Shown here: positions 1 to 53,391 of the stretch, one piece after another
Numbering within the stretch: position 1 is the stretch's first letter
Layout: each line of letters starts with the position of its first letter
Source of the DNA: an uncultured Hungatella sp.
GTDB lineage: Bacteria; Bacillota; Clostridia; Lachnospirales; Lachnospiraceae
Direction: 5' to 3'
Assembly (NCBI GenBank): GCA_949879025.1
Contig: CATLBO010000008.1
Span: forward strand, 1-53,391
Length of the DNA stretch: 53,391 bases
Program-made: the position numbers and the translations under genes
The notes under the pieces: model-generated
What the model saw: the letters and a program-made list of their open reading frames with translations, nothing else
What the model was told of the DNA's origin: nothing
The model's database searches: none

Positions 1-45
1 TGGACATTATACCACACCCCTTAAAGGTGAATCAATCCCTTAACC

Positions 46-76
46 TTAAAAATCCCCTGGTTGGAACCAGGGGATT
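46..76 (-). terminator. Rho-independent terminator of the rpsF-ssb-rpsR operon
   Basis: A 12-nt perfect inverted repeat (51-62 with 65-76, core CCCCTGGTT) lies just past the rpsR stop codon. Read on the minus strand it is followed by TTTTT, as expected of an intrinsic terminator. Confidence 0.85.
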
Positions 77-88
77 GGTTTTGGGCGA

Positions 89-358
89 TTACTCCATTGT
101 GTAAGGCATCAGGCTGATGTGGCGGGCTCTCTTGATGGCTACTGTTAAGGCTCTCTGATGCTTTGCACAGTTGCCAGTAATTCTTCTGGGAAGAATTTTT
201 CCTCTCTCAGATACGTATCTCTTTAACTTATTGGTATCCTTGTAGTCGATCTCGCCGTTCTTCTCGCCGCAGAATACACAAACTTTTTTTCTTCTCCGCA
301 TACCGCCGGGTCTTCTTACTTTTGTGCCGTCTGCCTTGTCATTTTTATTGAATGCCAT
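89..358 (-). CDS. rpsR: 30S ribosomal protein S18
   Basis: An 89-residue basic protein of the small ribosomal subunit, recognised by the S18 core ([20 protein letters not shown], then [21 protein letters not shown]). S18 binds 16S rRNA next to S6 in the platform. The N-terminal part carries CVFCGEK, a short cysteine pair found in many Firmicute S18 proteins. It is the last gene of the classical rpsF-ssb-rpsR operon, and a strong terminator follows directly. An AGGAGGT site lies upstream of the start. Length is normal for the family. Confidence 0.97.
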
Positions 359-398
359 GAGCTTGTACCTCCTTGTTATAATATGTTACAGTTTTTGC

Positions 399-875
399 CT
401 AGTTAAACGGAAGTCCTTCGTCTTCGACTCCGTCCGGAATGTTCATGAATCCATCACCAATAGCACTGCCAGGTTCCGGTCTGGCTGGCGGCTGCTGATA
501 ACCGCCTCCTGCATACCCGCCTGTCCCGGTGCCTGATGCATTCTTGCTGTCGGCAAACTCCTGATCTTCGATAATCACTTCTGTCGTATATACTTTCTGT
601 CCATCTCGATTGGTGTAACTGCCAGTCTGGATGCGGCCCGAAATCAGAACCCTCATACCTTGACGGAAGTATTTCTCTGCGAATTCTCCGGCTCTGTCAA
701 ATGCCACACAGGGAATGAAATCCGCACTCTGCTCGCTGCCATCCTGGCTCTGGCTTCTGCGGCCTCTTCTGTCCACTGCAAGGGTGTACCTTGCAATAGC
801 CATGGAACGCTCACCCTGGGAATATCTTACTTCCGGGTCTCTGGTCAGTCTGCCCATTAAGATTACTTTATTCAT
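399..875 (-). CDS. ssb: Single-stranded DNA-binding protein
   Basis: A 158-residue SSB. The N-terminal OB fold (about 1-105) begins MNKVILMGRLTRDPEVRYS and holds the typical DFIPCVAFDRAGEFAEKYFRQG segment in slightly modified form. A glycine/proline-rich linker (about 110-140) leads to the acidic C-terminal tip DEGLPFN, the usual docking peptide for SSB-interacting proteins (consensus DDDLPF). It coats single-stranded DNA during replication and repair. Its place between rpsF and rpsR is the conserved bacterial arrangement, and it is co-transcribed with both. Confidence 0.97.
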   Translation of the reverse strand: MNKVILMGRLTRDPEVRYSQGERSMAIARYTLAVDRRGRRSQSQDGSEQSADFIPCVAFDRAGEFAEKYFRQGMRVLISGRIQTGSYTNRDGQKVYTTEVIIEDQEFADSKNASGTGTGGYAGGGYQQPPARPEPGSAIGDGFMNIPDGVEDEGLPFN

Positions 876-896
876 ACGATCCTCTTTCTCTATCAG

Positions 897-1184
897 TTAT
901 GCATCCTGTCTTACGCATAAATATCTGATAACCGGCTCCATAATGCGAACGTGGGCTTCCACTTCGTTCGGACAAACGGAATCAGACTCAAACTGGATAA
1001 AATAATAGAAGCCTTCTTTCATTTTCTGAATCTCGTAAGCAAGTCTCTTCTTACCCCATTCATCAACGTTAGTCACGGTGCCGCCGAAACGGGTAATATA
1101 TCCCTGTACCTTCTCAATAGCTGCGGCTCTCTCATCATCTTCCAGCTTTGCGCTAAGAACAACTGCTAATTCATATTTGTTCAT
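897..1184 (-). CDS. rpsF: 30S ribosomal protein S6
   Basis: A 95-residue S6 protein starting MNKYELAVVLSAKLEDDERA, with the family segments VTNVDEWGKKRLAYEIQKMKEGFYYF and PNEVEAHVRIMEPVIRYL split across the chain. S6 forms a heterodimer with S18 on 16S rRNA. It is the first gene of the operon, with an AAGGAGG ribosome site immediately upstream and a sigma-A type promoter at 1260-1288. Length and order fit the standard rpsF-ssb-rpsR operon. Confidence 0.97.
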   Translation of the reverse strand: MNKYELAVVLSAKLEDDERAAAIEKVQGYITRFGGTVTNVDEWGKKRLAYEIQKMKEGFYYFIQFESDSVCPNEVEAHVRIMEPVIRYLCVRQDA

Positions 1185-1259
1185 AGTTTCTTACCTCCTT
1201 CTGGTCTCTGGCCCCCGTTTTCAGCTCCGGGAGCAAGGATTAATGTGTCACGGATTAGT

Positions 1260-1288
1260 ATTTTATCAGATTTTTCCTGGAAATGCAA
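1260..1288 (-). promoter_or_regulatory. Sigma-A promoter of the rpsF operon
   Basis: On the minus strand a TTGCAT -35 box (1283-1288) and a TAAAAT -10 box (1260-1265) are separated by 17 bp, about 75 bp upstream of the rpsF start codon. Confidence 0.6.
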
Positions 1289-1317
1289 GGGTTTTTGCGG
1301 GAATCTCTCCAATCTGG

Positions 1318-2517
1318 TTACTTTGTATAGTTGTCAAAATACCCTTGAATATAAATAATCGGGGTCCCTTTGTCACCGCTTCCGCTTGTCAGGTCAGCTA
1401 AAGACCCTATAAGATCTGTCAGCCTTCTGGGTGTGGTCCCTTGGGTCACCATGGTTCCTTTCAGGCTTATGGCCTTTTCGTCTTTTTCCTTAATGTAATC
1501 CTTAATAGCCTCTTTCAGTTGATCCCCTGACAGTGATGCAAAATCGTTGTCCGCCAGATATTTCAGCTTTACTTCATTGGGCGTCCCGTCAAGCCCCGCC
1601 GTATAGGCTGGAGAAACCACCGGATCAGCCAGCTCCCATATTTTTCCTACCGGATCTTTAAATGCCCCGTCACCGTAAATCATCACTTCCACATTTCTGC
1701 CTGTCTTTTCCGTCATAAGTTTGTGAATCCTGTCAACCATCTCCTGACAGCGGATAGGAAAAAGCTTTACGGTATTTTCCGTGGCTTTGTTGGAACCTAG
1801 AAGTCCATATTTGTCATTATATCCGCTGCCATCCACACTTTCTGTTAAGATCTCATCCAGCGAATAGACCTTTTTAGCCCCATTCTCCTTTAATATCCTT
1901 TTTGTCCTCTGACGGGTATGGATGTCACAGTTCAGCACAGTATCTGTGTACTGAAGAATGGCTTTCGCATTGTTGGCAAATATAACTTCTGCCTCTGCCC
2001 CTGCGTCTGTAATAAGCTGCTTATAATACTCCACATAGTCAACACCAGTAAAATAATGCTTTTGATACCCAAAAAGCTGACGGTATGTATCCTCTGTCAG
2101 TACGTCGCTCCAGGGATTAACCCCTTTTTCATCCAGCAGATCCAGATCGAGCAAATGATTTCCCACTTCGTCAGAAGGGTAGCTTAACATCAATACGATC
2201 TTTTTGCAGCCCATGGCAATTCCTTTAAGGCAGATTGCAAAACGGTTTCTGCTTAAAATAGGAAATAAAATCCCCACAGTGTCATCACCGAATTTGCTCT
2301 TAACATCTGCCGCAATCTGCCGGGTGGTGGCATAATTCCCCTGAGAACGTGCCACTACCGCCTCTGTAACAGCAATTACGTCTTTATCATGAATCTCAAA
2401 TTTCTCGCTTTCTGCTGCCGCCAATACGGAGTCTACTACAATCTGCGCCAAATCGTCCCCCTGCCGGATGATCGGTGCGCGGACTCCCCGTGATACAGTG
2501 CCAACCATTCTGTCCAT
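1318..2517 (-). CDS. F420-0:gamma-glutamyl ligase-like protein
   Basis: A 399-residue cytosolic protein that resembles the CofE/FbiB-type coenzyme F420-0:L-glutamate ligase family, with segments such as GVRAPIIRQGDDLAQIV near the N terminus, AVVARSQGNY, and EVMIYGDGAFKDPVGKIWE later on. The start is the ATG at 2517, because an AAGGAG site sits 9 nt before it; an upstream in-frame GTG lies inside that site. Lachnospiraceae are not known to make F420, so the real acceptor is probably another molecule. It is monocistronic and faces the divergent degV gene. Family assignment is by pattern and substrate is unknown. Confidence 0.7.
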   Translation of the reverse strand: MDRMVGTVSRGVRAPIIRQGDDLAQIVVDSVLAAAESEKFEIHDKDVIAVTEAVVARSQGNYATTRQIAADVKSKFGDDTVGILFPILSRNRFAICLKGIAMGCKKIVLMLSYPSDEVGNHLLDLDLLDEKGVNPWSDVLTEDTYRQLFGYQKHYFTGVDYVEYYKQLITDAGAEAEVIFANNAKAILQYTDTVLNCDIHTRQRTKRILKENGAKKVYSLDEILTESVDGSGYNDKYGLLGSNKATENTVKLFPIRCQEMVDRIHKLMTEKTGRNVEVMIYGDGAFKDPVGKIWELADPVVSPAYTAGLDGTPNEVKLKYLADNDFASLSGDQLKEAIKDYIKEKDEKAISLKGTMVTQGTTPRRLTDLIGSLADLTSGSGDKGTPIIYIQGYFDNYTK

Positions 2518-2678
2518 AGATTTTTTCTCCTTCACTCTCTATCGTCTATGCCCATCTTATATGCCGGGGCTGCCGGCAAAAAGTATGCGGCTGTGCATCT
2601 CTTATTATACCACAAAGCCTCCAATTCACAAGTATTTGTATAAAAACACATACACTGTCGAAAAATGTCATCACATAC

Positions 2679-2707
2679 TTGACTCCCCAATCAATATAAG
2701 GTAAATT
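2679..2707 (+). promoter_or_regulatory. Promoter of the degV-family gene
   Basis: TTGACT (2679-2684) and TAAATT (2702-2707) are spaced by 17 bp, about 45 bp upstream of the degV start codon. Confidence 0.5.
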
Positions 2708-2750
2708 AAACTTTGATAAATAGTTTTCAAAACCATCTTTGGAGGTATTT

Positions 2751-3584
2751 ATGGTACAGATTATTACAGACTCATCCTCTTTATATACGCCTGAGAAAGC
2801 CAAGGCTGCCGGATTCGAAGCAGTTCCTTTATGTGTCTGCATCGGAGACAGCCACCAGCGGGATCTGCTGCTGGATATGGAAGATTACTATAAAAAAATA
2901 GCTCAGGGCCTAGTGCCCTCTACGTCTCAGCCTCCCCTGGGCGATGTTCTGGAAGTCTTTGAAGCCTGCAGAGATTCTGAAATTATAAACATCTCCATGG
3001 CCGACGGCCTGTCTGGTACTTACCAGACTGCCTGTAGCGCCAGGGAGATGACAGACCATAAAGAGCAGATTCATGTTTTCAACAGCCGGACTCTGTGCGG
3101 CCCCCACCGCCATATGGTGGAAACAGCCCAGCAGATGAAAGAATCCGGTTCCACAGCTCAGGAGATTCTCGCCTGGCTGGAAGGCGCTGCTGATAACACG
3201 GAATCCTTTTTGATTCCCCAGGATTTTTCTTTCCTAAAAAGAGGAGGCCGTCTGACCCCCTTAGCTGCCGCCACAGGCTCCGTGCTGAAATTGAAGCCTG
3301 TTATGAAGCTGACAAAAGACGGCAAACGGCTGGATAAATTCGGAATCAAACGGACCATGACCTCGGCAGCCCAAAGCATTATTGAATACCTTAAAGACAA
3401 ACATTTGGGCGACAGCCATATTCTCTACATATCCCATGCCAATGCTTTGGAGGATACCCAAAAGATAAAAACCATGTTCCAGCAGGCCTTTATCGGCCTG
3501 GATATTCAGATTCTGGAACTAAGCGCCGCTTTTGTAGCTCAGGGCGGGCCCCAGTGCATTGCAATTCAATACATCCGGCGTTAG
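2751..3584 (+). CDS. DegV family fatty-acid-binding protein
   Basis: A 277-residue DegV/FakB-type protein. The N terminus (VQIITDSSSLYTPEKA) carries the conserved TDS motif. A Ser/Thr-rich loop (PSTSQPPLGDVLE) follows, then the SGTYQTA segment that contacts the lipid carboxylate in this family, and a late FLKRGGRLT motif. DegV proteins bind a single fatty acid, and FakB forms present it to the FakA kinase; no fakA is visible here. The start is the ATG at 2751, 5 nt after a perfect GGAGG; an in-frame ATG 12 nt earlier would place that site inside the gene. Confidence 0.93.
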   Translation: MVQIITDSSSLYTPEKAKAAGFEAVPLCVCIGDSHQRDLLLDMEDYYKKIAQGLVPSTSQPPLGDVLEVFEACRDSEIINISMADGLSGTYQTACSAREMTDHKEQIHVFNSRTLCGPHRHMVETAQQMKESGSTAQEILAWLEGAADNTESFLIPQDFSFLKRGGRLTPLAAATGSVLKLKPVMKLTKDGKRLDKFGIKRTMTSAAQSIIEYLKDKHLGDSHILYISHANALEDTQKIKTMFQQAFIGLDIQILELSAAFVAQGGPQCIAIQYIRR

Positions 3585-3604
3585 CCTGCCGCAGCTTCAG
3601 GTTC

Positions 3605-3784
3605 TCATGGCCTGCGGACTCCTCTGCAGTTCTTCTCCACCAGTTTCCTTTCTACCATGATCTGGTGGCTGCAGCCAAGACATTTCAGCCTGAAGTCTGC
3701 ACCAACCCGAAGAATCTCCCATTCCTGACTTCCGCAGGGATGGGGTTTTTTTAACTTTACAATATCGCCTACTTCAAAAACCAT
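3605..3784 (-). CDS. DUF951 small protein
   Basis: A 59-residue protein starting MVFEVGDIVKLKKPHPCGSQ, followed by EWEILRVGADFRLKCLGC. This is the DUF951 pattern: a small beta-barrel-like domain with a KKPHPCG motif and a CxxC pair (Cys17, Cys35, Cys38). The function is unknown; the cysteines suggest metal or nucleic-acid binding. It starts 4 nt after the stop codon of the aldo/keto reductase and is the last gene of a four-gene minus-strand operon. Confidence 0.85.
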   Translation of the reverse strand: MVFEVGDIVKLKKPHPCGSQEWEILRVGADFRLKCLGCSHQIMVERKLVEKNCRGVRRP

Positions 3785-3788
3785 CTTA

Positions 3789-4787
3789 TCAGCCTTTCTG
3801 TTTCAGAATTTCATCAATTTTCCCCAGCTCCTCACTGCTGAATGACGCACCTTTCAGACATCCTATATTGTCCATCAGCTGCTTTACGCTGCTGGCTCCC
3901 ACCAAAGCAGAAGTTACCTGAGGTTTTCGCAAAACCCACGCAAGTGCCATCTGGGCCATAGACTGCCCTCTTTCTGCTGCCATCTGGCTCAGCTGTTTCA
4001 TACACTGCAGCTTTTCTTTAGTCAAATATCTTCCTCCAACCGTCGTACCCTCCCTGGAAGCCCTGGAACCTTTTGGAATCCCTTTCAGATATTTGTCTGT
4101 CAAAGCGCCCTGAGCCAGCGGGCTGTAGGCAATGCAGCCCACTCCCGCTTCCTCCAACGTGTCCAAAAGCCCGTCTTCCACCCATCGTTCGAACATATTA
4201 TATCGGGGCTGATGAATCAGACAGGGTGTTTTGTTGGATTTTAATATCTCAATCGCTTTTCTGGCTTCGGGTTCCTGATAATTGGAGATTCCCACATAAA
4301 GCGCCTTACCTTGACGTACAATATCACTGAGGGCTCCCATGGTTTCCTCCAAAGGAGTCTCTGGGTCTGGTCTGTGATGGTAAAATATATCCACATAATC
4401 TATCTTCATTCTGGACAGGCTCTGATCCAGACTTGCCATAAGGTACTTCCTGGAACCCCAGTCTCCATAAGGTCCAGGCCACATGGAAAAGCCTGCCTTT
4501 GTGGAAATGATCATCTCATCCCGGTAATCAGACATGTGTCTGTGAAGTATTTTCCCGAAATTTTCTTCTGCCAGCCCTCTGGCCGGACTTCCGTAATTAT
4601 TAGCCAGATCAAAGTGGGTAATTCCATGGTCAAATGCGCAGAAAATGATTTCCTGCTGTTCCTCAATGCTTTTTTCCAAGCCAAAGTTCTGCCACAGCCC
4701 CAAAGAAATCTGCGGAAGCTTTATGCCGCTTTTTCCGCAGCGTTTATAAGCGATCTCATCATATCTATTATTTTCAGGTATATACAT
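3789..4787 (-). CDS. Aldo/keto reductase (YghZ/AKR14-like)
   Basis: A 332-residue NADPH-dependent aldo/keto reductase. The catalytic set is visible: Asp/Tyr in FDLANNYGSP, Lys in ISTKAGFSMWPG, and His in DIFYHHRPDPETPLEE. The middle segment (KPLR-like region YVGISNYQEPEARKAIEIL) and the SALVGASSVKQLMDNIGCL nucleotide-site segment are typical of the YghZ/L-glyceraldehyde-3-phosphate reductase group. It likely reduces small aldehydes such as methylglyoxal; the substrate cannot be fixed from sequence. It sits 20 nt downstream of the sirtuin in the same operon. Confidence 0.92.
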   Translation of the reverse strand: MYIPENNRYDEIAYKRCGKSGIKLPQISLGLWQNFGLEKSIEEQQEIIFCAFDHGITHFDLANNYGSPARGLAEENFGKILHRHMSDYRDEMIISTKAGFSMWPGPYGDWGSRKYLMASLDQSLSRMKIDYVDIFYHHRPDPETPLEETMGALSDIVRQGKALYVGISNYQEPEARKAIEILKSNKTPCLIHQPRYNMFERWVEDGLLDTLEEAGVGCIAYSPLAQGALTDKYLKGIPKGSRASREGTTVGGRYLTKEKLQCMKQLSQMAAERGQSMAQMALAWVLRKPQVTSALVGASSVKQLMDNIGCLKGASFSSEELGKIDEILKQKG

Positions 4788-4807
4788 ATTTTAATCTCCT
4801 GTCCTGA

Positions 4808-5545
4808 TCATTGCTGCATGTCGTCCTGTCTGGCATAGTTTTCAAAAACTTGTCCAATAGGTTCATGGATCACCAGATCTGCCTGAGTGTCACGGCTGGT
4901 TTCCGATTTGTTTATCAAAACCAGTTTCTTTCCTTCATAGTAGTCAATAAGTCCTGCTGCCGGATACACCACAAGGGAAGTCCCTCCTACAATCAGCACG
5001 TCTGCCTGTCGAATGTATTGTACAGCTTTCTGAAGCGTCTTTTGATCCAGTCCTTCCTCATAAAGCACCACATCCGGCTTAATGGTGCCGCCGCAGGAAC
5101 ATTTCGGTACCTTATCTGCCTGGATTACTGCTTCCAGCCCATAATACTTCCCGCACCTTTCACAGTAATTCCTGTGTATGGAACCATGAAGTTCCAGAAC
5201 CTCCCGGCTTCCCGCCATCTGGTGAAGCCCGTCAATATTCTGGGTGATGACGGCTTTTAGCTTTCCCTGCTGCTCCAGCCTGGCAAGAGCAAGGTGGGCA
5301 AAATTGGGCCTGGCATTGGTAATAATCATTTTGTTTTTATAAAATCGGTAAAATTCCTCCGGATTTTTTTTGTAAAAGCTGTGGCTGATAATCGTCTCCG
5401 GCGGATATTTGTATTCCTGATGATACAGCCCGTCCTGGCTTCTGAAATCTGGTATGCCGCTTTCTGTGGAAACTCCTGCTCCTCCGAAAAAAACAATATT
5501 GCTGCTTTGCTCGATCCACTGTTTTAAAGTTTCTTTCTCTGTCAT
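4808..5545 (-). CDS. cobB: NAD-dependent protein deacylase (sirtuin)
   Basis: A 245-residue Sir2-family enzyme that removes acyl groups from protein lysines using NAD. Visible motifs are GAGVSTESGIPDFRS (NAD binding, about 22-36), TQNIDGLH, and the catalytic His in LELHGSIH. A Cys4 zinc ribbon (YCERCGKYYG, then CSCGG) follows, with GGTSLVVYPAAGL and LVLINKSET after it. Length and motif order are those of class U/III bacterial sirtuins. It is 6 nt downstream of a small hypothetical gene and upstream of an aldo/keto reductase. Confidence 0.95.
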   Translation of the reverse strand: MTEKETLKQWIEQSSNIVFFGGAGVSTESGIPDFRSQDGLYHQEYKYPPETIISHSFYKKNPEEFYRFYKNKMIITNARPNFAHLALARLEQQGKLKAVITQNIDGLHQMAGSREVLELHGSIHRNYCERCGKYYGLEAVIQADKVPKCSCGGTIKPDVVLYEEGLDQKTLQKAVQYIRQADVLIVGGTSLVVYPAAGLIDYYEGKKLVLINKSETSRDTQADLVIHEPIGQVFENYARQDDMQQ

Positions 5546-5551
5546 TTCTGC

Positions 5552-5812
5552 TTAACCTCCTGATAATTGTTCATTAAGCCATTTCTGGGCATCCTTCAGC
5601 CCTTCATCTGTAAAAGGAAACAATCTGACCTTCTTTTGTTCTTCCAAAGTCGCATCTGAACATGTTTCCCCTATCCAACAAACCGCTGCCAGCTGGTTTT
5701 CGTCCCCATCAGCACTCCGTCTCTCAAGAACAAATCTTAAGGCTCCATCGCTTCCTGTAAAACGGCTTTTCTTTAACAAAGGAATCCCCATAATTCCAGA
5801 CAGATTGATCAT
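5552..5812 (-). CDS. Conserved hypothetical protein, 86 aa
   Basis: An 86-residue soluble acidic protein that I do not recognise by name. It begins MINLSGIMGIPLLKKSRFTG and ends with FPFTDEGLKDAQKWLNEQL, which reads as a short alpha/beta domain with a C-terminal helix. No signal peptide, membrane segment or metal motif is visible. A purine-rich ribosome site precedes the start, and the gene lies 6 nt upstream of the sirtuin. It is therefore the first gene of the four-gene operon and may be functionally linked to it. Confidence 0.65.
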   Translation of the reverse strand: MINLSGIMGIPLLKKSRFTGSDGALRFVLERRSADGDENQLAAVCWIGETCSDATLEEQKKVRLFPFTDEGLKDAQKWLNEQLSGG

Positions 5813-5995
5813 TTTCGTCCTCTTTCCTCCTTACTCCCCTGCAGCCTTCCAAATCCTTTGACATACAATTGCCAAAAGTCTTTCTTAAGTATACCACATA
5901 AACAATAATTTGACCTAATATATTAAGAGAAAAGCAATACATTATCCTGTCTTTTCCTGTAAAATGAAGAAAAAAGAAGAAAGGACTGAGCCTTT

Positions 5996-6754
5996 ATGAA
6001 TTCCATACGAAAACTTATGTCTGTATCAGCATTATCTTTAAGCATGGCGGCGCTGGCAGGCTGTAGCCAGGCACAGGCTCCTCAGACAGTATCAATTCCC
6101 AATATCCTTCAGGTAGAAAATCTGGAACAAAATGTTATTACGGTTCAAAGCACCGAAACCGTAAAGGTCGTACCTGACATGGCGGAGATCCGTTTTGCTG
6201 TTTCTACTCAGGAAAAAGACGCAAAAACCTGCCAGGAAAAAAACAATGAAGATCTGACCCGGGTAATCCAGTTTTTAACAGATTTTGGCATTGCCAAGGA
6301 ATCTATCCAGACCTCCCGCTATGGCCTGAACCCTATTTATGACTGGTCTGCAGGACAGACCATCACAGGCTATGAGATGGAAACCTCTCTTACAGTATCT
6401 GATGTTACCATTGAGCAGACCGGAACTTTAATTACCGCCTGTGTAGATGCAGGCATTAACAATATTAACCATATCTCCTATTTATCCAGTCAGTATGACT
6501 CCTGTTATCAGGAAGCCCTGGCCAAAGCCATTGACTCTGCACGTGAAAAAGCTCAGGCCCTGGCTGAAGCAGGCGGCTGCACCCTTGGCGCCATTGTCCA
6601 TGTGGAAGAATATTCTGACATGCAGGCAGCCAGATATGAAGGTTATGCCAAAACGACGGCTATGGCCAGCGGCGCCGAAGTGGAAGATATGGCTGTAGAA
6701 CCTGGGCAGGTCAGCGTTGAAGCCCGCATTTCCGTAGATTTCTCCATTCAATAA
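5996..6754 (+). CDS. SIMPL-domain (DUF541) lipoprotein
   Basis: A 252-residue surface lipoprotein. A short signal peptide ends in the lipobox LAGC (Cys22). The rest is a SIMPL/DUF541 domain: VITVQSTETVKVVPDMAEIR at its start, TSRYGLNPIYDWSAG and ITGYEMETSLTVSD in the middle, and ALAKAIDSAREKAQALAEAGG near the end. The family is related to kinase-interacting and periplasmic stress proteins but has no agreed biochemical role. It is monocistronic, divergent from the sirtuin operon, and ends at a shared bidirectional terminator. Confidence 0.9.
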   Translation: MNSIRKLMSVSALSLSMAALAGCSQAQAPQTVSIPNILQVENLEQNVITVQSTETVKVVPDMAEIRFAVSTQEKDAKTCQEKNNEDLTRVIQFLTDFGIAKESIQTSRYGLNPIYDWSAGQTITGYEMETSLTVSDVTIEQTGTLITACVDAGINNINHISYLSSQYDSCYQEALAKAIDSAREKAQALAEAGGCTLGAIVHVEEYSDMQAARYEGYAKTTAMASGAEVEDMAVEPGQVSVEARISVDFSIQ

Positions 6755-6770
6755 TCCGTATTTTTTTATT

Positions 6771-6813
6771 AAAAAGCCGACGGGGCTTAATCTGCTGTTT
6801 CCCGCCGGCTTTA
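6771..6813. terminator. Bidirectional terminator between the SIMPL gene and glf
   Basis: AAAGCCG-CGGG pairs with CCCG-CGGCTTT across a ~15-nt loop. T-rich flanks on both sides serve the converging SIMPL and glf genes. Confidence 0.75.
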
Positions 6814-6823
6814 TTAATAAAAT

Positions 6824-7933
6824 TTATCTTTGATACAGTCCATACTGTGCAGCCCGCTCCATGGCTGACTCAATTACTTTATCCATATCATAATATTTGT
6901 ATTCTGCCAGCCTGCCTCCAAAGATCACATGGCCTTCCTCTGCCGCTTTGGCGGCATATTTCTCATACAACTTCTGATTCTTCTCATCATTTACTGGATA
7001 ATAAGGTTCCATTCCTGCCTGCCAGTCTGCCGGATATTCCCTGGTAATTACAGTCTTAGGCTGAGTTCCGAACTCAAAATGCTTATGTTCAATAATCCTG
7101 GTATAAGGCGTTTCCCTGTCTGTATAGTTCACTACGGCAACTCCCTGATAATTATCCGTATCCATTACCTCTGTTTCAAATTTCAGGCTGCGGTATTCCA
7201 GTTTTCCAAAGCAGTACCCATAGTAGGAATCCAAAGTACCTGTATATACAATGGTTTCACCCAGGCTGTTATAGTACTCCCTTTTATCTAAATAATCAAC
7301 GCCGCATTCAATGTCGCAGCCCTCAAACAATTTTTCCGTAACAGCATTATAGCCGCCTATGGGAATACCTTGGTACAAATCGTTAAAATAATTATTGTCA
7401 TACGTATAGCGCACCGGCAGGCGCTTTATAATAAATGCAGGCAGATCCCGGCAGTCCCGTCCCCACTGTTTCTCTGTATACCCTTTTACTAATTTCTCAT
7501 ACAGATCAGTTCCCACCAGGCTAATGGCCTGTTCTTCCAGGTTCTTTGGTTCCCCGGCAATACTGGACCTCTGCTTTGCAATAATGGCCATAGCCTCCTT
7601 TGGAGTGGAAATCCCCCACATTTTGCTGAATGTGTTCATATTAAAAGGCATGTTGTACATCTCGCCTTTATAATTGGCCACAGGGCTGTTGGTATATCGG
7701 TTAAATTCCGTCAGGCTGTTGACAAAATTCCAAACTTCCCGGTTGCTGGTGTGGAAAATGTGTGCTCCATATTTGTGCACATGGATTCCTTCTGTTTCCT
7801 CACAGTAAATGTTTCCGCCAATATGTTCCCGCCTCTCCACTGCCAGGCAGCGTTTCCCCTGTTTTCTGGCAAGATATGCCCATACTCCTGCAAACAATCC
7901 GCTGCCTACCAGTATGTAGTCATATTTTTTCAT
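6824..7933 (-). CDS. glf: UDP-galactopyranose mutase
   Basis: A 369-residue FAD enzyme that interconverts UDP-galactopyranose and UDP-galactofuranose for cell-surface glycans. The N-terminal dinucleotide fold reads YDYILVGSGLFAGVWAYLAR, followed by ERREHIGGNIY, then HKYGAHIFHTSNREVW and the GLF segment YTEKQWG. Two conserved arginine-containing stretches lie further on. The start is the ATG at 7933, with an AAAGGAC site; longer in-frame starts would run into the upstream gene. It overlaps the end of the GH13 gene by 14 nt, implying translational coupling. It is the last gene of the xthA operon. Confidence 0.94.
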   Translation of the reverse strand: MKKYDYILVGSGLFAGVWAYLARKQGKRCLAVERREHIGGNIYCEETEGIHVHKYGAHIFHTSNREVWNFVNSLTEFNRYTNSPVANYKGEMYNMPFNMNTFSKMWGISTPKEAMAIIAKQRSSIAGEPKNLEEQAISLVGTDLYEKLVKGYTEKQWGRDCRDLPAFIIKRLPVRYTYDNNYFNDLYQGIPIGGYNAVTEKLFEGCDIECGVDYLDKREYYNSLGETIVYTGTLDSYYGYCFGKLEYRSLKFETEVMDTDNYQGVAVVNYTDRETPYTRIIEHKHFEFGTQPKTVITREYPADWQAGMEPYYPVNDEKNQKLYEKYAAKAAEEGHVIFGGRLAEYKYYDMDKVIESAMERAAQYGLYQR

Positions 7934-9833
7934 ATCCGCTTCTGTCCTTTCTTTTTTTCCTGCCGCAGTTTTCCCCTTCTGTCTCAAACACTTTCCCCAT
8001 AAGCACCACAACAGATCTGCCATTTACCGTATACTTTTTCTGGTCGTCCAGAAGAGGTTCCTTTCCCGGCTCATAGTGCCCATTAATCTCGTTAAGGCTT
8101 GTATCCATAGCCAAGTACCATCTCCGGTTCTTTGGAAGATGAGGCGGGCCGAACTCATGAGGTTCCCAATGCATATTATACATCACATAAAAATAATCAT
8201 CCGGGCTTCCGTCCTGTTTCTTTCCGTATTCGCCGCAGTAAAGCACCCCCAGCTGTCTGCGGAAATTTTCATATTCAGGCCGCCATGCTTTTTCTCCGTG
8301 AAATGAAATGTCCGGATGTCCGCAGGCAAGGTAATCCATGTTCAGCGCCTCTTCTTCCATGTGAAATACAGGATGGGCTTTGCGGAATGCTATTATATAC
8401 TTTGCAAACTCATATATATCTTTGTTGGTTCTCAGCTGATTCCAGTTAACCCAGGAAATATCATTATCCTGGCAGTACGCATTATTATTGCCTGATTTCG
8501 AGTTCCCTGCTTCATCCCCTGCCAGCAAAAGAGGCGTTCCCTGGCTGAGAAACAGAAGCGCCATGGCATTGCGTATTTGCTGCTGGCGAATCTCCACCAG
8601 TTTCCTTTTCTTGGACATTCCTTCCAGGCCGCAGTTCCAGCTGTAATTATAGTCGCTGCCGTCCCGGTTGTCCTCGCCGTTTGCTTCATTGTGCTTTCTC
8701 TCATAAGATACCATATCCATCATGGTAAATCCATTGGTATGGGCCATATAGTTAATAACCCCATAGCCTTTGGGATTATTGCCAGTTCGGAAGATCAACG
8801 GATGTATCTGATCCTCGTCGCCTTTCAGCACACGGCGCATGTCTGTCAGAAAGCCGTCATTATAATCTGCAAGATGCTTAACTTTACTTCCCTCCACTCC
8901 GTTCCAGCTGGTAGCAAACAGCTTGGTACGCTTTAAATACGGATCTTTCCCAATAAGTTCCACAGGTGCATATCCCACTAAATGGATTCCGTCTGCATGA
9001 TACTCTTTCACCCAAAACCGAATAATGTCCAAAACCAAGGCCGGACTCTCTTTTCCGCTGAAATAAAGCTCAATAATCAGTTCCAGCCCCTGTCTGTGAA
9101 GTTCCTTCACCAGTTTTTTCAGTTCATATACTGGCTGCTTCTTCTGTCCGCTGCTGTAGGAAGCTTTCGGGGCATAATAATACCCGCTGGTATATCCCCA
9201 GTAATTCAGTCTCCCTGTCGGTTCCGGCCTCCGTGCCGCCTTAGGGTTCCATTCGCTTTCCTGAACCAGAATCTCCTGAAACTCATTAACCGGCATAAGT
9301 TCCAAAGCCGTTGCCCCCAGTTCTTTTATATAAGGGATCTTTTCCATCAATGCTCTGAAGGTTCCTTTATTCCTTACGCCGGAGGAGCGGTGGCAAGTCA
9401 TTCCCCGGACATGGCAGCGATAAATAATGCTCTCGTGCAGCGGCGTCTCCAGAGGCCTGTCTCCTTCCCAGTCAAAAACTTCTCCATATAAAGGGCTTTT
9501 CATGAGACGGTTGATATTCTCCGGATCTCCCCATTGTTCCCAGCCCGTAAACTGCCGTCCGCAGGGATCAGGCCTCAAGACACCATCCATTTCCAGGCAA
9601 TACATGGTTTTTCTCGGCCATCTGCCTTCCACTGTCAGATTCCATACATCGCCTTCTTTTTGGGCCGGATCCATGGGGATCTTAAGGCTTGGTTCGTCAC
9701 TTTCCTGTTGAAATAATACCAAGCTGCAGCTTGTCTTTGCTCCAATCACTGATATGTGCAGTTTTCTGTCCATTATCGTAAGTCCTATCGGATATCTCTG
9801 CGCTTCTTCTGTCAATCTTCTGTACTGCTCCAC
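7920..9833 (-). CDS. Isoamylase/GlgX-like GH13 protein with degenerate active site
   Basis: A 637-residue protein with the architecture of GH13_11 debranching enzymes: an N-terminal CBM48-like part (about 15-110), a TIM barrel and a C-terminal beta domain. GlgX hallmarks are clear (HNEANGEDNRDGSD at 381-394, NNNAYCQDNDISWVNW). The catalytic motifs have changed: motif II reads GIHLVGY (282-288) where GFRFDLA is expected, so the nucleophile Asp is absent. Motif III (LFATSWN) lacks the acid Glu, and motif IV is AHTNG where AHDG is expected. It is probably non-hydrolytic, perhaps glycan-binding. It starts with GTG 9 nt after GGGGG, 11 nt behind the ABC-F gene. Confidence 0.85.
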   Translation of the reverse strand: MEQYRRLTEEAQRYPIGLTIMDRKLHISVIGAKTSCSLVLFQQESDEPSLKIPMDPAQKEGDVWNLTVEGRWPRKTMYCLEMDGVLRPDPCGRQFTGWEQWGDPENINRLMKSPLYGEVFDWEGDRPLETPLHESIIYRCHVRGMTCHRSSGVRNKGTFRALMEKIPYIKELGATALELMPVNEFQEILVQESEWNPKAARRPEPTGRLNYWGYTSGYYYAPKASYSSGQKKQPVYELKKLVKELHRQGLELIIELYFSGKESPALVLDIIRFWVKEYHADGIHLVGYAPVELIGKDPYLKRTKLFATSWNGVEGSKVKHLADYNDGFLTDMRRVLKGDEDQIHPLIFRTGNNPKGYGVINYMAHTNGFTMMDMVSYERKHNEANGEDNRDGSDYNYSWNCGLEGMSKKRKLVEIRQQQIRNAMALLFLSQGTPLLLAGDEAGNSKSGNNNAYCQDNDISWVNWNQLRTNKDIYEFAKYIIAFRKAHPVFHMEEEALNMDYLACGHPDISFHGEKAWRPEYENFRRQLGVLYCGEYGKKQDGSPDDYFYVMYNMHWEPHEFGPPHLPKNRRWYLAMDTSLNEINGHYEPGKEPLLDDQKKYTVNGRSVVVLMGKVFETEGENCGRKKRKDRSGYEKI

Positions 9834-9844
9834 GGTTAGCCCCC

Positions 9845-11656
9845 TTATCTCTCAGTAGCAATCCTTTCCGCCAGTTCATTTAAGTACATCCAGCGCTCCA
9901 TTTTCTCTTCCAGTTGTCTTTCTCTTTCTTCCTTTTCTTCCATCAATCGTTTTAATTCTACAAAATCCCTGGCCGCTGCCTCCATCCGCCTGTCCAAATC
10001 AGCTATATCTTCTTCCAATGTCTGAATCTGATCCTCTATTATCTCCCAATCTTTTTGTTCCTGGTAAGTAAACTTAAGTTTTTTCTCCCTGACCCGTCCG
10101 CCTTTCCGGCCTGGCGCATTTTCGCCGGTTCTTTTTTCTGTACTTTCCTTCCCGCCCTCTTCCGAGTGCTTTCTCTCATATGCAGCCTGATAATCCGTAT
10201 ATCCGCCTTCGTACTGGACAACTTGTCCCTGACCTTCAAAGGCAAAAATCCGGTTCACGATTCTGTCCAAAAAATATCTGTCATGGGATACCGTAATCAC
10301 GATCCCATCAAACCCGTCCAGATAATCTTCTAATATAGTAAGTGTCCTGATATCCAAGTCATTGGTAGGTTCATCCAAAAGAAGCACATTAGGAGCATCC
10401 ATAAGAATCCGCAAAAGATATAATCTCCGCTTCTCCCCTCCTGACAGGCGGCTGATCACCGTATGCTGGATCTCTGGCGGGAAGAGAAACCGCTCCAGCA
10501 TCTGAGATGCGCTGATGCTTCCATCCTTGGTCTGAACATATTCCGCCGCATTTCTGATATATTCGATTACTTTCAGGCCTTCATCCATGTCCTCATTTTC
10601 CTGGGAAAAATAGCCTGTCTTTACAGTCTGTCCTATGACAATGCTTCCTTTATCTGGTTTTACCCATCCGGCAATCATTTTCATCAGAGTCGATTTTCCG
10701 CTGCCGTTAGGCCCTACAATACCTACCCTGTCATTTTTCAGGAAAATGTACTGAAAGTCCCGTACCAGCACCTTATCTCCATAAGCTTTGCACAGGCCCT
10801 GGATTTCCACAGTAGTCCTGCCTAACCGGCTGGAAACCGACTCCATCTCTACCTCTTTATCAAGCTCCGGCCCTTTCTGGTCACGGAGAGCCTCATATCT
10901 CTGGATATGGGCCTTCTGCTTAGTAGAGCGCGCCCTGGCTCCTCGCTGAATCCATGCCAGTTCCACCTTCAATATAGACTGCCGTTTCCGCTCTGTAGCT
11001 GCCGCCATATCCAGGCGTTCCGCTTTTAATTTCAGATATCCCTCATAGTTAGCCTGATAACTGTAAAATTTCCCCTTGTCCAATTCTACGATGCGGTTTG
11101 TTACACTATCCAAAAAATACCTGTCATGGGTAATCATCAGAACAGAACCGCGAAACTTCTTTAAATATTCCTCCAGCCACTGTGCCATCTGGCTGTCCAG
11201 ATGGTTGGTTGGTTCATCCAAAATGAGAAGATCCGTATTTGACATAAGCGTACTTACTAATGCCACTCTTTTTCTCTGGCCCCCGGAAAGGGTTTCCACC
11301 TTGGCATTATAGTCAAGAATCCCCACCTTTGTCAGCATGGTTTTGGCCTGGCTTTCCAAATCCCAAATATGGGCATGTCCTTTATTATCCCGGACTATGC
11401 TCTCCAATATCGTATCTCTCTCCACAAATCCTGGATTCTGGGGAAGATAGCGCATATCCAGATTCCGTCTGCGCACCACGTTTCCGCCATCCGGTTCTTC
11501 CAGCCCAGCCGCAATCTTCAGCAGCGTGGACTTGCCAGTGCCGTTAATACCAATAATGCCGATTTTTTCTCCTTCGTTGATGCTAAAGTCTGTATCATCA
11601 AACAGCAGCCGCTCCGTATATGACTTTGTTAAATGTTCTATGGTTATTAGATTCAT
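9845..11656 (-). CDS. ABC-F family ATPase (Uup-like)
   Basis: A 603-residue soluble protein with two ABC domains and no membrane segments. Domain 1 has Walker [11 protein letters not shown], signature LSGGQRKR and Walker [14 protein letters not shown]. Domain 2 has [26 protein letters not shown] and [12 protein letters not shown]. The C-terminal ~90 residues are a charged coiled coil, as in Uup-type ABC-F proteins, which act on ribosomes or DNA. The start at 11656 overlaps the xthA stop as ATGA, giving tight coupling. No resistance-type extended linker is evident, so a housekeeping ribosome role is more likely. Confidence 0.93.
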
Positions 11657-12408
11657 GATATCACCAATTCCACCGGGCAGTGATCCGACCCGGCAATCTC
11701 TGTATGAATTTCCGCACGGATCAGCCGCTCTTTCAGGCACTGGGATACGCAGAAATAGTCAATACGCCACCCGGCATTTTTCTCCCTTGCTTTGAACCGG
11801 TAAGACCACCAGGAATAAATCTCTGCCTTATCCGGATTAAAATAGCGGTACGTATCAATAAATCCTGCCTCCAGAAGCTTCGTGAATTTTTCCCGCTCCT
11901 GGTCTGTAAAGCCGGCATTGTTATGGTTTGTTTTAGGATTCTTTAAATCAATCTCTTTATGAGCCACATTTAAGTCACCGCAGAAAATCACAGGTTTTTT
12001 CTCTTCCAGCTTCTTCAGGTACGCCAGAAATGAATCCTCCCACTCCATGCGGTATGACAGCCGGGCCAACTGGCTCTGGGAGTTGGGGGTATAGCATGTT
12101 ACAACATAATAGTCCTCATATTCGGCAGCAATAACCCGTCCCTCCTGATCATGCTCTTCGATTCCCATACCGTTTGTAACAGACAGCGGTTTCTCTCTGG
12201 TAAACAGGGCCGTTCCCGAATATCCCTTCTTTTGAGCATAGTTCCAATACTGGTAATACCCCTCCATGGGAAGATCTATCTGCCCCTCCTGCAGTTTGCT
12301 TTCCTGAATACAAAAAATATCCGCATCTGCCTGTTTAAAATATTCTAAAAAGCCTTTGCCAACACAGGCCCTCAATCCGTTCACATTCCAGGAAATCAGT
12401 TTTTTCAT
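11653..12408 (-). CDS. xth: Exodeoxyribonuclease III
   Basis: A 251-residue exonuclease III/AP endonuclease of the EEP fold, acting in base-excision repair. Motifs are [15 protein letters not shown] at the N terminus, the catalytic Glu in FCIQESKLQ, and [10 protein letters not shown]. The Asp/Asn pair is in [14 protein letters not shown], and the terminal Asp-His is in [12 protein letters not shown]. The chosen start (ATG at 12408) is the one that begins right at the conserved domain; an upstream in-frame extension is not conserved. It is the first gene of a four-gene minus-strand operon. Confidence 0.95.
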
Positions 12409-12541
12409 GCTCTCATTTTCTCCCTTCTCATTTCCCATTAATCCAGTATAGCACAGGAAATGTGAAAACTGCAATTAATTTCAAAAAAAATTTCCAATTT
12501 TCAGATATTACCAACAAATTGGGGAGAGATAATGAAATAAC

Positions 12542-12569
12542 TTGAAAGAGTCATAGAATTTGATATAAT
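12542..12569 (+). promoter_or_regulatory. Promoter of aspA
   Basis: TTGAAA (12542-12547) and TATAAT (12564-12569) are spaced by 16 bp. The ~100-nt leader that follows can form a stem of CATCAGCT with AGCTGGTG around position 12615. Confidence 0.65.
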
Positions 12570-12676
12570 AACACTATATGTTTTTGAATCGTACGCTGCC
12601 ATTTGCATCAGCTCCCAAGCTGGTGGCTGCGGACAATACTATATAATATCTGAACCTAAGAAAGGGGTATACAGAC

Positions 12677-14080
12677 ATGAGAACGGAATCCGACTCCATC
12701 GGAACCCTGGAAGTTCCTAAAAAGGCCTATTACGGAGTTCAGACACTAAGGGCCAGGCACAATTTTAACATTACCGGACGGCCTCTGCATCCAGTATTTA
12801 TCAATAATCTGGCCAAAATAAAAAAGGCTGCGGCTATGACCAACATGTCTGCCAATGTTCTGGATGAACGTATCGGCAAGGCCATACTTCAGGCCTGTGA
12901 CGAAATCATCGCCGGAAAGCTGCATAACCAGTTTATTGTGGACGCCATCCAAGGCGGAGCGGGAACTTCTGCCAATATGAATGCAAATGAAGTCATCGCC
13001 AACAGAGCCATCGAGATTTTAGGCGGAGAAAAGGGTGATTATTCCATTGTCCATCCCAATGACCATGTAAATATGGCCCAGTCCACCAATGATGTAATCC
13101 CCTCTGCCGGAAAGCTGACGATTCTGGAACTTCTGCCCTCTCTTGTTAAAGAATTGGAACGGCTTCACAAGGCATTGAACCAAAAAGCCGTGGAATTTGA
13201 TGATGTAGTAAAAATTGGCCGGACTCAGCTTCAGGATGCGGTCCCCATTCGTCTGGGCCAGTCTTTTGAAGCTTATGCCGCTGTGGTGAAAAGGGATATT
13301 GAGCGGCTGGACGGGCTGGATGAAGATCTTCAGAGGCTGAATATCGGCGCTACGGCTGTGGGCACTGCTATTAATGTTAATCCTGTGTACCTGTTCCATA
13401 TTATAAAGAACGTGAATCTGGTGTGCCAGACTAACTGCTACCAGGCAGAAAACCTGTTTGACGCTACCCAGAATCTGGACTGCTTTGTACATATCTCCTC
13501 CGCATTAAAAACCTGTGCTGTCAGCCTGTCTAAAATATGCAATGACCTGCGCCTTTTATCCAGCGGGCCTAAAACAGGGCTTGGAGAAATCAACCTTCCG
13601 CCTAAGCAGAATGGCTCTTCCATTATGCCTGGCAAAATAAATCCGGTAATCCCAGAAGTGGTCAGCCAGGTAGCTTTCAATGTTATCGGCAATGATGTTA
13701 CTGTCACACTTGCCGCTGAGGCAGGCCAGCTGGAATTAAATGCTTTTGAACCGGTTATCTTCTATAATATATTTGAGTCCATCGACACATTAACCGGCGC
13801 TGTTCAGACTTTGATTGATAACTGCATACTGGGCATTACCGCCAATCGGGATCGCTGTGAACATCTGGTAGAATCCAGCGTGGCCATTGCAACTGCGCTG
13901 TGCCCATCTATAGGGTATAAAAAAGCTGCAGATATTGCAAAGCAGTCCCTACAGACCGGAGTGTCTGTCCGTGATCTGGTTCTGCAGCAGAACCTTATGA
14001 CACCGGAGCAGTTAGAGCAATGTATGAACTTAAAAGCACTGACGCTTCCCGGGCATATGGCTGAGTACCGAAAGCTGTAA
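12677..14080 (+). CDS. aspA: Aspartate ammonia-lyase
   Basis: A 467-residue enzyme of the fumarase/aspartase superfamily that deaminates L-aspartate to fumarate and ammonia. The superfamily signature SSIMPGKINPVIPE is present. GGAGTSANMNANEVIANRA and HPNDHVNMAQSTND (substrate loop) precede it, and TAVGTAINVNP is the third conserved region. Length is normal. A GAAAGGGG ribosome site precedes the start and a sigma-A promoter lies ~110 bp upstream. It is monocistronic. Fumarate produced here could feed the flavin-dependent reductase found elsewhere in the window, though that link is inference. Confidence 0.95.
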   Translation: MRTESDSIGTLEVPKKAYYGVQTLRARHNFNITGRPLHPVFINNLAKIKKAAAMTNMSANVLDERIGKAILQACDEIIAGKLHNQFIVDAIQGGAGTSANMNANEVIANRAIEILGGEKGDYSIVHPNDHVNMAQSTNDVIPSAGKLTILELLPSLVKELERLHKALNQKAVEFDDVVKIGRTQLQDAVPIRLGQSFEAYAAVVKRDIERLDGLDEDLQRLNIGATAVGTAINVNPVYLFHIIKNVNLVCQTNCYQAENLFDATQNLDCFVHISSALKTCAVSLSKICNDLRLLSSGPKTGLGEINLPPKQNGSSIMPGKINPVIPEVVSQVAFNVIGNDVTVTLAAEAGQLELNAFEPVIFYNIFESIDTLTGAVQTLIDNCILGITANRDRCEHLVESSVAIATALCPSIGYKKAADIAKQSLQTGVSVRDLVLQQNLMTPEQLEQCMNLKALTLPGHMAEYRKL

Positions 14081-14089
14081 CAAATCAAA

Positions 14090-14122
14090 CCTGAATCCGC
14101 TGCCGAACAGGCGGATTCAGGT
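14090..14122 (+). terminator. Hairpin after aspA
   Basis: CCTGAATCCGC pairs perfectly with GCGGATTCAGG around a 10-nt loop, 10 nt after the aspA stop. The downstream T run is weak (GTTTGCC). The hairpin forms the left part of a dispersed repeat copy. Confidence 0.55.
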
Positions 14123-14189
14123 TTGCCAAATGTGCCCGCCAGACTTTCATATGTGATAGTACGTCTGATGCCGGGTGCATGCAGGTTTA
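14091..14189 (+). repeat. Dispersed ~108-bp repeat, copy A (divergent left part)
   Basis: The core from TGCCAAATGTG through CGCCAGACTTTCAT to GCATGCAGGTTTA matches copies at 32635-32742 and 47752-47860. The right end (GGTTTA) contains the stop codon of the CAP-domain gene, so the element abuts that gene's 3' end exactly. The left part has diverged but keeps a hairpin. Confidence 0.75.
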
Positions 14190-15131
14190 ATATGTAAATA
14201 ACTGAACCCAGTATTTCACACCGTTGGAGCCTTCATAAAATCCTACGCCGATTTTTGTGTAACTTCCATTAAGAATGTTTGCTCTGTGGCCCTGGCTGTT
14301 CATCCATCCATCCATTACCTCCTGGGCCGTTCTCTGACCATATGCAATATTCTCTCCGCTTCCCCGGTATTTTACTCCATTTTCATCTAAAGCCGTGTTG
14401 TAGTAGCTCCCATTAGGACGCGTATGGGAAAAGCTGCTGGAAATCTCCTTTGCCCTGACTGCAGCAGCAGATGCCAAATCCGAAGCCTCTGTTACTGACG
14501 GCAATCCCATCTTGGCCCTCTCTTCATTCACCAGGCTTATTACCTGCTGCATGTAAGAGTTTTCCGGGTTCTGAGTCCCTGGATTCTCGGTTCCTGGATT
14601 CTCAATGCCCGGATTCTCAATGCCCGGATTCTCAATGCCCGGATTCTCAATGCCCGGATTCTCAATGCCCGGATTCTCAATATCTGGGCAGTCAGGTGTT
14701 GTCGGGCAGTTCCATGAACCGGAACCGTCAGGGATTGTGGGACAGTTCCATGGGCCGGAACCGTCAGGGATTGTAGGACAGTTCCATGAGCCGGAACCGT
14801 TAGGTGTTTCCGGACAGTTCCATGGAATAAATCCGTTAGGCGTCAGCAATGTATTTTCATCTCCGGGGCAGTTGGGTATAAGGGGATTCTCCAGCGTTCC
14901 CGGAAGCGTTGCTCCAAAAGATCCGTTCCAATCTCCCAGGCATCCATTGCTTCCTCCTGTCGGTGTTACCATCTGCAATATATCATTCAGAGAATATCCG
15001 TTCCTTGCAGATACCCCGTTGCTGCAGTTTCCGCCCATAACATAGGCTCTCACCGCCGCCTGAGATGTCATCGTTGTCATTCCTGTCATCGCTGTTGCTG
15101 CTACTGCAGCGTATAATGCCAATCTCTTCAT
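14187..15131 (-). CDS. Secreted CAP-domain (SCP/YkwD-like) protein with repeat linker
   Basis: A 314-residue exported protein. The signal peptide covers about residues 1-25. A linker (about 95-190) holds copies of a ~15-residue unit built on GSGSWNCPTIPD and then about six copies of the pentamer ENPGI. The C-terminal CAP domain (about 195-314) has NEERAKMGLPSV, SSSFSHTRPNGS, SGENIAYGQRTAQEVMDGWM and SQGHRANILNGSYTKIGVGF, including the typical His, Glu and His positions. CAP proteins of this type bind or process cell-wall or lipid ligands; the role is unknown here. The linker probably spans the wall. The stop codon sits on a repeat boundary. Confidence 0.88.
   Translation of the reverse strand: MKRLALYAAVAATAMTGMTTMTSQAAVRAYVMGGNCSNGVSARNGYSLNDILQMVTPTGGSNGCLGDWNGSFGATLPGTLENPLIPNCPGDENTLLTPNGFIPWNCPETPNGSGSWNCPTIPDGSGPWNCPTIPDGSGSWNCPTTPDCPDIENPGIENPGIENPGIENPGIENPGIENPGTENPGTQNPENSYMQQVISLVNEERAKMGLPSVTEASDLASAAAVRAKEISSSFSHTRPNGSYYNTALDENGVKYRGSGENIAYGQRTAQEVMDGWMNSQGHRANILNGSYTKIGVGFYEGSNGVKYWVQLFTY
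14585..14685 (-). repeat. 15-bp tandem repeats encoding ENPGI pentamers
   Basis: The unit GGATTCTCAATGCCC (plus strand) recurs in perfect or near-perfect register and encodes the flexible linker of the CAP-domain protein. Copy number is likely to vary between strains by slippage. Confidence 0.85.
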
Positions 15132-15302
15132 AGTATCCTCCTGTCTGTTACAAATATTTTACATTTCTGTTACAAAATAATATTATCATACAGAACCTGG
15201 GAATTCCATAGGGAAACACTGGTCATAATGGCGGCATTTTCCTGACCTTGAAAATCGTGCCACGGCTTTATGCATTGAATTATTATTAAGGAAAACTATG
15301 GA

Positions 15303-15331
15303 TTGACACAAAAATCCCTACCTATTATACT
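15303..15331 (+). promoter_or_regulatory. Promoter of the EIIB-ROK fusion gene
   Basis: TTGACA (15303-15308) and TATACT (15326-15331) are separated by exactly 17 bp, ~44 bp before the start codon. Confidence 0.75.
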
Positions 15332-15374
15332 AATTTTAGTAGCACTATACTTTCGGTATAAGGGGGATTTTTAA

Positions 15375-16808
15375 ATGGGAGACTCATCAGGCAATATTTT
15401 GATCGATCAGTTCAGACAATGGGTTCTGACCCGAACAAGCCCGAATTACAAGCTTTTTGTAAGCGAAAAGGATGATAATGTGATTGTTATTGAAACCAGT
15501 TACTGCCAGGGCGAGGTTACCTTCTTTCCCATGAACATTATTCAGCTTTCTGTGCTGAACCTGGTTACTAACCGTCATGTATTCTACCTGCATTTCCAGA
15601 TGCATACTCTGGAACACGCCATGAATCTGTTTGGCGAGATGCTGGAATGTGTTCAAAAGCTGACTGCCAAGCCACCTGTCCGCGTTCTCTTATCCTGCAC
15701 CAGCGGCCTGACCACCGGATTTTTTGCACAGAAGCTAAACGAATCCGCACAGCTCCTTTCTCTGGATTATGAGTTTTCCGCTGTTTCCTACGGAAATTTG
15801 TACCAATCAGCCAGTCAGTATGATATTATCCTTCTGGCTCCTCAGATATCTTACATATATGATACGGCCCGGAAAATTCTTCACGACAAAAAGGTCTGCA
15901 AAATACCGCCTAAAACTTTTGCCACTTATGATGTTCGGGCCGTATTCACAGATCTGGAGCCGCTGCATCAGCCCACCATGTCCCACAACAGGGCCTATCC
16001 TGGCAAGCTTCCTTTAAAACAGCAGATTAAGCCTCACGTTAAAATTCTGACCATCGGGCTTTTAAGTGAGGACAAGCACTATCTGTTTACTTCCAGAATC
16101 TATAATGAGCACAATGATATTATTTATGACGAGGTCAGTATAAAATCGCGAATTTCCCTGGAAGATATATACGATCTCTGTGATATGGCCTTTGCTATTT
16201 ACCCTGATATTCAGCTGACTGGGCTTTCCATGCCGGGAATTATTGATGAGGGGCGCCTTACGCTTCTCACACAGGGATTTGATGAAAGCAATATCCTGGA
16301 GTGCCTGTCTAAAAAATATTCCCGCAAGTTTATTTTAAGCAACGATGCTAACTGTATTGCCGTAGGCTATTATTCTTCTCAAGATCAGTATCTCTCGCCG
16401 TCCCTCCTGTTCCAGCCTTACATCGGTTCCGCCGGAGGAGTGGGCAGTATCTGCAACGGGCGGCTTATTGAGGGGTATAAACATGTTGCAGGCGAAATCC
16501 AGTATCTGCCTGCCAACAGCAAAGTCAGCCGCTCTTCCCTGTGTCTTACTCCAGAGGGCGCTTTGGCCTGGGTGGCACAGTCCATTGTATCATTGATCTG
16601 TATTTTGGGGCCGGATGTCCTTCTTCTTTCCTCCCGTCTCATTGTACAGACTGATGAACTGATACGGGAAATCGGAAAATATATTCCTACCAAATATATT
16701 CCGGATATTATTCAGCTTCGTGAAGTAAAAAACTATATGCTTCTTGGGCAGATGATTTTATGTACAGAAGAACTGGAAGCACATGACTCAGAACAGGCCC
16801 CTGCCTGA
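15375..16808 (+). CDS. PTS EIIB-like / ROK-like fusion protein
   Basis: A 477-residue cytosolic protein in three parts. Residues 1-100 are an unrecognised domain. Residues 102-187 match the lactose/cellobiose EIIB fold: VRVLLSCTSGLTTG with the candidate phosphocysteine Cys108, then YDIILLAPQISYIYDTARKI. Residues 219-470 are ASKHA/ROK-like (LTGLSMPGIIDEGRL, ILSNDANCIAVGYY, GSAGGVGSI, HVAGEIQYLP). The ROK part lacks the N-terminal DxGGT phosphate loop and the CxCGxxGC zinc motif, so kinase activity is doubtful. It may read sugar or PTS state. It has its own promoter and terminator; no PTS genes are adjacent. Confidence 0.75.
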   Translation: MGDSSGNILIDQFRQWVLTRTSPNYKLFVSEKDDNVIVIETSYCQGEVTFFPMNIIQLSVLNLVTNRHVFYLHFQMHTLEHAMNLFGEMLECVQKLTAKPPVRVLLSCTSGLTTGFFAQKLNESAQLLSLDYEFSAVSYGNLYQSASQYDIILLAPQISYIYDTARKILHDKKVCKIPPKTFATYDVRAVFTDLEPLHQPTMSHNRAYPGKLPLKQQIKPHVKILTIGLLSEDKHYLFTSRIYNEHNDIIYDEVSIKSRISLEDIYDLCDMAFAIYPDIQLTGLSMPGIIDEGRLTLLTQGFDESNILECLSKKYSRKFILSNDANCIAVGYYSSQDQYLSPSLLFQPYIGSAGGVGSICNGRLIEGYKHVAGEIQYLPANSKVSRSSLCLTPEGALAWVAQSIVSLICILGPDVLLLSSRLIVQTDELIREIGKYIPTKYIPDIIQLREVKNYMLLGQMILCTEELEAHDSEQAPA

Positions 16809-16820
16809 CTTATGACAGGC

Positions 16821-16864
16821 AAACAGGCAGCTGCAGATATTTTCAGCCTGCAGCTGCCTGTTTC
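16821..16864 (+). terminator. Terminator of the EIIB-ROK gene
   Basis: AAACAGGCAGCTGCAG (16821-16836) pairs perfectly with CTGCAGCTGCCTGTTT (16848-16863), followed by a T-rich stretch. Confidence 0.85.
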
Positions 16865-16900
16865 CGTTCTCTTTTACCCTGCTCTTCTGCGATTCGGCTT

Positions 16901-17182
16901 TTACAGTTCTTTACCTTCCTGCTTTCCTGTCCCCGCTTTTGAGTACAGTGCTTTTACCCCCACTCCAGGAAGCCTGCCCAGTTTTCCTGATAATGCGCTG
17001 ATGCTGTTTACAGGCGCGTCAATTACAACGCTTATAATATTAATTCCCCTTTTTTCATATGGCAGTCCCATACGCCCAATAATAAACTGCCCATATTCAT
17101 GAAGCAATCCATTTACTTCCCCTGCCATCTGTTTATCTTCCACTATGATTCCAATTACTGCAATTCTGGTTTCCTGTTCCAT
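16901..17182 (-). CDS. TM1266-like iron-only hydrogenase system regulator (putative)
   Basis: A 93-residue ACT-like/ferredoxin-fold protein starting ETRIAVIGIIVEDK, with QFIIGRMGLPYEKRGINII and KLGRLPGVGVKALYSK. The pattern is that of the TM1266 family, often found next to [FeFe]-hydrogenase maturation genes and called a putative hydrogenase system regulator. No hydrogenase gene is within this window, so the family role is only suggestive here. It has a GAAGGAGAAGG ribosome site and stands alone on the minus strand, converging with the EIIB-ROK gene. Confidence 0.82.
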   Translation of the reverse strand: MEQETRIAVIGIIVEDKQMAGEVNGLLHEYGQFIIGRMGLPYEKRGINIISVVIDAPVNSISALSGKLGRLPGVGVKALYSKAGTGKQEGKEL

Positions 17183-17287
17183 TTTCCCTTCTCCTTTTGG
17201 CTCTTTTCCTAATTGTAAAACCTTAAAGCCGGAAAATCAATCGGACAATGGGATGAATCATGAAAAATATTTCTGCTGCAAGATCAC

Positions 17288-17328
17288 AAAAATACCGGTT
17301 CCGACTTTAGTGTCTGAACCAGTATTTT
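17288..17328 (-). terminator. Terminator of the first tRNA-Lys gene
   Basis: On the minus strand AAAATACTGGTTC pairs with GAACCGGTATTTT (with wobble), followed by T residues, directly after the tRNA 3' end. Confidence 0.75.
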
Positions 17329-17331
17329 ACA

Positions 17332-17404
17332 TGCGCCTTCAGGGACTCGAACCCTGGACAAATAGATTAAGAGTCTACTGCTCTACCAACTGAGCTAAAG
17401 GCGC
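17332..17404 (-). tRNA. tRNA-Lys (anticodon CTT), copy 1
   Basis: A 73-nt cloverleaf including the discriminator A. The acceptor stem GCGCCTT/AAGGCGC is a perfect 7 bp and the T arm is CAGGG-TTCGAGT-CCCTG. The anticodon stem GTAGA/TCTAT frames the loop CTCTTAA, placing CTT at positions 34-36. CCA is not encoded. It is identical in sequence to the copy 2.6 kb away. Confidence 0.95.
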
Positions 17405-17435
17405 TTTTATTAACTTGTCTTTTGGAACTTTCAAT

Positions 17436-17464
17436 ATTATACGTCCAATAGCTCCAAATGTCAA
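17436..17464 (-). promoter_or_regulatory. Promoter of tRNA-Lys copy 1
   Basis: On the minus strand TTGACA (17459-17464), 17 bp, and TATAAT (17436-17441) form a near-consensus promoter ~32 bp before the tRNA. Confidence 0.85.
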
Positions 17465-17476
17465 GCAGTTAATTTA

Positions 17477-17527
17477 TTCTGCCGGAAAAAATATTAAAGA
17501 ACCTGTTCTTCCGGCAGAAGTTTTTTT
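17477..17527. terminator. Hairpin after the DUF6709-like gene
   Basis: TTCTGCCGGAA pairs perfectly with TTCCGGCAGAA across a ~21-nt loop. The plus strand ends in TTTTTTT. It follows the minus-strand gene that stops at 17526 and may act in both directions. Confidence 0.6.
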
Positions 17528-18638
17528 ACAGCTGTGTAAATTCTCCGGCTCCCTCTCTCATTGCCGGATTATATTTTAAATCCAAAAATTGGCTGAAGTT
17601 TTTGCCATACATCTTTTCCAGTTCAGAACTATACCCCACAACCATATGGGGCTGCTCTTCCACGTATATCTTTAGGGCCTCCTGGGTATCTTTCTCAGAC
17701 AAGGCAATATGGAACACCTTTTTTTCCTTCGTAAACAGACGCATCTCACTTACGCTGTTTCGTCCGGTCCGCCTGAAGTAATAGCCCCACACCAGTTCTT
17801 TATTGGACAGAATCTGGGCAACATTGCCCTGCATATATACAGTCCATTTTTTCCCCAGCCATACGGTTTTATCAATAAGGTGCGCCTGTTTAAAATCTTC
17901 CTCAATAGCTGCTATGGAAGTCAAGCTGTCTTTCTGCAGATACTTCTGAATGTTTTTCATGTATGCATTGCCGAAAAAGCCCATGGTACTGATAATGGCA
18001 AACACCAAAAGACCGGCTGCCAAAGCCATCAAAACCCAAAATAAAGGAGCATTTAATCCGCCGATATTCTTCGTATCCAGTTCATAGAAATACATCTTGT
18101 CAAATTCTGACTCTGAAATGTCCAGCTTTCCAAGAGCCTGCCTGAAATACATCTCCGTCTGAGCATCCATAGGCGTCCAGACGCCTTTGACCGTAACCGG
18201 GTCCGGAGGCGCCACCTGGCCTGTCTCATCATTCCAGTAGGCAAATGCCTCATCTATTTTTGAAGCCATCTCCTGCTGTCTGCTCTTGTTCAGGTAAATG
18301 CTGTAAAAATACCATATGGATGCCTCTTTCTCATAATCATCTACAGACTGGAATGTGAGATAGCTGTATCCGTTTACACTGGTGCTGCTTCCTCCATACT
18401 TTCTTGTGGTGGTTGTGGTATGCTCTATGTAGTCATACAGAAAATATTCCGCATCAATTGTTACATACTTCCCTTTATAAGATTCCGGGTCTGCTGTAAT
18501 ATCCAGCCTTGTGGGTCCGGTTATCACATCAAATATTGCAAATTTTGTGACTGCCAGCAGTACAACAATGCCGATAACAGAAAATATAACTCTTAACATG
18601 TTGGACTTTTTCGCTTTTTTCTTAAGTGTTTCTACCAT
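17526..18638 (-). CDS. Membrane protein of unknown function (DUF6709-like)
   Basis: A 370-residue protein with two membrane helices: one at about 14-36 (MLRVIFSVIGIVVLLAVTKF) and one at about 198-220 (LFWVLMALAAGLLVFAIIST). The loop between them (about 160 residues) is probably outside the cell, starting GPTRLDITADPESYKGKYV. The C-terminal ~150 residues look like a cytosolic domain (KTVWLGKKWTVYMQGNVAQI, then ELVWGYYFRRTGRNSVSEMR), perhaps PH-like. It may belong to the DUF6709 group; I am not sure of that name. It is monocistronic, with a GGGGG-type ribosome site. Confidence 0.7.
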   Translation of the reverse strand: MVETLKKKAKKSNMLRVIFSVIGIVVLLAVTKFAIFDVITGPTRLDITADPESYKGKYVTIDAEYFLYDYIEHTTTTTRKYGGSSTSVNGYSYLTFQSVDDYEKEASIWYFYSIYLNKSRQQEMASKIDEAFAYWNDETGQVAPPDPVTVKGVWTPMDAQTEMYFRQALGKLDISESEFDKMYFYELDTKNIGGLNAPLFWVLMALAAGLLVFAIISTMGFFGNAYMKNIQKYLQKDSLTSIAAIEEDFKQAHLIDKTVWLGKKWTVYMQGNVAQILSNKELVWGYYFRRTGRNSVSEMRLFTKEKKVFHIALSEKDTQEALKIYVEEQPHMVVGYSSELEKMYGKNFSQFLDLKYNPAMREGAGEFTQL

Positions 18639-18815
18639 GGTTTTCCCCCCATACTATTCTCTATTTTTTGGACGGGTACACTGCCTGTCCTTATCTTATT
18701 ATAAATATTTTATTTCTTTTCGTCAATAAGCTCCTTTTTCCACCCTAAGCTTATCTGCTGTTTACTGGTATCCGGCAAACTGCAGGCTATGCTGCCATCT
18801 AAAACCCCATGCCCC

Positions 18816-19697
18816 TTACTTTTCATATTTTAAAAAGTAATGCAAGGCTCCCAGCAGATTGGCATCATTTCCTTTTTCGCATGCTACAATTTCAGGCTGA
18901 AGATACTCCATCTGCTGTCCCTTTACCAGTTCTTTATATGTTCTTCTAATATCTTCCATAATCTGGGGATTTCCGCTGATTCCGCCGCCGATAGCGATAA
19001 TCTCCGGATCATATGCGAACTGAACATTTACACATCCCACAGCCATGTAATGGAGAAATTCCTTTACCGCAGCGTCCGCTTCTTTGACGCCCTGTCCGGC
19101 TAATTCCATCAGTTCTTTCCCGTCCACCTGTTTCCCGCAAGCCTTACTATATCTCCTTGCCTCCTGCTCCAGGGTAAAATAACTCCAGCAAAGCAAAACC
19201 CCGTCTTTTATACCTCCCATAGGGAAATTGCCAATCTCCGCTTTATTCATGGTAGTTCCCGGATACAGCTCCCCGTTCTCTATTACCGCTCCGCCTACGC
19301 CGCTTCCCACAATAACAAATGCTATGTTTTTATGCTTTTTCCCCACTCCCAGCCATGCCTCTCCTAAAGCTGCAGCATTGGCATCATTAACCATGGAAAC
19401 CTTTTTAGAACCGCATCTTTCGGAAATCAACTTTTTCAGAGGACATTTATGAAGCTGTTCCACTGCGCTGATGCCATAAATAATCCCCTCTTCGCTGTGG
19501 ACTTCCCCTGGAAAACTGCAGGCGATTCCTTCTACTGGCTGTACGGTTTTATAAATAGCCTCTACCTGATCCAAAAAGCCCTCCAGAGTTTTCCCCACTG
19601 CCGTCTTTCCGTTCTCCAACATAACTCCGTTTTCGTCACACACAGCATATTTAATGCTTGTTCCCCCTGTATCCAGACATAAATATTTTTTTGCCAT
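18816..19697 (-). CDS. ROK family sugar kinase
   Basis: A 293-residue ROK kinase. The phosphate loop CLDTGGTSIKYAV is intact, as are VNDANAAALGEAWLG (catalytic Asp region), VIVGSGVGGAVIENG and ELYPGTTMNKAEIGNFPMGG. The usual CxCGxxGC zinc motif after the EIG segment is absent, as in some BglK-like beta-glucoside kinases. It most likely phosphorylates glucose or a glucoside. It stands alone between two tRNA-Lys genes; no transporter or glycosidase is adjacent to name the sugar. Confidence 0.88.
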   Translation of the reverse strand: MAKKYLCLDTGGTSIKYAVCDENGVMLENGKTAVGKTLEGFLDQVEAIYKTVQPVEGIACSFPGEVHSEEGIIYGISAVEQLHKCPLKKLISERCGSKKVSMVNDANAAALGEAWLGVGKKHKNIAFVIVGSGVGGAVIENGELYPGTTMNKAEIGNFPMGGIKDGVLLCWSYFTLEQEARRYSKACGKQVDGKELMELAGQGVKEADAAVKEFLHYMAVGCVNVQFAYDPEIIAIGGGISGNPQIMEDIRRTYKELVKGQQMEYLQPEIVACEKGNDANLLGALHYFLKYEK

Positions 19698-19884
19698 TAA
19701 TTATATTTCCCCCTTTATTCACCTTATCTATTTTACTTCTGCTTACATTGTACAAGCTTGATAAAGTCCTGTCAAATCTTTGTTGTAAATGAATCTGTGC
19801 AGCCTTTTCCAGATATGTAAGCTTACAGCTCCGCCATATAAGCGTCTGAAGCTTCCGGCTTCACGGTTAAAGAATTTCCACAGC

Positions 19885-19930
19885 AAAAAAGCACCGGCCC
19901 CAATGCTCCTTGTCATCAAAACCAGTACTT
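19885..19930 (-). terminator. Terminator of the second tRNA-Lys gene
   Basis: On the minus strand AGTACTGG pairs with CCGGTGCT (two wobbles), followed by TTTTTT. It is analogous to the terminator of the first tRNA copy. Confidence 0.65.
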
Positions 19931-19933
19931 TGC

Positions 19934-20006
19934 TGCGCCTTCAGGGACTCGAACCCTGGACAAATAGATTAAGAGTCTACTGCTCTACCAACTGAGCTAA
20001 AGGCGC
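19934..20006 (-). tRNA. tRNA-Lys (anticodon CTT), copy 2
   Basis: The 72-nt body is identical to copy 1 at 17332-17404, with the same discriminator A, the loop CTCTTAA and no encoded CCA. Flanking sequence differs apart from a short CCAGTA match on the 3' side, so the two copies have separate promoters and terminators. Confidence 0.95.
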
Positions 20007-20049
20007 TTTCTGTTATTAACTTTTATGTTGTCTCCGCAACACAAACATT

Positions 20050-20078
20050 ATACTACCGCATGATACGTCAAATGTCAA
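20050..20078 (-). promoter_or_regulatory. Promoter of tRNA-Lys copy 2
   Basis: On the minus strand TTGACA (20073-20078), 17 bp, and TAGTAT (20050-20055), ~44 bp before the tRNA. Confidence 0.7.
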
Positions 20079-20215
20079 CCCTTATTTTTCACAAATTTTC
20101 CATAATTCCTCATGGGCTGTTACAATTCGGCAGCCTTCGCCAAATAGTGCGCCTATCCGCCTTTTTAATTCCATACGATTCAGAAGCATCTTTCGCTTTC
20201 CGCTCTATTATGCAT

Positions 20216-20252
20216 CCTCCAGGCTAACCGCCGCATGCGGTTAGCCTGGAGG
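20216..20252. other. Perfect 15-bp inverted repeat after trx
   Basis: CCTCCAGGCTAACCG (20216-20230) and its exact complement (20238-20252) flank a 7-nt loop, 36 nt past the thioredoxin stop. There is no T tract on either side, so it is either a terminator variant or an mRNA 3'-end stabiliser. The rest of the 20007-20287 gap holds the tRNA promoter and nothing else I can identify. Confidence 0.7.
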
Positions 20253-20287
20253 GCAGACAGACAGCAGCTATAAAACTCCTTGCTGCC

Positions 20288-20605
20288 TTACAGCATTTCC
20301 TCAATCGCAGCTACCAGGGTTCTCTTGTCCTGCATTCCTATCATCTTCTTAACAGCTTTCCCGCTTTTAAACACCAAAAACGTAGGAATTGACATAATGC
20401 CATATTCCATGGCAATATCCTGATTCTCATCCGTATTGATCTTGCCTACTTTTGCCTTTCCTTCATATTCCTCCGCCAATGTCTCTACCACCGGAGCCAT
20501 TGCCTTGCATGGGCCGCACCAGTCTGCATAGAAATCCACCAGCACAGGAATCTCAGACTGATAAACCTCTGTCTCAAAGTTGCTGCTTGTTAGTTTCATC
20601 GCCAT
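20288..20605 (-). CDS. trxA: Thioredoxin
   Basis: A 105-residue thioredoxin. The redox site is ADWCGPCKAMAPVV, the cis-Pro loop is YGIMSIPTFLVFKSGK, and the N terminus MAMKLTSSNFETEV leads into VDFYADW. It reduces protein disulfides in the cytosol, normally with thioredoxin reductase (not in this window). An AGGAGG site lies directly before the start. It sits 12 nt downstream of a 65-residue lysine-rich protein and probably shares its transcript. Confidence 0.97.
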   Translation of the reverse strand: MAMKLTSSNFETEVYQSEIPVLVDFYADWCGPCKAMAPVVETLAEEYEGKAKVGKINTDENQDIAMEYGIMSIPTFLVFKSGKAVKKMIGMQDKRTLVAAIEEML

Positions 20606-20617
20606 ATCGTTTTCCTC

Positions 20618-20815
20618 CTATTTTTTAGCATCCTTTTTGCCTCCGTCTTTAAGAGCCTTTTCCGCCTCTTTCAAAGACTTCTGCCATTTGATTACTTTCT
20701 TATTAAGTTCTGTCTTGTCACAGGTTGCCTGCTGCAGTTTTTTGATAATTGTTTCTTTCATAGCCATGGGTACCGCTCCGTATCCGCTTTCTAATAAGAT
20801 ACGCAGAATCCCCAT
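20618..20815 (-). CDS. Small lysine-rich hypothetical protein
   Basis: A 65-residue protein that I do not recognise. The second half (KKVIKWQKSLKEAEKALKDG) is a lysine-rich amphipathic helix, possibly a coiled coil, ending in KKDAKK. There are two plausible starts: the ATG at 20815, or the Met-17 codon (MAMKETI) 48 nt later, which has a GGAG about 12 nt upstream. It lies between trmB and trxA on the same strand with short gaps, so it is probably co-transcribed. Confidence 0.55.
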   Translation of the reverse strand: MGILRILLESGYGAVPMAMKETIIKKLQQATCDKTELNKKVIKWQKSLKEAEKALKDGGKKDAKK

Positions 20816-20846
20816 TTCTATTCCGGACCCTGGCCCATTGATCCCT

Positions 20847-21491
20847 TTATAAAGCCATCCTTTGTGCAGTCAGCTTGCAGATAGGCTTTCCTTCCGCTGA
20901 AAACTTTGTTTCATACTCCGTCATCACATTGCCTTCTGCATAAGGGCTGTGATGTAAGTCAAAAGTCTGCAGCGTTATTGTCCATCCGGCTTTTGGAATG
21001 GACTCCAGGGAATAATCAAACAGCCCTCTGTTATCCGTCTTAAACTCCACAGTCCCCTGAGCCTTCAGAATCTTATCATAAACTGCCATGAATTCCGGGG
21101 ACGTAAGCCGCCGCTTGGCATGGCGGTCTTTGGGCCATGGATCAGAGAAGTTAAGGTAAATCCTGCTGACCTCCCCCGGGGCAAATACATCTGCCAGAGC
21201 CCTGGCATCTATCCGCAAAAACCACAAATTAGGTAAATCCTTGCCCTTTCGTTTCTGAATAGCTTTTAAAAGCACACTGGAGTACATCTCAATCCCCACA
21301 TAATTAACATCAGGGTTTGCCGCAGCCAGTTCCATAAGAAACTTCCCTTTTCCCATGCCCACCTCAATAACCACAGGATTTTCACTGCCAAACACCTGTG
21401 CCCAACAGCCTTTATTCTCCTGGGGGTTCTGAATCACATAGGGACTCTCTGCAATCTGCTCCTCTGCGCCCGGAATATGTCGCAATCTCAT
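20847..21491 (-). CDS. trmB: tRNA (guanine-N7)-methyltransferase
   Basis: A 214-residue SAM-dependent enzyme that methylates G46 of tRNAs. Motifs are PVVIEVGMGKGKFLMELAAA (SAM site), YVGIEMYSSVLLKAIQK, IYLNFSDPWPKDRHAKRRL (active-site DPWPK) and VEFKTDNRGLFDYSLE. The start is the ATG at 21491, preceded by GGAGGAAAGG; a longer in-frame start lies upstream of this site and is not supported. It leads a short operon with the small lysine-rich protein and trxA. Confidence 0.96.
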   Translation of the reverse strand: MRLRHIPGAEEQIAESPYVIQNPQENKGCWAQVFGSENPVVIEVGMGKGKFLMELAAANPDVNYVGIEMYSSVLLKAIQKRKGKDLPNLWFLRIDARALADVFAPGEVSRIYLNFSDPWPKDRHAKRRLTSPEFMAVYDKILKAQGTVEFKTDNRGLFDYSLESIPKAGWTITLQTFDLHHSPYAEGNVMTEYETKFSAEGKPICKLTAQRMAL

Positions 21492-21670
21492 AAGCCTTTC
21501 CTCCGGAAAATCATTATTCTCCCATTCTAACACCCAAATCAATTCTTTTCAAGTTCTATCTTTTTCTTACATTTTTAGTAACAACATCAAATTTTACGTG
21601 CATAAATTGTCAAATAATAGTATAATAAGAATATTGACTGCACGGCACTTCTATTACTAAGGAGGTTTTT

Positions 21671-22609
21671 ATGGCTGCACCGGATATTGCAAACACCTGG
21701 GGAGATATACGTCAGGGTGTAAAAGATGCTGAGGTTTTGATCGGTCAGAAACAATACAATCTGGCTATGATAAAATCTCGCCAGGTTCTTGAGCTTATGG
21801 TGAATTATTTATGCAGCAACGCTGCTGTTGCTGAGGAAGATCTGGCGTCTTCTATTGATTCTCTCTATGACTGCCAGTGGATTGATAAAACCACCTGCGA
21901 ACATTATCATAAAATACGTATGTTAGGAAATAAGGCTGTTCATGAAGGCAATGATGATGCCTATGATGCCAATCAGGCATACCACCTGCTTTCCCAGGAA
22001 GTCTATACCTTTGCCAATGAGTACAAGTCAAAAAGGGGACGGCCTTCTTCTGGTTCTTCCAAGCGCACTGCCTCAAGGCCTGCCGGAAACAGAAGCCAAG
22101 GCGGCAGAAGTACCTCAGGCAGGGGGTCTTCAGGCAGAGGTTCCAGTTCCAGGAACCAAAGAGGACCGTCTTCTTCCAGAAGCAGGCGGCGGCCGCCTTC
22201 ACAGGGATTTTCCGTATCTCCGGTTGACCTTATCCGTCTTGGTCTTGCTGTGGCGGTTATTGTGATCATCGTGGTGCTTGTACGGGTGCTGAACCCCAAT
22301 AAGCCTGATGAGGAAAAAGAGACTTCTGCTTCAGCCCCCACAGAAACCTTTGCCCCTGTTACAGAACCATCCACAACGGCTCCCGTTCCGATTGAAACCA
22401 TGGCGGAAACTACTCCTGCCCCGGTTTACAAAATCTCCGCTGACATACTGAATGTGCGCTCCGAGCCCTCTACTGCAGGAGAAAAGCTTGGAACTCTGGA
22501 AAACGGCACTATCGTAGATTATGTGGAAGACTATGATGATGAGTGGGCCATCATCAATTTTAACGGACAGCAGGCCTACGTAAATAAGCAGTTCCTAACC
22601 CATGATTAA
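21671..22609 (+). CDS. DUF4145 / SH3-domain membrane protein
   Basis: A 312-residue protein in four parts. Residues 1-120 are a helical DUF4145-like domain (IKSRQVLELMVNYLCSN, KIRMLGNKAVHEGNDDAYDA) of the kind found in HEPN-related proteins. Residues 125-180 are a Ser/Arg/Gly-rich low-complexity stretch. One membrane helix lies at about 190-212 (LGLAVAVIVIIVVLVRVL). A Thr/Pro-rich linker leads to a C-terminal SH3_3 domain (ADILNVRSEPSTAGEKLGTL). The topology implies a cytosolic N terminus and an extracellular SH3 that could touch the wall. It is monocistronic with an AAGGAGG site. Confidence 0.82.
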   Translation: MAAPDIANTWGDIRQGVKDAEVLIGQKQYNLAMIKSRQVLELMVNYLCSNAAVAEEDLASSIDSLYDCQWIDKTTCEHYHKIRMLGNKAVHEGNDDAYDANQAYHLLSQEVYTFANEYKSKRGRPSSGSSKRTASRPAGNRSQGGRSTSGRGSSGRGSSSRNQRGPSSSRSRRRPPSQGFSVSPVDLIRLGLAVAVIVIIVVLVRVLNPNKPDEEKETSASAPTETFAPVTEPSTTAPVPIETMAETTPAPVYKISADILNVRSEPSTAGEKLGTLENGTIVDYVEDYDDEWAIINFNGQQAYVNKQFLTHD

Positions 22610-22650
22610 CCGCTGAATTTAAACGCAAAAACAGTAAAAAGCTTTCAAGG

Positions 22651-22694
22651 CTGCCGCATTAAACCCCATGCTTCTCCTTAATGCGGCAGTTTCT
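22651..22694 (+). terminator. Terminator after the DUF4145/SH3 gene
   Basis: CTGCCGCATTAA (22651-22662) pairs perfectly with TTAATGCGGCAG (22678-22689), followed by TTTCTT. Confidence 0.85.
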
Positions 22695-22739
22695 TATTAT
22701 AATATTGATCTTTCTGAATAATAATTTCAAGTTTTCCTC

Positions 22740-22768
22740 TTGTCTCCTGACTTAGATTATACTATAAT
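22740..22768 (+). promoter_or_regulatory. Promoter of the DUF1461-dacF-kdpDE-like operon
   Basis: TTGTCT (22740-22745), a 17-bp spacer and TATAAT (22763-22768), ~60 bp upstream of the DUF1461 gene. Confidence 0.65.
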
Positions 22769-22827
22769 TCCGATATACGGCTGTGGCGGACAAAGCCATA
22801 TAAAAATAAATCGGGAGGCATTTTGTT

Positions 22828-23529
22828 ATGAAATTTGTCCACTATGCTCTTGGCATTCTTTTTACCTTTTGTCTGATTATTACGCTTCTTATCACCTCGG
22901 TAGAAGCTGTCACTTACTGGACTCCCGGATACTATGAAACGGAATATACCAAATACAATGTCACTGCCCATGTCCGCATGGAGATGGACGACCTGCTGGA
23001 TGTAACCCAGGAAATGATGGCTTATCTGCGAGGCCGCAGGGACGATCTCCATGTCCCTACTATCATTGACGGTCAGCCTCGGGAATTTTTCAACCAACGG
23101 GAGATTGCACATATGGAAGATGTGCGCAGGCTTTTTCTGGGCGGTCTTGCACTCCGCCGTATCTGTATCATAGGAGCTGCTGTCTGTCTGGTCCTCTTGA
23201 TTCGGTTAAACGCTGATATTAAAAAAGTTCTTCCCGCCTCCGTGTGTGGGGGGACAGGCCTGTTTTTTACTGCCGCATGCGGTCTGGCGGCACTGATATC
23301 CACAGACTTTACCAAGTATTTTATTATTTTCCACCAAATATTTTTTGACAATGACCTTTGGATTTTGGACGGGCGCACCGATCTTTTAATCAACATTGTA
23401 CCAGAACCCTTTTTTATGGATACAGCCGCACGGATTGGAATCCTGTTTGCTGGTTCTGTGCTTATAATTTTTTTCATATGCTTTTTCTTTGTTTTTGGCC
23501 GCCGAAGATTGAAACATCATGGAGATTGA
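22828..23529 (+). CDS. DUF1461 / TIGR01906 integral membrane protein
   Basis: A 233-residue membrane protein with helices at about 5-25, 110-130, 142-160 and 205-228. The long first loop contains YNVTAHVRMEMDDLLDVTQE and NQREIAHMEDVRRLF. The later segment FHQIFFDNDLWILDGRTD with LINIVPEPFFMDTAAR is the family hallmark of DUF1461 (TIGR01906). Members are found across Clostridia and their function is not known. It starts an operon, 6 nt before the D,D-carboxypeptidase gene, so a cell-envelope role is plausible. Confidence 0.88.
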   Translation: MKFVHYALGILFTFCLIITLLITSVEAVTYWTPGYYETEYTKYNVTAHVRMEMDDLLDVTQEMMAYLRGRRDDLHVPTIIDGQPREFFNQREIAHMEDVRRLFLGGLALRRICIIGAAVCLVLLIRLNADIKKVLPASVCGGTGLFFTAACGLAALISTDFTKYFIIFHQIFFDNDLWILDGRTDLLINIVPEPFFMDTAARIGILFAGSVLIIFFICFFFVFGRRRLKHHGD

Positions 23530-23535
23530 TAACAG

Positions 23536-25134
23536 ATGAAACGAATACTAGCTTTTATATTATGTACTGCTTTTTTAACCGGACTTCTTCCCTCGGCCGC
23601 CTATGGTGCTTCCCCCTGGCCTGACAACATTTCCATCCAGGCGGAAGGCGGCATCGTCATGGACGCAGATACGGGAACCATCTTGTACGGAAAAAATGCA
23701 CATACCGCCTATTACCCTGCCAGTATTACCAAAATCCTGACAGCTCTTATTGTCATTGAGCGATGCGATCTGGACGAGATGGTCACGTTTTCGCACAATG
23801 CGGTTTACAATGTAGAAGAGGGAAGTAAAAGCGCCGGCCTGGATGAGGGAGATGTACTAAGCGTCAGAGACTGCCTGTATGCTCTCCTGCTGCAGTCCGC
23901 CAATGAATCGGCCAATGCCCTGGCAGAACATGTTGCTGGAAGCGTAGAAGCGTTTGCAGATATTATGAACGCCCGGGCAGCCTCTCTGGGCTGTCAGGAT
24001 TCTCATTTTGCCAATCCCAGCGGCCTTAATGACCCGAACCATTATACTTCTGCATACGATATGGCCCTCATTGGACGGGCCGCTCTCAATAATGAAACTT
24101 TTATGGGAATCGACTCCACCCTTTACTACGATCTTCCTGCAACCAAGCGGAACCGTGAAGGGCTGCGTATCTACCCCGGCCACAAGATGATAAAGAAAAA
24201 CATGCCAGAATATTACAGCGGTGCTCTGGGTGGAAAAACCGGATACACCTCTATTGCCGGCAACACCTTGGTGACATTTGCCCGGCGTGACGGCATGACT
24301 CTGGTGGCAGTTGTTTTAAATGGCCATGCTTCCCACTATGTTGATACCAAGGCCATGCTTAATTTTGGTTTCAAAAATTTTCTGACCGTATCTGCTGCTG
24401 ACTTTGATACGGATTTTACATCTGTGGAAAATGATATGGTCATAGCCGACCTGTCCCCCACAGGGCTGTCTGGCCTGGAATTAGAGCCAAATATGAAGAT
24501 AACCATTCCCAAAGACGCCGCCTTTGACGCTGTTACCTCTCAGCTTGCTTATGACCTGACTGCCGACGACCCTCCAGGTTCCATCGCCAGGGTCCAATAT
24601 TATTGGAATGACCTTAAGATCGGATATACCTATTTGACCGTAAAGGCCATGTCCCCTGATCAGGTTATGCTGCCTGCTGCCGTTGTCTCCTTAGCAGAAT
24701 CAGGAAGCCAGGAACAGACGCCAGACAGCTTGACAGGAGAAGACGTTTCTCCTGCCCGTGCCGCTCTCCTGCCGGCAGATCAGGCAGTCAGTCCGCAGGC
24801 AGCTTTTAATGAAGAAGAAGGCGTCATGGAAGATGCTTCCGGCAGTTCCCCAATTACTGCAGTCCTGAATTTTTTTGCATCTGTCCCCAGTGTCGTATGG
24901 CTGATTACAACAGGTGTTTTTGCTGCCGCCGCTGCTGCCGGATGTATGTTCTTTCTTAAGCAGCGCCGCAGACAGCGGGAAGACGAAGCCCGGATGGCAC
25001 GCCGGCAGCGGCGCCTGGAACGTCTTCAGGAATCCGGCATTTCCACTGAACAATTTGAATTCCTGGTACAGCAGAAACGTTCCCTGGCAGCAAAGAAAAG
25101 CGGCGTTGGCAGCAATTGGAAAAAAATGTTATGA
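23536..25134 (+). CDS. D-alanyl-D-alanine carboxypeptidase (DacF-like)
   Basis: A 532-residue class A, low-molecular-weight penicillin-binding protein that trims the terminal D-Ala of peptidoglycan. After a signal peptide (about 1-25) come the catalytic SITK (Ser63/Lys66), SAN (121-123) and KTG (234-236) motifs. A PBP5-like C-terminal beta domain (about 275-380) and an acidic linker follow. Unusually, the C terminus has a membrane helix (about 452-478) and then a ~50-residue highly charged cytosolic helix (RRRQREDEARMARRQRRLER). The stop overlaps the next start codon as ATGA. Confidence 0.93.
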   Translation: MKRILAFILCTAFLTGLLPSAAYGASPWPDNISIQAEGGIVMDADTGTILYGKNAHTAYYPASITKILTALIVIERCDLDEMVTFSHNAVYNVEEGSKSAGLDEGDVLSVRDCLYALLLQSANESANALAEHVAGSVEAFADIMNARAASLGCQDSHFANPSGLNDPNHYTSAYDMALIGRAALNNETFMGIDSTLYYDLPATKRNREGLRIYPGHKMIKKNMPEYYSGALGGKTGYTSIAGNTLVTFARRDGMTLVAVVLNGHASHYVDTKAMLNFGFKNFLTVSAADFDTDFTSVENDMVIADLSPTGLSGLELEPNMKITIPKDAAFDAVTSQLAYDLTADDPPGSIARVQYYWNDLKIGYTYLTVKAMSPDQVMLPAAVVSLAESGSQEQTPDSLTGEDVSPARAALLPADQAVSPQAAFNEEEGVMEDASGSSPITAVLNFFASVPSVVWLITTGVFAAAAAAGCMFFLKQRRRQREDEARMARRQRRLERLQESGISTEQFEFLVQQKRSLAAKKSGVGSNWKKML

Positions 25135-26228
25135 AACGATCCATTTTACTCCATAATATTAAAATTACCGTTTTCTTTCTGACTGCTGCCACATTGCTCT
25201 CCACTGTTTTTTTTCTGTTATCCAACAACTCAGCCAATGTTGCCATCATCTATGTTTTGGCTACGGTTTTAGTTGCCCGCAATACGTCCGGATATGTGCC
25301 TGGAATTGTAGCAGCATTTCTCAGTGTGGTGTTTATCAATTTTGTATTTACCTATCCTTACATGGCGCTGAATTTTACCTTAGACGGATACCCGGTTACC
25401 TTTCTGGGCATGGTAATTATAGCTTCCCTTACCAGTACCCTTACCACCCATCTTAAGGAACAGACTCGGATTTTAAAAGAGCGGGAGCATATGCTTATAG
25501 AAGCAGAGAAAGAAAAGATGAGGGCCAACCTTCTGCGGGCTATTTCCCATGATCTGCGGACTCCTCTTACCGGAATCATCGGAGCGGCGGAGTCCTATCT
25601 GGAACAGGAATCCCTGTTAAATGAATGGGAAAAGGACAGGCTGGTGGAAACGATTTCCGAAGATGCACAATGGCTTCTTCACATGGTGGAAAACCTCTTA
25701 TCTGTTACAAGAATAAATAATCAGACAGCTTGTGTAAAAACCGCTCTGGAGCCTCTTGAGGAAGTAGTCTCTTCCGCCCTGCAGCGATTTCACAAACGCC
25801 TGCCTGAGTCAAAAGTCCAGGCCCAGATTCCTGATGAACTGATTATGATTCCCATGGACGCAACTTTAATTGAGCAGGTGCTGATTAACCTTTTAGAAAA
25901 CGCAGTCTACCACAGCGGCACTGAGCTGCCTGTCAGCCTAAACGTAACTGTTGACAGCCGCCAGGCATCTTTTCATATTCGTGACTATGGTTTAGGTCTT
26001 GAGTCTGAAGCCCTGGATTCCCTTTTTGATGGATACGCCCTTACGAAAAACCACAGCAGCGATTCCCATAAAGGAATGGGCATTGGCCTATCCATCTGCA
26101 AGACGATTATTAATGCCCACCATGGGCAGATTTTTGCAAAAAATCACTCCGACGGAGCGGAATTTACATTTACATTACCTTTAGGAGAATATACTCATGA
26201 GTCAGAAATTGACAGTAGTAATTATTGA
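25131..26228 (+). CDS. KdpD-like sensor histidine kinase lacking the KdpD N-domain
   Basis: A 365-residue membrane kinase. Residues 10-105 hold closely spaced helices of the DUF4118 type seen in the middle of KdpD (NVAIIYVLATVLVARNTSGY, FINFVFTYPY). The HisKA box LRAISHDLRTPLTGIIGAAE places the phospho-His at 140. HATPase motifs are NLLENAVYHSG, IRDYGLGL and GMGIGLSICKTII. The large N-terminal KdpD and USP sensor domains of full-length KdpD are missing. The start at 25131 overlaps the dacF stop; the gene overlaps the regulator gene by 32 nt. Confidence 0.9.
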   Translation: MKRSILLHNIKITVFFLTAATLLSTVFFLLSNNSANVAIIYVLATVLVARNTSGYVPGIVAAFLSVVFINFVFTYPYMALNFTLDGYPVTFLGMVIIASLTSTLTTHLKEQTRILKEREHMLIEAEKEKMRANLLRAISHDLRTPLTGIIGAAESYLEQESLLNEWEKDRLVETISEDAQWLLHMVENLLSVTRINNQTACVKTALEPLEEVVSSALQRFHKRLPESKVQAQIPDELIMIPMDATLIEQVLINLLENAVYHSGTELPVSLNVTVDSRQASFHIRDYGLGLESEALDSLFDGYALTKNHSSDSHKGMGIGLSICKTIINAHHGQIFAKNHSDGAEFTFTLPLGEYTHESEIDSSNY

Positions 26229-26886
26229 AGATGAAAAGAATATATGCCGGTTTATCGAATCTGTCCTGGCAGGGGAATCCTATAAAACTGTTACAGCCTC
26301 TACTGGAACAGAAGGTCTTTCCGTTGTCGCCTCCCAATGTCCGGATATTATTCTTCTGGATTTAGGACTTCCTGACATGGACGGAATGGAAGTCATCAGG
26401 AATGTCCGCCAGTTTACCCATACGCCTATTATTGTTATTTCAGCCCGGACTCAGGAAGACGAAAAGGTATCCGCTCTGGATTGCGGAGCTGATGACTACA
26501 TCACCAAGCCTTTTGGAACTTCGGAGCTAATGGCCCGCATCCGCACAGCCTTACGCCACAGCCATAGAAATGAGAGCTCCGACTCCATGTATTCCTGCGG
26601 CGGCCTTATCATTGATTTTGACAGAAGGCTGATTTCCCTTGACGGGAAGGAGATCCATCTTACCCAGATTGAATATAAGCTGGTATCATTGCTTGCAAAA
26701 CAGGCGGGCAAGGTGCTGACTTATGATTACCTTATGCGACAGATCTGGGGACCTTATAGTGACAACAACAACCAGATCCTTCGGGTCAACATGGCTCATA
26801 TCCGGAGAAAGCTGGAAAAAAATCCTGCTGAACCCCAATACATTTTTACGGAGATTGGCGTCGGATACCGGATGCGAGAGGAGTAA
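26197..26886 (+). CDS. KdpE-like OmpR-family response regulator
   Basis: A 229-residue regulator. The receiver domain (5-115) has the acidic pair EDE (11-13), the phospho-Asp55 in ILLDLGLPDMDG, and the Lys of YITKPFG. The C-terminal winged helix (about 130-228) has LTQIEYKLVSLLAKQAGKVL and VNMAHIRRKLEKNP. It pairs with the KdpD-like kinase, which its coding sequence overlaps. No kdpFABC potassium pump lies nearby, and the operon partner is a D,D-carboxypeptidase, so the target may be envelope genes. Its 3' end overlaps the converging exonuclease gene by 41 nt. Confidence 0.92.
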   Translation: MSQKLTVVIIEDEKNICRFIESVLAGESYKTVTASTGTEGLSVVASQCPDIILLDLGLPDMDGMEVIRNVRQFTHTPIIVISARTQEDEKVSALDCGADDYITKPFGTSELMARIRTALRHSHRNESSDSMYSCGGLIIDFDRRLISLDGKEIHLTQIEYKLVSLLAKQAGKVLTYDYLMRQIWGPYSDNNNQILRVNMAHIRRKLEKNPAEPQYIFTEIGVGYRMREE

Positions 26887-27856
26887 GGGCTCTTTTTACC
26901 TTTTTTAAATCACTCCTCTCATGGCGCTTTTTGCGCTGCTCCTCTTTCTTTCGAAACACGCCCTGAGCCCCTGCCTCATCTGTGGCTTTCATGGTTTTTA
27001 CTACATATATCCTACCGTTTTCCGCTTTTTTCATGCGGATCTTGCCTCGGACAAATCCATGCTGCGGACAGACTCCCAAGCAAAAATACTGCTTTTGATT
27101 TAAAGAAAACCATCTGACCTTTTTCCGAAGCATCCTTCTGCAATGAGGGCAGATCAAATCTGCCACGGTTTTATCCCCAATAGCATCTTCCTTTGTTTCA
27201 AACGTGCGTGACACAAACTTGAAATATGTGGGAAACCTTAAAACAACCTGCTCTTCTTCCGTCTCCGGCACCCGGTAATAATCCATGGAAACATATGGTT
27301 CCCATAAGCAAATATCCATATGCCGCAGAATCATTCCTGTATAGTATGCATCATCAAGGGCCTGGTGAAATGGCCGGTTCTGCTCCACTCCCAATTCTTC
27401 CACAGCATGATCCAAGGAAAGTTTTTCTTTTCCGTCTTTCTTAACAATCCCATATAATTTCTGAATATCATAATATAATAAAGGTTTTTCAAAGGGTATC
27501 TTCACGCCATAGAATTCCATATTTCTCTGTAACTCCGCAAGATCCATGGACCCCCATGTACAGAATCTGTAATCTTCACCGCACCATTCTATAAAATCCC
27601 GGACTGCTTCTGCAAAAGGTTTCCCTTCCGCCTTAAGCTTCCCCATGTCCATGTGTGTTACCTCGGAGATAATATAGTGAAGTTCCGTATACACCTGTGG
27701 GGTAATCAGACAGTGGAACTGCGATACTATCTGAAAATCAAGATTCATTTTTACGGCACCGATTTCTATGATTTCAAAGGGCAGGCACTCTAAGGAAGAT
27801 TCCTTGCCTTCCGGGCTTTGATTCCATTCCAAGTCGAATACAATGTAGTTTTTCAT
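26846..27856 (-). CDS. DEDDh 3'-5' exonuclease family protein
   Basis: A 336-residue protein with an N-terminal RNase T/DnaQ-type domain (1-185). The acidic residues are in YIVFDLEWNQ (Asp, Glu), TWGSMDLAELQRN, and HQALDDAYYTGMIL (His, Asp). The C-terminal ~130 residues contain a treble-clef-like set, CPHCRRML and CLGVCPQHGF, suggesting a zinc ribbon that could bind nucleic acid. The terminal ~50 residues are very basic. It probably trims RNA or DNA ends; the exact substrate is open. The last 13 codons overlap the response regulator gene on the other strand. Confidence 0.88.
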   Translation of the reverse strand: MKNYIVFDLEWNQSPEGKESSLECLPFEIIEIGAVKMNLDFQIVSQFHCLITPQVYTELHYIISEVTHMDMGKLKAEGKPFAEAVRDFIEWCGEDYRFCTWGSMDLAELQRNMEFYGVKIPFEKPLLYYDIQKLYGIVKKDGKEKLSLDHAVEELGVEQNRPFHQALDDAYYTGMILRHMDICLWEPYVSMDYYRVPETEEEQVVLRFPTYFKFVSRTFETKEDAIGDKTVADLICPHCRRMLRKKVRWFSLNQKQYFCLGVCPQHGFVRGKIRMKKAENGRIYVVKTMKATDEAGAQGVFRKKEEQRKKRHERSDLKKVKRALTPLASGIRRQSP

Positions 27857-27963
27857 AATACTATGCCTTTCATTTTTTCCATTCTATCACGGGGCCGGAA
27901 AATTGGCAAGGTACCCTTACCGAGGAAATGGGCAGGCAGCATGTTGTGGGCATAAGCAAAACA

Positions 27964-27998
27964 GGTTCAGGGGAGCCAAACACTGCCTCCCCTGAACC
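27964..27998 (-). terminator. Terminator of the APH-family gene
   Basis: GGTTCAGGGGAG pairs perfectly with CTCCCCTGAACC across an 11-nt loop. On the minus strand CTGTTTTGC follows, 37 nt past the stop codon. Confidence 0.7.
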
Positions 27999-28034
27999 CC
28001 AAAACTTCACCTGAGAAATGCTCCCGGCTATTTT

Positions 28035-28787
28035 TTATTCATATTCCACTACATCCAGCCAGCTTTCCAGCAGCTCTCTCTCTCCCGGAAGCTTCTTTCC
28101 AAGCCTGGAAGCCGCAGTAATAGGCAGCCATCTCTGAACATACTGCCTTGCCGTATCGCTCATCTCGCAGAATGTATCCATGTACAGTTCAGCTACCTTC
28201 TGATCCTTCAGCGCAAACAGCAGGTAAGTGGTTGCTGCGTCAGCAGACGCATTTCCCTGAGTTGCATGGGACCAGTCAAGGATATGGTATCTTCCTTTTC
28301 CGTCAACAATAATGTTGCTTGGGTTAAAGTCGCCATGAAGCACCTTGTTATGTTTGGGCATACTGGACAGACGGGTATGCAGTTCATAACGGGTAGTCGC
28401 ATTCAGCTCCTTGGAAGCGGAAATCTTGTTATTCCATTTGTCTTTCAGCTTATTCAGCTTAGGCATCTTCTTGCTGTGAACTTCCATCTGCAGGGCTACA
28501 AACTCTCTCATATATTTTTCCAGATTATCCGGATCTTCTTCCATAATCTGCTCCAGAGTCTTGCCCTCAATATAATCGGAGGTTATGCACCAGTTTCCGT
28601 CCTCTGTTACGTTTACGCCGCGAACCTTTGGAATCGGCAGCCCTGTTTCCTCTACCATAGCCTGGTTCAGAGCCTCATTCAGAACATCAGCCTTGGGAAA
28701 GTTCTTGTCAAATACTTTAACGGCTGCATCTCCTACCTGATAGATGATTTTATGAGTCCGTGTGGCTAAAATATTATCTGTCTTCAT
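28035..28787 (-). CDS. Aminoglycoside phosphotransferase-family kinase
   Basis: A 250-residue protein of the APH/choline-kinase fold (TIGR02172-like). The ATP-site Lys is in AAVKVFDKNF, the catalytic loop is KVLHGDFNPSNIIVDG (Asp and Asn), and the metal-binding Asp is in YHILDWSHATQG. The family in Clostridia is not tied to drug resistance and its substrate is unknown; a small metabolite or sugar is likely. It lies ~40 nt downstream of adhE on the same strand, so it may be read through from it, and has its own GGGAG-type ribosome site and terminator. Confidence 0.85.
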   Translation of the reverse strand: MKTDNILATRTHKIIYQVGDAAVKVFDKNFPKADVLNEALNQAMVEETGLPIPKVRGVNVTEDGNWCITSDYIEGKTLEQIMEEDPDNLEKYMREFVALQMEVHSKKMPKLNKLKDKWNNKISASKELNATTRYELHTRLSSMPKHNKVLHGDFNPSNIIVDGKGRYHILDWSHATQGNASADAATTYLLFALKDQKVAELYMDTFCEMSDTARQYVQRWLPITAASRLGKKLPGERELLESWLDVVEYE

Positions 28788-28827
28788 ATTTTTCTCCCTT
28801 CCTTATACATTACCCTCTTGAAATACC

Positions 28828-31461
28828 TTATTTCGCACCTTCGCTCTTCTTATCTCCGTAGTATGCCTTCAAATACATCTCCTTAATCTCGCTCATCAGC
28901 GGATATCTTGGATTGGCTCCGGTACACTGGTCATCAAATGCCTGCTCTACCATATCGTCCAGAGTATCCAGGAAGTATTTCTCGTCTACCCCATAATCTG
29001 CAATGGATTTCTTCACGCCTACGGCAGCTTTCAGCTCCTCAATCTTGTCAATCAGTTTCTTAACGGCTTCCTTATCATCCTTTGCCTGAATCCCTACAAA
29101 GCGAGCACACTCAGCATACCTTGCACGGGTGTGGGGATACTGATACTGAGAGAACGTTCCCATTTTTCTCGGGCACTCTGCCGCATTGAATTCCACTACC
29201 AGGGAGATAAGCAGTGCATTGGCAATGCCGTGAGGCAGATGGTGGAATGCGCCCAGCTTATGAGCCATGGAATGGCATACTCCCAAGAACGCATTGGCAA
29301 ATGCCATACCAGCCATGCAGGATGCATCAGCCATCTTTGCACGGGCCTCTACATTGCTTCCTTCATTATAACATGTGGGAAGGTATTCGAAAACATTTTT
29401 CATAGCTTTTAACGCAAGGCCGTCAGTATAGTCTGTAGCCATTACGGAAGCGTATGCCTCCAATGCATGGGTCAGCACGTCAACACCGGATGCGCTGGTC
29501 AGGCCCTTGGGCTGGCTCATCATATTATCCGTATCAATAATAGCCATGTTAGGCAGAAGCTGGTAATCAGCAAGCGGGTACTTTACTCCTGTCTCCTGGT
29601 CTGTTATAACTGCGAAAGGCGTAACCTCAGAACCAGTACCAGAAGAAGTCGGAATGGCAACAAAGTAAGCCTTCTCACCCATCTTCGGGAATGTATAAAC
29701 TCTCTTACGGATATCAATAAAACGCATTGCCATATCCTGGAAGTCTACTTCCGGATGCTCGTACATTACCCACATGATCTTGGCTGCATCCATAGCAGAA
29801 CCACCGCCCAGCGCAATAATCACATCCGGTTTAAATGCAGCCATGGCTTTTGCGCCTTCCTGTGCATTGGCCAGAGTCGGATCGGGCTGTACGTTGGAGA
29901 AGCACTGATATGCAATACCCATTTCATCCAGCTTGTCGGTAATCGGCTTGGTATAGCCATTCATATACAGGAAGGAGTCTGTTACAAGGAATGCTCTCTT
30001 CTTGTTCAGTACATGTTTCAGCTCGTCTAATGCAACCGGCATACAGCCTTTCTTAAAGTATACTTTCTCTGGTGCACGGAACCACAGCATATTTTCTCTC
30101 CTCTCGGCTACGGTCTTAATATTCAGCAGGTGTTTTACGCCTACGTTCTCGGATACGGAGTTGCCGCCCCAGCTGCCGCAGCCCAGTGTCAGGGACGGAG
30201 TCAGCTTGAAGTTGTACAGATCTCCGATTCCGCCATGGGAGGAAGGAGTGTTGATAACAATACGGCAGGTCTTCATGGCAGCTGCATGTTTTGCCATCTT
30301 CTCCTCTTCCCTTACATCAATATACAGGGACGCCGTATGTCCATAGCCGCCGTCTGCCACCAGTCTCTCTGCCTTAGCAACAGCCTCATCAAAGGTTTTT
30401 GCCTTATACATTGCCAGCACTGGAGAAAGTTTCTCATGAGCAAACTCTTCGGAGATGTCCACGGACTCTACTTCGCCAATAAGAATCTTGGCATCCTTGG
30501 GAACCTCAAGCCCTGCCAGCTGGGCAATCTTATAAGCAGGCTGACCTACTATCTTGGCATTCAATGCGCCGTTGATCAAGATAGTCTTACGAACCTTGTT
30601 AAGCTCATCCCCTTTTAAGAAGTAGCAGCCTCTCAGTTCAAATTCTTTTCTTACCTGGTCATAAACCGGCTCCATAACGGTAACAGACTGCTCGGAAGCG
30701 CAGATCATACCGTTGTCAAAGGTCTTGGAATGAATAATGGAGCTTACTGCCATTTTAACGTCTGCCGTATCATCAATAATAACCGGTGTATTTCCTGCGC
30801 CTACGCCCAGTGCCGGTTTTCCGGAAGAATATGCCGCAAGCACCATGCCAGGGCCGCCGGTTGCCAGAATCGTGTCTGCACCTTTCATAACCTCCTGGGT
30901 CAGTTCCAAGGACGGTACATCAATCCAGCTGATGATTCCTTCCGGAGCGCCTGCCTTTACGGCTGCATCCAATACCAGTTTTGCTGCTGCAATTGTACAG
31001 TTTTTCGCACGGGGATGTGGGGAAATAATAATTGCGTTTCTTGTCTTAAGTGCAATCAGAGTCTTAAAAATAGCTGTAGATGTGGGGTTTGTAGTTGGAA
31101 TAACTGCTGCAATAAGGCCAATAGGCTCAGCAATCTTCTTGATGCCGAAAGCCTTGTCCTCCTCAATTACACCGCAGGTTTTGGTGTTCTTGTAAGCATT
31201 GTAAATATACTCTGCCGCATAGTTATTCTTGATAACCTTATCCTCAACTACGCCCATGCCTGTTTCAGCAACAGCCATTTTTGCAAGAGGAATACGCTGC
31301 ATATTAGCAGCCTTTGCAGCCTCAAAGAAGATTTTGTCTACCTGCTCCTGGGTAAAGGTAGCAAATACCTTCTGTGCTTCACGCATTGCCTTCATTCTGG
31401 CTGTCAGCGCTTCCACACTGTCGATGATTTCTGGTACGGTGTTCTTTTCATTCTTTGCCAT
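28828..31461 (-). CDS. adhE: Bifunctional acetaldehyde-CoA / alcohol dehydrogenase
   Basis: An 877-residue AdhE that converts acetyl-CoA to ethanol through acetaldehyde with two NADH, re-oxidising cofactor in fermentation. The N-terminal aldehyde dehydrogenase (about 10-440) has the catalytic Cys in DNGMICASEQSV. The C-terminal iron alcohol dehydrogenase (about 470-870) has GGGSAMDAAKIMWVMYE, TSSGTGSEVTPFAV, and metal-binding His in HSMAHKLGAFHHLPHG. AdhE forms helical spirosomes. The start at 31461 follows AGGAGG; the upstream in-frame codons are leader. A promoter with an embedded Rex-like site lies 90-115 bp upstream. Confidence 0.97.
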   Translation of the reverse strand: MAKNEKNTVPEIIDSVEALTARMKAMREAQKVFATFTQEQVDKIFFEAAKAANMQRIPLAKMAVAETGMGVVEDKVIKNNYAAEYIYNAYKNTKTCGVIEEDKAFGIKKIAEPIGLIAAVIPTTNPTSTAIFKTLIALKTRNAIIISPHPRAKNCTIAAAKLVLDAAVKAGAPEGIISWIDVPSLELTQEVMKGADTILATGGPGMVLAAYSSGKPALGVGAGNTPVIIDDTADVKMAVSSIIHSKTFDNGMICASEQSVTVMEPVYDQVRKEFELRGCYFLKGDELNKVRKTILINGALNAKIVGQPAYKIAQLAGLEVPKDAKILIGEVESVDISEEFAHEKLSPVLAMYKAKTFDEAVAKAERLVADGGYGHTASLYIDVREEEKMAKHAAAMKTCRIVINTPSSHGGIGDLYNFKLTPSLTLGCGSWGGNSVSENVGVKHLLNIKTVAERRENMLWFRAPEKVYFKKGCMPVALDELKHVLNKKRAFLVTDSFLYMNGYTKPITDKLDEMGIAYQCFSNVQPDPTLANAQEGAKAMAAFKPDVIIALGGGSAMDAAKIMWVMYEHPEVDFQDMAMRFIDIRKRVYTFPKMGEKAYFVAIPTSSGTGSEVTPFAVITDQETGVKYPLADYQLLPNMAIIDTDNMMSQPKGLTSASGVDVLTHALEAYASVMATDYTDGLALKAMKNVFEYLPTCYNEGSNVEARAKMADASCMAGMAFANAFLGVCHSMAHKLGAFHHLPHGIANALLISLVVEFNAAECPRKMGTFSQYQYPHTRARYAECARFVGIQAKDDKEAVKKLIDKIEELKAAVGVKKSIADYGVDEKYFLDTLDDMVEQAFDDQCTGANPRYPLMSEIKEMYLKAYYGDKKSEGAK

Positions 31462-31549
31462 ACGGGACCTCCTAAAGAAAACTTTGTTTACTGGTTTCTT
31501 GATATGTTGCTTTTGGGATTGATATTTTTTTAACATATCTTATGTCTCT

Positions 31550-31577
31550 ATTGTATCATTTGTTAAAAAAATGTCAA
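31550..31577 (-). promoter_or_regulatory. adhE promoter with Rex-like operator
   Basis: Minus strand: TTGACA (31572-31577), 16 bp, TACAAT (31550-31555). The overlapping plus-strand 18-mer TTGTTAAAAAAATGTCAA (31560-31577) is an imperfect palindrome with one TTGTTA half-site, close to the clostridial Rex consensus. A redox repressor bound here would cover the -35 box and spacer. Confidence 0.65.
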
Positions 31578-31792
31578 TACTTTTTTAAACAAACTTACAT
31601 AAAGTTTTTTGCTATTTTTGTGCATATTTTTCTGTGCAGAAATTCACGATATTTATTCTGAAAATATCGAATCCTTAAGGTAGATCTGTGCACTTGCTGC
31701 ACTATCCATACTGTGCCGGAATACCGCTTTTGCATTCCGTATAACCCCTTTCATTCATGGGGGTGCCGGGAAAGCGCTATTGAGGCTGCTAT

Positions 31793-31898
31793 GAAAATCC
31801 CACCGCCAATAGACAGTTTCTGTTCAGGGATGCCAGCTGCGTCCGCCAGACCTTCATGTGCGGAATGTGTCCGAAGCTTGGGCCATAGCAGGGGCTAA
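31793..31898 (+). repeat. Dispersed ~108-bp repeat, copy D (divergent)
   Basis: The copy matches the others in AAAATCCCACCGCC, TTCAGGGATGCC, GTCCGCCAGACC and TTCATGTGCGG. The right end lies at the trmO stop codon. It is the most diverged copy but keeps a small hairpin, CGGA-ATGTG-TCCG. The flanking 31462-31790 region holds the adhE promoter and a short AT-rich hairpin, with no gene. Confidence 0.65.
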
Positions 31899-31899
31899 T

Positions 31900-32595
31900 T
31901 TAAAAACTGTCTGCTGTATGACAGCTGACAGGGATCACGTCACATACTGTCAGCTTGTTTTCAATGACCCGGAATTTTATGTCAAACCCTCCGAAGGCTA
32001 CTCCATAGATCCGTTCATTATCCTGAACATAGGCAGGGCGGGGATCTTGAGCCAGCACTCCTATGATTGCCGCTCTTTTTTCCCTGGGATACCGTTCCAA
32101 GAGATGTTCCGGAAATTCCACTTCCAATTTATGGGCCATGGTTTCTCTGGTATATCCCTCTGATGCATCAGGACGGCAGTCTGTAAACGGAATGTAGGGC
32201 TTTATATCATAAATGGGGGTCTTATCCATCAAATCCGCCCCTGAAACTTGTATTACCATCCCCAAATGCCTATCTGCCGCTATACGCTCCAATCTGACAC
32301 AGGAAAGGCCAATATCATTAGGCCGAAACGGTGATCGGGTGGCAAATACTCCCATTCTTTTCTTTCCACCCATCCGGGGAGGCTTTACTGTAGCGGACCA
32401 GCGGTCTTTCCCTGATTGGGAAAACTGCCACAAAAGCCAGATATGAGAAAACTCCTCCAGCCCTCTCAATGCTGACGGATTCCGATACTCCGGTTCAAAT
32501 ATAATCGTCCCCTGCAGTTCCTTTACCAAACCGCTCTGCCGCGGTATGCCGAACTTATCCGGGAAGTCTGTGCGGATATGGGCTATGATCTTCAT
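31900..32595 (-). CDS. trmO: tRNA (N6-threonylcarbamoyladenosine37-N6)-methyltransferase TrmO
   Basis: A 231-residue TsaA/VirR-type protein that methylates t6A37 in tRNA-Thr using SAM. The N-terminal TsaA domain has KIIAHIRTDFPDKFGIPRQS, EFSHIWLLWQFSQS, the very typical RMGGKKRMGVFATRSPFRPN, and YDIKPYIPFTDC. The C-terminal part (about 160-231) is the usual extension (DPRPAYVQDNERIYGVAFGG). The start is the ATG at 32595 with GGAGGAAT; a longer in-frame extension is made of repeat sequence and is rejected. It is bracketed by two same-direction copies of the dispersed repeat. Confidence 0.94.
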   Translation of the reverse strand: MKIIAHIRTDFPDKFGIPRQSGLVKELQGTIIFEPEYRNPSALRGLEEFSHIWLLWQFSQSGKDRWSATVKPPRMGGKKRMGVFATRSPFRPNDIGLSCVRLERIAADRHLGMVIQVSGADLMDKTPIYDIKPYIPFTDCRPDASEGYTRETMAHKLEVEFPEHLLERYPREKRAAIIGVLAQDPRPAYVQDNERIYGVAFGGFDIKFRVIENKLTVCDVIPVSCHTADSF

Positions 32596-32634
32596 AGGAT
32601 TCCTCCTCAATAATGAAGCCGTAATGCTGAGATT

Positions 32635-32742
32635 ACTTAAAAGTCCGCCGCCGATTAGGCGGCATGCATTCAGGGATGCCAAATGTGCACGCCGGACTCT
32701 CATGTGCGGCAGTACGTCTGCTGCCGGGCACATGCTGGTTTT
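32635..32742 (+). repeat. Dispersed ~108-bp repeat, copy B
   Basis: A full-length copy. The left hairpin is GCCGCC-GATTA-GGCGGC, then TTCAGGGATGCCAAATGTG, CGCCGGACT, TCATGTG, a right hairpin GCAG-TACGT-CTGC, and the end CATGCTGGTTTT. It lies ~40 bp upstream of trmO. By eye it is roughly three-quarters identical to the copy at 47752-47860. Confidence 0.85.
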
Positions 32743-32770
32743 CTTTTAATTATATCAGACTACAAAAATA

Positions 32771-32799
32771 TTGACAAACGTATTTTTCTTTGATAGACT
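32771..32799 (+). promoter_or_regulatory. Promoter of the Com-like small gene
   Basis: TTGACA (32771-32776), a 17-bp spacer and TAGACT (32794-32799), ~48 bp before the start codon. Confidence 0.65.
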
Positions 32800-32847
32800 A
32801 TGAAAAAGAACATGTGTTCGATTTTGTAAAGGGGGAAATCTATTAAA

Positions 32848-33012
32848 ATGTCTGCCACTACCATATACTGTAAATATTGCCATCAGCGCCTATTTGACAT
32901 TATACCAGGAAGCAGAGGAAGCATTGAGATTAAGTGCTCCCGCTGCCGCAGAATTATGAGAATCACGCTTATAGACATGGAAAAAAATAAGGGCTACCTA
33001 GCAAAGGAATGA
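32848..33012 (+). CDS. Com-like zinc-ribbon small protein
   Basis: A 54-residue protein with two CxxC pairs (Cys8/Cys11 and Cys30/Cys33) around the segment HQRLFDIIPGSRGSIEIK. The spacing and the GSIEIKCSRC stretch resemble the phage Mu Com family, small zinc-ribbon proteins that regulate translation of mom. No prophage genes are nearby, so this is likely a domesticated relative with an unknown target. It has its own promoter, an AAAGGGGG ribosome site and a strong terminator, which argue that it is a real gene. Confidence 0.75.
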   Translation: MSATTIYCKYCHQRLFDIIPGSRGSIEIKCSRCRRIMRITLIDMEKNKGYLAKE

Positions 33013-33034
33013 TTTTATCAATTACCAAATAGCA

Positions 33035-33074
33035 GGAGAGACACATGACCGGAAGGCATGGTGTCTCTTTTTTT
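33035..33074 (+). terminator. Terminator of the Com-like gene
   Basis: AGAGACAC (33037-33044) pairs with GTGTCTCT (33061-33068), extended by an inner ATG/CAT match, followed by a run of T. Confidence 0.9.
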
Positions 33075-33165
33075 ATTGCGATCCTGCCCTGATAACTGGA
33101 CAAATGCCGTACGTCAAAGGGCCCTCCAGCATCAGTAAATACCATATAAGAAGAAAGGAAAAGCT

Positions 33166-33573
33166 ATGGATTACTATATTAAAGTCAACAATACCCCCGT
33201 TCCCGTAACCGAAGAAGTCTACAAAGCATACTGCCATGGTGCCAGAAAGGAACGCTATTTCCGGGAAAGCGATATCCGAAACCAGACATTTTTTTATGAT
33301 GCCCTGGACACGGAAGAACTGAACGGCAGTGACATGTTCTGCGATTTGTCAGCAGAATCTGTAGAGGCTGCAGCCGAAAAACATATTCTGCTGGAAAAAT
33401 TGAAAGGCAGTATAGCCGATTTAAATGATGAAGAGCGGCATCTTATATGCAGGCTTTATGTATACGGTGATTCTCTTCGGCAGCTATCCAGAACATCAAA
33501 TATTCCCGTAACTACCCTGCACGCACGCCATCAAAGAGTTTTAAAAAAGCTGAAATTTTTTTTAGAGAATTGA
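33166..33573 (+). CDS. Sigma-70 region 4-like protein
   Basis: A 135-residue protein. The N-terminal half (YIKVNNTPVPVTEEVYKAYC, then KERYFRESDI) matches a type seen in small sigma-like proteins of clostridial accessory regions. The C-terminal half (about 80-130) is a helix-turn-helix like sigma region 4 (LNDEERHLICRLYVYGDSLR, LSRTSNIPVTTLHARHQRVL). No region 2 is visible, so it probably cannot start transcription alone. It is 50 nt upstream of sipW and likely regulates that operon. Confidence 0.75.
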   Translation: MDYYIKVNNTPVPVTEEVYKAYCHGARKERYFRESDIRNQTFFYDALDTEELNGSDMFCDLSAESVEAAAEKHILLEKLKGSIADLNDEERHLICRLYVYGDSLRQLSRTSNIPVTTLHARHQRVLKKLKFFLEN

Positions 33574-33623
33574 TCGAACATATGTTTGTTTCATCGGATG
33601 AATAGTAGAGGAGGAGAGATAAC

Positions 33624-34022
33624 ATGAAGAAAGCAATTCAATATCTGTTTCGTTGGTTTATCAATTTCATTCTGGCAGCAGCCGTGCTTCTGGCAGCGGC
33701 AGTATGGCTTCCCGGCCTGTTCCACATGAAGGCCTATGTGGTAAAAAGCAGCAGCATGGAGCCTGCCATAATGGCCGGAAGCGTTATTTACATCAGTCAA
33801 TACGGGGAAGAAGAAAGTATTTCCCCGGGAGATATTGTCAGCTTTCAGGCAGGTGATGCAAAAGTTACCCATCGCATCGTTGCCGTAGATTCGGAGCGCG
33901 GCAGCGTAACTACTAAAGGAGACGCAAATCAGGTTTGCGATTCCGCCCCCACATCCTTTGACGCCATTGAAGGCAAAGTCCGTTTCTGCATTCCTGCCAT
34001 CGGTTATTTTCTGCTCCGTTAA
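33624..34022 (+). CDS. sipW: SipW-type (ER-like) signal peptidase I
   Basis: A 132-residue membrane-anchored signal peptidase. One membrane helix (about 13-32) precedes the catalytic Ser44 in SSSMEPAIMAG. The general base is His83 in VTHRIVAVD rather than Lys, which defines the ER/SipW class, and TTKGDAN holds the third conserved Asp100. It cleaves the special signal peptides of camelysin/TasA-type proteins, and exactly such a substrate is encoded 44 nt downstream. It is shorter than Bacillus SipW (~190 aa) and has no clear C-terminal helix. Confidence 0.9.
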   Translation: MKKAIQYLFRWFINFILAAAVLLAAAVWLPGLFHMKAYVVKSSSMEPAIMAGSVIYISQYGEEESISPGDIVSFQAGDAKVTHRIVAVDSERGSVTTKGDANQVCDSAPTSFDAIEGKVRFCIPAIGYFLLR

Positions 34023-34066
34023 CATAGATAGCAGCACACTGACATTTCAAAAATAGACAAGGAGGT

Positions 34067-34795
34067 TTGTTTATGGAAAAAAGTAAAAAAACATTTAAAA
34101 ACAGAGCCAAACTATTGGCAGCCATATGTCTTCTGGCCCTTTTAAGCCTTGGCGGTACCATGGCCTATATGACGGATCACGAGTCAGCGGAAAACAAATT
34201 TACTGTAGGAAAGGTGGATTTTAATCTTTATGAGAGAAACTGGGACGGGGAACTTCCCGACGGCACCTATGCCACTTCATCTGATGCCACGCCGTCTGAC
34301 GCCCTGGGTATTGAGCAGGCGAAGGATATGTATGCAGGAAAAGAGATCACCAAAGATCCGGCCATCAAAAACAACAGTAAAAATGACGCTTACCTGAGAA
34401 TGACCGTAAAAATTCCTGTTGCCACTGTCAGCACTGCCGACAGAGACGGCAACCTGATCAACGGAGGACTGCCTCAGAAAACAGAACTGTTTACCTACCA
34501 GCTTAATCCTGATTCCGGAATGCGGCTTGTGTCTCCGCAGCCCTCTGTAGAAAACGGATACCATATCTATGAATATATGTATACCGGAAACGGATACAGT
34601 GAAATACCTGTCCCGGCAGGTCATGATATTCCTCCGCTTTTCTACTCTGTTTTGTTTGCCAATATTGTGGACGGTGAGATCAGCGAAAATACAGAATTTA
34701 TCTATGTAGACTTTAAAGCGATCCAGTCCGGCGGCTTTAACGGACCTGAAGATGCCTGGGCCGCTTATGCAAATCAGTCAGGCCAGCTGCACTGA
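34067..34795 (+). CDS. TasA/camelysin-like secreted protein (SipW substrate)
   Basis: A 242-residue exported protein. Its N terminus has the SipW-dependent signal pattern: a basic start, a hydrophobic core (LLAAICLLALLSLGGTMAYM), then TDHESAENKFTVGKV. The mature part reads as a beta-sandwich of the TasA/CalY type (KDPAIKNNSKNDAYLRMTVK, then FYSVLFANIVDGEI). TasA proteins form extracellular fibres in Bacillus biofilms; polymerisation here is not shown. It is the last gene of the sigma-like / sipW cassette, with a terminator following. Confidence 0.85.
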   Translation: MFMEKSKKTFKNRAKLLAAICLLALLSLGGTMAYMTDHESAENKFTVGKVDFNLYERNWDGELPDGTYATSSDATPSDALGIEQAKDMYAGKEITKDPAIKNNSKNDAYLRMTVKIPVATVSTADRDGNLINGGLPQKTELFTYQLNPDSGMRLVSPQPSVENGYHIYEYMYTGNGYSEIPVPAGHDIPPLFYSVLFANIVDGEISENTEFIYVDFKAIQSGGFNGPEDAWAAYANQSGQLH

Positions 34796-34842
34796 CAAAA
34801 ACCGGTAAAACAAGAAAGAAGGTGATGGAACAATAAAATTGC

Positions 34843-34872
34843 AAATCTCCAGTCGAAAACGGCTGGAGATTT
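34843..34872 (+). terminator. Terminator of the sipW cassette
   Basis: AAATCTCCAG pairs with CTGGAGATTT around a short GAAAA-containing loop, followed by TTATTC, 48 nt after the stop codon. Confidence 0.8.
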
Positions 34873-34907
34873 ATTCTATAACGCAAAGTTTTGATGTTCA
34901 AAAGCAG

Positions 34908-36719
34908 TCATTCCCAACAGATTCTATCCGCCCGAACCGTATCCAGTTCTTTTAAATATATTTTAATAGCTTCTGCCAAAGGCATCTGTATTTCCCTGGC
35001 ATCCGAAATCAGGTTCTTTGGCAGCTCTCCTGAAGAAATAGCAAGCCTGTATACAGAATCAGCTTCCAGTTCTTTGTTATTTTTCGTAAACAAAAGATAG
35101 TCATACGGATTTCCGTTTTCATCCTGGTCAAAGCCTGCCTTCTGCATTTCCTTAATTTCTTCACCAGTCAGCTGAAGCACGGAAATTGCAGATGACCTGG
35201 GCCGAAACATATTTATATGGTCTGTGTCGATGCTGCCTTTATATATATACCAGGCAATCCCCTGTTCATTGCAGTTATCATTGCCATGGTATTCATTCAG
35301 AGAAATCATGGCACAGTCCGCATCAGCTGCTTTTCCCTCGGCAATGGCAACCAGCTCTGCTGTTTTTTCGATTGTGAGAGTTTCTTCTGCTACTGCAAAA
35401 ATATCCTCAGAGGAGCCTGTCAGCGTATCATAATTGATTTTGTCAAATCCTTCCAGCATTGTATCCACATCTATGTTTCCCTTTATTAGTTCTTTGATTT
35501 CCTGCGCAATGGGTATGAGAAGTTTTTCCCATCCCACATACACAAGCGGCACGGTTCTTCCCCTGTTTACAAACTCTTCAATTTCCAGATAGGGGCTGTC
35601 TTGAGGAATAGAGCCTTCGTTTAAAGAAGGCATATACTGTGTGCTGTTGGTCATAAAGGCTCTCTGCCCTTCTGCCGTGGAAATATAATCCATAAACTCT
35701 AATGCATCTTCCAGCTTCTGTTCATTTCCATGTTCCGCAAGAGATTTATTGATTCCTATATATCTGGAAACAGTCCTTGTCAGCATATTATTGCTTCCGT
35801 CCTCACTGAGCCATGGCATATTTCCAAATTCGAATATCTTTCCGTTTTCAACGGTACTTTCATATTTGTTAAGCCCCAGGCACATGAAAAAGACACATTT
35901 TCCTTCATAAAAGTCCTGAACATCCATATGCTCTGTTGTAATAAAGCCATGTTCCACCCAGCGGTTAAAGTATTCTGCTGTTTTCCTCAATTGGCTGTTT
36001 TCTGATGCTGTCTCCTCTCCCTTTAAAAACTTTTCCTTCCATTCCGTCCCTTCCGGCGTTCCAAAATATACGGTATTCCCGATATTGAAGAAATAGTTAA
36101 ACGGGTATCCATCCAGGGACATGCCATGCCCCATGGTTTTGTATCCTGCTGCCTCAATTTCCTGGGATAAGGCAACAAGCTCTTCAAAGCTTTTTGGAAC
36201 CTCCCATCCGTTTTCTTCCAAAATGGTCCTATTATAATAGATGCCTGTCAGCTGGTACCCTGATGGCAGAAGATAAATACTGCCGTTCACATCCATGCTG
36301 TCCAGCAGTACAGATGAGTAATTGTTTACAAAATCATAATTTGACAGATCTAAAAGATATTTTTCCTGAAGCTCTTTTCCATAGTTCTGCGTACTAATAT
36401 AGATATCCGGAATATCCCCGTTTTCCAGAGAATGTATAGCAAATCCTGTTCCGTTCATTCCTCCGTAACTGGTCATTTCCAGCTTTATATCTGGATATTT
36501 GCTGCAAAATGTTTCTACAAATTCTTCTGTAATCAATTTATTAAAGCTGACTACTGTTAAAGCATCCTTTCCGCTTTCCTCTTCCTTTACAGTCGTAGAT
36601 TCCGATGGCGCCTTGGCTGCCCTTTGACATGCGGCCAATACGCCGGCTGCTATTCCTCCGCATAAAAGTATGCACACAGCTGCGCTTTTTGCTGCAATCC
36701 TTTTCATACTTTGTTTCAC
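34908..36719 (-). CDS. Extracellular solute-binding lipoprotein fused to 5'-nucleotidase C-terminal domain
   Basis: A 603-residue lipoprotein: signal peptide with lipobox LAAC, then a family-1 type sugar-binding fold (about 52-430; IPDIYISTQNYGKELQEKYL, LPSGYQLTGIYYNRTILEEN, EGKCVFFMCLGLNKYE). Residues 465-590 resemble the 5'-nucleotidase C-terminal domain (DCAMISLNEYHGND, INMFRPRSSAISVLQLTGEE, DSVYRLAISSGELPKN). The metallophosphatase half of true 5'-nucleotidases is absent, so this is probably a second ligand-binding module. No ABC permease is adjacent. It lies 25 nt after a hybrid histidine kinase, suggesting a sensing rather than transport role. Confidence 0.82.
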   Translation of the reverse strand: MKQSMKRIAAKSAAVCILLCGGIAAGVLAACQRAAKAPSESTTVKEEESGKDALTVVSFNKLITEEFVETFCSKYPDIKLEMTSYGGMNGTGFAIHSLENGDIPDIYISTQNYGKELQEKYLLDLSNYDFVNNYSSVLLDSMDVNGSIYLLPSGYQLTGIYYNRTILEENGWEVPKSFEELVALSQEIEAAGYKTMGHGMSLDGYPFNYFFNIGNTVYFGTPEGTEWKEKFLKGEETASENSQLRKTAEYFNRWVEHGFITTEHMDVQDFYEGKCVFFMCLGLNKYESTVENGKIFEFGNMPWLSEDGSNNMLTRTVSRYIGINKSLAEHGNEQKLEDALEFMDYISTAEGQRAFMTNSTQYMPSLNEGSIPQDSPYLEIEEFVNRGRTVPLVYVGWEKLLIPIAQEIKELIKGNIDVDTMLEGFDKINYDTLTGSSEDIFAVAEETLTIEKTAELVAIAEGKAADADCAMISLNEYHGNDNCNEQGIAWYIYKGSIDTDHINMFRPRSSAISVLQLTGEEIKEMQKAGFDQDENGNPYDYLLFTKNNKELEADSVYRLAISSGELPKNLISDAREIQMPLAEAIKIYLKELDTVRADRICWE

Positions 36720-36744
36720 CCTTTCTTTTCAGAAAATAAGCTGC

Positions 36745-39387
36745 TTATAAATTTCCATTGAATTCTGACAAAAGATACTTCAGCTGCTCTGGTATGAGAG
36801 GCTTGGTCAGATGAGCATTCATCCCTGCTTCTTTGGTTGCTATAACATCTTCTTCATATACATCTGCTGTCATTGCTAAAATCGGTATTTTCTTCGCATC
36901 CGGCCTTGCCATAGCCCGAATGGCCTTTGCAGCATCAAGGCCATCCATAACCGGCATGTGTACATCCATAAGGATTATGTCAAAGGTTCCCTCTGGTTTC
37001 CCACTGAAAATGTCTACTGCCTCCTGGCCGTCTGATGCCATTGTTACCACTGCCCCTACTTCATTCAGCATTTCCCTGGCAATTTCCAGGTTAAGCTCTG
37101 CATCGTCAGCCAAAAGCACTTTCAGACCTGCCAGGTTAACCGCTTGTATATGCTTCTTCTGCATATCATAGAAATGGGACATAGTTTTCAGCAGCATATC
37201 AATATCGACAGGTTTTGACAGGTGGGCATTCATCCCCGCTTCATGAGTCCGCCGGATATCTTCCTCGTAGGCATTGGCAGTCATGGCAATAATGGGAATG
37301 GTTTTTGCATCCGGCCTGTCTAAGGCGCGTATAGTTTTTGTAGCAGTAATTCCGTCCATAACCGGCATCATAATATCCATAAGTATAGCATCAAAAGTCC
37401 CTTCCGGATGGCTGGAAAAGGCATCTACAGCCTCCTGGCCGTTCATTGCCGGAGTAATTGAAGCTCCCTCTCCCTCCAAAATGCTCTGTGCAATTTCCAG
37501 ATTCAGCTCCACATCCTCTGCAAGCAGAATATTCATGTCCTTCAGATCTATGCGGAAACCTGTCTGAATCTCTTGCGGCTTCCCGTTTTTGTCAATCTCG
37601 ATCCAAAGTTCGATAATGAATTTTGTCCCTTCATTAAGCCTGCTTTTGACTTCCACCGCTGCCCCCATTAAATCCAGGAACTTTTTCGTAATCGCCATTC
37701 CAAGTCCGGTTCCTTTGTAGGTGGTTCTTGAACCGCCGTCTTCCTGGGAAAATGCATCAAACAGATGAGGCAGGAATTCTTCTTTCATTCCGATTCCTGT
37801 GTCTTCCAATTCAAACCGGAAGCGGGCTCTGTGAGCCTCGCTGTCTGTCTCTATCGCCCGAAAAAATATTTTCCCGCCATCCGGTGTAAATTTTACGGAA
37901 TTCCCCAAAATATTAATAAAGACTTGGCGAAGATGAAGCTCGTCTCCGATTAACAGGGGATGTCTGATGGAATCTATCTCTTTTATTAGTTGTACATCCC
38001 TTGTTACAAGCTGTCCGCCTATAATGGAAATGCAGTTATCAATACAGGTTCTGATATCAAAACTTTTATGGTTTATTTTGGTTTTCCCTGACTCGATGCG
38101 GCTCATGTCCAGTACGTCATTGATCAGCCCCAGCAGATGCTGGGAGGAGCCGCTGATTTTATGCAGGCAGTCCAGAACCTTATCCTGGCTTCCTATATTT
38201 TTTATGGCAATCTCTGTCATTCCCATAATTCCATTAATCGGAGTACGGATATCATGGCTCATATGGGATAAAAAATCGCTTTTGGCCTGATTGGCGCTTC
38301 TGGCCTCCTCTGCTGAGGCCAAAAGCAGCTGATTGGCTTCATCTTTTTGTCTCATCAGCTGTCTGTCCGCCTTTGAGATCATAGTAATCACAATTACAGT
38401 GATTGTCAGGCCTATGAGGACAGCGGAAACAATCCCGAAAAATAACATCGTCCGGTTCATGAGAAGCGTAGAATTGGCTCCAAGCACCTTAGTGGGCACA
38501 AATAAAAGAAGCTGCCAGCCTGCCGATGAAACCGGAGCATTGGTAACAAACCAGTTTTGTCTTTCTGTACTGCTTTTTAAAAATTCAAACTCCAGCGCAG
38601 TACTGTTTCCCTGCTCCATATTCTCCACAAAATCCCCATAAGTTCCCCCATGGATAATATTGTAATCTTTAAATGCATTGAGAACATTGTATCCTTCTAT
38701 AAAGTTGTCAGTATACGTATATTTATAAAGCCTTCTGCCGTCTGCATTGACCAGATAGGTATAACATTGGTTTCCAAAACCAGCTACGGAGATTTTTTCC
38801 CTCATCCATTCAATATCCACTGCAAGGGCCAAATGTGTAATCTCTTCTTCTCCTATGGTTACAGGGTCTGACAGCCGCTTCATAAACACAAAATAACTCC
38901 TTGCGTCTGTGTGGGGGATCTCCGCTGTGATCTGCTGCTGAGCTCCCATTTTATCAGTCAGAAATTCCGTCTGGGGCCAACGGCCTGTATGATTGTCAGA
39001 TGAATAGTAGTTAGCTTTCCTGTCAAGGGCAAGCACGATGCTGTTGTTTTTATCAATAAAGCTGGATATACTTACAAGCGTCTGCATCAGCTCTTTGTCT
39101 GATGTTATTCTATCCATACTAAGCAGATGTTCGCAGACGGAAACCTGCTGCCATGAGTATTCAATTACATTATCCACTATTTCTGATGCTTTATCTGCAA
39201 ACTCCACAATATGGCTCTTTCGTTCTTCGAAAAGCTGAGTATCAAGAAAAGACACATAGTCCCAAGACGCTATGGTCAAAATTATAACCGCAATTACGGC
39301 AAAAAAAGCCGGAGTTCCTTTCCGGGCCTTTCTTAACCTCTCTTTTTGTCCGGTCCTATCCTCCAGCTGCCTCTCTTTTATATTCAT
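36745..39387 (-). CDS. Hybrid sensor histidine kinase with two receiver domains
   Basis: An 880-residue membrane protein. Helices at 25-45 and 312-337 bracket a dCACHE-like extracellular sensor. The HisKA box DFLSHMSHDIRTPINGIMGM has His378, and the HATPase domain has NILGNSVKFTPDGGK and TYKGTGLGMAITKKFLDLMG. Two receivers follow (about 620-740 and 755-875), each with an acidic patch and a phospho-Asp (AILMDIMMPVMDG; IILMDVHMPVMDG). No Hpt or DNA-binding domain is present, so a separate output protein is needed. It is transcribed just ahead of the SBP-nucleotidase fusion, its likely partner. Confidence 0.9.
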   Translation of the reverse strand: MNIKERQLEDRTGQKERLRKARKGTPAFFAVIAVIILTIASWDYVSFLDTQLFEERKSHIVEFADKASEIVDNVIEYSWQQVSVCEHLLSMDRITSDKELMQTLVSISSFIDKNNSIVLALDRKANYYSSDNHTGRWPQTEFLTDKMGAQQQITAEIPHTDARSYFVFMKRLSDPVTIGEEEITHLALAVDIEWMREKISVAGFGNQCYTYLVNADGRRLYKYTYTDNFIEGYNVLNAFKDYNIIHGGTYGDFVENMEQGNSTALEFEFLKSSTERQNWFVTNAPVSSAGWQLLLFVPTKVLGANSTLLMNRTMLFFGIVSAVLIGLTITVIVITMISKADRQLMRQKDEANQLLLASAEEARSANQAKSDFLSHMSHDIRTPINGIMGMTEIAIKNIGSQDKVLDCLHKISGSSQHLLGLINDVLDMSRIESGKTKINHKSFDIRTCIDNCISIIGGQLVTRDVQLIKEIDSIRHPLLIGDELHLRQVFINILGNSVKFTPDGGKIFFRAIETDSEAHRARFRFELEDTGIGMKEEFLPHLFDAFSQEDGGSRTTYKGTGLGMAITKKFLDLMGAAVEVKSRLNEGTKFIIELWIEIDKNGKPQEIQTGFRIDLKDMNILLAEDVELNLEIAQSILEGEGASITPAMNGQEAVDAFSSHPEGTFDAILMDIMMPVMDGITATKTIRALDRPDAKTIPIIAMTANAYEEDIRRTHEAGMNAHLSKPVDIDMLLKTMSHFYDMQKKHIQAVNLAGLKVLLADDAELNLEIAREMLNEVGAVVTMASDGQEAVDIFSGKPEGTFDIILMDVHMPVMDGLDAAKAIRAMARPDAKKIPILAMTADVYEEDVIATKEAGMNAHLTKPLIPEQLKYLLSEFNGNL

Positions 39388-39529
39388 ATAAAATCCCTCT
39401 CTGTTGCCCTAACATAAAGCTATACACTATTATTCTACCACATATCTATTCCATTATCATCCTTTTTTTAGCGTCTTTATCTTTTTGGCCGGAAGGCGGA
39501 TAGTTCTGCCTGTCTCTATATAATATTCA

Positions 39530-39566
39530 AAAAGCCGAAAGAACGTTGATCATTCTTTCGGCTTTT
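39530..39566. terminator. Terminator between the chemoreceptor and hybrid kinase genes
   Basis: AAAAGCCGAAAGAA pairs perfectly with TTCTTTCGGCTTTT around a 9-nt loop. A/T-rich flanks allow action on either strand; it ends the minus-strand chemoreceptor gene. Confidence 0.85.
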
Positions 39567-39584
39567 AAATCATATCTGGATAAT

Positions 39585-41369
39585 TTAGTTAAGATCTCCC
39601 GCATCAAAACCGTTCTGAAGCGCTTTCTGATAGTTTACATTGGCTTCACGGATAAATTCTTCATCGTTCTGTTTTTCTGGCGGAATATATGCAGACCCCA
39701 TTTTTCTCTGACGAAGGTTAAACTGATTCATCTCCTGCTCAAGCAGTCTTGCATCTTCCCTCATCTCACTGCTGGCAGCAGCTGCTTCCTCATTGACAGA
39801 CAGGTTGGAAGTAATGGAATCATTGATCAATTCCACCTGTGTATGTATGTGGGAAATAGCCTCTTTCTGTTTCATGGAAGATCCTGAAATACTGGCAACT
39901 GTTTCAATAATCTTATCAAGATCATCTACAATATGCTGGAATGTGGCAAATGCCTCCGAGCTGGTTTTGCTTCCGTCTTTTGTTGCCCGCATTGTGGCTT
40001 CAATCAAGGTCTTGCTCTCATTAGCAGCCTCTGCGCTCTTAAGCGCAAGCACGCGGACTTCATCCGCCACCACGGCAAAGCCTTTTCCGGCTTCCCCGGC
40101 GCGGGCCGCCTCCACAGCAGCGTTTAGGGCCAATATGTTCGTCTGGAAGGCTATATCATCAATCAGTTTAATAACATTGGCAATCTTCTGGGAAGACTTA
40201 TTGATTTCGTCTACTGATTTAACCAGCAGCCCCATCTTTACATTGCTCTCCTGCATATCCTGCCGCATAGACTGGGACACATTCGTCGCATGTTCTACAT
40301 CTTTTGCATTCTGCGTCACCAGATCCGTGGTTTCATTGGTAAATTTATTCAGTTCATTTACGGCACCCGCCTGTCTGGATGCGCTGTCCGCCAGCATCTG
40401 GCTGGCATTTGCAATATGCTGGGATGCTGATGCCACAGACATAGCTATCTTAATGATCTTTGCAAACATAAAGTCATTGGACTGCACAAGGTGGTACAGA
40501 TTTTTACCCAGCGAGTCTTCATGGGAGCGGATATTGACGAACACCGTCATATCTCCTTCAGCAAGCCGTTTCACTACCCGCACATTCTCCTGAATGCTTT
40601 CTACCATTCTCTGGAAGGATCGGATCATGGAGCCGATTTCATTGTCCTCATTGCCTTCCAGCACGCTGCTGTCAAATTCAATCTGATCTGCTCCCTGGGA
40701 AAGTCTCTCTGACCAATCTGCAACTGCGGTAATGGGACCAGAAATCTGCTTCGCTGAACACGTTCCATAAAATACTGCTATAATGATTCCCACGGCAGCG
40801 CTGACAACATTTAAAATAATCATAAGGAAAATCAATTTGTCCAGTTTCTCAGAAGCCTTGTTTGCTGTAGTCTGGTACTGGTTTGAAATCGTGTCAAGTC
40901 CGGTAATTACTTGTCTGGTCAGCGGTTTGATCTCTTCCAGAAATCTTTTATAGGCCGCTGCTTTATCCTCTTTCGCCAGCAGCAGAATCTCTGAAGCCTG
41001 CTGATGCATCTTTTCATGAGGCGATTTAATTGACTGGAGGGTATCATTAATCACCCTGTCAGAAAGATCTTCATCACTTACTCCAAACATCCACTTTCCA
41101 AGTAAACAGGTGTTGTGATCCAGGCTTCCGGTAAATTCCGTTCCATTTTGAATGCTTTCATTAAATGACTCCAGCCATTCATAATGTTTCGCCAAAGCAG
41201 ACTTTGTGTCAGCTTGATTATTTCGGTTTTGGGACACTGTGCGATAATTCCGGTTTACCTGAACTAGAGAAACCAAAGATATGATCACCAGCAGACACAT
41301 TACCATAATAACCCTGCTGTAACCTGAAATAATTTGTTTTCGGATAGACTTCACCTTTTTTTTATTCAT
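39585..41369 (-). CDS. Methyl-accepting chemotaxis protein with extracellular CZB-like domain
   Basis: A 594-residue chemoreceptor. Membrane helices at about 16-36 and 180-203 flank an outside domain. That domain carries the pattern of the chemoreceptor zinc-binding (CZB) family: [13 protein letters not shown] (His), [13 protein letters not shown] (Cys and His), and [14 protein letters not shown] (His). CZB is normally cytosolic, so its position here is unusual. A HAMP-like stretch follows, then the signalling domain with the hairpin tip [20 protein letters not shown]. It implies that the cell is motile. It follows no other chemotaxis gene here. Confidence 0.88.
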
Positions 41370-41718
41370 TTCACCCTCCTTTTTGGCATTATGTACTTTC
41401 AGTGCTTTTCTGTATCCAATCCTTCATGAACGATTCTTTGTCATATATGCACAAATTTATAAGGTATGAATTATACATATGTCAGTTAAATTGCATGCAT
41501 CTGACAAAAAATCAGCCAATACTGCAGATATCGGAGACTCCGAAAGTATATGGTTTACACAAATTTTCTTTAAGGCCGCAAAACCCCTTCTTCTGTTTTT
41601 TAACTATATCAAAACCTAACTGATTGGTCAAGTATGGAATTAAAAAACCATCTATATAAGGTAATTCTATCTGATTCCCTGCAGGCCATGATATTGCTTG
41701 TTATCTGCCAGACAGGAA
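41370..41718. other. Non-coding AT-rich gap upstream of the chemoreceptor
   Basis: About 350 bp without a credible gene. Only the AGGAGGGTG ribosome site of the chemoreceptor is clear. I could not find a flagellar sigma-28 promoter (TAAA-N15-GCCGATAA) in it. Confidence 0.5.
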
Positions 41719-41745
41719 CGGTTTCCGGCGTTATACCGGAAACCG
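41719..41745 (-). terminator. Hairpin after the flavin reductase gene
   Basis: CGGTTTCCGG and CCGGAAACCG form a perfect 10-bp stem, 39 nt past the stop codon. The T tract is weak (CCGTTCCTGTC on the minus strand). Confidence 0.6.
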
Positions 41746-41783
41746 CTGTTTGCTGTAGTTCTTTATTCGATTTGGAGTAGAAA

Positions 41784-44384
41784 CTATTGGTTGTCAGCTG
41801 TAATCGCTTTGGCCGCTGTACGTCCGGAAACAATGATTTCCGTGATCGCATTACCGCCCAGCCTGTTGCCGCCATGGATACCGCCTGTAACCTCGCCGGC
41901 TGCATACAAGCCTTCGATTGCCTTGCCGCTTTCATCCAATACATGGCGCTCCGTATCTACTACCACGCCGCCCATGGTGTGGTGGGTGGAAGGAGCCATC
42001 AGACGGATAGTAAGTGCCGTACCTTCCAATTTGTAAGAATCAACATTGTAGCTTCCATCTGCATTCTTCTCAACATCTCCGATAGTTCTGGAAGCAATGG
42101 CTTTTCCTACTTCCTCAAATTCGCCCTGGCCCATAACTGCCTTGTCATACTTCTCAATGGTTTCCAGAACCGTCTTAGCATCCGCTGCCACTCCGATCTC
42201 TTTAAACAGGGCATTCAATTCTTCTTCATTTGCGTTCCTTCTGTAATACCTGCCTTCAAAATCGCCTTCCTTGGCAAGCTGAATTGGGCCTGGAATCATC
42301 TCGGACGCATTATAGATCTCCATAAATACGCCTTTCGTTCCATTTACCTCAATGCCGTTCTTAAACTCTCCAAGGGAAAGTACATCCCTCTCAGAACCCT
42401 CGTCTACAAATCTCTTGCCGGTAGTGGGGTTAATATATACAGCATAGTTACCGCCGCCAAATGCCAGGTTTCCGTTGTCAACCCAGCTAATAGGCATCAT
42501 CTGGGTCCAGCCTTCGCCTGTAACAGCCGCTCCCGCTTCCTGAGCCATCTCAATGCCGCTGCCTGTCAGAGAACTGCGGTTTGTAGTCTTAGTAGCCGTG
42601 GTTAAATATTCAGGGGACCAGTAGTTATTGGTATCAACAACTTTCTGAATGTTGGCTGCATAACCGCCAGTTGCCAGAATCACGCCTTTGGCTGCCTTAG
42701 CAGTAACCTTCGTGCCGTCATACATGGTAGCTTTTACGCCTGTTACCCGGCCATCCTCAATAATCAGTTCTTCTGCAGTAGTTCTGGTCATGATCTGATT
42801 CTTCTCGTCTTTCTGCAGGAATTCCGTCATAGGAGCCATGAAATATGTTCCCCAGCGGCCGCCATACTCTTCAGTCTTGCCGTCTCCGTCAGCATCAACG
42901 TTTGCACCAATAAACTCATTCTCTCTGTACCAAAGCGCACCGATCAGCGTAGGCTGCGTGTCTTCCACGAAAGTGGAACCCATAGCCTCAAGCCAAGGCT
43001 TAATATCCTGGCCGTCTTCAATAAATTGTTTTACAAGATCAACATTGCCATAAATCCACTCTGTACCGTCGGCGCTCTGACGAAGCCCTCCATAGTATGT
43101 CTGGAAAATGTGCAGATTTAATGTAGAGAACAGTGTCAGTTCGGTTTCTGAAACGCCAGAATCCAGTTTGGGCTGCGCCCAGTCAAGATATGCCTTGATC
43201 TCTTTCTTCAAAGCCTGCAGCGTAGGCAGATAGTCTGCATGTACGCCATGTTTGGAAAGCTCAGCTGCATCACCTGCCACATACTCATGGTCTTTGTAAT
43301 AATCTGCGTCAAACTCTTCCTCAGACCAGTTATAAATCATTTTCAGCTCATTGATACAGCCATTTACAGATTTTACTTTATTATATGTATTGCCGTCGAA
43401 ACCGACACCGGTGGCGGCATCAGGATCTTTCTCATCCCATACCAGATAAGGCATAACGCTCTGATACTGTCCGCCGGATACCAGAGTGTTGCCTCCGATC
43501 TCAGCATTTTTCTCAATTACAAGTACTGTATTGCCGTCCTGAGCAGCCTGTGCAGCAGCGCTAATGCCTGCTCCGCCTGCTCCTACGATTACTACATCCC
43601 AGGTATCCTCAATGGGTTCCTGCGCTTTCACCTCAATGGTGTTGGCAGCAAACTGTGAAGAATTGGTAACGTCGGCTTCTTCCGCTGCAGCATTCACGGC
43701 AGCTTTCAGCGCACGGCTGGAGAATGTAGCTCCAGACACGCCGTCAACTCCTGTACCGTTTGCTTCAATCATCTCAGGAATCAGAATGTCAAAAGCGATA
43801 TCGCCTACATGCTCGGTTTCTTTGCTGGAAATGACCTCAATAGCTGTAACTGCCTTATCATCAAATGTTACACTGACTTCCACAGGTCCGTTGTATCCAT
43901 CAGCGCTGCCTGTATACGTTCCGGCAGTAAATGCCAGTTCGCCGTCTGACGGCGCTTCCTCGCCTTTTGCCTGACTGATGGCACTTGCAGCAGCTTTCTT
44001 AACTGCATCTGAGGTAATGGTGGCGCCGGCTACCGCATCAATCTCCCCGGACTGGGCGTCCAGAATCGCCTGTTTTAAGGTGTCAAAAGCAGCTCCTCCC
44101 ACAGTAGGCGTTTCATCCGCCCCTTCAATGGCCACATCGGTAATCTCGCTGTCATTGACTGTAACGGTTACCGTAACCGGACCGCCAAATCCCTGTTCAG
44201 AAGCAGAGTATGAACCTGCGGTATACAGTGATTCCGCAGCCTGGGTCTGGGCTTCAGTTGTCTCCGGCGCCTTTGATGATTCTGGTGCAGCAGTTGTTGT
44301 CGAAGCAGAAGATCCCCCGGAGCAGGCTGTCATCGAAACTGCAGTTACAACGCTAACTGTGGTTAATAAAACTTTGCGTCTCAT
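41784..44384 (-). CDS. Extracellular multi-flavin fumarate-reductase-like lipoprotein
   Basis: An 866-residue surface lipoprotein with lipobox MTAC (Cys21). Two FMN-binding domains follow (about 53-137 and 150-236). Each ends in a GAT motif (AVAGATITSDAV; GVSGATFSSRAL) of the kind flavinylated on Thr by ApbE. Then comes an FAD_binding_2/succinate-dehydrogenase-like flavoprotein (about 262-860; VVIVGAGGAGISAA, MGGVVVDTERHVLDESG, GEVTGGIHGGNRLGGNA). This architecture is typical of flavin-linked extracellular respiratory reductases that use fumarate, urocanate or related acceptors. The acceptor is not determined. The start follows AGGGAGG. Confidence 0.9.
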   Translation of the reverse strand: MRRKVLLTTVSVVTAVSMTACSGGSSASTTTAAPESSKAPETTEAQTQAAESLYTAGSYSASEQGFGGPVTVTVTVNDSEITDVAIEGADETPTVGGAAFDTLKQAILDAQSGEIDAVAGATITSDAVKKAAASAISQAKGEEAPSDGELAFTAGTYTGSADGYNGPVEVSVTFDDKAVTAIEVISSKETEHVGDIAFDILIPEMIEANGTGVDGVSGATFSSRALKAAVNAAAEEADVTNSSQFAANTIEVKAQEPIEDTWDVVIVGAGGAGISAAAQAAQDGNTVLVIEKNAEIGGNTLVSGGQYQSVMPYLVWDEKDPDAATGVGFDGNTYNKVKSVNGCINELKMIYNWSEEEFDADYYKDHEYVAGDAAELSKHGVHADYLPTLQALKKEIKAYLDWAQPKLDSGVSETELTLFSTLNLHIFQTYYGGLRQSADGTEWIYGNVDLVKQFIEDGQDIKPWLEAMGSTFVEDTQPTLIGALWYRENEFIGANVDADGDGKTEEYGGRWGTYFMAPMTEFLQKDEKNQIMTRTTAEELIIEDGRVTGVKATMYDGTKVTAKAAKGVILATGGYAANIQKVVDTNNYWSPEYLTTATKTTNRSSLTGSGIEMAQEAGAAVTGEGWTQMMPISWVDNGNLAFGGGNYAVYINPTTGKRFVDEGSERDVLSLGEFKNGIEVNGTKGVFMEIYNASEMIPGPIQLAKEGDFEGRYYRRNANEEELNALFKEIGVAADAKTVLETIEKYDKAVMGQGEFEEVGKAIASRTIGDVEKNADGSYNVDSYKLEGTALTIRLMAPSTHHTMGGVVVDTERHVLDESGKAIEGLYAAGEVTGGIHGGNRLGGNAITEIIVSGRTAAKAITADNQ

Positions 44385-44594
44385 TTTGCCTCCCTCTTCC
44401 TGCCAGAATGGCTTCTGCAGCCTCTGGCTTTTCATTTAGAATATTTGTTTAATAAACCATATATATTAAACCACATATTAGGCAAAATTTCAATAATATT
44501 TTGGGGGACAGATGTCTTGGCGGAGACGATCTGTACAGCCTGACTACTGCACCAATGGCTGCCTTTCTACACTAAAAAGACAGTGGACTCCCGC

Positions 44595-45221
44595 TTAATT
44601 CTTCATCTTACAATATGCCACTGCCGCTAACGTACTCACCAGCGTTGCTGCAATTGCCGGTGCAATTATCCCCGCCGGATTCACACTCCCATACTGCTGC
44701 CTGTAAGCAATCATATTCACAGGTATCAACTGCAGAGAAGATATATTCAATATTAAAAACGTACACATTTCACTGCTTGCAACACGTTCCCCATTTCTTC
44801 CTGCTGCCTTATTATCGCTTAAATACCCCGGATTTCCCCGCTCCTCCTCCAATCTCGCAAGTTCTTCCATGGCCCGAAGCCCTGCCGGCGTAGCCGCCCA
44901 CCCCAGTCCCAGAACATTGGCAATTATATTGGTTGCAATGGCGTCTTCTGCCGGATGCCCTTTTGGCAGGTTGGGGAACAGAAACTTAAGAACCGGCTTC
45001 ATCCTTTTAGTGATTTGCTCAATCAGCCCTGCCCGCTGTCCAATCTCCAAAATCCCCGTCCACAGCGCCATTACCCCAAGCATAGTAATGCATAGGCTTA
45101 CAGCTTCCTTGGCAGAGTCAAGCACGCCTTGAGTAACCTGACTCATGGTTCCGTGGAGTGCACCCCATAAAATTCCTACAAGTACCATAAACGCCCAAAG
45201 ATAATTTAACATTTTCCACAC
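44595..45221 (-). CDS. spmA: Spore maturation protein A
   Basis: A 208-residue membrane protein of the nucleoside-recognition/Gate family. It begins MWKMLNYLWAFMVLVGILWG, with the Gate core ITMLGVMALWTGILEIGQRAG and NIIANVLGLGWAATPAGLRA, then SLQLIPVNMIAYRQQYG. In Bacillus SpmA works with SpmB in spore core dehydration. SpmB normally follows in the same operon; here the next minus-strand gene is the flavin reductase, so spmB is elsewhere or lost. The gene supports a spore-forming host. Confidence 0.9.
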   Translation of the reverse strand: MWKMLNYLWAFMVLVGILWGALHGTMSQVTQGVLDSAKEAVSLCITMLGVMALWTGILEIGQRAGLIEQITKRMKPVLKFLFPNLPKGHPAEDAIATNIIANVLGLGWAATPAGLRAMEELARLEEERGNPGYLSDNKAAGRNGERVASSEMCTFLILNISSLQLIPVNMIAYRQQYGSVNPAGIIAPAIAATLVSTLAAVAYCKMKN

Positions 45222-45307
45222 CAGACAAAAGCCAATCTTTTCCCCATCTTATGCAGAATAACCACCGCTTATACCAAAGATATTAAAAAGCAGAGCCCTG
45301 TACCGTC

Positions 45308-46060
45308 TTAATGACGGCCGCCGTCATGTCTGTGCCGCCTCTGTCTTTGGCCGCCTGGCTTTCTGTCTTCCCCATAGACTGCCTCCCGCCCTGCCTCTAT
45401 TAATAAGGCATCTATTAAATCCTGTATTTCTCTCATGGTCATACTCTGTATTTCATCTGCAGTTATGCCAGGGCAAAGCGTCTGCAGTTCTAAGAATGCC
45501 CTGTACTTTCCGCAGGACATGCCATGTTCATGGGCTTCTGCCACATCGCTGGAATCAGCAGAATAACAATAAGTGTTTCTATGGCCTGCTGCGCAGGATT
45601 GCATATCGGAAAGTATCCTTACTGATTGACCACCTTGAGATTCAATGACCGTGATCGTTGCCACCTCTCCTTTGGACAACAGATCTCTGACTCTCTCGCT
45701 TTCTAATATCTGGCTGACTGCCTCCTCATAACTCAAATGCCTGATATTAAGCATCTCTGCCAGCTCTCTCCCATCATCATTATAAGTGTCCACTGCAATC
45801 ACCCGGTCTAACCGGTTAATGCCTAATTCAATGGATGGATTCACATCAATGCTGATTTTTGCCGTGGGGGTAAAATAGAACCAGCGGCTGCTAATAAACA
45901 GAAACAGGAAACAGGCCGCAGCAGACATTATCTGCTGATAACCGGACAGCCGCCTTCTGGCGTATCCTTTCGTTTTCTGCGCAAGAAATGTCCTGGTCTT
46001 ATCTTTTAATTCTTCCTCTGCCCGTATCTGGTCAAATGCTTCCTTTAACCTGTCATTCAT
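45308..46060 (-). CDS. RsgI-like anti-sigma factor
   Basis: A 250-residue single-pass protein. A cytosolic ~45-residue N terminus (probable sigma-binding part) precedes a membrane helix (about 44-62, IMSAAACFLFLFISS). The outside part has the RsgI hallmark KISIDVNPSIELGINRLDRV and NDDGRELAEML. The C-terminal tail includes AEAHEHGMSCGKYRAFLELQ and ends in a His/Arg/Gly-rich stretch. Its start overlaps the sigma gene by 8 nt, the usual arrangement for a sigma/anti-sigma pair. The outside domain may sense an extracellular signal. Confidence 0.85.
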   Translation of the reverse strand: MNDRLKEAFDQIRAEEELKDKTRTFLAQKTKGYARRRLSGYQQIMSAAACFLFLFISSRWFYFTPTAKISIDVNPSIELGINRLDRVIAVDTYNDDGRELAEMLNIRHLSYEEAVSQILESERVRDLLSKGEVATITVIESQGGQSVRILSDMQSCAAGHRNTYCYSADSSDVAEAHEHGMSCGKYRAFLELQTLCPGITADEIQSMTMREIQDLIDALLIEAGREAVYGEDRKPGGQRQRRHRHDGGRH

Positions 46061-46535
46061 ATCTTTCTTCTCCCAGCTTCTCCCTGAGCATCTGTTTCGA
46101 GCGTGTCAGGAGCGTGTAAACCGTGTTGACATTTTTGCCCAGAATCCGGCCAATCTGCGGAGCAGTATACCCTTCATAGTAATGGAGATATACTGCTTCC
46201 CGGTATTTATACGGAAGCGCCAGCACAGCTTCCAGAACTTCCCGGTTGTCCGGCGGCAAAGGTGCCGGCTGATCCATAACCTCATCCAGCGATACCACAT
46301 GGCTGCGGAAAAAACTTTTCAGCAAGTCCCTGCAGGCATTTATCGTTACTCGGATAAACCAGGCTTTTTCATGTTCTTCACTTTCAAAGGAAACAGAACT
46401 AAGGACATATTTCAAAAAAACAGTTTGAAATATGTCCTCGGTATCAGCATGATTTTTTAAATGTATCATGCAAAGCCGCCGAACAGTATCGGAATACTGC
46501 TCAATGGCTCTGTTTACCTCCTGTTCGCTTCGCAT
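46053..46535 (-). CDS. ECF-type RNA polymerase sigma factor
   Basis: A 160-residue sigma factor with region 2 (HADTEDIFQTVFLKYVLSSV, EEHEKAWFIRVTINACRDLL) and region 4 (LALPYKYREAVYLHYYEGYT, APQIGRILGKNVNTVYTLLT). It directs RNA polymerase to a dedicated promoter set. Its anti-sigma factor overlaps it downstream; a Ca-binding secreted protein gene lies 18 nt upstream on the same transcript. A possible autoregulated ECF-type promoter lies at 46938-46966. Length is normal for the group. Confidence 0.92.
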   Translation of the reverse strand: MRSEQEVNRAIEQYSDTVRRLCMIHLKNHADTEDIFQTVFLKYVLSSVSFESEEHEKAWFIRVTINACRDLLKSFFRSHVVSLDEVMDQPAPLPPDNREVLEAVLALPYKYREAVYLHYYEGYTAPQIGRILGKNVNTVYTLLTRSKQMLREKLGEERYE

Positions 46536-46553
46536 GGTTAAGCTCCGTTCCTG

Positions 46554-46889
46554 TTAACGTCCGTGTCTGTTGCGTCCCCCATGACAGCCATATCCCTGGC
46601 CTCTGCCTGGGCATGTATTGTTGGCATAGTTATCGCAAATACCATCATTGTCGACATCCGTATAATACACGCCATGACAGGTTCCGTCACTGCCTATGCC
46701 GCAGTTATCGCAGATTCCGTCACCGTCCTGATCCACAAAGACGCAGGACGAACAGGCATAATCGCAGACTCCATCGTTATTAGCATCATAATAATGGCAG
46801 CCTGATCCATGGCCTGCTGCAAATGCTTGAATTGTTCCAAAACTAAATATCAATACTGTGGACAAAATACCTGCTAACTGTTTTTTCAT
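46554..46889 (-). CDS. Small secreted Ca-binding-type Cys-rich protein
   Basis: A 111-residue exported protein. The signal peptide ends near AFAAG (about residue 25). The mature part has three or four copies of an Asp-rich calcium-loop-like unit (DANNDGVCDYAC, DQDGDGICDNCG, DVDNDGICDN), reminiscent of dockerin or thrombospondin-type loops. Cysteines flank each unit, and a Gly/His/Arg-rich tail follows (GYGCHGGRNRHGR). The start is the ATG at 46889, 9 nt after AAGGAG; an earlier in-frame ATG overlaps that site. It is the first gene of the sigma/anti-sigma operon and may be its output or signal. Confidence 0.82.
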   Translation of the reverse strand: MKKQLAGILSTVLIFSFGTIQAFAAGHGSGCHYYDANNDGVCDYACSSCVFVDQDGDGICDNCGIGSDGTCHGVYYTDVDNDGICDNYANNTCPGRGQGYGCHGGRNRHGR

Positions 46890-46937
46890 GTTCGTCATCT
46901 CCTTAAATAATTGGCAGCCTTTTCCGGCTTCAATTTA

Positions 46938-46966
46938 AATACGATTGAGAAAGACGAATCCATTCA
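46938..46966 (-). promoter_or_regulatory. Possible ECF-type promoter
   Basis: Minus strand: TGAATG (46961-46966), 17 bp, CGTATT (46938-46943), ~49 bp upstream of the secreted-protein start. It resembles the -35 TGAAC / -10 CGTM pattern used by many ECF sigma factors, which would give autoregulation. Confidence 0.35.
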
Positions 46967-46972
46967 AAAATT

Positions 46973-47743
46973 TTAAATATGGAATAACTTTTGAGCAGAG
47001 GCATCATCGAGGAACAGCCTCCAGTCCGGATGCGTTTTTAAAATAGTTGCAGGAATCACAGGTGAGACCGGCTGAGTAACCGTATTATAAACAGCCTCTG
47101 CCTTTACACCGTGGGGAACAGCAGAAACAATGTGCCGACAGGCCATAATCTGTTTTACGCACATGGTAACAGCTTGCTTCGGAACCTGATCCAAGTCGGC
47201 AAACCATCCCTCCCCCACCTGCTGCCTTTTGCAGCGCTCATCTAAAGTTACAATCTTGTATGCTTCTTTTGTATTGAAATCCGCCGGCGGGTCATTAAAT
47301 GCAATGTGGCCGTTTTCCCCGATTCCTATAACTCCCACATCCACAGGAGCTTTAAGCAGCTCCTTTGACACGGATTCAATATTAGCTTGTATGTCTCCTT
47401 CACCATCCACGAAATGGGCGGCCTTCAAGGATACTTTGCTTACAAAACGCTCTTTTAAATACTTACGGAAGCTGGCTCCATGGCTTATGGGAAGCCCTAC
47501 ATACTCATCCAGATGGAACATCTCAACCTGTTCCCAGGCAACATCCATTTTTACCAGAGCATCCAGAGTTTCAAACTGGGATGCGCCTGTAGAAAGGATC
47601 ATACGGGCATACCCCTGCTGTGAAATTGCCTGTGTCAGAAGCTGTGCTATGGCAGCAGCGGCATGTCCTCCCAGTTCCTGGGGAGTGGGCGATACGTTAA
47701 TTGTTATATTTATATGTGGCGGCGTCCCCGCAGCCGGGCGCAT
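46973..47743 (-). CDS. Glucosamine-6-phosphate deaminase-like protein
   Basis: A ~245-256-residue sugar-phosphate isomerase of the NagB family. Conserved parts are RMILSTGASQFETLDALVKM, WEQVEMFHLDEYVGLP, the catalytic region GVIGIGENGHIAFNDPPADF, and QAVTMCVKQIMACRHIVSAV. It would convert glucosamine-6-P (or galactosamine-6-P) to a ketose phosphate and ammonia. The only ATG in frame (47743) lies inside a repeat copy, giving a foreign N terminus (MRPAAGTPPH) without a good ribosome site. The native start seems to have been replaced, so expression is uncertain. Confidence 0.8.
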   Translation of the reverse strand: MRPAAGTPPHINITINVSPTPQELGGHAAAAIAQLLTQAISQQGYARMILSTGASQFETLDALVKMDVAWEQVEMFHLDEYVGLPISHGASFRKYLKERFVSKVSLKAAHFVDGEGDIQANIESVSKELLKAPVDVGVIGIGENGHIAFNDPPADFNTKEAYKIVTLDERCKRQQVGEGWFADLDQVPKQAVTMCVKQIMACRHIVSAVPHGVKAEAVYNTVTQPVSPVIPATILKTHPDWRLFLDDASAQKLFHI

Positions 47744-47752
47744 GCAGGTTTA
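47711..47752 (+). repeat. Dispersed repeat, partial copy C1 (right end only)
   Basis: It contains the right hairpin (GCGG-CGTC-CCCGC) and the terminal GCATGCAGGTTTA, and runs directly into the head of the next full copy, so the two are in tandem. Confidence 0.75.
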
Positions 47753-47860
47753 CTTTAAAAGTCTCGCCATCGATTAGGCGGCATGAATTTAGGGATGCCA
47801 AATGCACCCGCCAGACTTTCATGTGTGGTGGTGCGTCCGCTTCCAGGCGCAGCAGGTTTA
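47752..47860 (+). repeat. Dispersed ~108-bp repeat, copy C2
   Basis: A full-length copy starting ACTTTAAAAGTC, with GATTAGGCGGCATG, TAGGGATGCCAAATG, CCGCCAGACTTTCATGTG, the hairpin GTGG-TGCGT-CCGC, and the end CAGCAGGTTTA. The start codon of dctP follows 2 nt later. Confidence 0.85.
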
Positions 47861-47862
47861 CT

Positions 47863-48912
47863 ATGGCAGTTTTACTATCTTGCACGGCAATCATTTCATT
47901 GGCTGCATGCAGCGGAAATTCCCAGCCTGCTAAAGGCTCAAAAGAAACCCAGGCAGCAGCCGAAAAATTGGAAGAATCTAAAGCTCCTGCTTCAGAAGCT
48001 TCTTCTGAAAATATGGGCGAAACCGTAAAATTTAAGCTGGCTGACAATCAGGCTGACGGACCCCCCAATGTAGAAGGAGATAATCAATTTATTAAATTGG
48101 TAAAAGAATATACCAACGGAACTGTTGAAATTGAACTGTTTAATAATGGTGTTCTGGGCGATGAGGCTTCTGTTATAGATATGCTGCAGGCGGATACGCT
48201 GGATATTGCCAGAGTCAGCACAAACTCCATTTCTCCTACTTGTCCTGCCTTTAATGTATTCGGAATGCCCTATGTGTTTGCAAGTGATGAACAGAAATAT
48301 GCGGCTTTAGACGGAGAATTCGGCCAAAAGCTGACACAGAAGCTGTTGGATGACACCGGACTTGTGAACCTGACTTACTTTGTATCAGGAGCCCGCTCGT
48401 TTTATACCAGCAAAAAGCCAATTAACAGCGTGGCAGATATGTCAGGCATGAAGCTGAGAGCACAGGATGATCCAGTTACCATTGCTATGATTGAGGCTTT
48501 AGGCGGAGCTGCTACTCCTATGAATTATTCAGAAGTCTATTCCGCCTTGGAAACCGGCGTAATCGACGGAGCCGAAAATGATTTTACTTCTTACTACAGC
48601 TCAGGCCATTATGAGGTTGCTCCATATTACAGTCTGAATATGCACACTGCCCCCTCTTCTCTGCTTGTTATGAGCGCCGGCTCCTGGAATAAACTAAGCG
48701 ACGCCCAGAAAGATACTGTCATGAAAGCTGCAAAGGATACCGTACAGTTCCAGAGAGACTCTGTAGATGCATTTGTTAAAAAGTCCCGTGAGGCAGTGGA
48801 GGAAGCCGGATGTACAATCATCGAAGTGGATGTGTCTGAATTCCAGCAGACCTGCAGCCCTGTCTATGACAAATATCCGGAACTTAAAGAGTATCTGGAT
48901 TTGATTAAATAA
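47863..48912 (+). CDS. dctP: TRAP transporter solute-binding protein DctP
   Basis: A 349-residue lipoprotein that captures a carboxylate-type substrate for a TRAP transporter. The shortened signal peptide starts MAVLLSCTAIISLAACSG, missing the usual basic N-terminal residues. The mature part has KFKLADNQADGPPNVEGDNQ, VSTNSISPTCPAFNVFGMPY, the substrate Arg segment MSGMKLRAQDDPVTIAMIEA, and MNYSEVYSALETGVIDGAEN. The repeat unit ends 2 nt before the start codon, so the native 5' end is replaced and the ribosome site is poor. The two membrane partners downstream are broken. Confidence 0.88.
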   Translation: MAVLLSCTAIISLAACSGNSQPAKGSKETQAAAEKLEESKAPASEASSENMGETVKFKLADNQADGPPNVEGDNQFIKLVKEYTNGTVEIELFNNGVLGDEASVIDMLQADTLDIARVSTNSISPTCPAFNVFGMPYVFASDEQKYAALDGEFGQKLTQKLLDDTGLVNLTYFVSGARSFYTSKKPINSVADMSGMKLRAQDDPVTIAMIEALGGAATPMNYSEVYSALETGVIDGAENDFTSYYSSGHYEVAPYYSLNMHTAPSSLLVMSAGSWNKLSDAQKDTVMKAAKDTVQFQRDSVDAFVKKSREAVEEAGCTIIEVDVSEFQQTCSPVYDKYPELKEYLDLIK

Positions 48913-49021
48913 AAACCGCTCGTGATGAGAGCCTGTAAATTGCCGCTTTGTCTATCTGCTGTTTTTACAGGCCCTCATTTGATATCATTAATACCTTTTT
49001 TAGATTTTGGAGGTGACTTAA

Positions 49022-49546
49022 GTGAAACTCATTAAAAAGCTGGACAGTCTTTGCAAAAATATAACAAAAGCAGAGCGGATTGCGGCGGCAGTGCTGCTTT
49101 TGATTATGTTTATTATTCGCTTCATGGCGGTTATTCTGAGATATGTATTTAACTCTCCCTGGACCTGGTCAGATGAAGTGATCCTTATTATGCTGGTAGC
49201 TTTTGGATACCTTTGTATTTCCATAGATGTCTACAATGATGAGCATGTGGCCCTTACAGGAGTTTATAATATGCTTCCTGCTACGGCTAAAAAAGTTCTG
49301 GTTGCATTGCGCCACATTTCTATCTGCGTTTTCTTTGTCTTGATGACATATTATTGAGGCATAATATTTAAGATCAAATACCCCAAAAAGTTAGCTGCCA
49401 CAGGTTTTTCCCAGGGAATCGTATTTTTTATCCAAATGGCTATGGCCGCTTTAATGTGCCTGTTTTGTATTGTTAATCTGATTAAAGTATTTACCCCGCA
49501 AGAACCGCAGCCTGCTGCAGAGGAAAAGGAGGTCAGCAAGTCATGA
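49022..49546 (+). pseudogene. dctQ: TRAP small permease DctQ with in-frame stop
   Basis: A DctQ-family four-helix protein (about 174 codons). It starts with GTG after GGAGGTGACTTAA and reads KLDSLCKNITKAERIAAAVL, FNSPWTWSDEVILIMLVAFG. After LMTYY the frame meets TGA (49355-49357) and then continues in the same frame with a normal fourth helix (VFFIQMAMAALMCLFCIV) to a second stop at 49544. A single TGG-to-TGA change would explain it. The true end overlaps the dctM start as ATGA. Without the fourth helix the protein is probably non-functional. Confidence 0.85.
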
Positions 49547-49893
49547 CAACAGCTGGAATTGGAATCGGAATATTGTTTGGGACTCTGTTTCTTCTTATAT
49601 TATTAAGAGTTCCTATTGCATTTTCTCTTGGGATTTCAGCAGTGGCGGCAGCACTGTATCTGGAAATTCCTCTTTTGAATATTTACATGAAAACTGTTAC
49701 CAGTATGCAGAATTTCGTAATTGTTGCTTGTCCTTTTTTTATCATTATGGCCCAGTTTATGGCGTTTGGAGGCATTACCAAAAAGCTTATGCGATTCTGT
49801 AATCTGATAGTAGGACGGGTTCCCGGAGGTACCGCACTTGTAAATATCCTGGTATCCATGCTGTTTACAGTGATAAGGAAGTATGGAAACTAA
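49543..49893 (+). pseudogene. dctM: TRAP large permease DctM, truncated by element insertion
   Basis: The first ~109 codons of DctM are intact (GILFGTLFLLILLRVPIAFS, MQNFVIVACPFFIIMAQFMA, IVGRVPGGTALVNILVSM), covering the first helices. The expected continuation of the family (FGGISGSAVAD-like) is replaced after MLF by TVIRKYGN and a stop. The full protein is normally ~430 residues. The break at about 49872 coincides with a switch to mobile-element sequence; the remainder of the gene is presumably beyond the far end of that element. Confidence 0.88.
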
Positions 49894-49922
49894 CTTATCA
49901 TTAACGCTGACAAACAGGGTGC

Positions 49923-49966
49923 AAAAAAGGCAGAGAGTAGGATATTGTCTTGCTCTTTGCCTTTTT
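49923..49966. terminator. Terminator after the holin-like toxin
   Basis: AAAAAGGCAGAGAG pairs with CTCTTTGCCTTTTT (one wobble) around a 15-nt loop. It is placed 4 nt after the stop of the minus-strand toxin gene and could also stop plus-strand transcription from the dctPQM remnant. Confidence 0.8.
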
Positions 49967-49969
49967 CAT

Positions 49970-50059
49970 TTACTTTCTACGCTTAAAAATATTGTGGCAT
50001 AAACCAATAAGTGCAACTATGAATATACCAAATTGAAACATATCAGCATATGTGACCAT
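49970..50059 (-). CDS. Putative holin-like toxin
   Basis: A 29-residue peptide starting MVTYADMFQFGIFIVALIGL and ending in HNIFKRRK. One hydrophobic helix flanked by a short polar N terminus and a basic tail matches the putative holin-like toxin family (Hol_Tox), whose members resemble type I toxins. A GGAGG lies 10 nt upstream and a terminator directly downstream. Any antisense RNA antitoxin is not evident by eye. It lies just inside the element end, where addiction genes often sit. Confidence 0.8.
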   Translation of the reverse strand: MVTYADMFQFGIFIVALIGLCHNIFKRRK

Positions 50060-50177
50060 ACAAATTTTCCTCCCTGTTTAACTCTTTTATTTTCTTGAAT
50101 TTATGATACAATAAATTTTAGATAATAAAAATCCCTATTTTTTACTCTATTTTATAAAATAACTGAAAGGATTTAGA

Positions 50178-50909
50178 ATGAATACTAACCTAAATTGTAA
50201 GGAAATTTTTTCACGAAGATTTTCTGAATTAATGAAAGAACATTTTCCGCCAATAAATAGCCACAAAAAAGAAAAACAGATTAAGCAAACTGCAAGAGAA
50301 GATTTTGCTCTTTTGCAAAAATTAGATATCAATAAGGCAAATGACTGCAAAAATTCTATTGATAGAAACAATGCTACTGCTACTATTAGAAAATGGAGAA
50401 ATCCCTTAAATAAAGAAATGCCAACCTTACAAACTGCACTTAAATTATGTAAAATTTTGGAGTGTGATATTGAATATATTTTTGGAATATCAGATATAAA
50501 AAATAAAAATAACTTTCGTGCTTCTTCATATCTTGGTTTAAATCAAAAAACTATACAGGGAATAAAAGACTATTCAGATATTATTAAAGAATTGATTGAT
50601 GTAATGGTGTGTAATGATAACGATACCTTAAAGTATATTTTAATTAATATTTTACAGTATGTTCGGTACTTCAACATTCCACGAATGACAGTGCAGACTA
50701 TATCAGACGAAAAGCCCAGAGAACTATCTTATGACGAGAAACAAAATTATATCAAAAGTGTTACAATGGACGAATTAGGATTGGCTCTTCACGAAATAAA
50801 CAATCGCTATGAAATTATCCGAGAAAGTGATTTTGCAAAAAGGAAAGAACTTCTAGAATTAGAAATACAAGTGGAAAAATTGAACATAAAAAGGTTAAAA
50901 GAAAAGTGA
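50178..50909 (+). CDS. XRE-like DNA-binding protein of the element
   Basis: A 243-residue AT-rich gene product. The central part (ATIRKWRNPLNKEMPTLQTA, then LCKILECDIEYIFGISD) has the second half of an XRE/lambda-repressor helix-turn-helix. The N-terminal 60 residues and a C-terminal helical domain (DYSDIIKELIDVMVCND, then a coiled-coil-like ELEIQVEKLNIKRLKEK) are unassigned. Codon use (A/T-rich third positions) differs from the host genes. It faces the other element genes and may control element genes or a defence function. An AAAGGA site precedes the start. Confidence 0.7.
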   Translation: MNTNLNCKEIFSRRFSELMKEHFPPINSHKKEKQIKQTAREDFALLQKLDINKANDCKNSIDRNNATATIRKWRNPLNKEMPTLQTALKLCKILECDIEYIFGISDIKNKNNFRASSYLGLNQKTIQGIKDYSDIIKELIDVMVCNDNDTLKYILINILQYVRYFNIPRMTVQTISDEKPRELSYDEKQNYIKSVTMDELGLALHEINNRYEIIRESDFAKRKELLELEIQVEKLNIKRLKEK

Positions 50910-50920
50910 TAATATAAAAA

Positions 50921-51034
50921 TGTTACGCAATAGAACGCCATTTTTGAGAATAGACATAGAAAACCCTTACCCCGTCATTTCAACGCCTACAAAGCCGCAT
51001 AAATCAAGGACAAAATAACCTCTATTGCGTAACA
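50921..51034. repeat. 14-bp perfect inverted repeat with 86-bp spacer
   Basis: TGTTACGCAATAGA (50921-50934) and its exact complement TCTATTGCGTAACA (51021-51034) bracket a short gene-free segment between the XRE-like gene and the HTH gene. It could be a remnant of a small insertion, a recombinase site pair or a large stem-loop. Confidence 0.7.
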
Positions 51035-51050
51035 ATCCCCATAATAGATT

Positions 51051-51082
51051 GAGGGCGAAAGCAGTCTGCTGATTTCGCCCTC
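51051..51082 (-). terminator. Hairpin 1 downstream of the element HTH gene
   Basis: GAGGGCGAAA (51051-51060) pairs with TTTCGCCCTC (51073-51082). It has no T tract on the plus strand and lies 90 nt beyond the HTH stop codon. Confidence 0.5.
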
Positions 51083-51107
51083 TTGACTGCCCATTAGCAA
51101 AGGCGGG

Positions 51108-51156
51108 AAAAGCTGTCAAGGGCGCGTAGCGCGAAGTTTACCCTTGACAGCTTTTT
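51108..51156. terminator. Hairpin 2, terminator of the HTH/sigma pair
   Basis: AAAAGCTGTCAAGGG (51108-51122) pairs with CCCTTGACAGCTTTTT (51141-51156), and the loop holds an inner GCGCGTAGCGCG palindrome. T runs on both strands, directly after the HTH stop at 51173. Confidence 0.8.
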
Positions 51157-51172
51157 CTGTCTTTGCTACTTC

Positions 51173-51376
51173 CTATCGGTCGAAGCGGAATTTCAATATG
51201 GCTTCAACCAGTTTCGCCTTTAATCTGTCCTGTGTATCGTCATTGATATGCCCTTTATACATAGACAGGTATTTGATGTGTGCGGTGTAGTGCCGCAATA
51301 CTGCGTCTACCGCTTCCGGCTCTCCGGCAACGGCTTTTTCGATTACTTCAAAAGGTATCAGCTTTTTGTTCCTCAT
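51173..51376 (-). CDS. Short HTH protein of conjugative-element type
   Basis: A 67-residue protein (FEVIEKAVAGEPEAVDAVLR, then YTAHIKYLSMYKGH and AKLVEAILKFRF) of the helix-turn-helix family that accompanies sigma-like proteins in Tn916-type elements. It resembles the N-terminal half of sigma region 2, acting as a partner of the next gene upstream, which it overlaps by 29 nt. Such pairs are thought to promote element gene expression or excision, but this is by family analogy. Confidence 0.8.
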   Translation of the reverse strand: MRNKKLIPFEVIEKAVAGEPEAVDAVLRHYTAHIKYLSMYKGHINDDTQDRLKAKLVEAILKFRFDR

Positions 51377-51806
51377 GTTCCAATCTCTCCCATTCTTTCC
51401 GCAACTGTTTCAGCGCAATATTTCTTCTGTGGTTTATCGTACTTCTACAACGCCCGTACAGTCTGCCGATTGCTTCATCATGATAACCGATGAAGTAATA
51501 TAGCAACAAAACTTCTTGCCTTAACTCCGGCAATTTTGATAATGCCGTCGCTAACCGTTCATCATCAACGATAACTTCCTTTCCCAACACAAGAAATACG
51601 GTCGGCTTGTCCTGCTTTTCAAAGTAGCTGTCCATAGCAGACGGTTCAAAATATCGTTCTGACATCAGATAGTCAAGGGATATTTCCCGTTCCATTTTCC
51701 GCTTCAAATCCCTCCATGCGTTGATTGCTTCATGGCGCAGGACAACCTTGCAGAACGCATGGAAAGCATATTCAATATGCTCCATGAACTGTTCAGAATA
51801 TCTCAT
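51348..51806 (-). CDS. Sigma-70-like protein of conjugative-element type
   Basis: A 152-residue protein with a region-4-type helix-turn-helix (LPELRQEVLLLYYFIGYHDE, IGRLYGRCRSTINHRRNIAL). The N-terminal segment (HIEYAFHAFCKVVLRHEAIN, DLKRKMEREISLDYLMSER) is typical of sigma-like proteins in Tn916-like elements. Its stop lies inside the following HTH gene, so the two are translationally coupled. A hairpin with T tract and a short leader reading frame lie upstream, suggesting attenuation control. Confidence 0.85.
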   Translation of the reverse strand: MRYSEQFMEHIEYAFHAFCKVVLRHEAINAWRDLKRKMEREISLDYLMSERYFEPSAMDSYFEKQDKPTVFLVLGKEVIVDDERLATALSKLPELRQEVLLLYYFIGYHDEAIGRLYGRCRSTINHRRNIALKQLRKEWERLEHEEQKADTF

Positions 51807-51847
51807 TTTCTCTCACCCCCTTTCTTCCCAGTAGGGGGCTATTACAA

Positions 51848-51880
51848 CAAAAACCCATGCAGAATATATCCGCATAGGTT
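51848..51880 (-). promoter_or_regulatory. Attenuator-like hairpin upstream of the sigma-like gene
   Basis: On the minus strand AACC-ATGC pairs with GCAT-GGTT (one internal mismatch) and is followed by TTTTTG, 42 nt before the sigma-like start. A 37-codon frame ends ~30 nt upstream of it. Confidence 0.5.
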
Positions 51881-51908
51881 CTTGGGTAATATGAGTTATT
51901 AAGACATA

Positions 51909-52022
51909 CTAAATGATATGTGTATTCATATTCATAGGCGTAATAGTCCTTGTTAATTGTTTGGCTTTTTTTGACCGATAAATGACTATTCTATTTTGTT
52001 GCTGACATACTTTGCATTTCAT
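51909..52022 (-). CDS. Possible leader peptide, 37 aa
   Basis: A short frame beginning MKCKVCQQQNRIVIYRSKKA and ending MNMNTHII. An AAAGGGG site lies ~8 nt before its ATG. It has one CxxC pair and many basic residues, with no known family. Its place, just ahead of an intrinsic-terminator-like hairpin and the sigma-like gene, would suit a regulatory leader peptide as in the tet(M) region of Tn916. It could also be a chance frame. Confidence 0.35.
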   Translation of the reverse strand: MKCKVCQQQNRIVIYRSKKAKQLTRTITPMNMNTHII

Positions 52023-52092
52023 CACGATTCCCCTTTGTTATCCGTAAAATAAGTCTGCTGACTTGATAGAAATTTCTTTATTGAACATAAAA

Positions 52093-52135
52093 AGAGCCGA
52101 CAAACTGTGATTCTTATCACAAGTCTGTCGGCTCT
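52093..52135 (-). terminator. Terminator of the DUF3796-XRE-KTR operon
   Basis: AGAGCCGACA pairs with TGTCGGCTCT, extended by an inner ACT/AGT and GTGAT/ATCAC match; on the minus strand TTTTTATG follows. Confidence 0.85.
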
Positions 52136-52156
52136 GCGTCTTATGCGTCTGGCTCT

Positions 52157-52324
52157 TTATTGTTTTTGGATAACTGTTATTTGCAAATCCTTTACGTCAA
52201 TTAAATTTTCCTGTCTGCACTTCGGGCAGTAGAGAGGAAAGTTCTTTAACTCCGTATCTGTCCTAATTTTCAATCGTGTCTTATTGCCGCAAACAGGGCA
52301 TAATATCCATTTGACTTTATCCAT
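52157..52324 (-). CDS. Cysteine-rich KTR-family zinc protein
   Basis: A 55-residue zinc-ribbon protein starting MDKVKWILCPVCGNKTRLKI, with CxxC pairs at Cys9/12 and Cys33/36 (YCPKCRQENLIDV). The GNKTRLKIR stretch matches the 'cysteine-rich KTR' proteins commonly found in conjugative transposons. The function is unknown. It starts 2 nt after the XRE stop codon and shares the upstream promoter. Confidence 0.85.
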   Translation of the reverse strand: MDKVKWILCPVCGNKTRLKIRTDTELKNFPLYCPKCRQENLIDVKDLQITVIQKQ

Positions 52325-52326
52325 TT

Positions 52327-52548
52327 TTATTTCGATTTTTTCTCCTCCTCTACCGTAAATACTTCCTCAATCGTTACACCAAAAACTTTTGCTATATTCC
52401 ATGCCAATACTAAAGAGGGGTTATACTTTCCCTTTTCAAGATTTCCGATAGTTTCACGACGCACACCCACTTTTGAAGCTAATTCCTCCTGCTTCATATC
52501 AAATCTCGCCCTATACTCCTTTATTCTGTTTTTAATCATTTTTTGCAT
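52327..52548 (-). CDS. XRE-family transcriptional regulator
   Basis: A 73-residue compact regulator that is almost all helix-turn-helix: [20 protein letters not shown], then [20 protein letters not shown] and [18 protein letters not shown]. It belongs to the small XRE group often paired with a membrane protein gene. It overlaps the DUF3796 gene by 17 nt. A palindromic operator (CACATTATTT...AAATAATGTG) in the shared promoter is a likely target, giving autoregulation. Confidence 0.92.
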
Positions 52549-52882
52549 TTAACCTCTCTCTAATTTCCATTATAAAAGTTGAAAAAGCAAAAATGGCTAT
52601 TGATACTCCAAATCCCAATGCTGTTCCAGCTGCTAATGGATTGCTGCTAAGATTGAAATGTGACAGTATCAAGGTTGCGGATGTTGTAATTAAGAGGTTT
52701 GATACAAACGCAAAAGTAGCGCATTTCCTCATGTTTTCAATAAACATTTCATCGGGATTTACCCAGAAATATTCAAAGAATAGGGCAAACGCAAAGAAAC
52801 ATAGGAATAAGGGTTCCTCCCCCAAAATCCCCCAAAATCCTAACAGAGAAAGAAAACCTATACAGCCATACCAATTTTTCAT
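52532..52882 (-). CDS. DUF3796-like membrane protein
   Basis: A 116-residue protein with helices at about 5-22, 28-45, 60-80 and 88-106 ([69 protein letters not shown]). It resembles DUF3796 proteins that sit beside XRE regulators. The start is the ATG at 52882, preceded by AAGGAG; an upstream in-frame ATG is less likely. The function is unknown; the regulator partner suggests a sensing or immunity role. Confidence 0.75.
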
Positions 52883-52926
52883 CGTGTTACTCCTTTTTTG
52901 TGGTGTATTTCGCACTTTATGTTATA

Positions 52927-52969
52927 AATATACCACATTATTTTCGATATGTCAATCTCAAATAATGTG
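52927..52969 (-). promoter_or_regulatory. Promoter and palindromic operator of the DUF3796-XRE-KTR operon
   Basis: Minus strand: TTGACA (52950-52955), 17 bp, TATATT (52927-52932). CACATTATTT (52934-52943) and its complement AAATAATGTG (52960-52969) flank the -35 box, an arrangement expected of repressor control. Confidence 0.75.
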
Positions 52970-53181
52970 TTCTATTCTAGTTGGCAAGCAGAACTGTACA
53001 GACATACTCTAAAACCACATTACAGCTCATAAAAACTTCGGTTTTTCTTTATCCATATTTGGCATTTTCCAAACTTCCCCGTATTAAGAAACAAGGAAAA
53101 CTTTTTGAAGAATTTCTTTCAAATCTTCGTCAAAACCGCCCTGTGCGGTGTTGTAGGTAGTGAGAGGATTTTCAAGAGGGT

Positions 53182-53264
53182 TTGGGATTCTTCCCAACAA
53201 GCAAAATCTGTCCGGCAAGCCGTAGCGCGGACGGGCAGATTTACGGAAATGGGTACCCGTTTCC
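53182..53264 (+). other. Cluster of three hairpins, possible oriT
   Basis: TTGGGA-TTCT-TCCCAA (about 53182-53197); AAATCTGTCCG with CGGAC...CAGATTT (53204-53242); and the palindrome GGAAATGGGTACCCGTTTCC (53245-53264). They lie in a gene-free 300-bp stretch before the next element gene. oriT regions of such elements typically look like this, but no nick site is recognised. Confidence 0.35.
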
Positions 53265-53317
53265 TATGCTTGCTCCGAAACTTATCATTTAGCAAATACG
53301 GAAAGGAAGGGAAAAGA

Positions 53318-53391
53318 ATGGATTGGGAACTGGAAATCAAGGACAGCGGCTACCTGCCGGAAAAAGGGAAGCCGACAGAGGAAACTGTCTG
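53318..53391 (+). CDS. Partial gene running off the window end
   Basis: The first 24 codons of a plus-strand frame, MDWELEIKDSGYLPEKGKPT and onward. A GGAAGG site lies ~8 nt upstream. Nothing in the visible part identifies a family. Its place after the hairpin cluster suggests an element transfer or maintenance gene. Confidence 0.6.
   Translation, partial: MDWELEIKDSGYLPEKGKPTEETV

Follow-up and report, generated by a model that had tools for sequence, protein, structure and literature searches.

The window analysed here is the whole stretch of 53,391 nucleotides formed by positions 1 to 53,391 of contig CATLBO010000008.1, from an uncultured Hungatella sp. (assembly GCA_949879025.1). It carries several copies of a repeat with a unit length of about 109 bp (family 1), together with a relative of a longer class (family 2), which were located by R1, a model built from 24 copies, by iterated nhmmer or by alignment, as follows:

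14085..14188, plus strand: copy A (R1, 69 bits, E 3.3e-14; sequence)
31656..31783, plus strand: relative of family 2 (class of about 160 bp, 128 bp here), directly left of copy D (iterated nhmmer, 112 bits)
31788..31895, plus strand: copy D, diverged (R1, 44.2 bits, E 8.3e-8)
32633..32741, plus strand: copy B, nearest to the consensus among the window copies (R1, 122.7 bits, E 4.9e-28)
47711..47751 (about), plus strand: C1, a partial right end, head to tail with C2 (alignment and sequence only, no R1 call alone)
47752..47859, plus strand: copy C2 (R1, 109.4 bits, E 1.3e-24)

A previous sequence-only reading had proposed a repeat family at this locus, and this was confirmed, since R1 recovers four full copies, all on the plus strand; as also noted there, neither a gene nor a transposase was seen inside the copies. 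The uniform orientation that it described holds within the window, whereas genome-wide the repeat occurs on both strands, with a bias relative to the neighbouring genes. The copies had moreover been described as touching a stop or a start codon with their ends. In copy A, the sense-side TAA (14187-14189) is the stop codon of the ORF 14187-15131 (minus strand); the model end of copy D falls 4 bases short of the stop codon (31900-31902) of a minus-strand ORF whose end is at 31900; and the end of copy C2 adjoins an ATG, a putative start, at 47863. In copy A, the left half is a long inverted repeat in place of the usual one, with arms at about 14087-14100 and 14111-14124 (AAACCTGAATCCGC / GCGGATTCAGGTTT, window 14087-14124), right behind the stop of the ORF 12677-14080. 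Elsewhere in the window, the ORF 14187-15131 contains 15-bp and 36-bp tandem repeats (14549-14834), two tRNA genes on the minus strand (17332-17407 and 19934-20009) are identical over 76 bp, and a 28-nt inverted repeat, 89% complementary and with a loop of 18 nt, lies at 51095-51168.

Consensus, ends and fold of the repeat

The consensus from the genome to which the window belongs (own genome, G000) reads TTACTNTAAAAGTCC(C), the hairpin GCCGCC-GATTA-GGCGGC, ATGAATTCAGGGATGCCAA, a longer hairpin ATGYGCCCG...CGGGCGCAT, and GCAGGTTTA(C). Among 37 singletons, the TT at the left boundary is conserved to 86 and 97% and the right end GG(T)TTA to 68-100%, fading beyond it (C 59% and T 68% at the next two places). 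The motifs are ordered TTAC-TNTRAAAG-hairpin on the left and hairpin-TGCAGG-TTTAC on the right; TTAC and AAAG are separated by 4 nt, and the last base of AAAG is a G in only about two thirds of the copies. The element is bounded by two TTAC-like words, which read GTAA in the sense of most neighbouring genes. In a set of 59 singletons, the word was TTAT at 3 left and 9 right ends, the ends did not show the TTTAT motif of bcr1-bcr3, and the left and right words were uncorrelated, a comparison of low power. No terminal inverted repeat was found (score 5.0 against 5.0 ± 1.1 in shuffles) and, by that test, the repeat is not a MITE.

Covariation was evaluated on 131 copies from 100 loci, and it exceeded both shuffles and slides for the left hairpin and for the outer stem of the right half, although the alignment was fitted to R1, whose structure already contains the former and a portion of the latter, which favours both. 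The left hairpin GCCGCC/GGCGGC has standard pairs in 94% of cells and 24 double changes against 3.7 in shuffles, 20 of the 24 being confined to two of its six pairs. In the outer right stem ATGYGCC/GGCGCAT, 87% of the cells pair, with 19 double changes against 9.7, while the stem's counts of double-changed pairs and of pair types stay within the shuffles. The sequence-only reading had described two hairpins, with compensatory changes in an inner right one; the left hairpin stands, the outer right stem covaries, and the inner hairpin is unsupported, with pairs in 68% and 9 double-change cells, compared to 11.1 in shuffles. Of five folds, three were beyond 2.8 s.d. of shuffles and two were unremarkable. 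At the gathering score, Rfam returned only two tRNAs across the window, and relaxed searches with one copy and with three loci turned up nothing of relevance, so that the repeat has no Rfam match.

Two other interpretations of the ends were considered and dropped. A 7-bp duplication TTACTNT was suggested by the second base after TTAC, which agrees on both sides above shuffles (p 0.002), but identical copies in G226, a genome of another genus, keep TCT on the left while their right flanks differ; the agreement could stem from remnants of lost tandem copies. One G226 locus (L307) has a 7-bp direct repeat, TTTACCG, outside the left TTAC and at the right end, which the TTAC model leaves unexplained. 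In integron attC sites a G is expected before TT, and this reading was abandoned because the empty sites described below have no G at that place. A paper on 5S rRNA expansion (PMC7812874) is, as far as its accessible part goes, unrelated.

Abundance and distribution

In the own assembly (3.79 Mb, 83% complete), R1 gave at least 121 matches at E ≤ 0.1 and at least 115 at E ≤ 0.001, which are lower bounds with 150 of the 1411 candidates scored, and a core pattern derived from the copies matched 56 times, compared to 0 with the reversed control. Among 61 relatives, own genome included, R1 matches were present in 8 of the 26 genomes of the genus and absent from the remaining 18 and from all 35 relatives outside it; under stricter filters, the counts per genome in the 8 matching relatives went from 2 to at least 63. 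In the wider family Lachnospiraceae, 6 of 200 genomes matched (own included), and the distribution across other Lachnospiraceae is patchy. An exact core pattern was also searched in genome contigs, where at least 96 stretches matched; among the 80 matches listed, most bear Lachnospiraceae titles (for instance Hungatella, Enterocloster and Caccovicinus), and some are titled only Bacterium (D16-56, 1XD42-76), Clostridiaceae or Eubacteriales. The same pattern had no match in viral contigs, nor did one copy, searched by blastn, in plasmids and phages. No earlier description of the repeat was found in the titles and abstract starts of the open-licence literature, and the family seems to be undescribed so far, though of a familiar kind.

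Placement relative to genes

Genes were called with a simple purpose-made scorer. Of 174 arrays left after deduplication, 135 have a called gene on either side with no overlap; in 76 of these, both neighbours lie on the strand opposite to the element, in 25 both lie on its strand, and in 34 the strands are mixed; hence, in gene sense, the element is mostly TAAACC...AGTAA. Among the 254 distinct arrays of a larger set, 56 are within 6 nt of the stop of a sense gene, compared to 7 at the antisense end, and the claim that the copies sit exactly at gene boundaries is therefore true only of this minority. GTAA words outside the elements coincide with such stops in 77 of 3123 cases, or in 99 of 875 (11%) if only those outside coding sequence are taken, which leaves a stop-adjacent excess of about twofold over the GTAA background; in addition, the element's own TAA can itself create stops. 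We thus ascribe the placement at stop codons largely to a GTAA-like target and to tolerance.

Empty sites show that the repeat is mobile

The earlier reading had called for empty sites to be sought in related genomes. A search of the own genome with the flanks of about 12 copies from the close species G010 gave ten orthologous places, five of which are cleanly empty in the own genome (L240/L284, L241/L283, L246/L286, L248/L291 and L250/L285). Each empty site has one TTAC-like word, where the occupied counterpart has one at both ends, some of them mutated; at L250/L285, TTAT is found at both ends of the element and in the empty site. The pair L244/L290 would fit the arrival of a mixed array at that site, and at L251/L287 a remnant of the right end is kept in the own genome. 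Further differences occur at the sites L243, L251, L252 and L253, and L243, L252 and L253 have no clean reading.

The target at L248/L291 is the upstream gene's own GAG-TAA stop, which is uninterrupted in G003, G007 and G022 (3 of the 15 relatives' loci aligned), the remaining relatives having a different ending or no alignment there; since the stop is intact in these three genomes, two of which (G007 and G022) carry no copy, this target is not a scar. At L246/L286, GTAA is found at the place in one of nine relatives' loci (G006), whereas the relatives were uninformative at L241/L283 (four) and at L240/L284 (one). At sites that have no informative outgroup, recombination between the end words could have removed an element and left a picture like that of an insertion, and the assemblies of G000, G010 and G226 are drafts. 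The repeat is mobile, and we consider it very probable that it is a family of short (about 109 bp) non-autonomous mobile DNA elements, as the sequence-only reading had suggested for one of its two options; the occupied and empty site pairs, the head-to-tail arrays, the patchy distribution and the identical dispersed copies all argue for it. The other option, a structured RNA module, is possible but not needed: it has no Rfam match, and the covariation fits RNA or folded single-stranded DNA alike.

Turnover at shared sites and growth of arrays

To compare the occupants of shared sites, 91 own copies were used, and eight sites had both flanks among the G010 loci, which had been picked mostly for carrying copies; 40 of the 48 rows of the flank comparison were dropped, being a tandem array (L013) that matched itself as flank. 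At one shared site, the orientation of the element is opposite in the two species; at one, family 1 is found in the own genome and family 2 in G010; at one, G010 has an extra family-2 unit head to tail; at another, family 1 is missing from G010, where part of a family-2 element is found instead, and a further site has no element at all in G010. The flanks of sites with another copy, the opposite orientation or family 2 in the two species are about 93% alike. Three sites have family 1 in both species, with elements 76, 75 and 70% alike, as in random pairs of own and G010 elements (median 74.5%, 95th percentile 82%), while their flanks are 91-97% alike over 150 bp at the first two and 93% at the third; at a fourth (L211/L128), the G010 copy is truncated and falls outside the comparison. 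Since the sites are shared but the occupants differ, independent insertion or exchange is indicated; a faster mutation of the element, as an alternative, would have to reach the level of random pairs.

Among the 18 full-length copies compared in G226, three are identical at different places and a fourth is identical until its contig ends, although two of the four run up to the end of a contig and may represent a single copy seen from either side; one of the three is in an array, beside a copy 96% alike. Of the 74 copies compared in the own genome, no two dispersed ones are more than about 90% alike, so that there was no recent burst there, whereas array neighbours reach 99%, so that arrays also grow by local duplication. 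Within an array, the units follow each other head to tail and meet at a TTAC-like word.

A second family and short forms

The relative of about 160 bp (family 2) gave 18 hits by iterated search in the loci examined, 16 after removal of duplicates and several of them partial. Like family 1, it has TTACTNTGAAAG on its left side and, ahead of the right end, the word TTTCATKYATGGYGGTGC, and the two families form mixed head-to-tail arrays; family 2 is also found in L244, L260, L269 and L274. With up to 2 mismatches, TTTCATKYATGGYGGTGC had 132 matches in G062 and 34 in G010, compared to 1 and 0 for the reversed control; some family-1 copies, chiefly those of G062, match it as well. L363 joins a left hairpin like that of family 2 to the right half of family 1. 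Mini forms, made of the left hairpin and the right tail only, occur in L240, L305 and L311, in two genera, and in L113 (5380-5450) the shared loop word is enclosed by the inverted ends CAGTAACCCCC...GGGGGTTACTG of a short unit, which is perhaps a minimal palindromic form. G062 (1XD42-76), with its 132 matches to the shared loop word, yet has no Y1 transposase match.

Search for the mobiliser and alternative explanations

The left end of the repeat resembles that of IS608, which inserts 3' to TTAC and has a guide AAAG 5' to the left hairpin, as given in the accessible part of PMC5934647, and the series TTAC-TNTR-AAAG-hairpin would thus place a cleavage site and a guide as in that element. A PATE- or REP-like element moved by an IS200/IS605 or RAYT (Y1 HUH) transposase would also agree with the lack of a terminal inverted repeat, the hairpins near both ends and the uncorrelated end words, as expected if one of them belongs to the element. 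On the other hand, PF01797 (Y1 transposase) had no match at E ≤ 0.01 in six carriers of the repeat (G003, G006, G016, G062, G064 and G150), although G016 is only 65% complete and a Y1 gene could be lost, or missed in draft assemblies. Y1 transposases are present in G000, G010, G015, G061, G063 and G226, and the flanks of nine of the 23 Y1 places, read by eye, did not show the ends of the repeat, with a motif filter that missed L325 and L328 and with L187-L198 left out; an nhmmer scan of L325-L328 gave a single match, a left-half fragment in L328. The 4-nt spacing between TTAC and AAAG is presumably shorter than that of IS608, and the imperfect conservation of the last base of the guide also speaks against this explanation, which we regard as doubtful. 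In the own genome, a canonical IS200 with its own ends (L181 1158-1910, C14) lies immediately beside two copies of the repeat in tandem.

A MITE-like remnant of a DDE transposon with a 4-bp TTAC target duplication would account for the TTAC-like word at both ends and the single one at empty sites, as with the TTAT of L250/L285; we find it improbable, because terminal inverted repeats are lacking, because the left and right words are uncorrelated (at low power), and because no gene-bearing copy appeared among 30 of the 57 right ends in G226. The left and right end pairs of the loci examined likewise held no gene-bearing copy, and there was no transposase among the 25 largest clusters of recurrent neighbour proteins; that neither a mobiliser nor a gene-bearing copy turned up also counts against the non-autonomous mobile element. 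Also improbable is a structured RNA with a function in operon spacers, as an attenuator or as a processing or stability element, for which mobility would be a side issue: the 76 of 135 arrays lying co-directional, in gene sense, between two genes, the covarying stems and the three strong folds would suit it, but its absence from 18 of the 26 genus genomes, the differences between species in the spacers occupied, the orientation flip and family exchange at one site, the two unremarkable folds and the lack of an Rfam match do not.

Proposed mechanism

For the non-autonomous mobile element, we propose that an enzyme supplied in trans would recognise the folded ends, with TTAC-TNTRAAAG before the left hairpin and TGCAGG-TTTAC after the right one, and join them to a TTAC-like target; the word would be either a target-site duplication or half target and half element end. 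Some arrays may be built by insertion at the terminal TTAC of a resident copy, and others by local duplication. With a target that is GTAA when read in gene sense, many insertions would directly follow a TAA stop and precede the ribosome-binding site of the next gene; at such a position they would do little harm, the element's own TAA closing the reading frame. It is also possible, as a tentative suggestion, that the repeats are the substrates of an undescribed transposition system, with an enzyme outside the Y1 and the DDE-with-inverted-repeat classes, in which folded gene-free units with shared ends and interchangeable interiors would use a GTAA target, often at gene ends, and one site would be open to different units and orientations within the divergence of two close species.

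For the Lachnospiraceae, which are common gut bacteria, this means a mobile element of small size that alters the spacers of operons and the vicinity of stop codons, with differences from one close species to another. The carriers with no Y1 match, including G062 (a strain record with no MAG label), open the question of the mobiliser to experiment, and the different occupants at shared sites offer a handle on the rate of the element.

Comparison with known systems

REPs are 20-40 bp long and end in GTAG, according to the part of PMC3733652 available. The repeat shares with REP/RAYT systems its nature of high-copy, non-autonomous intergenic hairpin DNA, but it is about 109 bp long, has TTAC-like ends in place of the GTAG palindrome, and occurs in carriers with no Y1 match. 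With IS200/IS605 elements, represented by IS608, it has in common the TTAC target, AAAG before the left hairpin and the absence of a terminal inverted repeat (PMC5934647, accessible part), and it differs in the six carriers with no Y1 match, in the spacing and in the TTAC-like word also at the right end. The repeat is neither a MITE, by the inverted-repeat test, nor a GTAG REP, nor a shown derivative of IS200/IS605.

Further systems are small mobile intergenic sequences. The enterobacterial RU-1 to RU-3, of 103-168 bp, belong to another phylum and are described as MITE-like in the available text of PMC2759123, whereas the repeat has no inverted repeat. In mycobacteria, the accessible part of PMC12548453 presents MIRU as small, apparently mobile and located at gene boundaries inside operons; there, insertion is at start codons and an ORF inside the element is coupled to the gene that follows, while our repeat has its sense 5' end at stop codons in a minority of cases and, as far as shown, no conserved ORF. 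In the Bacillus cereus group, bcr1 is a short interspersed intergenic repeat, of which one genome can hold up to 130 copies, frequently located in UTRs and between the genes of operons, and a short direct motif, TTTAT, is linked to its mobility (PMC6542083 and PMC3446304, in the parts accessible, which name no mobiliser for it). Judged by these descriptions, bcr1-bcr3 are similar to the repeat in their many copies, short direct motif and operon spacers, and differ in the motif (TTTAT instead of TTAC), in the bacterial family and in that bcr1 is called MITE-like, whereas the repeat has no inverted repeat. As in bcr1, MIRU and RU, we find dispersed gene-free copies of about 100-200 bp, with occupied and empty orthologous sites, and the best reading is that of a short, non-autonomous, bcr1/MIRU-like element that would be moved in trans by a separate enzyme.
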